A stretch of 64,000 nt of DNA. Source: Ianthella basta (taxonomy: Eukaryota > Porifera > Demospongiae > Verongiida > Ianthellidae). A model generated the notes under the pieces. It was not told where the DNA came from, searched no databases, and saw nothing but the letters and a program-made list of their open reading frames with translations. Within the stretch, counting starts at the first letter, position 1. Each line of letters starts with the position of its first letter. Position numbers and translations under genes: made by a program. Of this stretch, positions 1 to 64,000 are shown piece after piece. Location: contig OZ025880.1 of NCBI GenBank assembly GCA_964019415.1, positions 4,373,813 to 4,437,812 on the forward strand, written 5' to 3'.

Positions 1-68
<68 letters not shown>
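1..68. repeat. (TG)n microsatellite at window edge
   Basis: An uninterrupted TG dinucleotide run begins at the first base and decays into GTGC/ATGC units by about position 85. Its true left end lies outside the window. Confidence 0.98.
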
Positions 69-72
<4 letters not shown>

Positions 73-497
73 CATGCATGTATGTTTATTCATATATTTG
101 CGCATGGGGTTCCTTTCCACTAGTGCTGGTAGAATGTTTAGCCTCTGATGCAGGAATACACACAGAGATACTTTGCTGTTAACTTTCTCTCAGCACAACC
201 AGGTCACACCTCACACAGCTATACCTCACAGTTCTGGGTCGACAAGTATTATTTTATGAAATTTCAGTATGAGGCATTTGAAAATGTATTTGCAAAGTTT
301 GATATATAATATGGCATATGTGTGTGGTAGAATTTGCTGTACTCTTAGAAAGTCTTTCTGCATGCTTGCATACCAAGAGAGGAGCTGTTGTGTGTAAGGA
401 AACTTGTTTGACATAGGCCTGTAGTAGTCTGTGCTGATGCCTCATGAATGCTGCTTCATGTTATTCGTGTTCTCATTGGTGTCCCCCTCAACTCCAG

Positions 498-710
498 CTG
501 CCCGCCAGCAAGCAACATGATGAGGACGTGAATCTTGTATTTGTGTTAGCATATGTGTCTCTAGTGTTTACTGCAGGAGCAGTGGTGTTTCCTTATTATT
601 TCTTTGTGTTCCTACTCTCAGCTTTTTTGATATTAGGTGGAACAGGCGCACTTTTTGCACTGTTAGTGTGGCTTTATGGAAAGGTTGTCAAGCGCTTTAT
701 TAAAGAATGA
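498..710 (+). CDS. Terminal exon of a multi-pass membrane protein (partial gene)
   Basis: This is the last exon of a gene whose upstream exons lie left of the window or are not recognised. It begins after a good pyrimidine-rich acceptor (AG at 496-497), reads in phase 0 from Leu-Pro-Ala-Ser, and stops at 708-710. About 25 polar residues (KQHDEDVN region) precede two hydrophobic segments, with the motif FPYY in the loop between them and a basic cytoplasmic tail (LYGKVVKRFIKE). The same exon architecture recurs at 12292-12483, so both belong to one gene family. I do not recognise the family. The reading frame stays open upstream of 498 to 444, but the paralogue and the acceptor both argue for 498. 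Confidence 0.6.
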   Translation: MPASKQHDEDVNLVFVLAYVSLVFTAGAVVFPYYFFVFLLSAFLILGGTGALFALLVWLYGKVVKRFIKE

Positions 711-807
711 CTGCATCTTTTGTCACACAATACCTTTTTACACATTATGTGCTGTCCCCAACTGTTGAACAGTTGTGATAGTTACTGCAATGTTCTCTTG
801 ATGGTTG

Positions 808-817
808 AATAAATAAA
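808..817 (+). other. Polyadenylation signal for the 498-710 gene
   Basis: Two overlapping AATAAA hexamers lie about 100 bases after the stop codon at 710, a normal spacing for a 3' UTR. No other gene on this strand ends nearby. Confidence 0.55.
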
Positions 818-964
818 TTGTAGCCTCACACATCATTTTTAGTAATGCAGTTGAAGAGACTCATTACCACGTGTTCAATGCAGCCAATTATTTTGTGAGC
901 AAATTTGTAGTAGTCGGGGGGGGGGGGATCTATGGTATATAGACACAGCTTATTAATTTTCGGG

Positions 965-1000
965 CCATTACAAAATGGCGGCCGGAAGTGGGTCTGATAA
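965..1000 (+). promoter_or_regulatory. YY1-like plus ETS-like composite motif upstream of kinase start
   Basis: CAAAATGGCGGC (971-982) matches the animal YY1 core-promoter motif, and CCGGAAGTG (982-990) matches the ETS/GABP motif. They abut, 20-40 bases ahead of the kinase ATG at 1009. The same composite followed by GGGTCTGG recurs at transposon ends elsewhere in the window (31056, 41936, 44322), so the promoter may be element-derived. Motif matches are direct; binding is inferred. Confidence 0.45.
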
Positions 1001-1008
1001 ATTATAAC

Positions 1009-2992
1009 ATGGCGCAGGTGAGCTCCTTCTCCATTCCGCCAAATCTTGAAGTTGGAAATGAATTAGACAGGGGAGCCTGGGGTGTCGTGTACAATGGAGA
1101 TCTAGATGGGCGTCCTGTCGCTGTGAAGAGAATACACGACCTACTGCTGCAAGGCACTGAGGAGGAGCGAAGGAAAGTCTTTGGCGACTTCCGAGAGGAA
1201 TGCAAGCGACTTCAAAACCTGAACCACCCACATATTGTAGGTAGGTGCTGTTCAGAAGTAGACTAATGTGTAGAAAACTGAGGAGACGAAATGCGTTTGC
1301 ACCACTTTGGAACTCACTATGCTGTGTGTTGGCTATACGTAGCTAGATCAGTAGCAGTATCAAATCGTTATTAAGCTGGTAACTCCACGTAGCTAAATGG
1401 CTACCTTCCAGGGAGCCCAGTACAGTGGCAAATAGTACAATGTATTGTAACAGGAATAAGAAATAATGAAGACACAGGACAAGGAGAATGAAGAGTTTAA
1501 GGTTTTGTTTTTTGTTTTAGAGTTTTAGTCATAGATCGTATAGACTCTGGTGAAGGGAGTATCTAAGATCTATAAGTGGTGCTTTAGCTATATGTAGCTA
1601 TATACATGTCTCTGTGCTACACCATTGATCTATATATTTACAAATTTTGTCAGCTGTGAAATGCAAGACCGCCAGCATTGTTGGGGCCAGCTTGAGCATT
1701 TCTTGAATATGTAATGATTTGTGAAATCCCTTTTGTTTTCATACCAAGCTAGCACGACTTGCTGCCTATTTTAAATATGTTTGTGAAATGGTGACAAGTG
1801 TATGCCTTAATCCATGTTTCTTGCACCTGGGTTTGCTATTGCTCCAAAAATCAGAGGAGTTCTGTAAAATGCAGACGTAGCCATCATTACCACTGCGTAC
1901 AAGCCATGCCTGTATTTCCTGCCTCCAGTGGCTGTTAATCTCAGCCAAATGCATGGACAACCTAAGAAGTGCTATGTGCATCAATTATGTATCAGTCCAT
2001 CACTGGAATTGGAAACACACAGGTTCAATTGTAATGTTATTTGTGTGCTCCTGTGGCTCATGATCTCCTTATATAATATGAAGGTCATTCTTGTATAGTT
2101 TGATAAAGCCCAGATTGACTTCCAGCCATTTACATTGCATGAAAGGGCTGATGATGATGTCATAATAAAATGGAGGCTGGAATGGGTCTGGCTTGAGACT
2201 AATTCTTATAATTATTATGATGAATACAGTATGCCTAAGCGCTTATATGTATAGTCATGACCTTAGTGTAAGTAGATCCCTATCTCACTTGTGCTGGTTA
2301 CAGTATCTTCATAATGTCACTTGCGAATCTTACATGCATATAGTCTGGATTGCATGCTTCCTTGTACTAATCAACTATATGCAGGTTTCATTGGAGCATA
2401 CACCCATGACAGTCTAGGTCCCATTCTTGTCATGGAGAAGATGAAGGAAAATCTCCGTCGATATTTGGATAGGACGAGAAAGGCACTTCTGCTACCAATG
2501 CAACTTAGCATCTCACTGGAGATTATTGAAGGAGTGGCCTTCCTTCATCAGCAGATACCACCACTTGTCCACCGTGACCTCAATGATAAGAATGTGATGT
2601 TTTCATTTGAGGATGTGATTAAGATTGGAGATTTTGGCCAGGCTAAACTGAAGAAGGATATGTATCTCACCACTGACCAACCGGGAATGGTCACCTTCAT
2701 GCCTCCTGAAGCCTTGATTGCTGGCAATTCTGAATACAGTGAGAGCCTAGACATCTTCTCCATTGGGGTGCTGTTGCTGGAGATTGGAACACAGCAAGAA
2801 CCACTACAAAATTTATGTGGAATTGGTGTCCTACGTGAGATTGAACGGCGTGAGGAAGACTTGAAGGCTTTGCATGAAGACCACCCATTGCGACCACTGG
2901 TTCTTCTCTGTCTAAACGACAAGCCAAAGGACAGACCAAAAGCCACAGAATTGCAGACAGATCTACAAGCTCTTGTTAATGGAGAAGGGGAG
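1009..2992 (+). CDS. TKL-like protein kinase, at least two exons
   Basis: Exon 1 is 1009-1240 and exon 2 is 2385-2992. Joining them restores one frame (phase 1) and reads HPHIV-GFIGAY across the splice. Exon 1 holds the N-lobe: a variant glycine loop (RGAWGVVYNG), the VAVKRIH lysine and helix C. Exon 2 holds the rest: catalytic loop HRDLNDKNVMF, DFGQAK, an activation segment ending MPPEA in place of APE, and the C-lobe. HRD, DFG and the ATP lysine are all present, so it should be active. The HRDLNxxN and MPPE signatures fit the tyrosine-kinase-like group found in expanded numbers in sponges and unicellular relatives; specificity (Ser/Thr or Tyr) is not decided. An upstream in-frame GTG at 988 is ignored in favour of ATG 1009. 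Exon 2 has a usable donor (GAG|GTATTT) at 2992 in phase 0, so more exons may follow. Confidence 0.8.
1241..2384 (+). other. Kinase intron 1
   Basis: The intron runs from GTAGGT to TATATGCAG. It contains no other gene I can support. A short transposon-end motif (GGAATGGGTCTGG, around 2172-2185) sits inside it. Confidence 0.6.
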
Positions 2993-3252
2993 GTATTTCT
3001 ATTTGTTAATTTATTCCACACAGTCAATACAGTCATCATGCACTCAAATTGTATGAATCTCGCCATTTCCTGATAACAAATGCTTAGGGTAGTCATACAG
3101 TGTTTGTATGTGTCAAGTGTAATGCTTGTGAATGTCCAAAGAATACTGCATATAGGCCGTCTGTGTTACTGCTGTCTGGTGCCATATGGTGGCTAATTTT
3201 CTTCAGTACAATGCTTAGCCTATGAATAGTATTAGCTACTGCTTTATTGCAG

Positions 3253-3498
3253 GGAAGAGTGTGCACATCCTCTCTTTGGCATGTGCCACAATTTTGTAAA
3301 TTAGGAAGCTGGAATCTTGTTTGCACTATCTGTAAATGTACAAATTCATTGTGTCCTTCCCTTAACTGGATAAATCTGTGTGGTACTCTTCTCGGATGCG
3401 ACAAATCATCGTATACCTATCCCCTTCAACTGTCCCCATATGGTGCCAATAGCACTGTACTGTATGCAGGCTGTAGGAGGAGTTTGTGGACAGACTAA
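3253..3498 (+). CDS. Possible additional kinase exon, cysteine-rich
   Basis: After the acceptor TTTATTGCAG at 3243-3252 the phase compatible with kinase exon 2 stays open for 81 codons to a stop at 3496-3498. The translation has about ten cysteines and no motif I recognise. An open frame of this length can occur by chance, so this is only a candidate terminal exon. Confidence 0.2.
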   Translation, partial: GRVCTSSLWHVPQFCKLGSWNLVCTICKCTNSLCPSLNWINLCGTLLGCDKSSYTYPLQLSPYGANSTVLYAGCRRSLWTD

Positions 3499-3976
3499 TC
3501 CACTATGGAAGTAAATATAATTATGTAAATATTCAGCAATGTATTGAAATCGCAATTAGCTTCTCCTATGTAGTACATTGCCGTGTAGCAAGCAAATAAG
3601 AATAATATTAACCATACTTGTATGAATATAGTGTCGCTGATTAAAAGCCTACCTAAGAGCTCCAGTAAGAGATACGTACAGCTCCATTACAAATGTCGCA
3701 GAAATTGAGCAACTATTTGCAGCCATTATCAAGAAGACTGTAAGCTAATTTGGTGCTTGTGTGGAGAGAACCATTGAGCTGCTTTTCAAGGTTGAAAGAG
3801 CCATACATATGCAGATTGTGCATTCCTATGGGCAAGAGTTTGGTGGAAGAGGTCAATGTTATGTGTGTGACTGATGGCTTGCTGAAGAAGAGCACCTGGC
3901 AGTGAATGAGCCCAGTGTGACTGGCAGTCCAGAGTAAAGGAATATAAGGTATGGCTATACACACAATAATTATATG

Positions 3977-4022
<46 letters not shown>

Positions 4023-5569
4023 GTATGCGTGTGCATGTGTGTCTTTGTGAGTGTGTATGTGTGCATGTGTGGTGGCTGCTTGCCTTGTTTAGTGTTGAAG
4101 TGCCTAGTAGTTGCTACAATATTGAGTGACATTATGTAAGTATGTGAAGTATCTGAATGCACAGTGAATGAGTTTGCCCCCTTTTCCTGTATTAGTTTCA
4201 GATGATGTTCGTGACTGATGCTGCACTCTCCTGCCTTGATGCAGCAGAGGAGATGAGTGGATGTGTACGTCACCAGGACAAAACAAGCTACACTGGATAG
4301 CAGACTAGAGACTGTTGTATTGATCAATACACAGCTGTTTACAAGTGCAGTAGACTCCTCACTGCATGGCTGAACATTCAGAGTTAACGTTGGCCGATGT
4401 AGCTATGTGCGCGTTTTGGAACACTACCTTCGAACATAGAGCTACGTATGCTTCGAAATACAGGCGAACTACGGCTAATATCTTTGTACTTCATTGTATA
4501 ATAGTGCCATTGTATACTATATATGTATGTATTATTATGCATGGTTATGTGTATAAAGTTTGTAAGTCTATCGTCTTTTACTAGACCCTTCGGAGCACCA
4601 CGCGAAGGCGAACTGCGGGTCTCGCGGGACGACCAAGTTCAGTGGCAGTTAAAAAGAAGGTAGGCGGATCAATCAGTGATTTATATTGCATTTGATCCCA
4701 TACACATCCTACTGTAAGGATTTCAATTTAGTAGCTTCTACGTACAATACGTACGTATAAGAGGTGTCCTCATGATCCGGCTGACATGCGGGATCAGCTA
4801 CCTCTTCTTCGCGACCAAGCAGCCTGGCTTTAAACATTCCACACATGGAGATTGGAAGAATCTAGCTAACGGGCCAGGCTGAAAAGACGATAGTTGTTGC
4901 TTACGTACGCGTGTAAAGTCCGTAATAGAGAATGGCTGACAATGAAGTACAATCATCTCACCAATTCTCCTATGAATACACTGTGCGCGCGTCATTAATA
5001 TCCAAGACTCATACACGAGCTCCACTTTCTCGAAGCCATATTTGCCGGAAAGGTGCTGGGCTGCTCGATGAAGTCGCTGCATTCTGCACCCGCAACTTTT
5101 GTTGAAACTATTTGTGTAGTTGAGCGTGCTTGGCCCTCAAATGCTGCACCAAACTCATAGTCCCATATAAACGTAACTCTTGCAATTCTCACCACCGTGC
5201 TATAACGTCTTGTTGCTGGCACACTATGAAGTTTGGGTCCTTGGCAATGGAGAAGTAGTCTCACACTGGTGACTTCTTTTCTGGCAGTTCCATGCGCCAC
5301 TTGATCCAGAACATAATCAGAAATTAATTGGTATGAGAACGAAGGAGAAAACAATTACTGATAAAGCTAGAGACCCAATATTGCCTGATATCGATTGCCA
5401 ATCCGATTATCAGTGTAACTTTACTTGAAACATTGTGCATCTTTGAGTGAACAGGTTGGTCCACATATGATACAAGTTTGGGAATGTTTGGTAAAATAGT
5501 TGCTGTGCCACATATGATTCCTGTGATGTGTTTCCAGAGTTATCCATTGCTTACATACCTTACTCTGAT
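3499..5569. other. No confident gene; TG tract and short CpG-richer ORFs
   Basis: A TG-rich microsatellite occupies 3979-4070. At 4798-5354 two overlapping minus-strand frames stay open for 94 and 119 codons in slightly GC-richer sequence; neither has a recognisable domain and they contradict each other, so no CDS is called. A CpG-rich patch lies near 4590-4640. Confidence 0.4.
3979..4070. repeat. (TG)n microsatellite
   Basis: A perfect GT tract of about 38 bases is followed by interrupted GTGC/GTAT units. Confidence 0.95.
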
Positions 5570-5617
5570 GAAATCTGTGATACTTTGGACAACAGCACTT
5601 GTACTCTAGCTTCCACT

Positions 5618-6949
5618 TCAGAACTCGTCTCGCCATCTCTTCCTGGGTCTTCCCCGGGGCCTTCTTCCTTCCACCTCTCCTGTCATTATTTGCTCAACCA
5701 GACTTTCTGGCCTCTCTGTCACTTTTACCCTCCAATTCTCCCTCCTCTCCTACACAACCTCCAGTATTGATCTCTGTTGTAGCCTACACCTGATATACTC
5801 ACTTCTAATGCAGTCCAGTCTAGTTACTCCTGCTACCTTCCTCTGAACACTCATTTTGGTTGCCTGCAGCCTGGCCTTTACCCTCTCTCTCAACACCCAT
5901 GATTCACAACCATATGTCATCATTGGCACCACCATTGCATTATAGACTTCCATTTTCGCCTTCCTACTCAGTTCTTTGCTTCCAAAAACATTCTCCTTTA
6001 GTGCCTCAAAAGCACTCGTTGCACTACCAATTCTCCTATCCAACTCTCCATCCATTCTTCCATCTGCACTAAACTTCACTCCTAACACCACCTTATTGAC
6101 ACTCTTTAAGCTGTGCCCTTCAACCATTATGTCACATTCTGTGGCCTCTCTGCTGATCACCATGACATTTGTCTTCCCCCAGTTGACTGCTAGCTTGTGT
6201 CCGCTTATCGCTTTTTGGAGTGCTTTGATGTTGTGTTGGATGGCCTCCTCATTGTTCGTTACCAATACTGTGTCATCAGCGAACAGCAAGACCTGTACTA
6301 TGCCAGCATCCACACTTACACCTCCTCGGAAGTTGGCTCGTGCTTCTCTTACTACCATGTCTAGGAATATGTTAAAAAGCCATGGCAACGTGGGGCGGCC
6401 CTGTCTCACTCTCTGCTTCACCTCAAACCATTCTGACATCACACCATCTACCCTTACACACGCCACACTCACCTGATACATTGCCTTTATGGCTCTCAAT
6501 AGATTACCTGACACACCATATCTCTGCAAGAATTCCCACAACTCCGCTCTACATACCGTGTCATAAGCCTTCTCTAGATCCACAAAAACTGCATACATCT
6601 TCCTGTCCTTCTCAATCATCTTCTCTGCCAACTGTCTCATCACAAATATCTGCTCCTCGCACCCTCTACCATTTCTGAACCCTGCCTGCTCCTCCATCTC
6701 TTGTTCATCTGTCACTCTTCAGACTCAGTTGTTGAGTACCTTTGCAAAAACTTTACCCGGGATACTCAGCAGGCTATTTTCCCTGTAGCACACTTTCCTG
6801 CTGCCTTTCTTATGCATAGGTACAATGATGGCACTCCGCCAGTCCATTGGGGCCACACCTGTCCTCCATACCATATTGCAGACCTCATGGAACCACTTCA
6901 CTATGATCTCTCCGCCAGCCTTTAAGACGTCACCCTGAATGCCACACAC
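5618..6949 (-). pseudogene. LINE reverse transcriptase, frameshifted
   Basis: The main open segment (5750-6715) carries the expected RT blocks: QAGFRNGRGCEEQI, the FVDLEKAYDTV finger motif, a degenerate template-grip (RVRQGRPTLPWLFN where RQGC is usual) and the catalytic FADD box. The thumb and an ESWVLR segment follow. Upstream continuation is at 6725-6949 in another frame. Downstream, a frameshift near 5750 is followed by the conserved GRRPRGRPRKRWRD tail, which ends at 5618. The protein would copy its RNA at a nicked target site; breaks make this copy nonfunctional. Confidence 0.85.
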
Positions 6950-7694
6950 ACCACTAGCTTTTCAACGCCTTAACTTCCATATTTCCCTCCTAATTTCATC
7001 TTCTTCGATCTTGCCTGCCACACTTCCGGTTGTCTCCACTGATACTCTTCTCATGTCTACCCCACTCACTTCATGCACCCTCCAACAGCCCTCTGAAGTA
7101 GCTCTTCCACCTTTTCCTGATTTCTTCCTGTTCTGTCAGCAGGACACCATCTTCACTCTCAATTCTCAAACCTATTTGTGCGCCTTCCCTTCACCTTCTT
7201 CCAGAATTTCCTTCTATTACTTAGGAAGTCATTCTGCAAATCCGTCCCACATCTTACCAGCTCCTCCTCTTTTGCCTCTTTTACCACCCTTTTTGCTTCC
7301 TTGTTGGCCCTCTTATACTCTTCCCATGCTCCCACCGTCTTTTCACTTAGGGCCTTCTTATACAGATCCTTCTTCCTTTTCATCACCTCCTTCACCTTAT
7401 CACTCCAACACCCTGCCCCCTTCTTCTGTCTATTCTTCCTGCTTCTACCTGCCACTTTATGTGCTGCCTCTTTCGCATTCTCTAAAACACAGCCATGCCT
7501 CTTTGACCCCCTGTTCTACCTTACATCTCCTTTGTTTGAATCTGGCCCTTAGCTCCGACTGAAGTTTTCTCTTCACCTCCTTTTCCTCTAGCCTGCTTAC
7601 TCTCAGCTTTGGTTGGGTGACTTCTTTATGATGTGTTGGCTTTCCTTCCTTCAAATTTGCCTTCACTAGCACAAGGTAATGGTCACTACATGCC

Positions 7695-8187
7695 TCAGCT
7701 CCTCACATCTCTCCCTACTCTCGCATTGAAGTCACCCATTAACACTAGGTGGTCGTGTTTTGGTACACAAGCTAACATCTCCTCTAGACTCTCATTGGAA
7801 CTATCCTTTATCTCATCCCTACTATCATTCGTGGGTGCGTACACCTGTACCAATGTAGCCCATCTACCATCAATTTGCAACCTCACCTTCATCAACCTTT
7901 CATCTTCGCACTTTTCACACAGCCCTTCAACTTTCCGAAATCATTATTGCCACGCCACCTTTTACTCTGCCCTCCACTACACCGGAAAACACCATCGCTG
8001 CCTCACCGACCTGCTTCTCACCACAGCCACGCAGGTGCATTTAGCTAACACCTAAGATGTCTAATCAATACTCCTTCATTTCTTCTGCTAGCTCCTCCTC
8101 CTTACGTCTCATTGATCTCACAGTCAATGCTCCTATTCTAAGATAATTTACAGCTGATCTTGGCTTTTTTGCTGGTGCCATTACTTC
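7695..8187 (-). pseudogene. LINE apurinic-type endonuclease, broken
   Basis: The minus-strand frame from ATG 8187 gives an N-terminus ending in RSMRRKEEELAEEMKEY, followed by an in-frame stop near 8067. Two further stretches match the domain, with VQVYAPTND and the diagnostic GDFNARVG box at about 7700-7760. The intervening part is degenerate. Confidence 0.75.
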
Positions 8188-8529
8188 AGCAGGTTACCAA
8201 TCACGGCAGGATCACCAATGCGATGATCATATAGCGGCCATTTTTTCATTTTACTAAGTTGTACACGTGGAATAAGAATGAAACAGCCGTGTCCTTGCTC
8301 TATGCACAGAACCAGATTGGTTTTGGAGTATTTGAACTTTGCACTGAGGTGCTCAGTAAGAGCAGTCGTCCATGGCCATCACATTTGCTGCCTTTATGGT
8401 TTCACTAATGATAGATTATATGAAATGGGATATAATGAATGTTTACAAATGGACAAGTGAAAAGAAACAGCTACACAGATCATGTATATTGCTGCATGCA
8501 CTACTATACAGTCTAGTCTACAGTCCCAT

Positions 8530-8777
8530 GTCAACACCCCCCATGGAGCCCAGTATGGCCGCCGCATTCCCTTGCTGAACAGCCACGGCGATTCTTTGTC
8601 GGAGATGGTGGTGGGAGAGGCGCTCCTGGGTGGCATCCATGATGCGTCGTCTTGGATGAAACTGCGGGCTTCTGGGCCAAACGCACCAAGGGTCTCCACT
8701 GCTATGGGCACGAAGTGGTGACTGGGCTCCAGATGGGCGTACTTGGCTTTCTTCCTCCTCACTTCACTAATAGGCAT
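8530..8777 (-). pseudogene. Fragment of retroelement C-terminus (same family as 45553-46971)
   Basis: On the minus strand the segments RRKKAKYAHLEPSHHFVPIA and VETLGAFGPEA match the copy at 46730-46830 (RRKKLKYANLGSSYVFAPVA, VETLGVIGPDS). A frameshift follows, then an alternative frame resumes the match through LRQRIAVAVQQGNAAAI. Only the last approximately 80 residues remain. Confidence 0.65.
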
Positions 8778-8893
8778 AAGTTGCTAAACATGTGTTACAT
8801 GCCCCGCTTCCAGCCAACAGCATGAGTTAAGAGGGCACCAAAAGATGGTGGTGGTGGTTAGCATTGTGTAGTAGTGTAGTATCTAGCCTCACC

Positions 8894-9104
8894 ATACCGT
8901 ATACGCTTTAACTTTTGTGGGGTTAAACTTTCACAGTTTTCGTGGATTAGCGACCTTCTACGAAGGTTTTACCACATGAAAACTTACACAAGGCTTTAAT
9001 TCTCCTGCTTGAGACTCTGTAATTGCGAAAGTAAAACGACAAAAAGCCACAAAAACTTGCAAACCACAAAGTTTAACCTCGCAAAAGTTAAGCATATACG
9101 GTAT
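8894..9104. mobile_element. MITE with about 37-bp terminal inverted repeats
   Basis: The left end (ATACCGTATACGCTTTAACT, continuing TTTGTGGGGTTAAACTTT) is the inverse of the right end (AAAGTTTAACCTCGCAAAAG, continuing TTAAGCATATACGGTAT) with a few mismatches. The interior is noncoding. Superfamily not assigned. Confidence 0.7.
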
Positions 9105-10350
9105 ATGGCACCCAAGTGGTTCTTGATTGTCAGCCGGAATCAGGACATTTGACACACATTTTTATGACTTTGCCTGCAGACAGCTTTCTGGCAAGGTGCA
9201 ATGAACCGTAATGATGTAAAGCGGATAGCTATAGCAGGACTACAGTAGTATAAGTTGGTTTGGTATCATATTTTTGACACTGGAATAGAAGAAGCCTGTG
9301 TAAGCTTGGTTCAATATATTTGATCATTTCCTGCAGACAGTGTGGTTTCTGGCTTATGTATTCTACAGCTTATTAGTATATTGCCTTGAGTCCCTGAAGA
9401 CATACTGTACTTTCTGGTGTATGTCCATAAACAGCGACAAAGCAATTCAACAAATGATGAAGCTGTGCATTGGCTAGAGAGTCATGGTACGGTGGGATGC
9501 AGCTCCAACAAGCAACAACTTCACCTGTTCACTCATTCAGGATGCCTCCCGGTATACAGTGGCCCTTTTGCTAATGTACAGCTCTCTTACTTACATGTGT
9601 CATCCAGTTTGACTCCTCCAGTGGTTACCTGACAACTTTGTGTACTGCGGAATCGATACCAAGAACGAGTCTTTTTCGCTACCACATGCAAAATGAGGCC
9701 ACAGGAATTTCCATTTCCTAGGTAATGATGGAAGTGGCAAGAGGTCTATAGTCGCTTGATGAGGGAGAGGACAGATATGATTACTTAATTATGCAATTAT
9801 ATTGAAAATGCAAGTAATCACATTCTGGCTGGATGTTCACACACGAATGACTGCAAATTGGTAATAGTTGAAAATGTTGTGAAAATGTATGTTATATGCC
9901 TTTTTCTGATGTTGCTGTAATTGTTTTATATTACAATTGTAACTGTTTTGTACACTCCTTACTCTAATAGAAAAGACAAGTGATGGATAATGCTCGGCAA
10001 GACCTTACGGTGAACCTGATTGATGTAATGTGTGTCTAAAATACATTTATGTACGTATGTACGTATGCATGCATTATACCCTGTGGTACACTGGCAAGGA
10101 TGTACAGCTTTCACTCAGCAATCTGTTACTTTTTCACAGTAAGTATGTATCTCACTCGTGTATGGGTGCAAGCCTTTACCTTCAGAGGGATGTGATGTAA
10201 TTTCAGTTAAAGTGTTACTAGAAATTACTTTCTACTTGCCTGAAGCTTTTAGCAATGCTACTACTGACAGTTATTTTATGCACTGTATATAGTTATGCTG
10301 CGTATGACTCTTTACTCCTTTAATGTCTCTTTTCATGTGCTTCTACACAG
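9105..10350. other. No confident gene
   Basis: AT-rich sequence with only short ORFs. A 71-codon frame at 9417-9632 has no supporting splice pattern or domain. The stretch may be intronic to the gene ending at 12483. Confidence 0.4.
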
Positions 10351-12483
10351 CCTGAAGCTGCACAGAATATTGTTGGAGCTAGGCTGCTTGCGATGCTCGC
10401 ATGGTCAGTGTCACTAGTAGTTTTCACTGGATACTGCGATGGCTGGCTTGCAACAGCTCTCTGTGCTGTAGGGGCAGCTGTGTCACTCATTTTGTCCATT
10501 GCACTAATGGTGAGGTGCCCTTTAGCTGTTTATTGTTGATGAATATCGCTTAGCTGAAAGTTAGGTGGAGAATTTATTTTGGCAGATTGACTTTTTGAGA
10601 GCAATCCACCAATATTTCTTCTGCAACAATTTAATTTGATTGTTGTATAATTATAATCTATATAAAGCCGAAAGTGTCTGTGTGTGTGTCCGGGATATGC
10701 ACGTGCGTTTCTTGCTCCATCGCCATCAAACGTGATGGGGGCATCAGGGGTCAGGTTATAGCGGTATTGACGTCGCCTGTCTTGCGGTTCGCAGAGAGTT
10801 ATTCTTCCATTTCCACTTTTTCCTTCGTGGACGACCACCATTTTCTAGTTATGGTTTCCATTGACTTCCAGTTTTTACTGGACTTGATTGGCAGTCGTTC
10901 CACGATCGAATTTAAACTGATAATAATCATTAAATTAATTTATAGCTGTGCTAGCAGTAACATGGTTGCTGAGGGCATTGGGGGACAGGCATAGCTTCTT
11001 AGTTGCAGAACTGCTGACGCTCAGCTGCTCCCTGTGACTTCAAACACAATCGTAGCTACTTCTCCAATGCAGAAACGGAAGCAGCCATAACTCGCCAAAG
11101 GCGGGCCTCTCTGCTAGATTCTGTCTAAACTATGCTCACAGTTGGATGTGGTTGGCTAATCTGCAGCATGGAGTTCACTATTGACAGTTGTGCACAAAGA
11201 CACCATGTTTTGAAAGAGTCTTGGACACCAGAGGTGAGAGAAGAGCTGTCTTAGCTAGTGCAAGGAAGGCAATCTGAATGGCTTGTGTATGCGGTCACTG
11301 TGAAGACTGATGTTGATATCACTGTCGTTCACTTACTCAGGAGGATTTTGGCAACCTGTTCACTGTTTCCGCATTGGAGTAGTAGCTATGAGTGTGTTTG
11401 AAGTCACAGAGAGCAGCTGAGAGTCAGCAGTTCTACAGCGAAGAAGCTTTAAAATCCCTTGTACGCTGAAGAATTTGAAGGCAAGACAATTGCAAACAAT
11501 TGGAACAAAACTACTCCAGTGTTAGTTAAACAGCTGTGTAGCAACATAGCTCTGCCCCATTTCAGGATGAGTCATTTTGCTATGAATATCATTGTGGCAT
11601 AAAGCTTACTCAACCATTATAAATTTTATTCTGCCAAATGTCAAAATTTCAGTAATCTGCCAAAATATATTCCTGCCAAATTTCTGGCTATATGGTATAT
11701 TTATGTGCACATGCACATGTGTGTATGCAGTTACCATATACACTAATAAAATACGTCATCCCTAATTTTCTATCAGGGAAATAACATCTGTTCATGTGTA
11801 CGTACTCTAATCAGAACAAATTTCCTGTCACTCATATTTCCACATGGACAGGAAGCATTCCAAATTTTTGTTGGAAGTGACTGCAATATGGCTGCTTGCA
11901 TGCTTGGAACGAAGTGATGACTAAGCCAACACTGCTCGTTGCTGTCTTTGTCCTTGTCTGTATTTCATTTTTCAGTACCTTAATGGAGAGTGTGTGCACC
12001 TTGCACTTCTTCAAACACCTTACCATGATGCAGCTTCGTACCGATACCAAAAAGGACCAGTAGAAAGCCCACTGAAAGCAATACAAGTGCACAATAGGCC
12101 ATCAATGCATTACATCAAATTCATACAGAAATGTTTGATGCCTTTTCCTGAAAATCAACTTCTGGTATATTGCTTTCAGTCTAATCTTGACAGTGCTACA
12201 TAATGTAGTTACAACTGATCATGCTAATGTTGATTTAGCACTGAATTGTGACACTAATTGCTGTTTCCTCTTAATTCTTACTTGACTGTAGCTACCTTCA
12301 TTCCATGCTGGAAGTGATCAACTGATAGGCGTGTTTCTTTTTGCATATGCTTCTCTTGTGTGTAATGTAGGAGCGCTTCTGTTCCCTTACTATTCTTTTG
12401 TATTATTCATATCAGTTGGTGGAATAGGTCTGTTCTTGTTAACTTTAGTGGGGCTTTATAGAAAGATTGCCCCCCAGATATAG
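10351..12483 (+). CDS. Last two exons of a multi-pass membrane protein
   Basis: Exon 10351-10509 follows TTCTACACAG and ends at ATG|GTGAGG; it encodes two hydrophobic helices separated by a short loop (TGYCDGW). Exon 12292-12483 follows TTGACTGTAG and ends with a TAG stop; it encodes two more helices and a short basic tail (LYRKIAPQI). Both junctions are phase 0, so they join cleanly into about 117 residues. The second exon aligns with 498-710: F-AY-SLV, FPYY-FV and GG-G are shared. These are therefore tails of two paralogous genes, probably tandem duplicates. The N-terminal part of this gene is not identified; the kinase at 1009 lies upstream on the same strand in a compatible phase and is a candidate, unproven. 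Confidence 0.6.
10991..11452. mobile_element. Foldback element inside intron
   Basis: Arms of about 85 bases (10991-11077 and 11366-11452) are inverted copies: CAGAACTGCTGACGCTCAGC at left against GCTGAGAGTCAGCAGTTCTA at right, with further matching through the arms. It sits in the intron between the two membrane exons. Confidence 0.65.
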
Positions 12484-13268
12484 TATAATACGTATGAATT
12501 AATGCAACTTACAACATCTTCATTGTGTTTTTATTATGGGCTGTATACAATAGCTGCTTTGGTTATGTTTTATAAAATATGTTTAACAGCTCAATAGTAT
12601 ATAATTTACCAGTGTGTACTTGTTTGACCATGTCAATAACACACAGTATCAATAATAATACACTCAACTACAATAATTCGTCTAAGACTATATTATATAG
12701 TTAGTGTATGTATACTATCCTATTGCAATAATCCTATTCTCAGCAATGTTAGTAATAATTCCCTAGCGGAATTGTTCATTATGCATGAGGTGTACATAAT
12801 GTACGAATCACTCCTGACCAGCTGCCTCAGTCTTGTACTACAGAAAGCATGGATTAAGAGTGGAGAAAGAGGATAGAATAGAATTTAATCAATAGGTACA
12901 GAAGTAAGATTAAATGTGTATAATTTCAAATTGAATAAACACTGTACAAGTATAATTTATACATATTGTCTTTGGGTTGGTTGTGCAGAGTGCATAGAGA
13001 GACTGTATCATACATGTTAACTAGTAACATCTCAATAGTGGTTGTTTACAGTATTCAAGCCAGAAGTAGGAACAAAATCTACATGCACAATGCAATCTAG
13101 AAGAATTACGTTGCATTGTCCAAACTGCATAACTATAATTACAGTATACTGATCCAATAGCACTAGTACATGTGCTAGTGTACACTAGTGTATTATTTTC
13201 TATGGAATTACAAGTGATTTAGGAATGGTCAGCAGAAAGAGCATAGAAACAAGCAACAGTAACTAACC
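12484..13268. other. 3' flank / intergenic, no gene seen
   Basis: AT-rich sequence following the stop at 12483. An AATAAA near 12935 could serve as a distal polyadenylation signal, but it is far from the stop. Confidence 0.4.
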
Positions 13269-13426
13269 AACACCATGATAAACCACATTTCCTTGAAGTT
13301 CGTTCTGCGATCCTAATTTCCTTGTAGCTACATGGGACTAGCTAGCTAGACATTTGGGTCCATGCAGCTACAAGGAAATTAGGAATGCACAGCGAACTTC
13401 ATGGAAATGTGGTTTATCATGGTGTT
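13269..13426. repeat. Near-perfect long palindrome (foldback element)
   Basis: Arms of about 68 bases start AACACCATGATAAACCACAT and end with its inverse, separated by about 20 bases (including GCTAGCTAG). The transcript would form a strong hairpin. No coding content. Confidence 0.8.
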
Positions 13427-13884
13427 AAGATACTGTTTCTTATTTCTATGCACTATAGTTTGTACAGTTGTTGCATGTCCAAGGACTATGGCTACATATC
13501 AGACTAATACTTGCGTTGACTAATACCCCTTCCTCAATTGAAGTACATGAAGATTGTGCAGAACATCAAGCACAGTTATGCCACTCTAGATGAATGAGCT
13601 GCTGTGTTACCGTAATGGTATACCAGTGCAACGAAATGGTGATATTGGGATACCTTAATACACGGCCTGGGGAAGACAAACTTTCTACCCGTTCTAGCGC
13701 TGTACTTATCAGATTGCCACTGGCACTTGGATATTTGCCCTTTACGTCTGTACACATGTGGAACATGTGCATTTGTTACATAATGAATACTTCGTTATGA
13801 CTAACAGGCGAAAGTGTGAAATTACAGTGTTGCCATGGCTACACATGTGCAGAGTGTGTGACTTTGGACTAATGAGTCATACAG

Positions 13885-14254
13885 CTTTACTTCTCGCATT
13901 GCTCATTTTGTGGAGGAGTGGAACAAGGTACGGAAACTTGATCGGCAGTTGCCTCGAAGAGCTGACCTGGATGCGGAGAACAACTTAAAACCATTGGATT
14001 GGCTTGTGCCAGCTCTTGTGAAATGCCTTGCATCAGACTACATTATCATACTTAGGCTTCCATTGTGCGACTTGTCACAAGATAGTCATGTGACACAACT
14101 GGTCAAAGACGTTAAATGGCAATGCCTTGACAATTTCGATCAGCAGTCTTTGCGGAGAAGGCTTTTTCATTTGCTGAAAATTGAAATAGTTAGTAAACGA
14201 CCTGTTCTAAGTTATCCATGTGGGCAATTCCTTCTGATCTTTGTTTCACTTTGA
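13885..14254 (+). CDS. Candidate exon of unknown soluble protein
   Basis: From an AG at 13883-13884 an open frame runs to a stop at 14254 and reads like real protein: charged, helical, with segments such as EEWNKVRKLDRQLPRRADL and NLKPLDWLVPALVKCLASDY. A possible donor (ATA|GTTAGT) near 14190 would end the exon earlier. I do not recognise the domain and see no neighbouring exon with certainty. Confidence 0.35.
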
Positions 14255-14436
14255 TCGCATTTGTCTTCTAGCAGAATGAAGCAAAATGCAGAGGTCAAAA
14301 TTAGGCATGCATTGTTTACATTGGACATGTCCCATATGCTAACATGAGTCCGTGTATAAGACTTGGGCCCATAGGTGCCCTGTATCATGCACTAGGAGTG
14401 CACATAAATTCAGTGAGAGGAGAAAAAGAAGGAAAA

Positions 14437-14858
14437 TACCCTATTGTCCCTAATGTTTCGGCAGAATGAAACACAGATCCAAGTCGGCACTTAGGAATAT
14501 ATGGGTTGCGTCTGGAAGCGCAACGAAACATTAGGAAATTATGATGACTAACTGGAGTACGCGATGGAATAGCTAATAGGAAACAAAATGACCGAATTCA
14601 CTTACAGTCGAGGCAGCTGTTCGTGGGTATCATGCTCACATGGAGCAGTGAGAGGCTGCAGTTGATGCAAAACTCTACTTCAAGCATAAATTAGGTGAGC
14701 GCGACAATTCATTAGACTCCGCAGCAGGCGACGACTTATTACAGTCCGAGACGAACAATGAGGGGCAGCCATTTTTCGTCAAACTTCGAGTATGATTCGA
14801 CCCTATTTAGGCAGGTGCCAAACAATTAAGAAGCCGAAATATTAGGGACAATACGGTA
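14437..14858. mobile_element. MITE flanked by TA
   Basis: The left end TACCCTATTGTCCCTAATGT and right end (inverse TACCGTATTGTCCCTAATAT) form about 27-bp inverted repeats, each bounded by TA. A TA target suggests a Tc1/mariner-type origin. Interior is noncoding. Confidence 0.65.
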
Positions 14859-15262
14859 GAAGATGAAAAAACAAATGGGGTATGAGCAGCCTATGCTGCT
14901 TTCTCGTACATCTCGGCGCTTTGGGTGCTCTGCCATTTTCAATGCATCAAGAGAAGCTTATCCATGGCCTTCAATTGTTCCTTGCTGCCGCCGTTTGGCT
15001 ATATAGTTTCAACGAAGTAAACTAATGCATTAATTTAGGAGTAACCATTTTTATTGGACACATTCCTAAATAGGCGTCATGAGCATGATGTCTGATATTG
15101 CAGAAGCATGACTGGCTCTATATACGTTACATGTAGCTACCAGCTATATTTTATAGTAAATAAATGTGCAATAATCTCCACTGCAGCCACTTTTGCACAT
15201 GTACATTAAGGAGCAACTAAACAAAAAATTAATTGCTAATACTGTAACAAAATGTAACTCAC

Positions 15263-18200
15263 GGGAATCCCAAGTCTCACAGGTGCCTGGTCAGTGCGTG
15301 GAACAGTCCTAGTAGCTCCAAAACCAGCAGTATTTCTTTCTGGATTTCCACTGTCCCTGTGACCAGTTTCTGGTTCCATGCAGTGCTGAGTGTATTTAGC
15401 AGCCCCCGAAGGATCCTGCTGCAGTGAAGACATGTTTATCCTTGTGTATGTTGTAGTTCAACAAACAAGCATAATATAATCTAATATAATTGTTTGTTGC
15501 TTGTTAATCAATCACAATAACCTTAGGGATAGTAGTACGCAATATGTAAAGCTAAACATAAATGATCCACATCTATATATATAAAGAGAAGTCGGGTGCA
15601 ACTTTTGTCCTTAACCCTAACTTGCAGACAGATTGCCACCAAACTTGCCCAGCACCGTGACACAGTGATGTAGGCTGCACAACAAGGTTTTTGTTTTTTA
15701 ATGACCCATGACCGAGGAGGGGGAAGCGAAGGAGTTGACCTGTAATATATAAAGAGTAGGCAGAAACCTTGTCCTGATTATTCTCAGGCACCTACGAACG
15801 AACTGCCATTAAACTTGCCCAGCACTGCAACGCTGTGCTGTAGGTTGCACTGAAGTATCTGCCCACTTTAATAACCAATTGCAACAGCCGAGGAAGGGAA
15901 GGCGAACGAGTTTAATTTTGGGAAAACACGTCCGCCGACCCTTCCCGTGTCTGGTAGCGGTTTGCTACCGAACTTCCTCAGAGGCACAGCGCTATGCCTT
16001 AGAGCGTCACCAGGGGAGAGGTGTTTGGACATGGGCTACTCTTGCAACGTACAAGACAGAAAAGTTGGGACGTGCTTGCGAACCAGACTCCCACAATGAC
16101 ATAGGGTGGATTGTTACCAAACGTTCCCAATCATCTCAACTGTTGCTGCTACGAATCAAGTTGATCATCATTTACGAAAGCAGGCCTACTCAGAGCAGTG
16201 CAACGACGGCTTTTTGCTAACCCCACACGGTGGCCATCTTTAATCAGTGGCAGTTGCCATGTTGCCATAGAGAACTCAAGCAGAATTTTTCCCGACCTTT
16301 TCTCACGCGCCTGCTAACAGATTGCCACCTAATGTTCAAAGTACTACAATGCTGTGCTGTAGGGTGCACTGAATTGTCGGTGTTCTCCAACAGTCAACAG
16401 ACGAGGTAGGAACGGCAAAAGAGTTTAGGCCAAAATTCACCTGCCAACCTCCTACGCACGGGAACGGTTCGCCATCAAACCTTCAGAGGCCCAGGGACAC
16501 TGCACTATGGCATAGAGCATCGCAAGGGATGGGGAACGGGTGAAAGGAGCCAAAATTAGGGCTTGCCAAAGACGGGCATTGCAGCTAGTTATGTATAAAG
16601 GTTTATACAGCTACATAGGCACAAGTAACTAATGATTCAGGGATTAACACTAGGTTATCAATAAGCTTGAGCTCTTTACATATGGGATATATTTATTGTT
16701 ATGTATTTTTCCTTTTTAAATTTCATCATAAAATTGATGACTTAATAAATTCAGGCATATATATACACAAGAGTGCTAGGCTCTACATGTACTGGCTAAG
16801 ATGCCTACATACAGTAAGCTATAGAACTACAATAGGTAAGAATACATAACTTGCCTTGGCTCCAATTGTCTCTTCCACATCTTTAACCAACTGTCCTCCT
16901 TTGTCTAGTGGCTGGCGCCCGTCAGTATTGCTGGCCTGAGCAGATACTACACCAGGTGGCTCATCTTTCACAGCACGCTCATCTTCATCGGTTGGCTCCT
17001 TGGTTACCTTGTCATGCTCCTCAGCTTTATCCTCCACCTTGTCATGCTCCTTGGCTTTGTCCTCTTCCTTGTCATCAACCTGCTGCAATGCACTGCTGGC
17101 ATTTTTTGAGTTGCACGCTCGATCTGGCACTGTATAGTTCTGTCTGCAGATGACTGACTGGCTTGGCGAAAGGGGCTCTGCACCGGGTTTGCGTGGCTGT
17201 GGGACAGTGGCTGTCAACCTATCCTCTGCGTTGAATTCAAAACCCATTCCCGATAGCCACAGTCCTTGAGGTGTCACCAAACAAGAAACATTGTTAGTGT
17301 CCTGGCCACGGGTCTGGAATGGAAATGGGATTGAAGAAGGCATGAGATCGCTATTTATAATTACTAGCAGGCAACAAAGCAACTAACCTCCTCAACTGGT
17401 TTCATGAGGCCATCATCGACATCACCACCCTGTAGCATGGCAACCTGTTCCTTTCCTTCTAGCTTCAAGCACTCACAAGTAGATGAAGGTAGATCATCCG
17501 CACACTTCGGGGCTGGATGATTATCAATCTACGTATGTAACACAATATGGTACTCTATTACACATCCAAGTAATGAGCACTACATATAGCCTATCTTGCA
17601 TTTAGCATAATTATGTTGTACAACAGCAGAAATGATATGTAGTTGTAAAATAATCATAGTGTGTGCTACTAATTAAGACAGAGGTGAAAGAAAGCACAAT
17701 TAACCACATTGCTACTCAACCACTGTGTCTTCACACTGTGTAGTACCTTTGGAGTAATGGTATTTTCTTCCAGGGTGAATGTGCATTTTTCATGCACTTT
17801 GGATCCTGGAATGTACAGGCTATGTACAGAGGGTCGGGAGACATTCCATAGGTCTGCAGGGCTAGCTCCTTTCCAATAGCTGTTGATGTAAACCAGAGTT
17901 GTACGATCCACTGTTTCCTTCTGAGCACAACCTAATGATAGTGTAAATAATAGAAGAGATCCATTGTACATACAACCTGCATGACATGTATTGGATACTA
18001 ATATAACTATGATTTAATGACACACACACCCTAGCTACCACTGAGGTGAGGATACTGAGCTTTGTCGCTTCTCAAACCCCTGAACCTACGTACCTGTCTG
18101 AAGACTATATTACCTACAATATCTGTACAGATGAACCACTCCTAAGAGTAGGAACCTCTGCTTACCTTTAAGGAAGACAATCAAACAGGAAATGAAAAGA

Positions 18201-18307
18201 TAAAGAAAAAATGAGATCAGGGCTCTCAGCTCTTTCAGCAGATGGTTGTCAGGAAAGCTAGATTTGTTCCCTAGAATTGTTCGTATGACGACCCTATCAC
18301 ACGCCAT
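15263..18307 (-). CDS. Unrecognised membrane-anchored protein, five exons, 3' end open
   Basis: Exons, in gene order: 18307-18166, 17931-17747, 17528-17388, 17313-16855, 15418-15263; all phases agree. Exon 1 gives a short polar N-terminus, then one hydrophobic helix (LISFFLYLFISCLIVFL), which suggests a signal anchor with the remainder outside or luminal. Exon 2 has two cysteines and an SYWKG/NVSRPSV region with an N-glycosylation site. Exon 3 has a cysteine cluster (CADD, CEC). Exon 4 has two cysteines, then a long acidic/lysine segment of KEHDKVEDKAEEHDKV type repeats, probably disordered. Exon 4 ends with a GC donor (AAG|GCAAGT). Exon 5 ends at CCC|GTGAGT, so further exons should lie below 15263 but I could not place them. 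Family unknown. Confidence 0.6.
15573..16560. repeat. Degenerate tandem array in intron of the minus-strand gene
   Basis: A unit containing GATTGCCACCAAACTTGCCC followed by CTGTGCTGTAGGTTGCAC recurs with divergence near 15632, 15799, 15957, 16105, 16316 and 16461, spaced about 150-210 bases. Most units carry a downstream CGAGGAAGGGAAGGCGAA-like segment. Copies are 60-80 percent alike by eye. The array lies wholly in the 15419-16854 intron and shows no conserved ORF. Confidence 0.6.
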
Positions 18308-18502
18308 GCTGCAACCACAGCGCCGGTGCCATATGCACGGTCTGACATGACATCACTTCTGTTACCCACGTGGCCATGCAGCATTGCAGATGTGTCCGTA
18401 GTCAGTGCTCACATTAACCCATTAAATCCCATTGATGCTGTTAAATCCAATTGACACAATATTTGCATCAAGACAAACTTTCCTTTCGTTTGGCTGCCAA
18501 GA
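18308..18502. promoter_or_regulatory. Putative bidirectional promoter
   Basis: The 195 bases separate the start codons of the minus gene (18307) and plus ORF (18503). No TATA box is evident on either strand. Inferred from head-to-head arrangement only. Confidence 0.4.
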
Positions 18503-18808
18503 ATGGAGAAATGGTACAAACGTTTTGCAGCCCGCCTAGCAGTTATTTGGTCATCATTTTGTATTCTCTTCATCTCTCCTGGTTGCTCTCGTGTCGCACA
18601 ATCAAGCGCCGAACCTTATGCCATTTATGCACCATTTTGCTGGATGATCAGAAAGGCAATTTTACCATGTAGTGACAAGAATGGATGTATAGTCAACTGC
18701 CAAGAGCAACAATGGCTCCTAGGTCCTTTCCTGGGTCATAGAAGTACCAGCAAGTATAATATATGTAGTGTTAGGCTAGTATTACATAGTATACATGATG
18801 CTGTATAG
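18503..18808 (+). CDS. Short secretory-type ORF interrupted by the LTR retrotransposon
   Basis: The ATG at 18503 opens a frame with a basic start (MEKWYKRFAARL), a hydrophobic core (AVIWSSFCILFI) and a GCSR region, resembling a signal peptide or anchor, followed by six cysteine-containing residues over about 60 positions. Host-derived coding ends at 18763; the last 15 codons and the stop are LTR sequence. Host DNA resumes at 23308 after the duplicated ATATA, where the joined frame would end soon after. A donor before the insertion (CTAG|GTCCTT near 18720) could make the element intronic. Identity unknown. Confidence 0.4.
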   Translation: MEKWYKRFAARLAVIWSSFCILFISPGCSRVAQSSAEPYAIYAPFCWMIRKAILPCSDKNGCIVNCQEQQWLLGPFLGHRSTSKYNICSVRLVLHSIHDAV

Positions 18809-18956
18809 GAACTTCTGATGTAACTCTAGGACTTTGCATATGCATGAGAATATCTATGTATGGAGTAGTCACATGATGTAAGTTATGTGTGTGGCCGAAT
18901 GAAGCACATGTGTCCACGAAGTGTCTGAGCAATCGTCCGAATCCTCAGTCGTTACA
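18764..18956 (+). repeat. 5' long terminal repeat
   Basis: Begins TGTAGTGTTAGG and ends CAGTCGTTACA; identical to 23110-23302. It would contain the element promoter. Confidence 0.95.
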
Positions 18957-18976
18957 TGGTGTCAGAAGTGGGATCC
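18957..18976 (+). other. Primer-binding site
   Basis: TGGTGTCAGAAGTGGGAT follows the LTR directly. Its complement ends in CCA as a tRNA 3' end should. The tRNA species is not identified. Confidence 0.7.
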
Positions 18977-19106
18977 TGAAGCAACTCGTGCAGGAGTGAC
19001 AAGGAGCTTCGCACAGAGAAGAAAGAGCACCAGGATCGACCATACGGCACTTACGTCAGTTGGCCAAAGCGTGCGCTATACGAACTCCGTGTAGACCACA
19101 GCATTG

Positions 19107-19682
19107 ATGGCAGAGAGGCCCGCAGCAGCTGTTACCATAGCGGCACCGTACCAGATATCGCCCCCGGAGCGATTCAACTTCAATCAACCCGAAGAGTGGC
19201 CGCGATGGATTCGGCGCTTCGAACGCTTCAGGCAAGCGTCTGGACTTTGTGACAAGAGTCAAGAGAGTCAGGTAAACACTCTGATTTACACCATGGTAGA
19301 TGAGGCCGACGACATTCTCGGTTCCCTGGAGCTGACAGACGAGCAAAAGTCGGTGTACGAGACCATTCAGGAAGCTTTCCAGAACCATTTTATCAAGAGG
19401 AGAAATCCCATCTTTGAACGCGCTAGGTTCAATCAAAGAAAACAAGAAGGTGAGTCAGTAGACAGTTTCATCACTGCTTTATATGGCCTGGCAAAGCACT
19501 GTGACTATGGGGCTTTGCACGATCAAATGATTCGAGACGAGCTTGTTGTGGGTTTACGTGACGCAGCACTGTCGGAGAAACTGCAAATGGATGCAGACCT
19601 CTCTCTTCAGACAGCAATTTCATCAGCGAGACAAAGAGAATCTGTGAAGAAGCAACAGTCCGTTGTGAGAGGCGACAATTAG
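19107..19682 (+). CDS. Retrotransposon Gag (capsid part)
   Basis: ATG 19107 opens 191 codons. It has the Ty3/gypsy capsid pattern: FNQPEEWPRWIRRFERFR near the start, then an alpha-helical segment with RFNQRKQEGESVDSFITALY. The product would assemble the particle. The frame ends at TAG 19680-19682, and the same frame continues open on the other side through 32 more codons into the zinc knuckles of pol, so only this amber separates gag from pol. Confidence 0.85.
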   Translation: MAERPAAAVTIAAPYQISPPERFNFNQPEEWPRWIRRFERFRQASGLCDKSQESQVNTLIYTMVDEADDILGSLELTDEQKSVYETIQEAFQNHFIKRRNPIFERARFNQRKQEGESVDSFITALYGLAKHCDYGALHDQMIRDELVVGLRDAALSEKLQMDADLSLQTAISSARQRESVKKQQSVVRGDN

Positions 19683-19778
19683 CCAAATGTCGATGCTGTC
19701 CATGCGAGGACACAATACCAAGGACAACCAGGGAAGAAGAAGAAGAGTCCATCTCGATACCCAAACCCACCTCCAAAG

Positions 19779-22700
19779 GTGGAAGCTGCCCAGAAGACCT
19801 GTACCCGGTGTGGGAAATCACCATACCATAGACGGGACCATTGTCCAGCACGAGAGGCAATATGCCACAAGTGCCAGAAGAAGGGACACTTCCAGTCCCA
19901 GTGCCGGACAAGGGGTGTCCGTACAGTGCAGGTGGACGACAGCGATGTATTCATTGCAGCCATACATGACAATGAGCACTCGGGGGAAAATCCCTGGGAA
20001 GCCACCATTTCAGTCAATGGGTTACCAGTGAAATTTAAAGTAGACACGGGAGCCAATGTCAGTGTTGTCCCCGAAGCCACATTCCAGGAGCTACAAGGTG
20101 TCACTTTGAAGCCTGCTTCCAAATCCTTGACTGGCCCAAGCCGACAATCCCTTCACGTCTGTGGCCAGTTCACGGGCCACTGCACTTATGGAGTGCGAGA
20201 AGTGGAGGAGGAGATTTTTGTGGTTCGAGGTCTCCAGACAGCACTGATGGGACGCCCAGCTATAGAAGCCCTCAACCTAGTCTCCCGCATAAACACGGTG
20301 GATGACCCACAACGAAAGCTGTTGGACAAGTATGCACACTTGTTCCAAGGGTTAGGTACCATGGAGGGGGAGTACCATGTGAAGCTTTGCGACGATGCCA
20401 CACCGTTTGCACAGACAACCCCAAGGAGAGTGGCGCTTCCTCTAATGCCCAAAGTCAAAGCTGAACTGGAGCGAATGGAACAGTTAGGAGTCATTTCTCG
20501 CGTGGAAGAACCAACTGACTGGTGTGCTGCAATGGTGGTGGTACCAAAATCTGACGGGAAGGTCCGAATCTGCGTGGATCTCACCAAACTAAACGAGAGT
20601 GTCCAGAGGGAGCGGCATATCCTCCCTTCGGTAGAACAAAGCCTTGCTCAGCTTGGAGGTTCCAAGGTGTTCTCTAAGCTAGACGCCAACTCAGGGTTTT
20701 GGCAAATCAAGCTGTCAAAGGAGTCAGCCTTACTTACCACTTTTATCACCCCATTCGGCCAGTTTTGTTTTAACCGTCTACCTTTCGGAATCACGTCAGC
20801 CCCTGAATATTTCCAGAAGCGCATGTCTTCTATCCTATCTGGCCTGGAGGGTGTGGTGTGCATGGTGGATGACATCCTAGTGAGTGGGAGCACGCAGCAG
20901 CAACATGATCAACGTCTGGAGAAAGTCCTAGACAAGATCGGTGAGGCAGGGGTGACCCTCAATGCTGCCAAATGTGCCTTCTCACAACCCTCAGTACGTT
21001 TTCTGGGACAACTGGTAGACGAAACGGGCATCAACCCAGATCCTGAAAAGGTCAAAGCAGTACAGGCTATGAAAGAGCCAACCAACATCAGTGAATTGCG
21101 TCGATTTCTTGGCATAGTAAACCAGTTGGCAAAGTTTTCCCCAAGTACGGCCGAGACAACCAAGCCCCTTCATGATCTCCTCAGCAAAAAGAACGCATGG
21201 ACCTGGGGTGTCAGTCAACAACGGGCCTTCAACAAGGTCAAGCAGGAGCTCAGCTCAGCACCAACACTGGCACTGTATGATTCCCAACGTGAAACAGTTG
21301 TTGCCGCCGATGCTTCATCATATGGCCTGGGAGCTGTCCTCACCCAGAAGCAGTCAGATGGGAGTTACCGACCAGTAGTTTATGCATCCAGAGCACTAAC
21401 ACCAACTGAACAGCGCTATGCACAGATTGAGAAGGAGGCCCCTGCCCTCACCTGGGCATGTGAAAGGTTCGAAGAATACCTGCTGGGAATGAAGTTCCAG
21501 TTACACACGGATCACAAACCGTTGGTCCCAATATTGGGATCCAAGAGTCTCAACACCCTCCCAGTACGGGTTCAGCGTTTCCTCATGCGCCTGATGCGAT
21601 TCCAGTTCAGTATTTCCCACATCCCTGGGAAAGAGCTTGGCACAGCTGATGCCCTCTCTCGTGCCCCTACTTCCACAAGTAGCCACTCAGACAACCAGTT
21701 TGAGCAGGAAGTGGACTCATATGTCCGTTTGGTCATGGAGCACCTCCCAATTGCCGAGTCACGCCTAAGGCAGATAGCACAACTCCAGGAGGAGGATGAA
21801 GTCTGCAAGCAAATTAAGCAGTATTGCTTGAATGAGTGGCCAGCAAGACTCCAGGGGCCAGCCAGGTTGTATCAGCCTGAGTCGGCAGAGTTGACAATCC
21901 AGGAGGGTCTTTTGATGAGAGGCTGCCGTATTGTGATCCCAACTCAGTTGAGGAAAGAGATTTTGGGTCAACTTCACACTGGTCATCAAGGCATCACAAA
22001 GTGCCGTGACAGAGCAAAACAATCAGTTTGGTGGCCTGGTATTGGCAAACAACTGGAGGAGCTCATCCAACGCTGTCCGGTGTGCTGTCAGGAGAGATTA
22101 CAGCCAGCTGAACCACTCATCCCCAGTGAGTTTCCCAGTCTACCATGGGAGACAGTTGCTATGGACCTTTTCTTCTGGAAAGGATCCACATACCTTCTGG
22201 TGGTGGATCATCTCTCTAGATTCATCGAGATTGCACGGCTCACTACAGAGAATTCCAGTGAAGTTATCAGACAACTGAAGATCCTCTTTGCCCGTCACGG
22301 GATTCCCTGTAACGTTATCTCAGACAATGGACCACAGTTCGCTTCCAGAGAGTTTGGCAAGTTTGCGCAGTCATTCGGTTTCTGCCACAGGACCAGCAGT
22401 CCTCGGTACCCACAAGGGAACGGTGAAGCTGAACGAGCTGTAAGGACCATCAAGAGCCTGCTGAAGAAGGAGGAAGATTCCTTTCTTGCACTGTTGGCCT
22501 ATCGCTCAACACCACTGCAAAACGGGTACAGCCCTGCAGAGCTCCTGATGGGTAGACGGCTGCGTACCACTGTACCAGTATCCCCTGATCTACTAAAGCC
22601 CAAAGTGCCAGACTATTCCTCTCTTGCCTCCAAGGAGAAGGCCATGAGAGAGAAGCAGACAAGAAACTTCAACAAACGGCACAGGACACAGGAACTGAAA

Positions 22701-23066
22701 CCTCTGGCTCCTGGCGATAGTGTTTGGATCCCAGGAATGCAAGTTGAAGTTAAAGTAGAGAGAGAAGTAGCTCCAAGATCCTATCAAGTGTCTACACCTC
22801 GGGGATTGCTGCGTAGGAATCGTAAACATCTACGGCCTATCCCCAGTATACACACTCCATCCAATGGGAACAACTTGGAAGACATCCCAATACAGGAGCC
22901 TACCCAGACTTGTCCGTCTTCCACTGAATCCTCTTCAGTAGCCAACTCTGATCCTACTGTGACAGCATCTCCACGATCTGCAATGGAGACAAGTTCGCCC
23001 AGAGCGTACACTACTCGCAGTGGACGCACATCGGTGATGCCTGATCGATACAGGCCAACTTTGTGA
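19779..23066 (+). CDS. Retrotransposon Pol (zinc knuckles, protease, RT, RNase H, integrase)
   Basis: A 1095-codon intact frame in the same phase as gag. In order: two CCHC knuckles (residues 8-42), aspartic protease VDTGANVSVV (about 88-97), RT with ICVDLTKLN and the catalytic MVDDIL box (about 362-367), RNase H starting VVAADASSYGLGAVL, integrase HHCC finger (HTGHQG to CPVCC) and DDE core (AMDLFFW, SDNGPQFAS, E in GNGEAERAVRT), then a GPY-like C-terminus. No chromodomain is seen. The ATG at 19779 is just the first in frame; translation more likely arrives from gag by readthrough of the amber at 19680, or the amber is a mutation. The 3' end lies 43 bases before the LTR. Confidence 0.92.
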   Translation: MEAAQKTCTRCGKSPYHRRDHCPAREAICHKCQKKGHFQSQCRTRGVRTVQVDDSDVFIAAIHDNEHSGENPWEATISVNGLPVKFKVDTGANVSVVPEATFQELQGVTLKPASKSLTGPSRQSLHVCGQFTGHCTYGVREVEEEIFVVRGLQTALMGRPAIEALNLVSRINTVDDPQRKLLDKYAHLFQGLGTMEGEYHVKLCDDATPFAQTTPRRVALPLMPKVKAELERMEQLGVISRVEEPTDWCAAMVVVPKSDGKVRICVDLTKLNESVQRERHILPSVEQSLAQLGGSKVFSKLDANSGFWQIKLSKESALLTTFITPFGQFCFNRLPFGITSAPEYFQKRMSSILSGLEGVVCMVDDILVSGSTQQQHDQRLEKVLDKIGEAGVTLNAAKCAFSQPSVRFLGQLVDETGINPDPEKVKAVQAMKEPTNISELRRFLGIVNQLAKFSPSTAETTKPLHDLLSKKNAWTWGVSQQRAFNKVKQELSSAPTLALYDSQRETVVAADASSYGLGAVLTQKQSDGSYRPVVYASRALTPTEQRYAQIEKEAPALTWACERFEEYLLGMKFQLHTDHKPLVPILGSKSLNTLPVRVQRFLMRLMRFQFSISHIPGKELGTADALSRAPTSTSSHSDNQFEQEVDSYVRLVMEHLPIAESRLRQIAQLQEEDEVCKQIKQYCLNEWPARLQGPARLYQPESAELTIQEGLLMRGCRIVIPTQLRKEILGQLHTGHQGITKCRDRAKQSVWWPGIGKQLEELIQRCPVCCQERLQPAEPLIPSEFPSLPWETVAMDLFFWKGSTYLLVVDHLSRFIEIARLTTENSSEVIRQLKILFARHGIPCNVISDNGPQFASREFGKFAQSFGFCHRTSSPRYPQGNGEAERAVRTIKSLLKKEEDSFLALLAYRSTPLQNGYSPAELLMGRRLRTTVPVSPDLLKPKVPDYSSLASKEKAMREKQTRNFNKRHRTQELKPLAPGDSVWIPGMQVEVKVEREVAPRSYQVSTPRGLLRRNRKHLRPIPSIHTPSNGNNLEDIPIQEPTQTCPSSTESSSVANSDPTVTASPRSAMETSSPRAYTTRSGRTSVMPDRYRPTL

Positions 23067-23099
23067 TGGACACAACTAACTAGTATCCCCTCAGAACTT

Positions 23100-23109
23100 A
23101 AAGGGGAGA
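23100..23109 (+). other. Polypurine tract
   Basis: AAAGGGGAGA abuts the 3' LTR, the usual plus-strand primer position. Confidence 0.85.
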
Positions 23110-23302
23110 TGTAGTGTTAGGCTAGTATTACATAGTATACATGATGCTGTATAGGAACTTCTGATGTAACTCTAGGACTTTGCATATGCATGAGAATATC
23201 TATGTATGGAGTAGTCACATGATGTAAGTTATGTGTGTGGCCGAATGAAGCACATGTGTCCACGAAGTGTCTGAGCAATCGTCCGAATCCTCAGTCGTTA
23301 CA
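23110..23302 (+). repeat. 3' long terminal repeat
   Basis: Identical to the 5' LTR over 193 bases; followed by the target duplication ATATA. Confidence 0.95.
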
Positions 23303-23773
23303 ATATATACGAGCATCTGCTTACCATTCTCATCTTCTTTGGCTGCACGCGCTTACAAAGAATCGAGAGTTTGGCCACGAACATCCCACATCCTTCCTAA
23401 GGAACAGCATCATAGAATACAACACCTGATGTCAATGGTTTGCCAGAAGGAAGCCAGGAAAGCCACTGAAAAGCAAAGTACGGTGCTCGTATGTAGCCGC
23501 CATTCTTTTACGTTGGGCTTACAGTACATGCGTGCAAAGTTTGAAATTGGTTCCTAATAGGGTTATTTACACTCAACAAGTTAAACTACATACAATTCCC
23601 TTAACTACCTGATTCACTGATTTCTTCGAAGCAGTGTTTGCCTGGGGTGTCTTGTTCCTGCAGGGCAATATAACAATAGTAGACACCCTTGCTAGCATTT
23701 CTACAGCAGGTCTGTATGCTTAAATCACTATGAACCAGTGCAAGTGCCTAGGAGCAGGCTTCCACTATACTTA

Positions 23774-24183
23774 GGCCCCGTTTACATTAAAACGTTTTCG
23801 CCCGTATCCGTAGCAATTCCGCTGCGTTTGCACTTTCCGTTTACATGCAAACGACGAAAACCATTTGATAAACGGAGGTTTTCAAAAACGGAGACCTAAG
23901 TGGAGCTATTCGAAAATGGTATCGTATCGTATGTGTCTAAACGGGTGAAAACTGTTCTTTTCGGCTACGGTTGTCTTCGAGGCGTACCAGAATGTCGCTA
24001 ACCGAAAGAAGAAAGACTTTTTCAGTGGTCTCAGGCCTTACTTCCAACGTTTTAGCGTTTTTCGCCCCTTTCGCCTCCTCGTATTCCTGCGAATTCGTAT
24101 CAATGTAAACGGTACGAATACGGAATGCTATCCGCGGCAATTGCTCCGTATCCGAATGAAAACGTTTTAATGTAAACGGGGCC
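23774..24183. mobile_element. PIF/Harbinger-like MITE
   Basis: Ends GGCCCCGTTTACATTAAAAC and its inverse form about 25-bp inverted repeats, with weaker subterminal symmetry. TTA flanks both sides (23771-23773 and 24184-24186), the 3-bp TWA target typical of PIF/Harbinger. No transposase remains. Confidence 0.8.
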
Positions 24184-24309
24184 TTAGATCATATGTATAT
24201 GCTCATGCATGCACCATATAGCCAATTTATCTTCCATGTAGGATAGCCCAATGATGATTATTCACATACATATCTACACTTGACACCCTTAAGTCTGTTC
24301 TTTGTGTGT

Positions 24310-24545
24310 AGCACATGCATACCATGACGGTCCAGGCAGCAAGTGTAGATTTAGTCCATCGAGCTAGAGAAGGCCATGATTCACTTGGCGCTGAGTTTTT
24401 AGCCTTCGCAGTTTGGGCGATTTCGCTAGGCAAAGCCTTTTCGTAGGAGCCTGCTACATGCCGATTGAGTCGTGGCCTTCATTGCCATGGCTGGCGAAAC
24501 ACCGGTACTTGTGGGCGGGCGGTTGCCTGGTAATGCGTAGGCGTG
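24310..24545. repeat. Diverged inverted repeat
   Basis: CATGGCCTTCTCTAGCTCGA (minus strand of the left half) resembles GTGGCCTTCATTGCCATGGC (plus, right half); both arms continue to TTGCTGCCTGG and GGTTGCCTGG. Similarity is about two thirds, so this is an old foldback element. A motif like the CCAGACCC/TCTGGCTA ends of other elements follows at 24610-24660. Confidence 0.4.
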
Positions 24546-24844
24546 GAATGCAATTATTACCCCCTAGTTCTGGGGGGTCTCTGCACAAGCGGCGCATAGG
24601 CAATGTACCAGACCCTTTCCCCTGGAAAGCGGTCTGGCTACACGAGACTAGTCCATTCCAACAATTACATCCACACATGATCACTTCCCACAGCATTATG
24701 GCTGCTGTACATGGATGGTTTCACTAGGTAAACAGCTGCTGGGTGTGTGTAGTTTCTGTGTACATATACATGGTGTACTATAACATCTTGACATAAATGG
24801 AAATTTAGTTTGATGGGGTATATATTACCTCTGCCTCTACTTAC

Positions 24845-26732
24845 CGCCTTCACAAGAGTTTCAACGGTGGAGTCATTTTCTGTGAGCAGTTTCAGGCTCA
24901 AATCATCACTGCTCTCCACCAAATTACCTGTAACAACGTACAGTATATAAGCACAATAAAGCATACAGATGTGTGCAGCTGTAGTGCACAATTTCTACAT
25001 AGCTGGATTGTGTGTTCTGTGGTGTGCAGGTGTATATGAGTGTTCTACAGTGCATGGCAGCACTAGAGAAGTGGACTAGTCTTAGCAATGGAGGAGCGAC
25101 AAACACTTAGCCAACTCAAATGAGCTATGTACTATGTCTGCTGTCACTGTTGCAAAACCCAGAGACTGCATCGGCAATGAGGCACTTATATACAAAGCAA
25201 ATGACAGTGAAGCATTACTAACACTGTGCAGCTGCCATCATGATAACAAGAAGAGAAGGTCATGCACTGATGGCACATTTCACACAAAAGTATGTACACA
25301 CTAGGGGTGTGCAATTCAGTTGATTACGACGATAAATCGTTGGTTATTCACCAATTGCATCTAATCGCGAGGGGAAATTCCCAATCAATTAATTGTGCAA
25401 GTGCTATTGCGACACACGAATGCTTATTGGAAATGTAAAACTGCTGCAAGAGGCTGTTTCTTTGCTTCCAAACGGACGAGCGAGAATGGAACCTGGTTCG
25501 AAGAGCCTATCTACCTACCCTAAAGAACTGTACTAACAATGCGTGGCAGTTCTTCCGATTTCGACTGGAGAGTGGAATTGTCCACAGATAGCAGCAGCGA
25601 AACTATGTATAATCACACACCCCTAGTACACATAGACTACATGGTCAAACAAGATTGATAAAGAAGATAAGGCGACTAAGTTATGTAAGAATTCATCATT
25701 GTACAAAGTAGTGGACTAAAAACTCACTTTCACTTTTTCTGAAGAGTCCAACTAGGTACCCAAGAAGTTCAATCACCCGTATCCATAGATGATTGGCTGA
25801 GGAAAGGAAAAGAATATTGTTGGAGTACCATTTCCTGCATGTATATAGTACAATAATTATCAATGCTTTGTAATAAAGAATGTTTGTTGCACATCATGTG
25901 CGGGTTGTGTACTGTACATGGCCAATCAAGAGGAATATATACATCATTACATCATGTACTGTGAATGGTATGCATAGATCCCGTCATCAAGAAACATTTA
26001 ACAGTGCAAATTTCAGGGATTTCCTTTGGTTACCATGACAACAGCATCTATACAGGATCCATTTTAGTGTTATAGTGTTAAGAAAGAGTGTTTAGCTTCA
26101 TTTATGGCACAAAGTGTGGTGCCAAGTTGCTAAATAAAGTACAAGGCAAAGCTGAGTATACTTCATCCTGCAATTGGTCCACACACGAGTGTGAGTGAGA
26201 ACACAGCATGAATGTGAACATTGCAAATGGATCCGCTATGATGAATAAAGTAAGAGATATATATACACATGGACAATATTTTCCATCTGGCATTAGAGCA
26301 CTTTAGAATTTTGCTGCCTTTCAGAGCCAAAAAGCTAACTTATAGGTGAAGTATTGTCAAAGAGGGGACGCACGTCCCTATTGCCCACAGCAGTAACTGC
26401 TGCCTATGTGTCTGCATAATATCATCCATATTTCCTAGTGCAATACATGCTGATGAGTGTGGTTTACCATTCACAGGATATTTGGTTTGATGTTGAAACA
26501 GCTATGACGTATCAGGCTACTACAACTGGTAGTCATTTAGCCCTACACACTACATAACTGGAAAGGTATGCATGCATACCACCTTCAAAAAAGATATGAT
26601 CAACACAAATTGTACTGATCTGAGGGAGAGTTGAATAGTGCACCTGTTTTCTGCATTCCAGCAAATCTGGGCCTGTCTGAGCTCCCCATACGAGCCATTG
26701 GCCACTGGCTTGTTCAAGTAGGAACTTGCACT
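24845..26732 (-). CDS. Three consecutive exons of an unrecognised intracellular protein
   Basis: Exons are 26732-26583, 25796-25728 and 24927-24845 on the minus strand. Each has consensus splice signals, the two introns are both phase 1, and the joined frame has no stops. The first exon includes WLVWGAQTGPDLLECRKQ and ISTICVDHIFFE, the second NHLWIRVIELLGYLVGLFRK, and the third an acidic, helical stretch (SSDDLSLKLLTENDSTVE). The composition looks like a large cytosolic alpha-helical protein. Both 5' and 3' exons are missing from my model; the third exon ends in phase 0 with GCG|GTAAGT. A hAT-like MITE lies in the 24928-25727 intron. I cannot name the family. Confidence 0.5.
25302..25625. mobile_element. 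hAT-like MITE in intron
   Basis: Ends TAGGGGTGTGCAATTC and AATCACACACCCCTA are inverted. The flanks GTACACAC and GTACACAT match at 7 of 8 bases, consistent with the 8-bp hAT target duplication. Interior noncoding. Confidence 0.75.
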
Positions 26733-27482
26733 CTACATAAGGAAAAATAAGCTCCATGTACACAAGACCAAAACTGTGCATCTCAAAACTAAGGCAATAT
26801 TTATCACATTTTTGTCCTGAAAAAGACTACAGTTCTAGTATCTTGTAGAAACATCAGCTAGGTTGAAACACTGTTGTTCACACTCGTATTTGGAGAACTA
26901 CCCCTTTCTCGATATTTACCAATGCACAGATACAGTGTCGTGCATTAGGAATAGCAGTGATATGTGCCAGAACACAGTGGAATCGCGCCAATTCGATTAT
27001 TTTTTAACTCAAACATTGCCTTAAATCAAAAAATGTTTGATGTCCCTGGACAAGCACTATACAGAAGTATAGAAAAGTCTCTCATTAGTTCAAAGGTCAA
27101 TCGCGTTAACTGGAACACTTTTAGAGGAACATATTATCATTACAATGTACATTTAACAATGAAAATACTACAGAGTCAATAAATCATAGCTCCATCGTTT
27201 CTAGCTCCCTTCGTAGCCTTTATAGGAAAGCACAGGCACCACTAAAGCACAAGTTACAGAGAACTTGCATGCAAGATTTACTGCTTGGCCCGTAACAACC
27301 ACAGTACATGTGAAGGAATTTCTACCATCAGCCTGGAGAAAGAAGCTGGCTGTCTTCATATATCACCCAAGTTTTCCTTTGGGGAGGTGCCCAACCTAAT
27401 CACCATCCAGTAGAACTGCTACTGCAAATCTGTCCAGGGGATTTGTGGTTACAGCCATAGTAGCTAAACTCTGTCCAAAATG

Positions 27483-27641
27483 CGGACAGAGCCTAGGACC
27501 CAGAAGTCTGCCTCAATTCGCAACAAGTATAATGCCATTATGGACCCTAAGAAAGGGATAAGGAACAACGCAGTGGTGGCTAAGTACAGTGTTCCCAAGA
27601 ACACTGTCTCCAAGTGGAAGAAAATTCCTCACAAGTTGTAG
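27483..27641 (+). pseudogene. CENP-B/psq-type helix-turn-helix fragment of a transposase
   Basis: An open frame of 52 codons contains SASIRNKYNAIMDPKKG and VVAKYSVPKNTVSKWKK, the pattern of the N-terminal DNA-binding domain in Tigger/pogo transposases and CENP-B. It ends in TAG at 27639-27641; no DDE catalytic domain was found after it. Confidence 0.6.
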
Positions 27642-27721
27642 CAGCCTATAACAATACCTCAACAGCCTCTAAAAGACTTGTACACAGTTTGCACATTCTT
27701 GGAATTGCCAAAAACACAATC

Positions 27722-27805
27722 AAGTGCACGCACGCATGCCGCACACACAGACACCCACACACCCACACACACACACACACACGCACGCACGCACACACAC
27801 AGATC
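27722..27805. repeat. (CA)n microsatellite, interrupted
   Basis: CACACA tract mixed with CACG and CACC units. Confidence 0.9.
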
Positions 27806-29473
27806 AGAGGAGAGGGACATGGATGTAGGGCAACAGATAGCTGCAAGTGCTTTACAGCACACCTGCAGTCATTGCAGTGGCTAGGGTTCTGTTGTGATGG
27901 AAGGCAGTTTGCTTGACTGCACTACACGTACCATCTGGAGGAAATTTCGAAGAGTAACTGTGCACACTTAAGCTTTAGATGTTATAGACCGTTAGCAATA
28001 GTTTGTGTATAGAATTCTTGAGGCTCACGAAGTTCTACATCGCTCCTGTCACTTCTCTGAGACAGGGAACTGAAGTCCTTCGATGGGGTGGCCATGAATG
28101 AAAGCATTGTGTGAACCAAGTCACCGAACTGCTGGGTGTTATCCCGCTGCTTTCTGTATGTCTTCAGACTAGAGGTGGTGTTGTTACCTGTTCTACAGTT
28201 TTCGAAGGCAGAAGATACCTATGTTCAGCGCAGAACAACATTTAGAAGCTGGTTTCAAAGTCCTTCCCTGGGTCCTTCCGGTGTGAGAGTGGCGAACAAA
28301 ATGGCAGACAATATAAATTCCCTATCTTCAATGTCGCTACATTATTATATAAATGTAACCACAATTATACTACCGCAGTTTATGTATTATACTAGATGAA
28401 TGTAAAACATTGTGGGAGCGAGCGGGAGTGTGCATACAGGGGCACGTTGGTGATTAATGACAGTGACAGAAGGATTTGCACTAAGTTGTGGCATGCAGTG
28501 TCAGACTGCAGCTGCTTATTTGCAAGTGGCCAATATACAAGGAATAGACCCACCCAACCTTAACTTCCACTACAGCTAGCAAGGCTGAGTAAGAGAAGGT
28601 AGTTAAATGGTAGCAAAGCTGCAGCACACTACCCACCCTCCCCTTGAAGACAAGGTAGAGCCAGTGCACCCTCACTCATGATCCTGTCAGGCCCTGTCCA
28701 GCCGAAGCGTAAGTATGCATGTGAAGCTCTACTGGACTGATTCTCGGATCGATTCAACTTTCGCGACAACGAGCAAGCCAGCCATTAAAGTACAGTACAC
28801 TTTGCCCCTGACTCACTCAGTCCTTGTGTAGCATGTGAGCCAATGTCACCGTCCACCTACCCTTCCCTATCCTGCAGCTGGCAGTTGCCTGACAGCGGAT
28901 TCTCTACAGCTATTGGGCCCCTAAAATCAGGCTGCATTGCAGAACGCTGACTCGGCTTGCGGCCAGAGACAGCTAACTTCCTTCCTAGCCCCTGGCAACG
29001 AGACTATAAGAGACAGCATGGATGGTATTGCACACAGCCCTGGGAGAGGGTAAACTATTGCGCAAACACGACCTACCAAAAACTTATTGCACAATGCAAC
29101 GTACGTAGCATATATGGTAAACTATTGCACAATCATGACGTACCAAAACTTCCGGTTTCACACCACCCAGAAGTGAGGGGCTTCGCTTCGCTCGCCTCAA
29201 TAAACATACTGACATACTGTACATACATACGTACTACCGGAAGCATAACACAAAGCCATACAACAAACTGTCAAAACAAAAACAGGCAAAATTACTGATT
29301 ATTTTGCTTCTACAGTCTAATAACAGTTATCACTATAATGACCTTTGATTGTGTTAACATACATACTCTACTAAATTTATATTGAATTTCAGTACTTCCA
29401 TTAACTGGAACTCTCAGTAACTTGAGCTGTTAATGAGGTCCCCTGGAGGTTCCAGTTAACAAGATTCTACTGT
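27806..29473. other. No gene seen
   Basis: Short ORFs only. The interval overlaps the proposed Tigger remnant. Around 29380-29465 a TTAACTGGAACTC-type inverted motif belongs to the right transposon end. Confidence 0.4.
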
Positions 29474-29640
29474 ACTATTGACCAAGATCTCATTGGTTGA
29501 ACATTGCACAATCCATGTGACTGTTGCTAGTGACCCTAGTCCACCCACCTACCACTTACGGCCCACACCTGGCGCTTTGGTTCTTTCGCCGTACATGGGT
29601 CCAAATTAAAGCTAGCCAGACTATAGTAGTCTGGCTCACT
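29474..29640. repeat. Solo arm of the 30231-30720 foldback family
   Basis: ACTATTGACCAAGATCTCAT, then CATTGGTTGAACATTGCACA, GGCGCTTTGGTTCTTTCGCC and GGGTCCAAA match the right arm of the element at 30506-30720. It ends in GTCTGGCTCACTAG. Confidence 0.65.
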
Positions 29641-29715
29641 AGACTGTCCCGTAAGCACCCAGTAGGCGTGGAAGGAAAGGTGTTAAGTAATTGCTATTGT
29701 GGCTAGAATTTGTTT

Positions 29716-30170
29716 CATTCCCAGCCCACCACTTCTGCTAACAGAATGGCTGCGGAAAAGGCGGTCTGGTATCTTTGGGCTGATTCCTTGGCTTGCCTCG
29801 ACGCATCTCGAATAATTTGGCCCATCAGATCGCCGCTTGATCACGTGTCTACCAAAACCACGTGTCAGCCTTGTATGTGAAGATATAAGGATGACTCTCA
29901 AACGTTGGTTTTTGGAGCCTGGTTATGGCGCAGAACTGAATCCCAATCATGAACTATCCATAATCCAAGAAAGAACGCTTACACACCGAGACACCCCCCC
30001 CATTTAGCCTCATGCACCAGGTGCGTGCATGGTTTTCGGCAGACATGTGACCATGCAGTGATCTGACTGACCAGAATTATTTGGCATGGTGAGAACCAAG
30101 GAATCGACCCTAAGATACCAGACCACCTTTTCCATTGCCATTTTGTTAGCAGAAGTGGGGGCCGAGAATG
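29716..30170. mobile_element. Large foldback element 1
   Basis: Arms of about 155 bases (29716-29870 and 30017-30170) are inverted copies with about 75-80 percent identity: CCACTTCTGCTAACAGAATG and GGTCTGGTATCTTTGGG at left have their inverse at right. The loop holds no gene. Confidence 0.75.
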
Positions 30171-30230
30171 AGACTACACTAGAACGTCCTTCCCTTCGTC
30201 ACCCCAAGGCGCTTATTGGGGAGTCTAGCA

Positions 30231-30720
30231 AGCCAGACTATAGTCCAGCCAGCTTTGGACCCATGTACGACGAAAGCCCCAAAGCACCAGGGCGGGAAGG
30301 AAAAACATGGGTCCAGTAACAGACGTTTGGATTGTATAATGTTCAACCATTGAGATTGTTTAGACCAAAATATTGGTCAATAGTATTCATAGTTGTGGAT
30401 TGCAATAATAGTACGTGAAAACCCTTTGTCTTTAGAAACAGCATCTGACAGTGACATGCCAGGTTGTAGAAGAGCGTTGGTTGCGTTCAAGTGCCATTAT
30501 CCATAGGACAAAGGGTTTACATATACTATTATTGCAAACCACAAGCTATGAATACTATTGACCAAGATTTTGGTCTAAACAATTTCATTGGTTGAACATT
30601 GCGCAATCCAAACGACTGTTGCTGGACCCATGTTTTCCTTTCCGCCCCGGTGCTTTGGGGCTTTCGCTGTAAGTGGGTCCAAAGCTGGTAAGGGTAAGCT
30701 GGCTGGAAAGGTGGTCTGGC
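30231..30720. mobile_element. Large foldback element 2
   Basis: Arms of about 200 bases (30231-30430 and 30506-30720) match in inverse orientation, including GGACCCATG, CGAAAGCCCCAAAGCACC and AATAGTATTCATAG. The central spacer is about 75 bases. Its arms recur alone at 29474-29640 and in part at 31136-31207. Confidence 0.8.
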
Positions 30721-31135
30721 ACATTTGCTTGATATTTTGATTAATTGAAAGCTTTCGGTATGTCGCTTCACATGCAAGCACGGATTGGGGTGCATGCTAG
30801 AATCGCCTCAAGGGGTGGTAACGGACATTGAGAAACTGTACCAGGCCACCTTTTGAAATAGTGGAAGCGGTCAAATTGGGTGCAGATTGGTCTCATTTGA
30901 TAGAATACTCGAACACGACTCACGTAGGTGAGAGAATGAAACTGTTACATTGCATATCGCAAGACATGGAGGCGCTTGCCAACATCTTAGCAAGCACTTC
31001 AAGGACGGTATCAAAATATCGAGCAAATGTGCCAGGCTACCATTCGGGCCATTGCAAAATGGCAGCCGGAAGTGGGCAGGGGACGAGACTAGTCCAAAGC
31101 TGGCTGGACTGGCCTAGTCTGGCTCACTATAGCCA

Positions 31136-31207
31136 CCCACGTGTTTTTTTCTGCTCCCGGCGCTTAGGTACTGATGCCGCACGTGGGTCCAAAGCTAGCT
31201 GGACTAG
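31136..31207. repeat. Short copy related to foldback element 2
   Basis: CCGGCGCTTAGGTACTGATG and GTGGGTCCAAAGCTAGCTGG parallel the GGCGCTTTGG...GGGTCCAAA portion of element 2; flanked by ACTAGTC/CTAGTCTGGCT sequence. Confidence 0.5.
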
Positions 31208-31345
31208 TGTTAACCACTGAAAATTAGAGGTGGTGGTCAGCTGCTAACGCAAAGGTAGCTGGAAATGGTGACCTGCCCAGGTGAGACTAGCTATAGTCGG
31301 TTTCCCCACTATTTTACCAGATCACATGCCTCATAGTCTTGTTTG

Positions 31346-31926
31346 CAGACCCACCTCCGCTGTTCCGCTATTTCTATTTAGAAGGGGGCGGAGGAAGGGT
31401 CTGGTAACATTGCCATACCATTTCCGTACCCGGGAGGCGGAGTTGTCGATGAAGAAACGCATTATAACGTGTGTAACCGCATAACCACCTCTTGTGTACA
31501 CGTAGGAGATGGCGTCGCGATCTGCAGCATCTTCGTCAGCGGAGACCTGTTAGGTGTGCGGGTAAACTCCCAGTGTCAAGAACAGAAGGCTGCCCAATTC
31601 CCCAAGGTATCGTACGCTTACGCCATGAAGACATGGTCAGAACTACGTTATTACGCGTTACAATAGCATTCTGCGATCTCATTGGTCATGCCAGGATTCA
31701 GGTGCAGATACAGAAACAGTACAGTGCAGAGTGCTCGCGCAATTCGAATTTCAAATACGAAATGACGCATCGCGATGCTCATTTATCATGTGCCACGTGA
31801 TCGAGTGCAGACTTCAAATCGCGATCTGGACAAGAGACCTCGAAAGCACTGTATGGCAATGTTACCAGACCCTTCCTCCGCCCCCCCTTCTAATTAAAAA
31901 TGGCGGAACGGCGGAGGTGGGTCTGG
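31346..31926. mobile_element. Large inverted-repeat element 3
   Basis: CAGACCCACCTCCGCTGTTC and GGCGGAGGAAGGGTCTGGTA (left arm, 31346-31419) are inverted at 31851-31926. The arms are about 75 bases and the interior about 430 bases. A possible first-exon-like ATG (31508) lies in the interior but no gene can be built from it. Confidence 0.7.
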
Positions 31927-32805
31927 GAAGGAGACTACACGCCCCAGGCGTTTACCAGTTCTATTTTCTTCCGACTATTGGAGTTCACTAGACAGCTTGG
32001 AGAGGACCGATTACTGTCACGGTACTGGTAAGGAGTTTTGCTTCACTTAGATCACTGGAATTTTCACATAGTTCGCGTCATTGCTTTGTCCGATAATTAT
32101 GGCAAGTAACCTTGTACCAGATATTTCATTAGATAGTCATACATAGTTGTGACTTTGGTGTACTCAAGTGCATCTGAAACAACAAAAACCCCTGAGCCAA
32201 GACATGAGTAAAGTGACTACGGTGACACTAGTTCGGAAACAAGTTGAAGTAGGGGTCTGGCTACGGAGGAAACTCACCTATAGAATCCCAGTTATTTGAT
32301 GACCATACAATGAAGAGCAGAATGATGAAAGAGAAACACTGGGTCCCGGGACGAGATGGGTACTTTAGTATAGTCTCACTACAAGAAAACGTCCGTAAGT
32401 TCGTATACGAGTACCGTATATTATCGTATTTTGTTTTGCTGTAGAGGGCACTGCCGTGGCCCATAGATCCCTCCTGGAGGATCTACGCGTGGCCTCAGTA
32501 GATTTATCCAAAGTACGTCGCGAGCAAACATGTTTGCATCCTCACGCAAATGCTCAGGGCGTTAGCTAAGTGATTGCTTCAGTCAGTCTGTAAACTGGCT
32601 ACCCCCTTAGGCTATTGAAGTACTGGCTAACTGGCTACCTTTGCCCCAGAAGTACGTAGCTAGCTAGCTATCATCTATTGTCCAAACTTAACAGTGTACA
32701 CATTAACTGATTATGATTGCTCCCTCTAGAGTGTAAGCGTTGTTCTATTAAGAATCCCCCTTGGGAAAATCCGTCCCCCGTGCTCCGTGTGTTTCTGCTT
32801 TATAG

Positions 32806-32841
<36 letters not shown>

Positions 32842-33036
32842 ATGCGTGTGTGGGTGGGTGTGGGTGGGCGTGGCATGGGTGTGTGTGTGTGTGCTTGGGT
32901 GCACGTGGGGATGGGTGTGGGTGGGTGTGACGTCATTCGTCAAAATGGCGACCTAGTTGGTGAAGGCAGTATGTTTCACTAGACGTTTGCACCCGAATGA
33001 CGCCAAGCCTGCGCTTGAACAGACCCGAAAACAGCA
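31927..33036. other. No confident gene; TG tract and CRE-like site
   Basis: A perfect TG tract (32807-32840) runs into G/T-rich repeats to 32929. TGACGTCA (32928-32935), the full cAMP-response-element palindrome, is followed by AAAATGGCGACC. The feature looks like a promoter, but the downstream ORF is not recognisable. Confidence 0.45.
32807..32929. repeat. (TG)n and GGTG-rich tract
   Basis: About 34 bases of perfect TG followed by GGGTGTGG-type units. Confidence 0.9.
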
Positions 33037-33249
33037 ATGGATTTGTACTTCGAAGCTTCTGCAAAGGGAGAGTTAGGCATCGCGAGGCCGACGAAGGTGC
33101 AAACTTTGGCCATCGACCGCGAACCTAGGGAAGCAGACAGATGCGTCCTCGGCGACTACTGGAAGGGGAGACAATCACAACACACCGGTCTGTCGGGCAA
33201 TCTAAGGCCTGACTCGGGGCGGACAGGACTCCGACGGGCGGATGAGTAA
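33037..33249 (+). CDS. Unrecognised 70-codon ORF with promoter-like upstream
   Basis: ATG 33037 (MDLYFEASAKGELGIARP) opens 70 codons. The second half is low-complexity arginine/glycine. An overlapping frame continues from 33242 for 69 codons (PATTWQQKWIENRAKQR). Either could be a remnant of a retroelement or a short gene's first exon. Weak support. Confidence 0.2.
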   Translation: MDLYFEASAKGELGIARPTKVQTLAIDREPREADRCVLGDYWKGRQSQHTGLSGNLRPDSGRTGLRRADE

Positions 33250-33499
33250 CGAATCTCCCCAACGGCTGGCGGGCGGAGGAGGGAACAATCCCCAACGGCC
33301 TCCTGCTACTACATGGCAACAGAAGTGGATCGAGAACAGAGCCAAGCAGCGCTGCCATCCAGCTTGGTATGATGGATCCGATTCAGCAGTCCCTACCACA
33401 ACAGAGGATCAACCGGTGTTCACTCAAGAAGGAGCAGCAAAAACAAGATGAAGAGACTTCTGGTTATCCTGACAACAATGCACACACATCACTTCATAT

Positions 33500-33715
33500 T
33501 CCTATGTGTACACTACCTATATACAACTTACATGCATGCACACAACCCCCATATGCATACATACACACCCATACGCATACACACCCATATGTATGCATAG
33601 TTACACACACTTCCCTGGGCATACACAGAATTCACATACTTATGCATACACCCAACCACCATATGCATACACACCCATTTGCATACACATCATACCACAT
33701 GCACACACATCTCTC
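33500..33715. repeat. Degenerate minisatellite (CATATGCATACACACC-like)
   Basis: Units of about 16-18 bases built on CATATGCATACACACC recur imperfectly at least six times. Confidence 0.7.
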
Positions 33716-33954
33716 CTGAACCTACAGAGTCATCAACAGTTATACGTTGTGCCATGCGTCCTGCAGCATGTTGGCAATTACTGTTACTCAGTGACTTCAT
33801 TTTCCTTATTTTTGTACCTTGGTCTTAATAAGGAGATTGTTCGCCCTGTGTATGTGTGTGTGTGTGTGTGTGTGCCACCATCTGCACAACTAGCTGCAGC
33901 CTAGAAACATATGTTATTCTGACGCATGCCTGCTACACTGTGCACTAAGACAGC

Positions 33955-34700
33955 ATGCTTACTTGTTGACAACTTGGGATAAAGGTGGGAAGTAACTAAA
34001 TGAATTGTGGCAAACCACGTGCACAACCATCACTAGATACTGTCAGCTGCAATAAGTATAATATGTAGTACATTTGTATGATATCGATCATTGTGTCACA
34101 GTAATAATGTTATAAGGAAATTGTCATCAGCATGAGTTGCAGATGGTGACCACCAGAGTTGTAAGTGGAATGTTTGCCAATACCAAACCTTGTAGACTGA
34201 ATATGCTTGGCTACCCACACCAGAGTAACACATAGGCTCCAAGTATCAGCTGTGAATTATTACCTGCTGGACTGACCACATGCTGGCAGGGATGGCTTGC
34301 TGCCTTTAGCATAGTAGTGCATGTGGTGTTCATTCAAAATGTGAGTGTATGAATGGTTGCCATGCAATAGCAGCACTATGCACGTTTACCAAAAAGCCGT
34401 ACGTAGGTATAGATTAGATTGAAGTAAGGATCATGGATCTACTGCTGTGCATCACTGCACAGTGAATACCATGGTGCAGTGGTTGATCTTGAAAGCCAGT
34501 CATTGACAAGACAATTTGCAACTTGGGATAAAGGTGGGAAGTAACGACTAGATGAAATGTGGCAAACCATGACCACCACTACACACTGCCAGCTGCAACT
34601 TGTGTATCTTAATGATATCATTGTGTACTTTGTATAGTGCTGTAAGGAAAATGTCATCAGCACGAGTTGTAGATGGTGATCACCAGGAGTGCGCATGCAT
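33955..34700. repeat. Degenerate relics of the receptor-array spacer
   Basis: Two segments (33955-34140 and 34500-34690) share ACTTGGGATAAAGGTGGGAA, GGCAAACCA, CACACTGCCAGCTGCA and ATGTCATCAG, and both resemble the spacer between receptor copies A and B (45300-45430). Between them, GTGAGTGTATGAATGG resembles 45000-45020. They mark an older, eroded end of the tandem array. Confidence 0.6.
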
Positions 34701-35556
34701 GAAATAATTGCGCTACCTAGTTAATGTAAAATTCAAAACACGGCAACTGTTACAGGACACCAGCATTAATTGGGGTGTAAGTTGGAGTGCTTGCAACAAC
34801 AACTGTGACCTATATATATCATGATCAGAATTGGAAACACTGCAAATACGGTATCACATTAATTCTGGGCTCTCCACTGATAATATAAGACATTTAACCC
34901 CAAGAGATACACTATATAACTGCGTTTTAGTGCTTATAGTTTTATAGAGCTTACCAGAATTTGTATATTTCCCAAGCATGCATGCAACTCAGTCTGCAAT
35001 CGTGACTATGAAGCTGGAAGTCGTTGTAACTCAGGGAAACACCTCGGGCACACAACTGGCCACCAGTACCGCTCAATCTATTACTCAATCAAAGAGAGCC
35101 AATATCCAGCTCAGTACGTATACAAAATAATATATCAGTAAGAACACATGCATACAACAAAGGAAATATAGCATCATTAGTGGCCTGCTCTAAGGTAATT
35201 GCAGTCATATATAGTATTAATACATTACCTAACTAAGTCACAAGCTTGTCACATGTATGCATAACTCAACACTTAGTTAATAGAACTGCCATGTGCACAG
35301 AAAGTAATAAACTGTGCTGCACACATTAACTTCCAAAGGCATGTAATATATGCAAAGAAATGAATGGCTATAATGTCTAGACCTGTCTGCAGCTACAAAA
35401 TGACTTGTGAAAATGCACCACACAGCTAAAGCTAGAGCTTTGTATAATACTTAATTGAAGCGCAATGAGCTGAAAGTAACTATATAAGGCTATTCACTCC
35501 ATAATTATTGTCAGGAATCCAATAACTTTGCGTCGTCACAACTTCAGCTGCTACTC
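34701..35556. other. 3' flank of receptor copy A, no gene seen
   Basis: AT-rich spacer. GGCTATTCACTCCATAA just before copy A's last exon is shared with the equivalent positions of copies B and C. Confidence 0.5.
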
Positions 35557-38500
35557 TTAATTCTGTCGGTCCTCAGACAACAGAACATATTCATTTCCTC
35601 TACCACTGTCTTCACTGCTAGCAGACTGCAGGTAACCAAACCAATATAAGAGGTCATAGTGAAAGCTTGCAATTGATTCAGTAGTTTGCTTTATATGCAT
35701 GCAGACTGATTTTGCCTGCAAGCACTAATGCATCCAGACATTGGTGGAATAGTATAAATACTGTACAATATGTATAACGTATTATAATAATTATGATCTG
35801 AACAAGATTTTGTGTTTCATGTTTGTCATGTATAATAATTTGTGTCATGCACACTTGCATATGTATTCTTGCATGCATGCTGCCCACTTTTGAGCAATTG
35901 CAATGTATAAATTATAAATTATACATTGAAGACAAGCGAATAAATATCTACATGGAAACTTACAGTTTGGTACTTTTTGAGTTCCTTCTTCAGAGTCTCA
36001 TTCTCACTCTGCATAGCAGCAAGTGAGTACCTTTGCAGACTTTCTATGCCGCTGCTCATCGATGCTAACAGGTCTGAGTCAGAGTTGTTGTTTTGGCTAC
36101 TTTGGGTGGTCCCACCCTTAATAGCCCTGTAGAACTAAGTGAAAGGAAAATCAATTAATTTCATGCATACCTCATGCACTGGTTTGAAATTCTCTCTCCT
36201 CTTCACTTATATGGAATGTAACTAATAATGCATGCTGCATTTTGTCTCAAAAGAAAAGAGACTTCTACCTAAATAATCCATTCGAATTAAGATTTTGAAG
36301 CATGTACATGATTTATCTTACATATAGTACGCAGCTGTACTTTACATATCACAAACATCACTGACTGTACATATTCATGTGTCTTTTGCATCATGCTATG
36401 CCAATAAAATAGTACAAACCTTTGGCACAAAGAGAACTAGAAGAAGGAGAGTCGTAGCACACTGTCGTTCCAGCAACAGTAATATGACTAGTATACGGGC
36501 GTCTTCAATAGCACTAACCAAGGCCACTTCAAGTATGACTGTAAAGAGGAAGGCATATGTGGCCAGGCCAACCTGCCTGGACTCTCTCAGCTCTGGTATG
36601 TTAACTTTTCGGTTTTGAAAGGCCAAGACACAACCAATAATGCATAAGACAATCCTGTATCCCACCAGGATGCCGAAGCCAATATAGTAGTCATCACGGT
36701 CAGTACAAGTGATTTGCTTGACAAATTGCCCCATCTGCAAAGGATGAGAGAACTTATGGTATTGTAACATTATTAATATAATGGTGTGCATGCCAACCAA
36801 ACATGCATCATCAGTAGTGTACACATTAAGTTTCTTAGTCTGGCTAAGGATCTGTATCGTCTTACATATATAAGGTGTCACAAAATTGTAAATATTATTC
36901 TGTGTGTTATTACTACCATTCAAAATCATGGCTGTCAAATTGTGCATACTTAACACTGAAGCCATCTGCAGACATTGAGATATGTTCCTCACTTTTTTGT
37001 AGTGACAAGCCAATCGAGTAGATGGTATTAAGGTGAAGACGCCAAGAAGAATAATGTCCACAATTAGAAATATCACAAGGACGAGCAATAGCTTCCAATC
37101 CTTTAGAGCCTAAGAAGTAAAAAAGGGTGGGTTGGTTCTCAGGCTAAGCATATATATACTAACCTTATTTCCAAGCAATAAAGTGCATAACTGTTTAATC
37201 AGTAGGATAAAGACAAGCGCAGCAGGAAATCAAGGCATACTCCATTGAAGGGCTTAGCACATGTGAAGCAACTTGTCCCATGCATTCCCTAGTTGATCCA
37301 CACTGACTGTATGGTAAGTTTAAGCTCACTTTCTTTTTCTGGGTTGGGTTGTGGAAGATGTAGTATACCCTCCAATTCTTCAGCAGCAGAGGCACAAAGA
37401 ACAAGGTAGCTCCAATGTTCCATCCCCAACGTCTGATCTGCTCAGTAGCACATGTACGTGGTGAAGTGCAGATAACTTCAGTGAATTTAATTTGTAGGTT
37501 ATCTCTTGGGCACATGGCAGAGATGTGTATATGTACATAATTATTATCAGGGGTCATTTGGGGTTGTTAAATAAGTGTAAACTATTATATATTGTTATCT
37601 AATCTCTTTGTGCATTACGCAAATTTAAAAAATGGGAGTGAAATAGCTTAATGCTGTAGTTGTGCCCGCAAAGGACATACAACACAATATTATATTATGA
37701 CTTGTACTGCAGCTGTATAATTATATAAGAATTATTATGTCTACTCACCTCAGTTAAAACTGTAGCCACTTTGAGATCAGTTGTTGGAAAGCCAGTTACT
37801 GTCGCAGTTGTAAACCATACAATGCCACCCACTGCTATTACCATATTCAATCTAGGACTTGTCAACTTCATTTCTCTGTATAAAGTCATACATGGAAGAT
37901 CAATATTCATGGTTGTGATTAATATGTAAATAACACTATGCTTTAGTTATATACTGATGTCATTGAGTATATAGTCCACAAACTACTTTTGGAACTTGTC
38001 ACACTCTGCATTAAGTTATCTGGTAGAACATGGCAAATTTATGTCTGTGGGGCTGCTGGGTCCTTGAAACAAGCTAAATACTGTAGAACCAGAGGATAAT
38101 TATAGGATGTCCGCAGATCATACCTGTCAGAATGAAATGCTGCATGCATGCATGATATGAATCCGATGTATGCCATTGATTACCTTCTGTTCCAAAGTAC
38201 AAGCATCATCACTATGCACACAACAGCAAGGACAATTCCCAAAAGACAGCAGAAAAGGATAAATCCAAAGGCTACCCATGGTACAACTCGGATGACTGTA
38301 TGGGGTGGGCTCGGTACTCCATCTGTAGAAATATAATTATAGAAGGCCTGATTGACACATGTTGTGAAATTTACTGATTTTATATGTAAACATATATTTA
38401 ACTGCTTCCAACTCCAGCACTTTACAAGAAACAGTGCCATCAACATAAGGCTTACCATCATTTTTATGTATAGAGATCTGTGCATATCTGCCAGATATGA

Positions 38501-41500
38501 CACTTAAGAACAACTTCTTTGCAATGATCACATGACATTCTTTGAGTAGTCATTGAAATCATAACCTTAAAATTTCTTTTGATAAAATTTATTTCCATAC
38601 TTATAATATACAACTGACATTTTTCTATAAGCAGGATGTATGCACATGCTGCGGTAGCACAGGTAACTGACTTGGAAACATTGTGTCCAAGCTGTGCCCA
38701 TCCATGAACTGAATACTTGCATTTGGCTTCGAATTCATGGGATCAAGAGTGATGTTGGCTATTGGCATTAAAGTTAGTTTGCCACCTGAAGAATTAAAGT
38801 GGTTGCGCACAGCAAAGAGGACATGAGGAAGTGCGTGATGAGTTAAACTAATTATATATGTCCTTTCAACTAACGTTATGACCATACAGCTTACTTGGTG
38901 AAAGCTGATACTGGAGTGCTACAAACCGTTCTGCACTTCGAAAAGTGTTGTTAAACTGGATACTTCCCTGTGCACAGTGGAGGAAGGGAGTAGACATGTA
39001 AATAACACTATACAAGTAATTGCTGCATGGCATTACTGTAATACACCAAACCAGCCTGTTACACTGATGAGCAAACTAGTTTGGATAATGTGAATAAAGT
39101 CCATGCAGGTGAATGTAAACTTAAGCATTAATTTATAAGTATACATACACAATAACTATATAAAAGTCCAGCTATAATTGATGATATAGTAGCAGCACTA
39201 TACTTACAAACATGTATATATACCACCACACCTGTTACAGCAAAATTTGATAACCACCTCACTGTAAGTCCATGCAATGTACAATTTTCCAGTGTACTCT
39301 GAATGACATCTTTCAAGGCACGACTTTGTTGGGAAGAGTTCAGAGTAAGGTTCCTATCACTCAGCATTGGTAGAGACAAATTCAGAACTTCCGCAGTTAG
39401 CCACACAGCATCATATATCAGAGGTTCATGTACATTAAGGTATCTTCTGTTCATGTTTTGCAAGTTACTGTATGCTTCAGCAAACTGAGTGAACAGAGGA
39501 TAGGAGCAACACACTTACTCACACATTGTACAACATGCAATTAAAACTAAATATATGTACATTCCCTTAATAAATATGCACATAGCTACAGACCTAGGCA
39601 CTAATGCACACATTGTACACTTGCATTCATTTACAGTGGAACCCCGCCTTGCGGACACCCCTGAAAAGCGGACACCTCGATTATGCGGACACTTTCTAAA
39701 GTCCCAACAATTGGCCCTATTCTACCTGTATAAACTTCCCCTTGATATGCGGACACCCCGTTATTCCGTATTGTGGACAACGTCCTGTGCACCACCCTAT
39801 ACAACTCTGTATAAACCCCACCCGATAATCCGGACATTCGATCAGCTGCCAGAAAATGGCCACTCCCTGATTTGCATCGCTACCTCTGACAAGTGACAGG
39901 AACAGCACAGAACTTGACGAGTACCGCAAATCGTCTATACTAAGGGTTTTGAAAGTGTCTTTAACATGGGAAAGTTCAGCCCGAACAGCTACCCTTCAGA
40001 ATCGTCTTGAGAAATGGTGCGTGAGTCGAGTACTCGAGCGAACCACCTCTACCTTTGCGAAATTCGTCTTATTTTGATACTTTTCATGCATACTAGATGA
40101 TGGTTTTAACGTATGAGCGTATAAACCGTACCTCTGAAATGCGGACACCCCTATAATCAGGACACTTCTCTTGTTCCGAAGGATGTCCGCATTATAGGTG
40201 TTCCACTGTATTGCTCTTACTATTACATAATATATACTGTACATCGTTGTGTTACCCTAAAACGTTCATCCAAAGTATATTATAGCACATTTTATATGTT
40301 TGCACACAGGCTACGTATATACACAACATCCCCATGATGAATAGAGTGCACTCTCACATTCCGTGTAGTTGGTGCGCTTCCCTTCACTTCACCATCAAAC
40401 AAGGGTACAATAGTGATGGCCTTGTCCAAGAACTTCTTCACTTCTTCATTGCTGCAATTGGTTGGAGTATCTAGCTCCCACTCCCACCATGCACCTCCCT
40501 CCATCCCATAGAGCACCCACAACTTGTTGGGATACACTGCACCATGCTTCACAGCCTGCATGTGAATGTATAAGCATGCAGTCACACATACAGCAGTGGT
40601 AAATGAAATATATGCAGTATATAGCTATTGGAGACAATTTAATATATGCTTCACAGCCTGCAAACAACCAGACATTCTTGTAATTTACAATCAAAATCAA
40701 AATGACAGCAACTAAAAATTAAGAGATATTGTTGTATGGTTGTGGTTAACATCAAAGGAAAAAAGTGTGCATTGTTTCTTGTAATTGGCACACTTTTTTG
40801 ACCTTTACAACCACAAGTGTGCGTAGGTAAGTAATTGTCACCTATAAGAGCCCCTCTTATCAAAACAATCACATGGAATCAATTTGAGAACTCGACTTGA
40901 AAGGGTAGATTCTCCCGAAGCTTCTCCTCGTCGTCTTGGCTGACTACCGATGTTTCTCCAGTACCAGCACCGACGGCCGAAGCATTGAGCTTCCTGTAGT
41001 TTGCCATCGCAGATGTTTTCCAGCAGGTGGAACTCCGGATCGGCGAAAACAATAGAAACGGTGCTTCTTCCGTTTCTCGACCCACGCGGTAAAGGTTTTG
41101 AGACCCCAAGACATGAACTACTGCCTCGAGGCTACTGGAGGCATATTCGCAGACTGGAAAAGGCTTGGATACGGGTCTGAACCGGTCTCAAAGCCGTAGT
41201 CGTCTTTGCCGAAGTCGAAATTTTTCGGTGGCAGATAGTTTTCCTCGTTTGGGGATTGGTTGGTAGCCATAGTCAAGACTATGGCAGCTGCTGAAAGACG
41301 AGCAACAAGCAACGTCCCGCCGGAACTAAGCGCAGAAGGGCGCATACAACAAGTAAGTTATTGTATGGTCAACGATGCATTGGATCTTTATTGCACTCGC
41401 CCTCGGGTGCTTCGCGCCCTCGGGACTCGAGCAATAAATGCGCCAATGCATCGTTGACCCTACATTAACTATTACTTATGGGATTTTCGTGCAGTTCAAA

Positions 41501-43554
41501 TACCTCTTTCAAATACACGTTGTTGCTAACATGCAACAATGCAGCAAGTCAACCAGCTACTCAACGTTCTATGTGTATTTTCATAGTTTGCATGTACACA
41601 GTAATCATTCTACTCACCTGACAAGCAGTTTCCTTCATTATTCTTGCATGTGCCTCCAGAAAGTACACCGTTTCTGATGCATTTATCTGCCAAATGTACA
41701 AAGTTGATAGTTCTCTAAGTGAAGCAGATCTGAGATGTGCCCTGATAAATATCGCTCATCATACTGTATATACTTTGCATTTCGAAGTATTATTATTATT
41801 ATTGAATGTAAAGCTTACATACAATATGATCTTTGCATGCACAAGAGCCTGACATTGGTAGCTAAAGTAATTATAAGCCAGACCATTTCCAGCCTCCATT
41901 TGCAGGACATCAATATTATGCAAAAGTAAATGATTGGAAGTGGGTCTGGGCTATGTCAGACTATAGACATGTGCATATTGGTTACAGTTGTAACTTGGCA
42001 ACAGGAGCAGCAGGTTATATAATAGCACACCCAGTTACAAAAAATACAGCACAAGACTCTTATGTGAATAGAGGAAAAAAAGAGAGAAAACACATTGTCA
42101 CGGAGATCAGTTGCCCAGTTACAGCAGTAACGTGTGGTAATTGGGCCTCTGCTCAACAAGCTAACAAATGTAATGACCATCTGAGTATCCCCAAGTACTA
42201 TGGCCTGTCCTGTTCATACTATAGTAACAGCTTCTGTGAATTCCCTACTAGAGTCTATATACACAGAAATTCCCTTCCTTATTCTTTTGTTCCCTTTCCT
42301 TCTCCCTCATATTGTCCCATTCACGTTTCCTTATACTGCATCAATGCACCCCACACTTTCATGGGCAACCCATTCACACATTCACCTTGTAAACAACCAT
42401 AGCACAGCCACCAGAGATATATTATCAACTTCCCATAACGTACCAAGCGAGTCTGTACTCCAATTTCTTCACACAAACCAATAGCACAGAGTAAATGCAC
42501 ATCTGTCCCCAAAACCTGCCAGGTAAGGTACATACAGTTGCAATGACAGAATTTGCATGGAACAAACTTATTTCTATAATATTACATACTCAAAACAGAG
42601 TTATGCATAAATTCATGTTTGCTGTAGTATGCTGAAAAGTGAATAGCTATACACTAACCCAATTTGGTACACCCTGCTTTAGCACGGGGTAGTCTGCGAA
42701 CTCTTTCACATGTTCCTGAAACCATGTTAACTGCCGAACCCCAATGGCATCCAGGAAGTTGAGTGTTGCCATATGGTTGGAACCCAGCGAGGGCATTATA
42801 TGGAAGGTTGCCTCTTGGCGTGATGGCCTAGGCTGGCTGTAGTCAATCTGTACAGAAAGAAATGAGAAGTCAGTGCATTTCATGAAGATGTCAAAAATGC
42901 ATGCTCCAGGTTTATATAATAAAATATACCTGCAGTGAATAGAGATACTTTGCTAGCTTTGCTACCCCTTCTGTTCTCTCTGGGCATCCACCTCCAACAA
43001 TGAAAATAGATGCTCCTTCGGAACTGTTTGGTTTAGAATTCTGCACTGAGGTGTTGTACAAGTTGAAGAAAGTGAGTGCGTCCCGAGTGGCGGTGTCGAC
43101 AGTACACTGCATGTGGAGAAACGTACAGCGCATGACCCAACCTTTATAGTCTAGATCCATAAGTATTTCAGTCTGTCAACGCCGACCCTCTTCTTTCTTG
43201 TCGGGCACAATTCAAGGCATATTGATACGCACAGAGGTAGACATGAACTCTCACGTTTTGAACACGTGCAGTGCACATCTATTTACAAAGCAAACGCTCG
43301 TCATGATCACTTACTTTTGAGGAGAATACTCTCTGGTGAAGGCAGTATCCCGGGAGCATGTTGGTGTCGTCGTTGATCTGCTGAATGGCAAGTTCCGCCG
43401 CTGGGAGGGAGTCGGCCGTACGCAGTACGTCACTGCTGGCGAATAGACCTATCGGCAATACCACCCTCCCGTCGCTACCACACTCGGAGGAAGCGAGGGT
43501 AAGCGAAATGACGAGGACGAGAGGGAACAGCACCATTCCACAAAACTGTGCCAT
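35557..43554 (-). CDS. GABA-B-like class C GPCR, copy A (17 exons, 830 residues)
   Basis: Exons (5' to 3'): 43554-43315, 43172-42930, 42847-42659, 42515-42444, 41686-41618, 40555-40358, 39484-39263, 38967-38895, 38785-38672, 38322-38184, 37875-37749, 37437-37330, 37190-37164, 37109-36993, 36734-36420, 36134-35964, 35625-35557. All phases join and the frame ends in TAA. MAQFCGMVLFPLVLVISLTL is a signal peptide. Exons 1-9 encode the bilobed ligand domain (PIGLFASSD, SLPAAELAIQQIND, EPLIYDAVWLTAEVL, then the RFVALQYQ...IQFMDG end). Exons 10-15 encode seven helices with class C hallmarks: REMKLTSPRLNM after helix 1, WGWNIGATLFFVPLLLKNWR at helix 3, CVLAFQNRKVNIPELRESRQ after helix 6. There is no cysteine-rich domain, as in GABA-B rather than glutamate receptors. 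Exon 16 has a coiled-coil segment (MQSENETLKKELKKYQT), as used for GABA-B dimerisation. Ligand unknown. A TATA-like TATATTATA lies about 45 bases upstream of the ATG. Confidence 0.85.
39634..40208. mobile_element. Tigger-like MITE in receptor A intron 6
   Basis: Begins CAGTGGAACCCCGCC and ends with its inverse GGTGTTCCACTG, bounded by TA on both sides. Repeated GCGGACACC units lie inside each end. No transposase. The same element occurs at the same place in copy B (52571-53147), so it predates that duplication. Confidence 0.85.
40870..41345. other. CpG-richer segment with divergent short ORFs in intron 5
   Basis: On the minus strand ATG 41270 opens 50 codons (MATNQSPNEENYLPPKNFDF). On the plus strand ATG 41281 opens a short frame (MAAAERRATSNVPPELSAEG) that reaches a consensus donor GTAAGT at 41353. 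In copy B the plus ATG is ACG and the minus frame has a premature stop after about 30 codons. This looks like a decayed promoter/first-exon pair carried into the receptor intron. Confidence 0.4.
41367..41459. mobile_element. 93-bp palindromic element
   Basis: GGTCAACGATGCATTGG at left and CCAATGCATCGTTGACC at right are perfect inverses. The core GGGTGCTTCGCGCCC is itself nearly palindromic. In copy B the same element (55022-55883) is split by a hAT-like insertion. Confidence 0.8.
41876..41952. mobile_element. 77-bp MITE with GGTCTGG ends
   Basis: AGCCAGACCATTTCC at left is inverted as GGAAGTGGGTCTGGGCT at right. The same end occurs next to YY1/ETS motifs elsewhere. Present also in copy B at 56294-56370. 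Confidence 0.65.
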
Positions 43555-44534
43555 TTTAATTTGACACATCCGTACTGCCAGTTCGAGGCGCTATAATATA
43601 ATTATTCCAGTATAGTGACGGAGACTGCGTGCATGTGTTCCGTTAACTATAGTAGCTATGATTATTCATAGACCCATGGAGCTAGCATTGACATAGTCGT
43701 GTATTCTGAAATCTCACTTAAGACATCAATTAAATTGAAATTTGATAGAATGTCCACATTACTCATTTCTGTTCAAGCTGATAAGCATGCACCTGGTACA
43801 TGTACAAGTGGATTCTCAGTAGTGCCCCTCTCACTTCTTCTGCATATACACTTACTGCACCTTATTTGTCATTCTTTTATCCATTTTTATAATTGTGTAT
43901 GTCTTTTCCTCACAATGCATCCACCACTATACACATACACTATCGATACTCACTATCGATACTCCCTTTCACAATTGAAAAACGCATCAAACAATCAACT
44001 TTATTAATCTGCATCAATTTTATATGTATGTGTGCACACAATATGTAATTATGTCAACAAATTGCATTCATGCTTAAGAGAACATTCCTGCATGAGCTCC
44101 ATACTAAGAAATGTGCAGTTGATGCATGTGATAATCTACATAAGTATGCACTCAAAAGCTATTAGGAGTCTTAGATAGACTAACACAAACAAAACTACTC
44201 GAGTTTCTCTCATCGTATTAAGTTTGTCGCTCTCTCTTCAGCAGTCCTCAGTCTGTAGAGCAATTGCAACTCCATTGCAGTTGTTTATTGTTTCGGCCAT
44301 TTTATATAAAGGCAGGAAGTGGGTCTGGTAGATTTGCCAGGTGTCGATGTCAAAACCCCCGGGAATCGAAGGGCGTGAATTGTTAATGACGCTTTGATAT
44401 TCGCCGACGCTCGCTGTGGGTTAGTTTGGTGTGAATAAAGAGATGGCCAAAGCGTGTCACTGCCGACTGGCTTCGGTAGGTCTCTTATTTACAGCCTTTG
44501 CCAGCCGTGTACGATCGCGTACTAGGGTACACGA

Positions 44535-44540
<6 letters not shown>
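43555..44540. other. Upstream region of receptor copy A
   Basis: No gene called. A plus-strand ATG at 44443 opens MAKACHCRLAS and reaches a donor-like GTAGGT, conserved in copy B at 58853, but no second exon is evident. GGAAGTGGGTCTGG lies at 44322-44335. Confidence 0.4.
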
Positions 44541-44619
<79 letters not shown>

Positions 44620-44634
44620 ATGTGTGTGTGTGTG

Positions 44635-44669
<35 letters not shown>
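44540..44669. repeat. Expanded (TG)n microsatellite in spacer A
   Basis: About 130 bases of TG with rare CATG interruptions. The equivalent site in spacer B (58945-58973) has under 30 bases, so length changed after duplication. Confidence 0.95.
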
Positions 44670-44673
<4 letters not shown>

Positions 44674-45552
44674 AACTGTTGTGCTGTGTCTGTGTTGGTG
44701 TGTCTTTAATGTATATCACGTTTATGCATAGATGTGCTGCTGTGTGCGTGTTTGTGTGTGTGTATACCATGTAACTATAGGACAGCATGCACACTTGCGA
44801 TTGTTTACCCTGTTACTGCAAGGAAGAGGTCTTTACTGTTAAGGCAGTAGACTGAATGTATTTGGCTAACCATATCTAAGTAGGAATTAAACTCTAAGTA
44901 GCTGCCATGATTCCCCTGCTGGAACTGGCCAACAATGGCCAGAGGTGCTAGCTACCCATCTCAGCCATGAGCAAAGTGGGGTGTTCACTGGGACCATTGT
45001 GAGTGTATGAGTATAGTGTATGGTTTCTGCATAAATAGCAACACCAAGTTTAACAAAGAGACATGGCAGTAGATGTACATAACATACAGCAACTTGTGGG
45101 CCAGCTGTAATTGGCCTACATTATACAGGAAGGCTGCAATGTTTTAGCACAATATGTAAGTGTGATTTAGGACCAGGGAGGATGACTGTTTTAGAGAAGT
45201 TGCTGGCTTATACAGCGATGATCTTACAAGAGGTTCCATTGTACCTTCAATTTATATACAGTTGTGCATTACTACACAGTGATTGCCAAGGTACAGTGAT
45301 TCGGACTTGAAGACCAGTCAAAAAAAACTTGAGATAAAGATGGAAATTAACACCTCAATGAATTGTTGCAAACCTCCACCACCACCATTACACACTGCCA
45401 GCTGCAGTATGTGCATCAGTATTGTATATGTGTACTAGTGCTGCAAGTTGGTGGGGATGCACACCTTATGTATAAGCATGCACATGACACTGGCAAGGTT
45501 CACAGTTGTGCCCTTGTACATAATGTACTGTTGCTGCATCCCACTCTAACTT

Positions 45553-46971
45553 GTGCCAATGCTGGTTTGCAGTACCCCCTACAGCTGCCCAAGAAATGTG
45601 ACAAAATGTGAAAATGTGAAAGGAATTGTGACAAGAAATGAGATACTGGAGGAAGCCCTGGGGTTGCAGCTTGTGAGCTGTGCAAACGCTGAGCTTTTGG
45701 GTGCACCAATAGGTGGAGCCCAATCCACAGATAACATCATCCAAGGAAAGGCTGCTAGACTGAGATTCATGGGAAAAAGACTGTGCCCTCTTCAGACTCA
45801 AGATGCTTTGCTTCTCCTCCAGCACTCATTTGCTATTCCTAAAGTTATGTACATCCTACGTTCATCCCCTTGTTTTGCCTCGCCTCAGCTCAGCTCCTTC
45901 GATGGATTGCTGAGGAGCATCCTCAGTGATGTTATCAACACCCGTTTGGACATTGATTCTGCCTGGGCTCAGGCCTCGCTTCCAGTCAGGTTTGGAGGGA
46001 TCGGGATCAGAAGCACAGTTCAGCTTGCACCATCTGCCTTTTTGGCCTCTGCTGCTGGCTGCGCTGAATTGGTCCAGGTGCTTCTCCCTTCCAAGCTGCA
46101 GAGCCTTTCGGATCCATGTATCAAGACGGCCATCGAATCTTGGAGTGAGGGCCATGAGCACCCCCCTCCACTTCCACCAACCTCACACCAACAGAAGGCC
46201 TGGGACACACCAAGGGTGGAGGCCACCTACAGGTTCCTTCTTGATTCTGCCACTGACAGTCAGACCAGAGCTCGTCTCTTGGCTGTCAAGTGTAGGGAGA
46301 CCGGCGCATGGCTCAGTCCTCTCCCAGTGGCCTCCCTTGGTCTTCGATTAGATGATGAGGCAGTCCGCATCGCGGTGGGACTTCGCCTAGGCCTGCCTCT
46401 CTGCCGACCACACCAGTGTGTGCATTGTGGATCCCTAGTTGATGAGCTGGGCACACATGGATTGAGCTGCCAATTCAGCAAGGGCCGGCACCCTCGTCAT
46501 GCAGGTGTCAATGATGTGCTTAAGAGGTCCCTGTATGCGGCGCAAATTCCATCTAACCTGGAGCCCACTGGCCTTTATCGGTGAGATGGGAAGCGCCCAG
46601 ATGGTGCCTTGGTTGTGCCTTGGAAAGGGGGGAAAGCACTAGTCTGGGATGCAACCTGCCCAGATACCCTGGCCCACTCCTACCAACAGATCTCCACTAG
46701 AGAAGCTGGGGCAGTGGCAGCAGAAGCTGAAAGGCGCAAGAAGCTAAAGTATGCGAACCTCGGTTCCAGCTACGTCTTTGCACCTGTGGCAGTAGAGACT
46801 CTAGGTGTGATCGGTCCGGACTCACACACTTTCCTCAGGGATCTGGCAGGTAGGGTTCGAGGAGCCACAAGGGAGCCCTTGGCTCACTGGTACATGCTGC
46901 AGCGTCTGTCGGTAACAGTCCAGCGAGGGAACGCCTTGGCCATCCGGAGCACGGCTGAGCAGGAGTCCTGA
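45553..46971 (+). pseudogene. Non-LTR retroelement C-terminal part with CCHC finger and endonuclease-like motif
   Basis: One frame spans the interval, broken by a single TGA at 46582-46584. The N-terminal portion (ELLGAPIG, RLRFMGKRLCPLQTQDALLL, IPKVMYILRSSPCF) resembles the thumb region after a reverse transcriptase. A CX2CX9HX3C finger (CVHCGSLVDELGTHGLSC) follows, then, past the stop, DGKRPDGALVVPW and LVWDATCPDT, which resemble the RPD...D pattern of restriction-like endonucleases in R2-type LINEs. The RT core itself is missing at the 5' side, as expected of a 5'-truncated copy. Sequence up to about 45589 is shared with spacer B, so the true element starts at about 45590. Assignment by motif, not by alignment. 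Confidence 0.6.
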
Positions 46972-48065
46972 AGAGTTCCCCTGCCTTTGACTTGCTTAGT
47001 AGGGTCAGTAGATTCCTAGATGTAGTCGTTAGTGTTATTTAATGCATTATCTAAATTATTTTAATTCCTGTAACTTATAATCGATTGATCATTATATTTT
47101 ATATTCAATTTTATTATTCATTCAATTATCAATTTAGAAGCATAAATATAATATTCAAATTTATGCACTATTATAAATTTCATTTCTTTTCTTCATACAT
47201 TTAGCATAGTTATATTTTAAGAACTTGGTGACTTGGATTAACTAATGTCTTTTCCCTTCATTAATTGGGGCGAGCCTGAGCGAGCCCCACAGCTAGGAGA
47301 TCAACGGCGATTTTGTCTGTTTGTCCTCGTACGTCTTACCGTATAGTTCTATTTGTGAAACGCATTTGTACTAGTCGCTTTTGGCTTCACGAACATTGTG
47401 GTTGCACTATCGTGCATGTACAAACAATTATACATATCCTACATATTGGACAGTGTACAGTGCACAGTGTACATGTTCACGGACGACGACATGGATCCGG
47501 CCCACGCGGAGCACCTACGGCGGAGGCGAGAGCGGGAGAGAGACAAACGTGCCTCCGAAACACCTAAACGCGCAGAGAAGAACGGCTGAGAGTGCGAAGA
47601 GAACGGGACAGGGCCAGGCGCGCTATCCGAGTGGCCAACGCAACTGCTGATGCGACACAGGCCCGCCTGCAGCAGATAAGTGCTGCCCAGAGGGCACGAC
47701 GCCACGCAGAAAGTGCAGACCAGAGACAGGCCCGACTGCTGCAGATAAGTGCTGCCCAGACCGAACGACGTGCTGCTGAAACTGTTGTAGAGACAGAAGT
47801 ACGATTAGACCGTGACAGAGAAAGGCATAGAGCACAACGTCGCGTGCAGCCGCAACCTTCACTGCTTGAACAGCCTGTGGTTCATCACCAAATGGGTGCC
47901 TTCCATAGACACCTATCTAAACTGAAGGTGGCGCAATGTATCACTTGCTGTGAGGCATGACTGTGCATGTTCTACAGACCACATTATTGCTTTATTCCTT
48001 GCTCAGGCTCGCCCCACTGATGATTATCATCTGCCTAGTATAAACATGCTTTGTGCACTTGTGTG
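45590..48065. mobile_element. Composite insertion specific to spacer A
   Basis: Relative to spacer B, where ACAGCTGCC (59878-59886) continues almost directly into CCCATACTATATCAGAG, spacer A carries about 2.48 kb here. It contains the retroelement fragment, an AT-rich stretch (46972-47266) and the 749-bp inverted-repeat element. Confidence 0.75.
47267..48015 (+). mobile_element. 749-bp element with 15-bp inverted termini and Helitron-like N-terminal ORF
   Basis: GGGGCGAGCCTGAGC at the left and GCTCAGGCTCGCCCC at the right are perfect inverses. Inside, a plus-strand frame (47469-47589, shifting to 47592-47960) encodes arginine-rich repeats of about 25 residues (QARLQQISAAQRARR, QARLLQISAAQTERR) followed by HHQMGAFHRHLSKLKVAQCI. 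From memory of the class, this is the style of N-terminus seen in Helitron-type helicase proteins; the Rep and helicase domains are absent. No clear target duplication. Confidence 0.5.
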
Positions 48066-48531
48066 TATTGTGCCCCATACTATATCAGAGTTTGGACCAG
48101 TGCAGATATATATGTAAGACTTGGTAATATTGCACAGGCCAGAGAGGTATTGTCTAACAACTCTAGGCTCTACAAAAGCCAATATTAGGCAGTTTAACGT
48201 ACAGTTACCATGACAATAAGATATTCTATTATGCATTTCTGATGCATACTGCATTATAGAGTGTACCAGAATTTGTATGTATTACCCATCAACCAAACTT
48301 ACAGATCAAGAAGCAACAAAAATGGCTGTAAGGTGTACATCCACCTACAACTGCAAAATGAATTATATGGTCATTTAGCTAATTCTGCTAGCATGGTGTA
48401 CTATACTTTTAGCATGCATGAGCCCGTGTAAATAGAGTTCAGTTCATCCTAAGGCTATTCACTCCATAACTATGCTAGGAATCACTTAAATTAGTCACCA
48501 TTATCTCAGCTTCAACTGCCATCTTCATTTG

Positions 48532-51500
48532 TCAGTTCTCAGACAGCAGAACATATTCATTGCCCTTGCCACTGGCTTTACTGCTAGCAACTGCAGACTA
48601 CATGGAACCAAAACATATCCAAGATGTGAAAGCTTGATTCAGTAGATTGCTCTTTGTGCATGCATGCAGATATTGCAAGACATACCAACTTGCAATTGCT
48701 TACAAGCATGAACACATGCGAACATTGGTTGAGTAGTAAAGATGTAGTACAGTGTGTATACAGTGAGTGATGAATGAGATTTAAATTTTTGTGTGTCTTG
48801 CATAATTATTTTACTAAGCAGCCCATGCTGTCCAGTTTGTACAATTACAATGTATATACTTTGAAGACAATAATTATTAAGCATAAAATAATTGGTAACT
48901 TACAGTTTGGTACTTCTTGAGTTCCTTCTTCAGAGTCTCATTCTCACTCTGCATCGCAGCAAGTGAGTACCTTTGTAGACTTTCTATGCCGCTGCTCATT
49001 GATGTTGACAGGTCTGAGTCAGTGTTGTCGTTTTGGCTACTTTGGGTGGTTCCACCCTTAATAGCCCTGTAGAACTAAGTGAAAAGAAAATTGATCAACT
49101 GCAGACTTCAAGTTGGTTTGAAATTCTCTCTCTCATCATCACTTGTATGGAATGTAATTAATTATGCATGCTGCATATGTCTCAAAAGAAAATAGAATTC
49201 TTCCTAAATAATCCATTTGAGCTAAGATTTTGAAGCATGTACATGATGTATCTTACATACAGTACACAGCTGTACTTTACATATCACAAACATCACTGAC
49301 TGTACATATTCATGTGTCTTTTGCATCATGCTATGCCAATAAAATAGTACAAACCTTTGGCACAAAGAGAACTAGAAGAAGGAGAGTTGTAGCACACTGT
49401 CGTTCCAGCAACAGTAATATGACTAGTATACGGGCGTCTTCAACAGCACTAACCAAGGCCACTTCAAGTATGACTGTGAAGAGGAAGGCATACGTGGCCA
49501 GGCCAACTTGCTTGGACTCCCTCAGCTCTGGTATGTTAACCTTTCTGTTTTGAAAGGCCAAGACACAACCAATAATGCATAAGACAATCCTGTATCCCAC
49601 CAGGATGCCGAAGCCAATATAGTAGTCATCACGGTCAGTACAAGTGATTTGCTTGACAAATTGCCCCATCTGCAAAGGATGAGAGAACTTATGGTATTGT
49701 AACATTATTAATATAATGGTGTGCATGCCAACCAAACATGCATAATTAGTAGTGTACACATTAAGTTTCTTAGTCTGGCTAAGGCTCTGTATCGTCTTAC
49801 ATATATAAGGTGTCACAAAATTGTAAGTATTATTCTGTGTGTTATTCAAAATCATTGCTATCAAATTGTGCATACTTAACACTGAAGCCATCTGCAGACA
49901 TTGAGACATGTTCCTCACTTTTTTGTAGTGACAAGCCAATCGAGTAGATGGTATTAAGGTGAAGACGCCGAGAAGAATAATGTCCACAATTAGAAATATC
50001 ACAAGGACGAGCAATAGCTTCCAATCCTTTAGAGCCTAAGAAGTAAAAAAGGGTGGGTTGGTTCTCAGGCTAAGCATATATATACTAACCTTATTTCCAA
50101 GCAATAAAGTGCATAACTGTTTAATCAGTAGGATAAAGACAAGCGCAGCAGGAAATCAAGGCATACTCCACAATAATTGAAGGGCTTAGCACATGTGAAG
50201 CAACTTGTCCCATGCATTCCCTAGTTGATCCACACTGACTGTATGGTAAGTTTAAGCTCACTTTCTTTTTCTGGGTTGGGTTGTGGAAGATGTAGTATAC
50301 CCTCCAATTCTTCAGCAGCAGAGGCACAAAGAACAAGGTAGCTCCAATGTTCCATCCCCAACGTCTGATCTGCTCAGTAGCACATGTACGTGGTGAAGTG
50401 CAGATAACTTCAGTGAATTTAATTTGTAGGTTATCTCTTGGGCACATGGCAGAGATGTGTATATGTACATAATTATTATCAGGGGTCATTTGGGGTTGTT
50501 CAATAAGTGTAAACTATTATATATTGTTATCTAATCTCTTTGTGCATTACGCAAATTTAAAAAATGGGAGTGAAATAGATTAATGCTGTAGTTGTGCCCG
50601 CAAAGGACATACAACACAATATTATATTATGACTTGTACTGCAGCTGTATAATTATATAAGAATTATTATGTCTACTCACCTCAGTTAAAACTGTAGCCA
50701 CTTTGAGATCAGTTGTTGGAAAGCCAGTTACTGTCGCAGTTGTAAACCATACAATGCCACCCACTGCTATTACCATATTCAGTCTAGGACTTGTCAACTT
50801 CATTTCTCTGTATAAAGTCATACATGGAAGATCAATATTCATGGTTGTGATTAATATGTAAGTAACACTATGCTTTAGTTATATACTGATGTCATTGAGT
50901 ATATAGTCCACAAACTACTTTTGGAACTTGTCACACTCTGCATTAAGTTATCTGGTAGAACATGGCAAATTTATGTCTGTGGGGCTGCTGGGTCCTTGAA
51001 ACAAGCTAAATACTGTAGAACCAGAGGATAATTATAGGATGTCCGCAGATCATACCTGTCAGAATGAAATGCTGCATGCATGCATGATATGAATCCGATG
51101 TATGCCATTGATTACCTTCTGTTCCAAAGTACAAGCATCATCACTATGCACACAACAGCAAGGACAATTCCCAAAATACAGCAGAAAAGGATAAATCCAA
51201 AGGCTACCCATGGTACAACTCGGATGACTGTATGGGGTGGGCTCGGTACTCCATCTGTAGAAATATAATTATAGAAGGCCTGATTGACACATGTTGTGAA
51301 ATTTACTGAATTTATATCTAAACATATATTTAACTGCTTCCAACTCCAGCACTTTACAAGAAACAGTGCCATCAACATAAGGCTTACTATCATTTTTATG
51401 TATAGAGATCTGTGCATATCTGCCAGATATGACACTTAAGAACAACTTCTTTGCAATGATCACATGACATTCTTTGAGTAGTCATTGAAATCATAACCTT

Positions 51501-54500
51501 AAAATTTCTTTTGATAAAATATATTTTTCCATACTTATCATACACAACTGACATTTGTCTATAAGCAGGATGTATGCATGTGCTGCAGTAGCACAGGTAA
51601 CTGACTTGGAAACATTGTGTTCAAGCTGTGCCCATCCATGAACTGAATACTTGCATTTGGCTTCGAATTCATGGGATCAAGAGTGATTTTGGCTATTGGC
51701 ATTAAAGTTAGTTTGCCACCTGAAGAATTAAAGTGGTTGCGCACAGCAAAGAGGACATGAGGAAGTGCGTGATGAGTTAAACTAATTATATATGTCCTTT
51801 CAACTAACGTTACGACCATACAGCTTACTTGGTGAAAGCTGATACTGGAGTGCTACAAACCGTTCTGCACTTCGAAAAGTGTTGTTAAACTGGATACTTC
51901 CCTGTGCACAGTGGAGGAAGGGAGTAGACATGTAAATAATACTATACAAGTAATAATATTGCTGCATGGCATTACTGTAATACACCAAACCAGCCTGTTA
52001 CACTGATGAGCAAACTAGTTTGGATAATGTGAATAAAGTCCATGCAGGTGAATGTAAACTTAAGCATTAATTTATAAGTATACATACATAATAACTATAT
52101 AAAAGTCCAGCTATAATTGATGGTATAGTAGCAGCACTATACTTACAAACATGCATATATACCACCACACTTGTTACAGCAAAATTTGCTACCACCTCAC
52201 TGTAAGTCCATGCAATGTACAATTTTCCAGTGTACTCTGAATGACATCTTTCAAGGCACGACTTTGTTGGGAAGAGTTCAGAGTAAGGTTCCTATCACTC
52301 AGCATTGGTAGAGATAAATTCAGAACTTCCGCAGTTAGCCACACAGCATCATATATCAGAGGTTCATGTACATTAAGGAATCTTCTGCTCATGTTTTGCA
52401 AGTTATTGTATGCTTCAGCAAACTGAGTGAACAGAGAATAGGAGCAACACACTTACTGATCACACATTGTACAACATGCAATTAAAACTAAATATATGTA
52501 CATCCCCATAACATGCACATAGCTACAGGCCTAGGCACTAATGCACACATTGTACACTTGCATTCATTTACAGTGGAACCCCGCCTTGCGGACACCCCTG
52601 AAAAGCGGACACCTCGATTATGCGGACACTTTCTGAAGTCCCAACAATTGGCCCTATTCTACCTGTATAAACTTCCCTTTGAAATGCGGACACCCTGTTA
52701 TTCCGTATTGTGGACAACGCCCTGTGCACCACCCTATACAACTCTGTATAAAACCTCACCCAATAATCCAGACATTTCGATCAGGTGCTAGAAAATGGCC
52801 ACTCCCTGATTTGCACCGCTACCTCTGACAAGTGACAGGAACAGCACAGAACTTGACGAGTGCCGCAAATCGTCTATACTAAGGGTTTTGAAAGTGTCTT
52901 TAACATGGGAAAGTTCAGCCCGAACAGCTACCCTTCAGAATCGTCTTCAGAAATGGCGCGTGAGTCGAGTACTCGAGCGAACCACCTCTACCTTTGCGAA
53001 ATTCGTCTTATTTTGATACTTTTCATGCATACTAGATGATGGTTTTAATGTATGAGCATATAAGCCGTACCTCTGAAATGCAGACACCCCTATAATCAGG
53101 ACACTTCTCTTGTTCCGAAGGATGTCCGCATTATAGGTGTTCCACTGTATTGCTCTTACTATTACATAATATATACTGTACATCGTTGTGTTACCCTAAA
53201 ACGTTTATCCAAAGTATATTATAGCACATTTTATATGTTTGCACACAGGCTACGTATATACACAACATCCCCATGATGAATAGAGTGCACTCTCACATTC
53301 CGTGTAGTTGGTGCGCTTCCCTTCACTTCACCATCAAACAAGGGTACAATAGTGATGGCCTTGTCCAAGAACTTCTTCACTTCTTCATTGCTGCATTCAG
53401 TTGGAGTATCTAGCTCCCACTCCCACCATGCACCTCCCTCCATCCCATAGAGCACCCACAACTTGTTGGGGTACACTGCACCATGCTTCACAGCCTGCAT
53501 GTGAATGTATAAGCATGCAGTCACACATACAGCAGTGGTAAATGAAACATATGCAGTATATAGCTATAGGAGACAATTTAATATATGCTTCACAGCCTGC
53601 AAACAACCCGACATTCTTGTAATTTACAATCAAAATCAAAATGACAGCAACTAAGTAATAGTTAAAGAGGTGTCTCTGAGGTTAGATAGGTGACCAAGAG
53701 GTGTCTCTGAGATTTAGAGCACGAGGCACGAGGGCGCGAAGCGCCCGAGTGCCGAGTGGTCTAAATCTTCAGAGACACCGATTGGTCAGCATTTAAGTGT
53801 TATAGATCCCAAATGATTGGGTAAGGAGCAGGCAGCGAATCAGTTTACGTACTCGTCCTTGCGTCATCACGCGTCTACCGGAAGTAGTTAGCTACTCCTG
53901 ACAATGGCGGAGAAAACGTCGTGTGATTCGGGTCTAAAGTTAGGTTGTTCATCTCCCAGCGGACGTTTCCTACAGGTCGGCAGTGGATGCGGCGCGTCAG
54001 CTAAGCGTAAGCCAACTCACTGTCAACCACGTCAGCCACAGCGTTTCCCAGAGTCGTGTACGTAGCTACCAAAGCCTGTTTCCCGCGTAGCTTGTAACCA
54101 GCTGCAGTTCCAATTTCTTGGCTCTGGTTCCTAGCCGGATTGTTGCTGTACCCTGTTTATCGACGAAACAAGTAAGCCGGGCGACCTGTGCATCGTATCG
54201 TATGTTATGGCGCCACAATTGTTATCACAGCTGCAGTTCTCTTCAGCTGCAGGGATCTACGGGATTTAGACACCCGGTGTCTAAATGATTTAGATCCCGC
54301 GCGAAATACAAGAGTCTACGAGTTTTAGAAACAGCGCTTAGAACGCCCGTTACCATGGTAATGGGATCTATAAATTAAGAGATATTGTTGTATGGTTGTG
54401 GTTAACATCAAAGGAAAAAAGTGTGCATTGTTTCTTGTAATTGGCACACTTTTTGACCTTTACAACCACAAGTGTGCGTAGGTAAGTAATTGTCACCTAT

Positions 54501-57500
54501 AAGAGCCCCTCTTATCAAAACAATCACATGGAATCAATTTGAGAACTCGACTTGAAAGGGTAGATTCTCCCGAAGCTTCTCCTCGTCGTCTTGGCTGACT
54601 ACCGATGTTTCTCCAGTACCAGCACCGACGGCCGAAGCATTGAGCTTCCTGTAGTTTGCCATCGCAGATGTTTTCCAGCAGGTGGAACTCCGGATCGGCG
54701 AAAACAATAGAAACGGTGCTTCTTCCGTTTCTCGACCCACGCGGTAAAGGTTTTGAGACCCCAAGACGTGAACTACTGCCTCGAGGCTACTGGAGGCATA
54801 TTCGCAGACTGGAAAAGGCTTGGATACGGGTCTCAACCAGTCTCAAAGCCGTAGTCGTCTTTGCCGAAGTCGAAATCCTTCGGTGGCGGATAGTTTTCCT
54901 CGTTTGGGGATCGGTTGGTAGCCATAGTCAAGACTACGGCAGCTGCTGAAAGACGAGCAACAAGCAACGTCCCGCCGGAACTAAGCGCAGAAGGGCGCAT
55001 ACAACAAGTAAGTTATTGTATGGTCAACGATCAGGGGGGGTCGGACAAGGTCCTGGGATTGCGCAATACCAGCACCTCAATAATTGCATTCCTGACATTC
55101 CAATCGCGTATCCATATGTTAGCTAACTGTGCTCCAAGGCCGATTGTGCATACCCTGAGCCATGGCAGGGCCTTGTACTGCATTCGCGCCCCTGGTATGA
55201 CCCGTACGTACGTAGCCAAGGAGCCATACGGTGGATTGGGCTTAATTGTCTGACCGCTTTCATGATTTAGTTTTGCAAGTTATTGCAGCGTTTCCTGAGG
55301 ATTGCCAGCACGCTTAAGCCATTTCTAGCATCCCTGCTATCGAATGTGACAAATCGTGTACAGAACCAAGACGATTGCAAGGACGTGGCTGCCGATTGCA
55401 CTCCCATTGCAGAAGCAGTCAACCTATCAGTCTTGCAGTCCTGAAGTGATCAATGAGGACTCGCTATCAGCTTCTAAGGAGTCACTTCCACAGGAGCACT
55501 TGCTCAGTACTCCAGATTAGGCTTCATCTGCCTCGTAGCCAGCAGCAGCGAACACTCGTACACCGGTGTTGGAAAATGCTCGCAAAACCTACCTAGATGC
55601 TGGGGAAGGGCGGGGAAGGGTCCATTTTCTGATAGCCCTTGTCCAACTGTGTGCTCAGAAGCAAAGAAACAAGCGATGCGACGTGTTTCTCGAAATATGT
55701 CTGCTCTTTGCTAGTATAGGTAAAATACACAGTAAAGAGCAGCCGCGTCGGCCATTTTGCGGACACACGTGACCTTGACCGACCCCCCCTGGTCAACGAT
55801 GCATTGGATCTTTATTGCACTCGCCCTCGGGCGCTTCGCGCCCTCGGGACTCGAGCAATAAATGCGCCAATGCATCGTTGACCCTACATTAACTATTACT
55901 TATGGGATTTTCGTGCAGTTCAAATACCTCTTTCAAATACACATTGTTGCTAACATGCAACAATGCAGCAAGTCAACCGGCTAATCAACGTTCTATGTGT
56001 ATTTTCATAGTTTGCATGTACACAGTAATCATTCTACTCACCTGACAAGCAGTTTCCTTCATTATTCTTGCATGTGCCTCCAGAAAGTACACCGTTTCTG
56101 ATGCATTTATCTGCCAAATGTACAAAGTTGATAGTTCTCTAAGTGAAGCAGATCTGAGATGTGCCCTGATAAATATCGCTCATCATACTGTATATACTTT
56201 GCATTTCGAAGTATTATTATTATTATTGAATGTAAAGCTTACATACAATATGATCTTTGCATGCACAAGAGCCTGACATTGGTAGCTAAAGTAATTATAA
56301 GCCAGACCATTTCCAGCCTCCATTTGCAGGACATCAATATTATGCAAAAGTAAATGATTGGAAGTGGGTCTGGGCTATGTCAGACTATAGACATGTGCAT
56401 ATTGGTTACAGTTGTAACTTGGCAACAGGAGCAGCAGGTTATATAATAGTACACCCAGTTACAAAAAAATACAGCACAAGACTCTTATGTGAATAGAGGA
56501 AAAAAAGAGAGAAAACACATTGTCACGGAGATCAGTTGCCCAGTTACAGCAGTGGTAATTGGGCCTCTGCTCAACAAGCTAACAAATGTAATGACCATCT
56601 GAGTATCCCCAAGTACTATGGCCTGTCCTGTTCATACTATAGTAACAGCTTCTGTGAATTCCCTACTAGAGTCTATATACACAGAAATTCCCTTCCTTAT
56701 TCTTTTGTTCTCTTTCCTTCTCCCTCATATTGTCCCATTCACGTTTCCTTATACTGCATCAATGCACCCCACACTTTCATGGGCAACCCATTCACACATT
56801 CACCTTGTAAACAACCATAGCACAGCCACCAGAGATATATTATCAACTTCCCATAACGTACCAAGCGAGTCTGTACTCCAATTTCTTCACACAAACCAAT
56901 AGCACAGAGTAAATGCACATCTGTCCCCAAAACCTGCCAGGTAAGGTACATACAGTTGCAATGACAGAATTTGCATGGAACAAACTTATTTCTATAATAT
57001 TACATACTCAAAACAGAGTTATGCATAAATTCATGTTTGCTGTAGTATGCTGAAAAGTGAATAGCTATACACTAACCCAATTTGGTACACCCTGCTTTAG
57101 CACGGGGTAGTCTGCGAACTCTTTCACATGTTCCTGAAACCATGTTAACTGCCGAACCCCAATGGCATCCAGGAAGTTGAGTGTTGCCATATGGTTGGAA
57201 CCCAGCGAGGGCATTATATGGAAGGTTGCCTCTTGGCGTGATGGCCTAGGCTGGCTGTAGTCAATCTGTACAGAAAGAAATGAGAAGTCAGTGCATTTCA
57301 TGAAGATGTCAAAAATGCATGCTCCAGGTTTATATAATAAAATATACCTGCAGTGAATAGAGATACTTTGCTAGCTTTGCTACCCCTTCTGTTCTCTCTG
57401 GGCATCCACCTCCAACAATGAAAAGAGATGCTCCTTCGGAACTGTTTGGTTTAGAATCCTGCACTGAGGTGTTGTACAAGTTGAAGAAAGTGAGTGCGTC

Positions 57501-57972
57501 CCGAGTGGCGGTGTCGACAGTACACTGCATGTGGAGAAACGTACAGCGCATGACCCAACCTTTATAGTCTAGATCCATAAGTATTTCAGTCTGTCAACGC
57601 CGACCCTCTTCTTTCTTGTCGGGCACAATTCAAGGCATATTGATACGCACAGAGGTAGACATGAACTCTCACGTTTTGAACACGTGCAGTGCACATCTAT
57701 TTACAAAGCAAACGCTCGTCATGATCACTTACTTTTGAGGAGAATACTCTCTGGTGAAGACAGTATCCCGGGAGCATGTTGGTGTCGTCGTTGATCTGCT
57801 GAATGGCAAGTTCCGCCGCTGGGAGGGAGTCGGCCGTACGCAGTACGTCACTGCTGGCGAATAGACCTATCGGCAATACCACCCTCCCGTCGCTACCACA
57901 CTCGGAGGAAGCGAGGGTAAGCGAAATGACGAGGACGAGAGGGAACAGCACCATTCCACAAAACTGTGCCAT
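48532..57972 (-). CDS. GABA-B-like class C GPCR, copy B (17 exons, 829 residues)
   Basis: Exons: 57972-57733, 57590-57348, 57265-57077, 56933-56862, 56110-56042, 53494-53297, 52422-52201, 51901-51829, 51719-51606, 51254-51116, 50807-50681, 50369-50262, 50116-50090, 50035-49919, 49669-49355, 49074-48904, 48597-48532. Structure, phases and motifs equal copy A; most exons differ by zero to two residues, for example N/E in PT(N/E)CSNEE of exon 6. The last exon differs: one base is lost near the copy-A acceptor, and an AG seven bases upstream restores the frame, giving SAVASSKASGKG instead of SASSEDSGRG before the shared NEYVLLSE. Intron 5 is enlarged by two insertions absent from A (53654-54371 and 55032-55791). 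The near identity argues for a recent duplication or gene conversion. Confidence 0.85.
52571..53147. mobile_element. Tigger-like MITE in receptor B intron 6
   Basis: Orthologous to 39634-40208 in copy A, same TA target and position. Confidence 0.85.
53654..54371. mobile_element. Palindrome-rich insertion specific to receptor B
   Basis: Copy A reads straight through here (GCAACTAAAAATTAAGAG). The insertion contains an inverted pair (AGGTGTCTCTGAGATTTAGA and TCTAAATCTTCAGAGACACC), a GGGCGCGAAGCGCCC core between them, a second pair ATAGATCCCA/TGGGATCTAT, and the palindrome TTTAGACACC-C-GGTGTCTAAA. It appears to be two nested foldback elements. GC content is higher than in the neighbours. Confidence 0.65.
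54520..55018. other. Copy-B version of the divergent ORF segment
   Basis: Counterpart of 40870-41345. The plus-strand start is ACG and the minus-strand frame stops early, so neither ORF is kept. Confidence 0.45.
55032..55791. mobile_element. hAT-like element inserted in the palindromic element of copy B
   Basis: Termini CAGGGGGGGTCGG and CCGACCCCCCCTG are inverted. GTCAACGAT is duplicated at 55023-55031 and 55792-55800 (8 bases plus one ambiguous), as hAT elements do. It splits a 93-bp palindrome that is intact in copy A. The 760-bp interior has short unrecognised ORFs only. Confidence 0.8.
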
Positions 57973-60367
57973 TTTAATTTGACACATCCGTACTGCCAGT
58001 TCGAGGCGCTATAATATAATTATTCCAGTATAGTGACGGAGACTGCGTTCCGTTAACTATAGTAGCTATGATTATTCATAGACCCATGGAGCTAGCATTG
58101 ACATAGTCGTGTATTCTGAAATCTCACTTAAGACATCAATTAAATTGAAATTTGATAGAATGTCCACATTACTCATTTCTGTTCAAGCTGATAAGCATGC
58201 ACCTGGTACATGTACAAGTGGATTCTCAGTAGTGCCCCTCTCACTTCTTCTGCATATACACTTACTGCACCTTATTTGTCATTCTTTTATCCATTTTTAT
58301 AATTGTGTATGTCTTTTCCTCACAATGCATCCACCACTATACACATACACTATCGATACTCACTATCGATACTCCCTTTCACAATTGAAAAACGCATCAA
58401 ACAATCAACTTTATTAATCTGCATCAATTTTATATGTATGTGTGCACACAATATGTAATTATGTCAACAAATTGCATTCATGCTTAGGAGAACATTCCTG
58501 CATGAGCTCCATACTAAGAAATGTGCAGTTGATGCATGCGATAATCTACATAATTATGCACTCAAAAGCTATTAGGAGTCTTAGATAGACTAACACAAAC
58601 AAAATTACTCGAGTTTCTCTCATCGTATTAAGTTTGTCGCTCTCTCTTCAGCAGTCCTCAGTCTGTAGAGCAATTGCAACTCCATTGCAGTTGTTTATTG
58701 TTTCGGCCATTTTATATAAGGGCAGGAAGTGGGTCTGGTAGATTTGCCAGGTGTCGATGTCAAAACCCCCGGGAATCGGAGGGCGTGAATTGTTAATGAC
58801 GCTTTGATACTCGCCGACGCTCGCTGTGGGTTAGTTTGGTGTGAATAAAGAGATGGCCAAAGCGTGTCACTGCCGACTGGCTTCGGTAGGTCTCTTATTT
58901 ACAGCCTTTGCCAGCCGTGTACGATCGCGTACTAGGGTACACGATGCGCGCGCGCGTGTGTGTGTGTGTGTGTTTGCAACTGTTGTGCTGTGTCTGTGTT
59001 GGTGTGTGTCTTTAATGTATATCACGTTTATGCATAGATGTGCTGCTGTGTGCGTGTTTGTGTGTGTGTATACCATGTAACTATAGGACAGCATGCACAC
59101 TTGCGATTGTTCACCCTGTTACTGCAAGGAAGAGGTCTTTACTGTACTTACTTTAATGTATTTGGCTAACCATATCTGAGTAGCAATTAAACTCTAAGTA
59201 GCTGCCATGATTCCCCTGCTGGAACTGGCCAACAATGGCCAGAGGTGCTAGCTACCCATCTCAACCATGAGCAAAGTGGGGTGTTCACTGGGACCATTGT
59301 GAGTGTATGAGTATAGTGCATGGTTTCTGCATAAATAGCAACACCAAGTTTAACAAAGAGCCATAGCAGTAGATGTACATAACATACAGCAACTTGTGGG
59401 CCAGCTGTAATTGGCCTACATTATACAGGAAGGCTGCAATGTTTTAGCACAATATGTTAGTGTGATTTAGGACCAGTGAGGATGACTGTTTTAGAGAAGT
59501 TGCTGGCTTATACAGCGATGATCTTACAAGAGGTTCCATTGTACCTTCAATTTATATACAGTTGTGCATTACTACACAGTGATTGCCAAGGTACAGTGAT
59601 TCGGACTTGAAGACCAGTCAAAAAAGAACTTGAGATAAAGGTGGAAATTAACACCTCAATGAATTCTTGCAAACCACCACCTTCACCATTACACACTGCC
59701 AGCTGCAGTATGTGCATCAGTATTGTATATGTGTACTAGTGCTGCAAGTTGGTGGGAATGCACACCTTATAAGCATGCACATGACACTGGCAAGGTTCAC
59801 AGTTGTGCCCTTGTACATAATGTACTGTTGCTGCATCCCACTCTAACTTGTGCCGATGCTGGTTTGCAGTACCCCCTACAGCTGCCGGTCTAACTGTACT
59901 TATTGTGACCCATACTATATCAGAGTTCGAACCAGTGCAGATACATAAGACTTGGTAATATTGCACAGGCCATGCAGAGAGGTATTGTCTAGCAACTCTA
60001 GGCTCTACAAATAGCCAATATTAGGCAGTTTAACGTACAGTTACCATGACAATAAGATATTCTATTATGCATTTCTGATGCATACTGCATTATAGAGTGT
60101 ACCAGAATTTGTATGTATTACCCATCAACCAAACTTACAGCTCAAGAAGCAACAAAAATGGCTGTAAAGTGTACATCCACCTACAACTGCAAAATGACTT
60201 ATATGGTCATTTGGCTAATTCTGCTAGCATGGTGTACTATAATGTTAGCATGCATGAGCCCGTATAAATAGAGTTCAGTTCATTCTAAGGCTATTCACTC
60301 CATAACTATGCTAGGAATCACTTAAATTAGTCACCATTATCTCAGCTTCAACTGCCATCTTCATCTG
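57973..60367. other. Spacer between receptor copies B and C
   Basis: Collinear with 43555-45589 plus 48066-48531 of spacer A. It holds no gene. A 26-bp TG tract lies at 58947-58973. Segments after 59890 match the sequence beyond the insertion in spacer A. Confidence 0.7.
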
Positions 60368-63300
60368 TCAGTTCTCAGACAGCAGAACATAATCATTGCC
60401 CCTGCCACTGGCTTCACTGCTAGCAACTGCAGACTACAGGGAACCAAACCATATCCCAGATGTGAAAGCTTGATTCAGTAGATTGCTCTTTGTGCATGCA
60501 TGCAGATATTGCAAGACTTACCAACTTGCTTACAAGCACCAACACATGCGAACATTGGTTGAGTAGTAAAGATGTAGTACAGTGTGTATACAGTGAGTGA
60601 TGAATGAGATTTAAATTTTTGTGTGTCTTGCATAATTATCTTACTAAGCAGCCCATGCTGTCCATTTTGTACAATTACAATGAATATACCTTGAAGACAA
60701 TAATTATATAATTATTATATTATATTATTATTATAATATATATAATTATTAAGCATAAAATAATTGGTAACTTACAGTTTGGTACTTCTTGAGTTCCTTC
60801 TTCAGAGTCTCAATCTCACTCTGCATAGCAGCAAGTGAGTACCTTTGCAGATTTTCTATGCTGCTGCTCATTGATGTTGACAGGTCTGAGTCAGTGTTGT
60901 CGTTTTGGCTACTTTGGGTGGTTCCACCCTTAATAGCCCTGTAGAACTAAGTGAAAGGAAAATTGATCAACTGCAGACCTCAAGTTGGTTTGAAATTCTC
61001 TCTCTCATCATCACTTGTATGGAATGTAATTAATAATGCATGCTGCATATGTCTCAAAAGAAAAGAAAATTCTTCCTAACTGTACCTGACTGTACATATT
61101 CATGTGTCTTTTGCATCATGCTATGCCAATAAAAGAGTACAAACCTTTGGCACAAAGAGAACTAGAAGAAGGAGGGTCGTAGCACACTGTCGTTCCAGCA
61201 ACAGTAATATGACTAGTATACGGGCGTCTTCAATAGCACTAACCAAGGCCACTTCAAGTATGACTGTGAAGAGGAAGGCGTACGTGGCCAGGCCAACCTG
61301 CCTGGACTCTCTCAGCTCTGGAATGTTAACTTTTCTGTTTTGAAAGGCCAAGACACAGCCAATAATGCATAGGACTATCCTGTATCCCGCCAAGATGCCG
61401 AAGGCAATATAGTAGTCATCAGTGATGCAAGTGATTTGCTTGATAAATGGCCCCATCTGCAAGGATGAGAAAATTTATGGTATTATTGCAGTATTAATAT
61501 AATAATACATTATTATGGTGTGCAAACCAAACATGCATCATCAATAGTGTACACATTAAGTTTCTCAGTCTGGCTAAGGTATCTTACATATATAAGGTGT
61601 CACAAAATTGTGAATATTATTGAATGTGTTATTACTACCATTCCAAAATGTAATGGGCAGGTTAGTTGGTTAGCATGCAAACTTTATGACATCATTGCTA
61701 TCAAATTGTGCATACCGTGCTATATTATCTTAGCTTCATGACATCATAACACTGAAGCCATCTGCAGGCATTGAGATATGTTCCTCACTTTTTTGTAGTG
61801 ACAAGCCAATCGAGTAGATGGTATTGAGCTAAAGACGCCGAGAAGAATAATGTCCACAATTAGAAATATCACAAGGACAAGCAATAGCTTCCAATCCTTT
61901 AGAGCCTAAGGAGTGGAAAAATGGGTGGGTTGGTTCTCAAGCAAAGCATATATTAACCTTATTTCCTACCAATAACGTACATAACTGCCTAGTAATTCCC
62001 TAGTTGATCCACACTAACTGTATGGTAAAGTTTAAGCTCACTTTCTTTTTCTGGGTTGGGTTGTGGAAGATGTAGAATACCCTCCAATTCTTCAGCAGCA
62101 GAGGTACAAAGAACAAGGTGGCCCCAATGTTCCATCCCCAATGTCTGATCTGCTCAGTAGCATGCACATGTACGTGGAGAAGTGCAGGTGACTTCAGTGA
62201 ATTTAATTTGTAGGTTATCCCTTGGGCACATGGCAGAGATGTGTATATGTACAAAATTATTATCAGGGGTCACTTGGGGTTGTTCAATAAGTGTAAGATA
62301 TTATATATGGCTATCTAATATATTTGTGCTTATATGCAAATTTAAAAAATGGGAGTGAAATAGCTAAATGCTGTAGCATTTTGCCCGCGAATGACATACA
62401 ACACAATATTATATTATGACTTGTACTGCAGCTGTAGAATAAGAATTATTATGTCTACTCACCTCAGCTAAAACTGTAGCCACTTTGAGATCAGTTGTTG
62501 GAAAGCCAGTTACTGTCGCAGTTGTAAACCATATAATGCCACCCACTGCTATTACCATATTCAGTCTAGGACTTGTCAACTTCATTTCTCTGTATAAAGT
62601 CATACATGGAAGAACAATATTCATGGTTGTGCTTAATATGTAAGTAACACTATGCTTTAGCTATATACTAATGTCACTGAGTATAGTTCACAAACTACTT
62701 TTGGAACTTGTCACACTCTGTATTAAGTTATCTGGTAGAACATGGCAAATATATTTCTGTGGGGCTGTTGGGTCCTTGAAACAAGCTAAATACTGTAGAA
62801 CCAGAGGATAATTATAGGATGTCAGCAGTTCATACCTGTCAGAATGAAATGCTGCATGCAAGCATGATATGAATCCAATGTATGCCATTGATTACCTTCT
62901 GTTCCAAAGTACCAGCATCATCACTATGCACACAACAGCAAGGACAATTCCCAAAATACAGCAGAAAAGGATAAATCCAAAGGCAACCCATGGTACAACT
63001 CGAATGACTGTATGGGGTGGGTTTGGTACTCCATCTGTAGAAATATAATTATAGAAGGCCTGATTGACACATGTTGTGAATTTACTGATTTTATATGTAA
63101 ACATATATTTAACTGCTTCCATCTCTAGCACTTTACAAGAAACAGTGCTATCAACATAAGGCTTAGCACCATTTTTATGTATCATAGAGGTCTGTGCATA
63201 TCTGTCAGATATGACACTTAAGAACAACTTCTTTGCAATGATCACATGACATTCTTTGAGTAGTCATTGAAATCATAACCTTAAAATTTCTTTTGATAAA

Positions 63301-64000
63301 ATTCATTTCCATATCTATAATATACAACTGACATTTGTCTATAAGCAGGATGTATGCACATGCTGCAGTAGCACAGGTAACTGACTTGGAAACATTGTGT
63401 TCAAGCTGCGCCCATCCATGAACTGAATACTTGCATTTGGCTTCGAATTCATGGGATCAAGAGTGATGTTGGCTATTGGCATTAAAGTTAGTTTGCCACC
63501 TGAAGAATTAAAGTGGTTACGCACAGCAAAGAGGACATGAGGAAGTGTGTGATGAGTTAAACTAATAATGCCCTTTTAACTAACGTTATGACATACAGCT
63601 TACTTGGCAAAAGCTGATACTGGAGTGCTACAAACCGTTCTGCACTTCGAGAAGTGTTGTCAAACTGGATACTTCCCTGTGCACAGTGGAAGAAGGAAGT
63701 AGACATGTAAGTAACACTATACAAGTAATTGCTGCATGGCATTACTGTAATACACCAAACCAGCCTGTTACACTGTAGAGCAGACTAGTTTGGATAATGT
63801 GCATAAAGTCCATGGAGGTGAATGTAAACTTAAGCATTATAAGTATGCATACATAATAACTATAATAGCCCAACTATTATTGATGGTATAGTAGCAGTGC
63901 TATACTTACAAACATGCATATATACCACCACACCTGTTACAGCAAAATTTGCTACCACCTCACTGTAAGTCCACGCAAAGTGCAGTTTTCCACTGCACTC
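60368..64000 (-). CDS. GABA-B-like class C GPCR, copy C (5' part beyond window)
   Basis: Exons seen: 64000-63964 (partial, equals exon 7), 63676-63604, 63499-63386, 63034-62896, 62589-62463, 62149-62042, 61984-61958, 61905-61789, 61456-61145, 60946-60776, 60433-60368. All phases match copies A and B. The exon equivalent to 36734-36420 is one codon shorter (TCITDDYY for TCTDRDDYY). The last exon uses the same acceptor as copy B (SAVASSEASGRGNDYVLLSE). Introns show more indels than A versus B, so C is the more distant paralogue. The product keeps the helix 1, 3 and 6 hallmarks, so it should be functional if the 5' half is intact. Confidence 0.8.

Follow-up and report, generated by a model that had tools for sequence, protein, structure and literature searches.

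The window analysed here, meaning the whole 64,000-nucleotide stretch of Ianthella basta DNA at positions 4373813-4437812 of contig OZ025880.1, belongs to a contig labelled C13 in the searched assembly (209 Mb, 96 contigs). Self-BLAST revealed one unit of ~10 kb repeated head-to-tail on the minus strand. Splice sites and homology served to build the gene models. A blastn search with the individual exons, covering the window and the flanking sequence fetched for it (37 kb to the right), located four gene sets, A to D. The features are as follows, in window numbering.

35557..43569, minus strand: gene A, complete, with 16 coding exons for 804 aa and all introns GT-AG (Pfam)
Gene A exons 5' to 3', minus strand: 43569-43315, 43106-42930, 42847-42659, 42515-42444, 41686-41618, 40555-40358, 39484-39263, 38967-38895, 38785-38672, 38322-38184, 37875-37749, 37437-37330, 37109-36993, 36734-36420, 36134-35964, 35625-35557
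35485..36267, minus strand: 3' terminal part of A, comprising exons 15-16 and the 3' flank, over which B groups with C and A stands apart (site patterns, self-BLAST)
40367..40649, minus strand: exon 6 and adjoining intron of A, near-identical to D (93.6% over 283 bp)
45590..48065, no strand assigned: insertion in the spacer between A and B, with no counterpart between B and C (self-BLAST, Pfam)
48532..57987, minus strand: gene B, complete, with 16 coding exons for 803 aa, the last of them at 48597-48532
53655..54367, no strand assigned: insertion in B intron 5, absent from A
55032..55791, no strand assigned: insertion in B intron 5, absent from A, with CAGGGGGGGTCGG/CCGACCCCCCCTG as inverted termini and a target duplication of 9 bp
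60368..64000 within the window, minus strand: gene C, continuing to 66833, 16 coding exons, 802 aa
68692-75958, right of the window edge: gene D, exons 1-15 found, all open and matching A-C

Position 35557 is the final base of the gene A stop codon, and the window portion of C comprises exons 8-16 plus 37 bases of exon 7. Genes A, B and C have canonical GT-AG introns, identical splice phases and no internal stops. For exon 7, the donor gtgagg directly after ACA was chosen because every frame then stays open; the donor gtaacag, 24 bases further on, causes a one-base frameshift in B and C and was rejected. Exon-by-exon blastn located 15 of the 16 expected exons of D and did not find exon 16. A stop flagged in the seven-helix match of D sits in the splice acceptor before exon 14, outside the exon. 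No fifth copy was found on C13 by a PF00003 (7tm_3) search with 113/113 candidates scored, nor by a search with the A protein among the 56/234 candidates scored. The first-pass annotation had described three 17-exon genes, head-to-tail on a single strand, with conserved splice phases and continuing past the right edge. The arrangement, the phases and the continuation are borne out, while the array with D holds four genes and the coding exons number 16, an extra non-coding exon being possible.

The A unit (35485-45589) matches the B unit (48450-59886) in four blocks of 93.5-98.5% identity by self-BLAST, reaching 98% with introns included across the 5' half. The C unit starts at 59901 and runs to the window edge; by self-BLAST its in-window part is 88.7-93.2% identical to B and, 89.8-93.6% identical to A, whose 3' end is the exception at 73.4%. 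The proteins of A and B, expected from the annotation to be almost identical in their coding exons, agree at 782 of 801 aligned residues, and C is the more diverged, as proposed (A-C 743/800, B-C 747/802). D shares 523/774 residues with A and is an older copy than A, B and C.

The A-B spacer insertion contains an STPR-repeat reading frame just below the Pfam cut-off, and 45550-46968 may be LINE-like by our own reading, Pfam finding nothing there. A stretch in A intron 6 (39632-40209), which B also has and C lacks at the corresponding position, has cggacacc motifs and inverted ends; we take it to resemble a non-autonomous DNA transposon. To the left of the array are protein kinase exons on the plus strand (943-3070), with PK_Tyr_Ser-Thr at 3.7e-28 over 2315-3070 and a weak N-terminal piece at 943-1263, and a reverse-transcriptase fragment on the minus strand (5753-6718; RVT_1, 9.4e-27) that we read as non-LTR type. 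An LTR retrotransposon occupies 18763-23302, with 194-bp repeats (18763-18956 and 23109-23302) that are 100% identical, suggesting recent insertion. Its frames are 19095-19679 and 19683-23063, the latter with RT, RNase H and integrase domains, and it appears to be of the Ty3/Gypsy type.

COX1 lies on a 21,233-base mitochondrial contig and has nine in-frame TGA codons. In the 19,000 bases of this contig read by eye with code 4 we recognized cox1-3, atp6, atp8, atp9, nad2-6, nad4L and cob, and ARAGORN reported 17 tRNA genes. A mitochondrial atp9 in a tRNA-rich genome marks demosponges and some homoscleromorphs. This demosponge-type contig indirectly backs the earlier supposition that the DNA comes from an animal without neurons.

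Recombination and selection among the copies

In a three-way alignment of A, B and C (6,914 gap-free of 10,666 columns), informative sites were counted in A coordinates. Sites grouping A with B predominate over BC and AC sites at 40700-44300 (161, 8 and 3, respectively), at 37300-40700 (99, 21 and 18) and at 36300-37300 (58, 6 and 10). The pattern flips at 35485-36300, where 137 sites group B with C against A, 13 group A with B and 11 group A with C. The best breakpoint falls at A coordinate 36267, in intron 14, with a permutation p of 0.0005, which is the floor for 2,000 shuffles. Since the grouping flips at the 3' end, the copies are mosaics. The difference between the A-C tail (73%) and the body (89.8-93.9% in most blocks) leads us to read A as probably a B-like body on an older tail, a direction that the comparison does not prove. 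The 3' flank of B matches that of C (48066-49207 against 59901-61079, 92%), and the similarity of A and B ends at 35485/48450; this resemblance of the B flank to that of C, and not to that of A, makes a simple duplication of haplotypes an unlikely source of A and B.

A second patch involves D, in which exon 6 and 88 bp of intron are 93.6-95.1% identical to A and B. The dS of exon 6 against D is 0.08 for B-D (0.08-0.11 over three pairs), compared with 0.70-0.77 across 12 exons other than 1, 6 and 12, and a synonymous-site test of exon 6 against those 12 exons gave a Fisher p of 9e-8 (B-D pair only). The same B-D test gave p = 2e-4 for exon 1 and p = 0.017 for exon 12; the exon 12 value is weak, given that the choice of exons was made by eye. 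Lowish dS against D (0.35-0.45) also occurs in exons 5 and 15. The exon 6 patch looks as would be expected of gene conversion. A permutation test on the longest shared run (four coding sequences, 580 polymorphic sites) returned 0.004 for A-B, 0.026 for A-C, 0.56 for B-C, 0.012 for A-D, 0.25 for B-D and 0.0012 for C-D. For A-D and for C-D the longest run falls within exon 14 and not within exon 6, so this test gives the exon 6 conversion no support. Among the papers listed in literature searches, none dealt with recombination inside GABA-B-like arrays of sponges, which is weak evidence of absence.

The dN/dS comparison among A, B and C suggested in the first-pass annotation was carried out pairwise by the Nei-Gojobori method over all coding sites, a crude measure that recombination disturbs, and gave overall ratios below 1 (A-B 0.26, A-C 0.36, B-C 0.42). 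By part, the ratios among A-C are 0.10-0.21 for the seven helices (7TM), 0.62-0.72 for the signal peptide plus flytrap and 0.21-0.81 for the short tail. The contrast in nonsynonymous and synonymous counts between flytrap and 7TM has Fisher p-values of 0.0056 (A-C), 0.0051 (B-C) and 0.047 (A-B), the pairs not being independent. Against D, with exons 1, 6, 12 and 15 left out, flytrap (0.30-0.33) and 7TM (0.31-0.36) have similar ratios, and the contrast is therefore limited to the young copies. Among A-C only, the seven-helix part thus appears to be under tighter constraint than the ligand part. The locus illustrates how an array may evolve, with recombination between copies and, among young copies, a signalling half held more tightly than the ligand half.

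Receptor family, ligand pocket and relatives in the genome

The gene A protein matches 7tm_3 (PF00003; E 2.7e-33, 116.2 bits, cut-off 33.5) and, at residues 55-181, ANF_receptor (PF01094; E 4e-13), with no further Pfam family at E 0.001. The cysteine-rich NCD3G domain was not detected between flytrap and 7TM of gene A at that threshold, and alignment positions 396-470 of A, B and C contain no cysteine. The best PDB match of A is human GABA-B subunit 2 (GB2; E 2.9e-38, 134.8 bits, residues 54-778), followed by GB1 (92 bits), GPR156 (42.5) and mGlu7 (27.6). These domains and scores agree with the first reading of the genes as class C receptors, and indicate that A-D are GABA-B-like and closer to GB2 than to GB1. 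In the PDB alignment, exon 15 is matched to the beginning of the coiled-coil region of GB2. RSRR is the retention signal of GB1, and no such motif occurs in A-C. By alignment, A-D have leucine at the position of GB2 Leu686, a loop-3 residue that touches Gi according to the available part of PMC12499500.

The same source, in the part available, lists W65, S130, S153, H170 and E349 in lobe 1 and Y250 and W278 in lobe 2 as the GABA contacts of human GB1 (PMC12499500). Pocket positions were transferred through PDB alignments, of A to GB2 and of a C14 gene to GB2 and GB1; one gene each was read from contigs C17, C22, C14 and C11. Genes A-C have proline, proline and methionine at S130, S153 and H170 by alignment, as does D by eye, so that none of the three is retained. 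The C17 and C22 genes have proline at S130, methionine at H170 and, in an ungapped reading, serine at S153 (1/3). The C14 gene retains S130, with threonine at S153 and valine at H170 (1/3), and the C11 gene, whose translation was read by eye, retains S130 and S153, with leucine at H170 (2/3). No gene that was read retains the full set. At the remaining positions, whose placement is tentative, A-D may have valine at W65, histidine with an adjacent glutamate at E349, alanine or histidine at Y250 and methionine at W278. All four genes of the array, and likewise the genes read from C17 and C22, conserve two lobe-2 motifs, [ML]EGG.WWEW and HEPL.YD. Because A-D have lost all three of these residues (S130, S153 and H170), they are unlikely to bind GABA in the pocket and manner known for GB1. 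With the three checked contacts gone from the C13 array, one kept by the C14 gene and two by the C11 gene, the comparison suggests that the C11 and C14 genes are better candidates than A-D for tests of GABA sensing.

A tree was built from 12 seven-helix sequences, among them a single gene from the C17 array, a single gene from the C22 array and two C9 genes, the only rows that are not GABA-B-like. In this tree the genes of C13, C17 and C22 form one clade (support 100/98). The placements of D inside this clade, of the C14 gene and of the C11 gene are unsure, and the tree output cautions that two long-branch joins, of the C14 gene to human GB2 and of the two C9 genes to the C13 clade, could be spurious. 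Among the 56/234 candidates scored in the A-protein search, C17 has at least five first exons and at least five last-helix exons, and C22 at least three and at least two, respectively; the subfamily would therefore have some 11-12 members or more. The C14 gene (C14:4541501-4550000) is the sole 7tm_3 place listed on its contig (113/113 candidates scored). It scores almost equally against GB2 (202.5 bits) and GB1 (201 bits), and retains the GB1 motif SP.LSNRQ.F.TF.

Other class C receptor arrays lie at C9:3127602-3334581 (15 full-length 7tm_3 matches, one with a TGA) and C5:8047704-8084293 (five full-length matches). In both, the whole 7tm_3 domain stands in a single open frame, unlike in the exon-split GABA-B-like genes. 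At C3:12351210-12494903 there is a run of split 7tm_3 matches with stops between the pieces, two of which (12421810 and 12449721) have equal scores and may represent a very recent duplication.

Origin and role of the array

For the observed gene structures, homology, open frames, mosaic grouping and constraint, we consider it likely that the locus is a GABA-B-like array that arose by tandem duplication, was partly homogenized by recombination and encodes dimeric receptors with either a non-GABA ligand or a GB2-like relay. The duplication would most probably have proceeded by unequal crossing-over, and later recombination between copies would have homogenized part of the array. Each protein may form one subunit of a plasma-membrane dimer, as the coiled-coil-like tail encoded by exon 15 suggests. 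The flytrap would face outward and close upon a small ligand other than GABA, or the closure of the partner's flytrap would be relayed as in GB2. Closure would pass through the seven helices to a G protein, probably Gi/o. The likeliest role is the sensing of small molecules, external or intercellular; the chemosensing role proposed in the first-pass annotation is likewise an inference.

The main rival to this explanation is that the copies are GB2-like partners whose flytraps bind nothing, and which couple to the G protein and serve traffic for ligand-binding subunits encoded elsewhere, for example by the C11 gene. The nearest solved relative is indeed GB2 and not GB1, the S130 position holds proline as in GB2, the C-terminus is coiled-coil-like, and the C11 gene has serine at the S130 and S153 positions by eye. 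However, the conservation of the lobe-2 motifs across A-D and the genes read from C17 and C22 looks like that of a changed pocket still in use, and about 11-12 copies are not obviously needed for one partner; we regard such a role as possible but somewhat unlikely. True GABA receptors with a rearranged pocket, in which GABA is held by other residues such as the conserved histidine and glutamate beside the E349 position, seem quite improbable. The glutamate, one residue off that position, occurs in the HEPL.YD motif of A-D and of the two genes read from C17 and C22, these two genes have serine at S153 in the ungapped reading, and sponges are reported to be GABA-responsive in titles cited in PMC10133484. 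Against this stand the change of S130, S153 and H170 together in A-D and the retention of S130 in the C14 gene and of S130 and S153 in the C11 gene.

The array itself could also be read differently. The 98% identity of A and B across the 5' half, introns included, would fit an assembly error in which both haplotypes of a single gene were set in tandem, and sponges can be highly heterozygous. This reading, which the first-pass annotation had named as its own refutation, is argued against by the match of the B 3' flank to C and not to A and by the sharp switch of B from grouping with A to grouping with C at the 3' end; C and D, moreover, stand as separate copies in the same assembly, and we hold the haplotype reading to be distinctly unlikely. 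A relic array, with all or part of its copies silent or in decay, is very improbable: insertions in introns and spacers and the missing exon 16 of D could be signs of a relic, but all frames are open over 15-16 exons with canonical splice sites, and the overall dN/dS is below 1.

Returning to a tandem array of functional GABA-B-like receptors, we put forward one extension only as a speculation that is itself unlikely. The C13, C17 and C22 arrays would be a sponge branch that combines a GABA-B signalling chassis with a new conserved pocket (proline at S130, methionine at H170, [ML]EGG.WWEW and HEPL.YD), and recombination would pair near-identical ligand domains with different cytoplasmic tails, as in A and B. 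If so, one signal could reach different outputs through different tails.

Sponges have no neurons and yet many GABA-B-like genes, for which this locus supplies exact gene models. The available text of PMC10133484 gives 21 GABA-B-like receptors for Amphimedon and describes metabotropic receptors as dramatically expanded in every demosponge and calcisponge analysed, and that of PMC4302439 reports 33 glutamate-family receptors, two of which cluster with human GABA-B, unstably in a larger dataset. From what these sources state, the demosponge expansion of GABA-B-like genes is already published, and the C13 array is a further well-resolved case (PMC10133484, PMC4302439). The likeness, drawn from descriptions in the accessible parts of both papers and not from sequence, is that one sponge has many such genes; those parts do not set out array structure, exon models or recombination between copies. 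The placozoan expansion resembles it as a large GABA-B-like set in a nerveless animal: Trichoplax has 37 such genes, and there are seven separate placozoan clades, one gene being orthologous to GB1 (PMC10133484, available part). With GB1 the array genes share the architecture, but the S130, S153 and H170 contacts are substituted in A-D and the score is lower (92 bits). With GB2 (PDB 6UO8 chain B) they share the flytrap and seven helices, alignable from A residues 54 to 778 into the coiled-coil region, as well as proline at the S130 position and the Leu686 equivalent. They differ from GB2 in being distant (134.8 bits over about 725 residues), in carrying other lobe-2 motifs (MEGG.WWEW, HEPL.YD) and in standing in tandem arrays.
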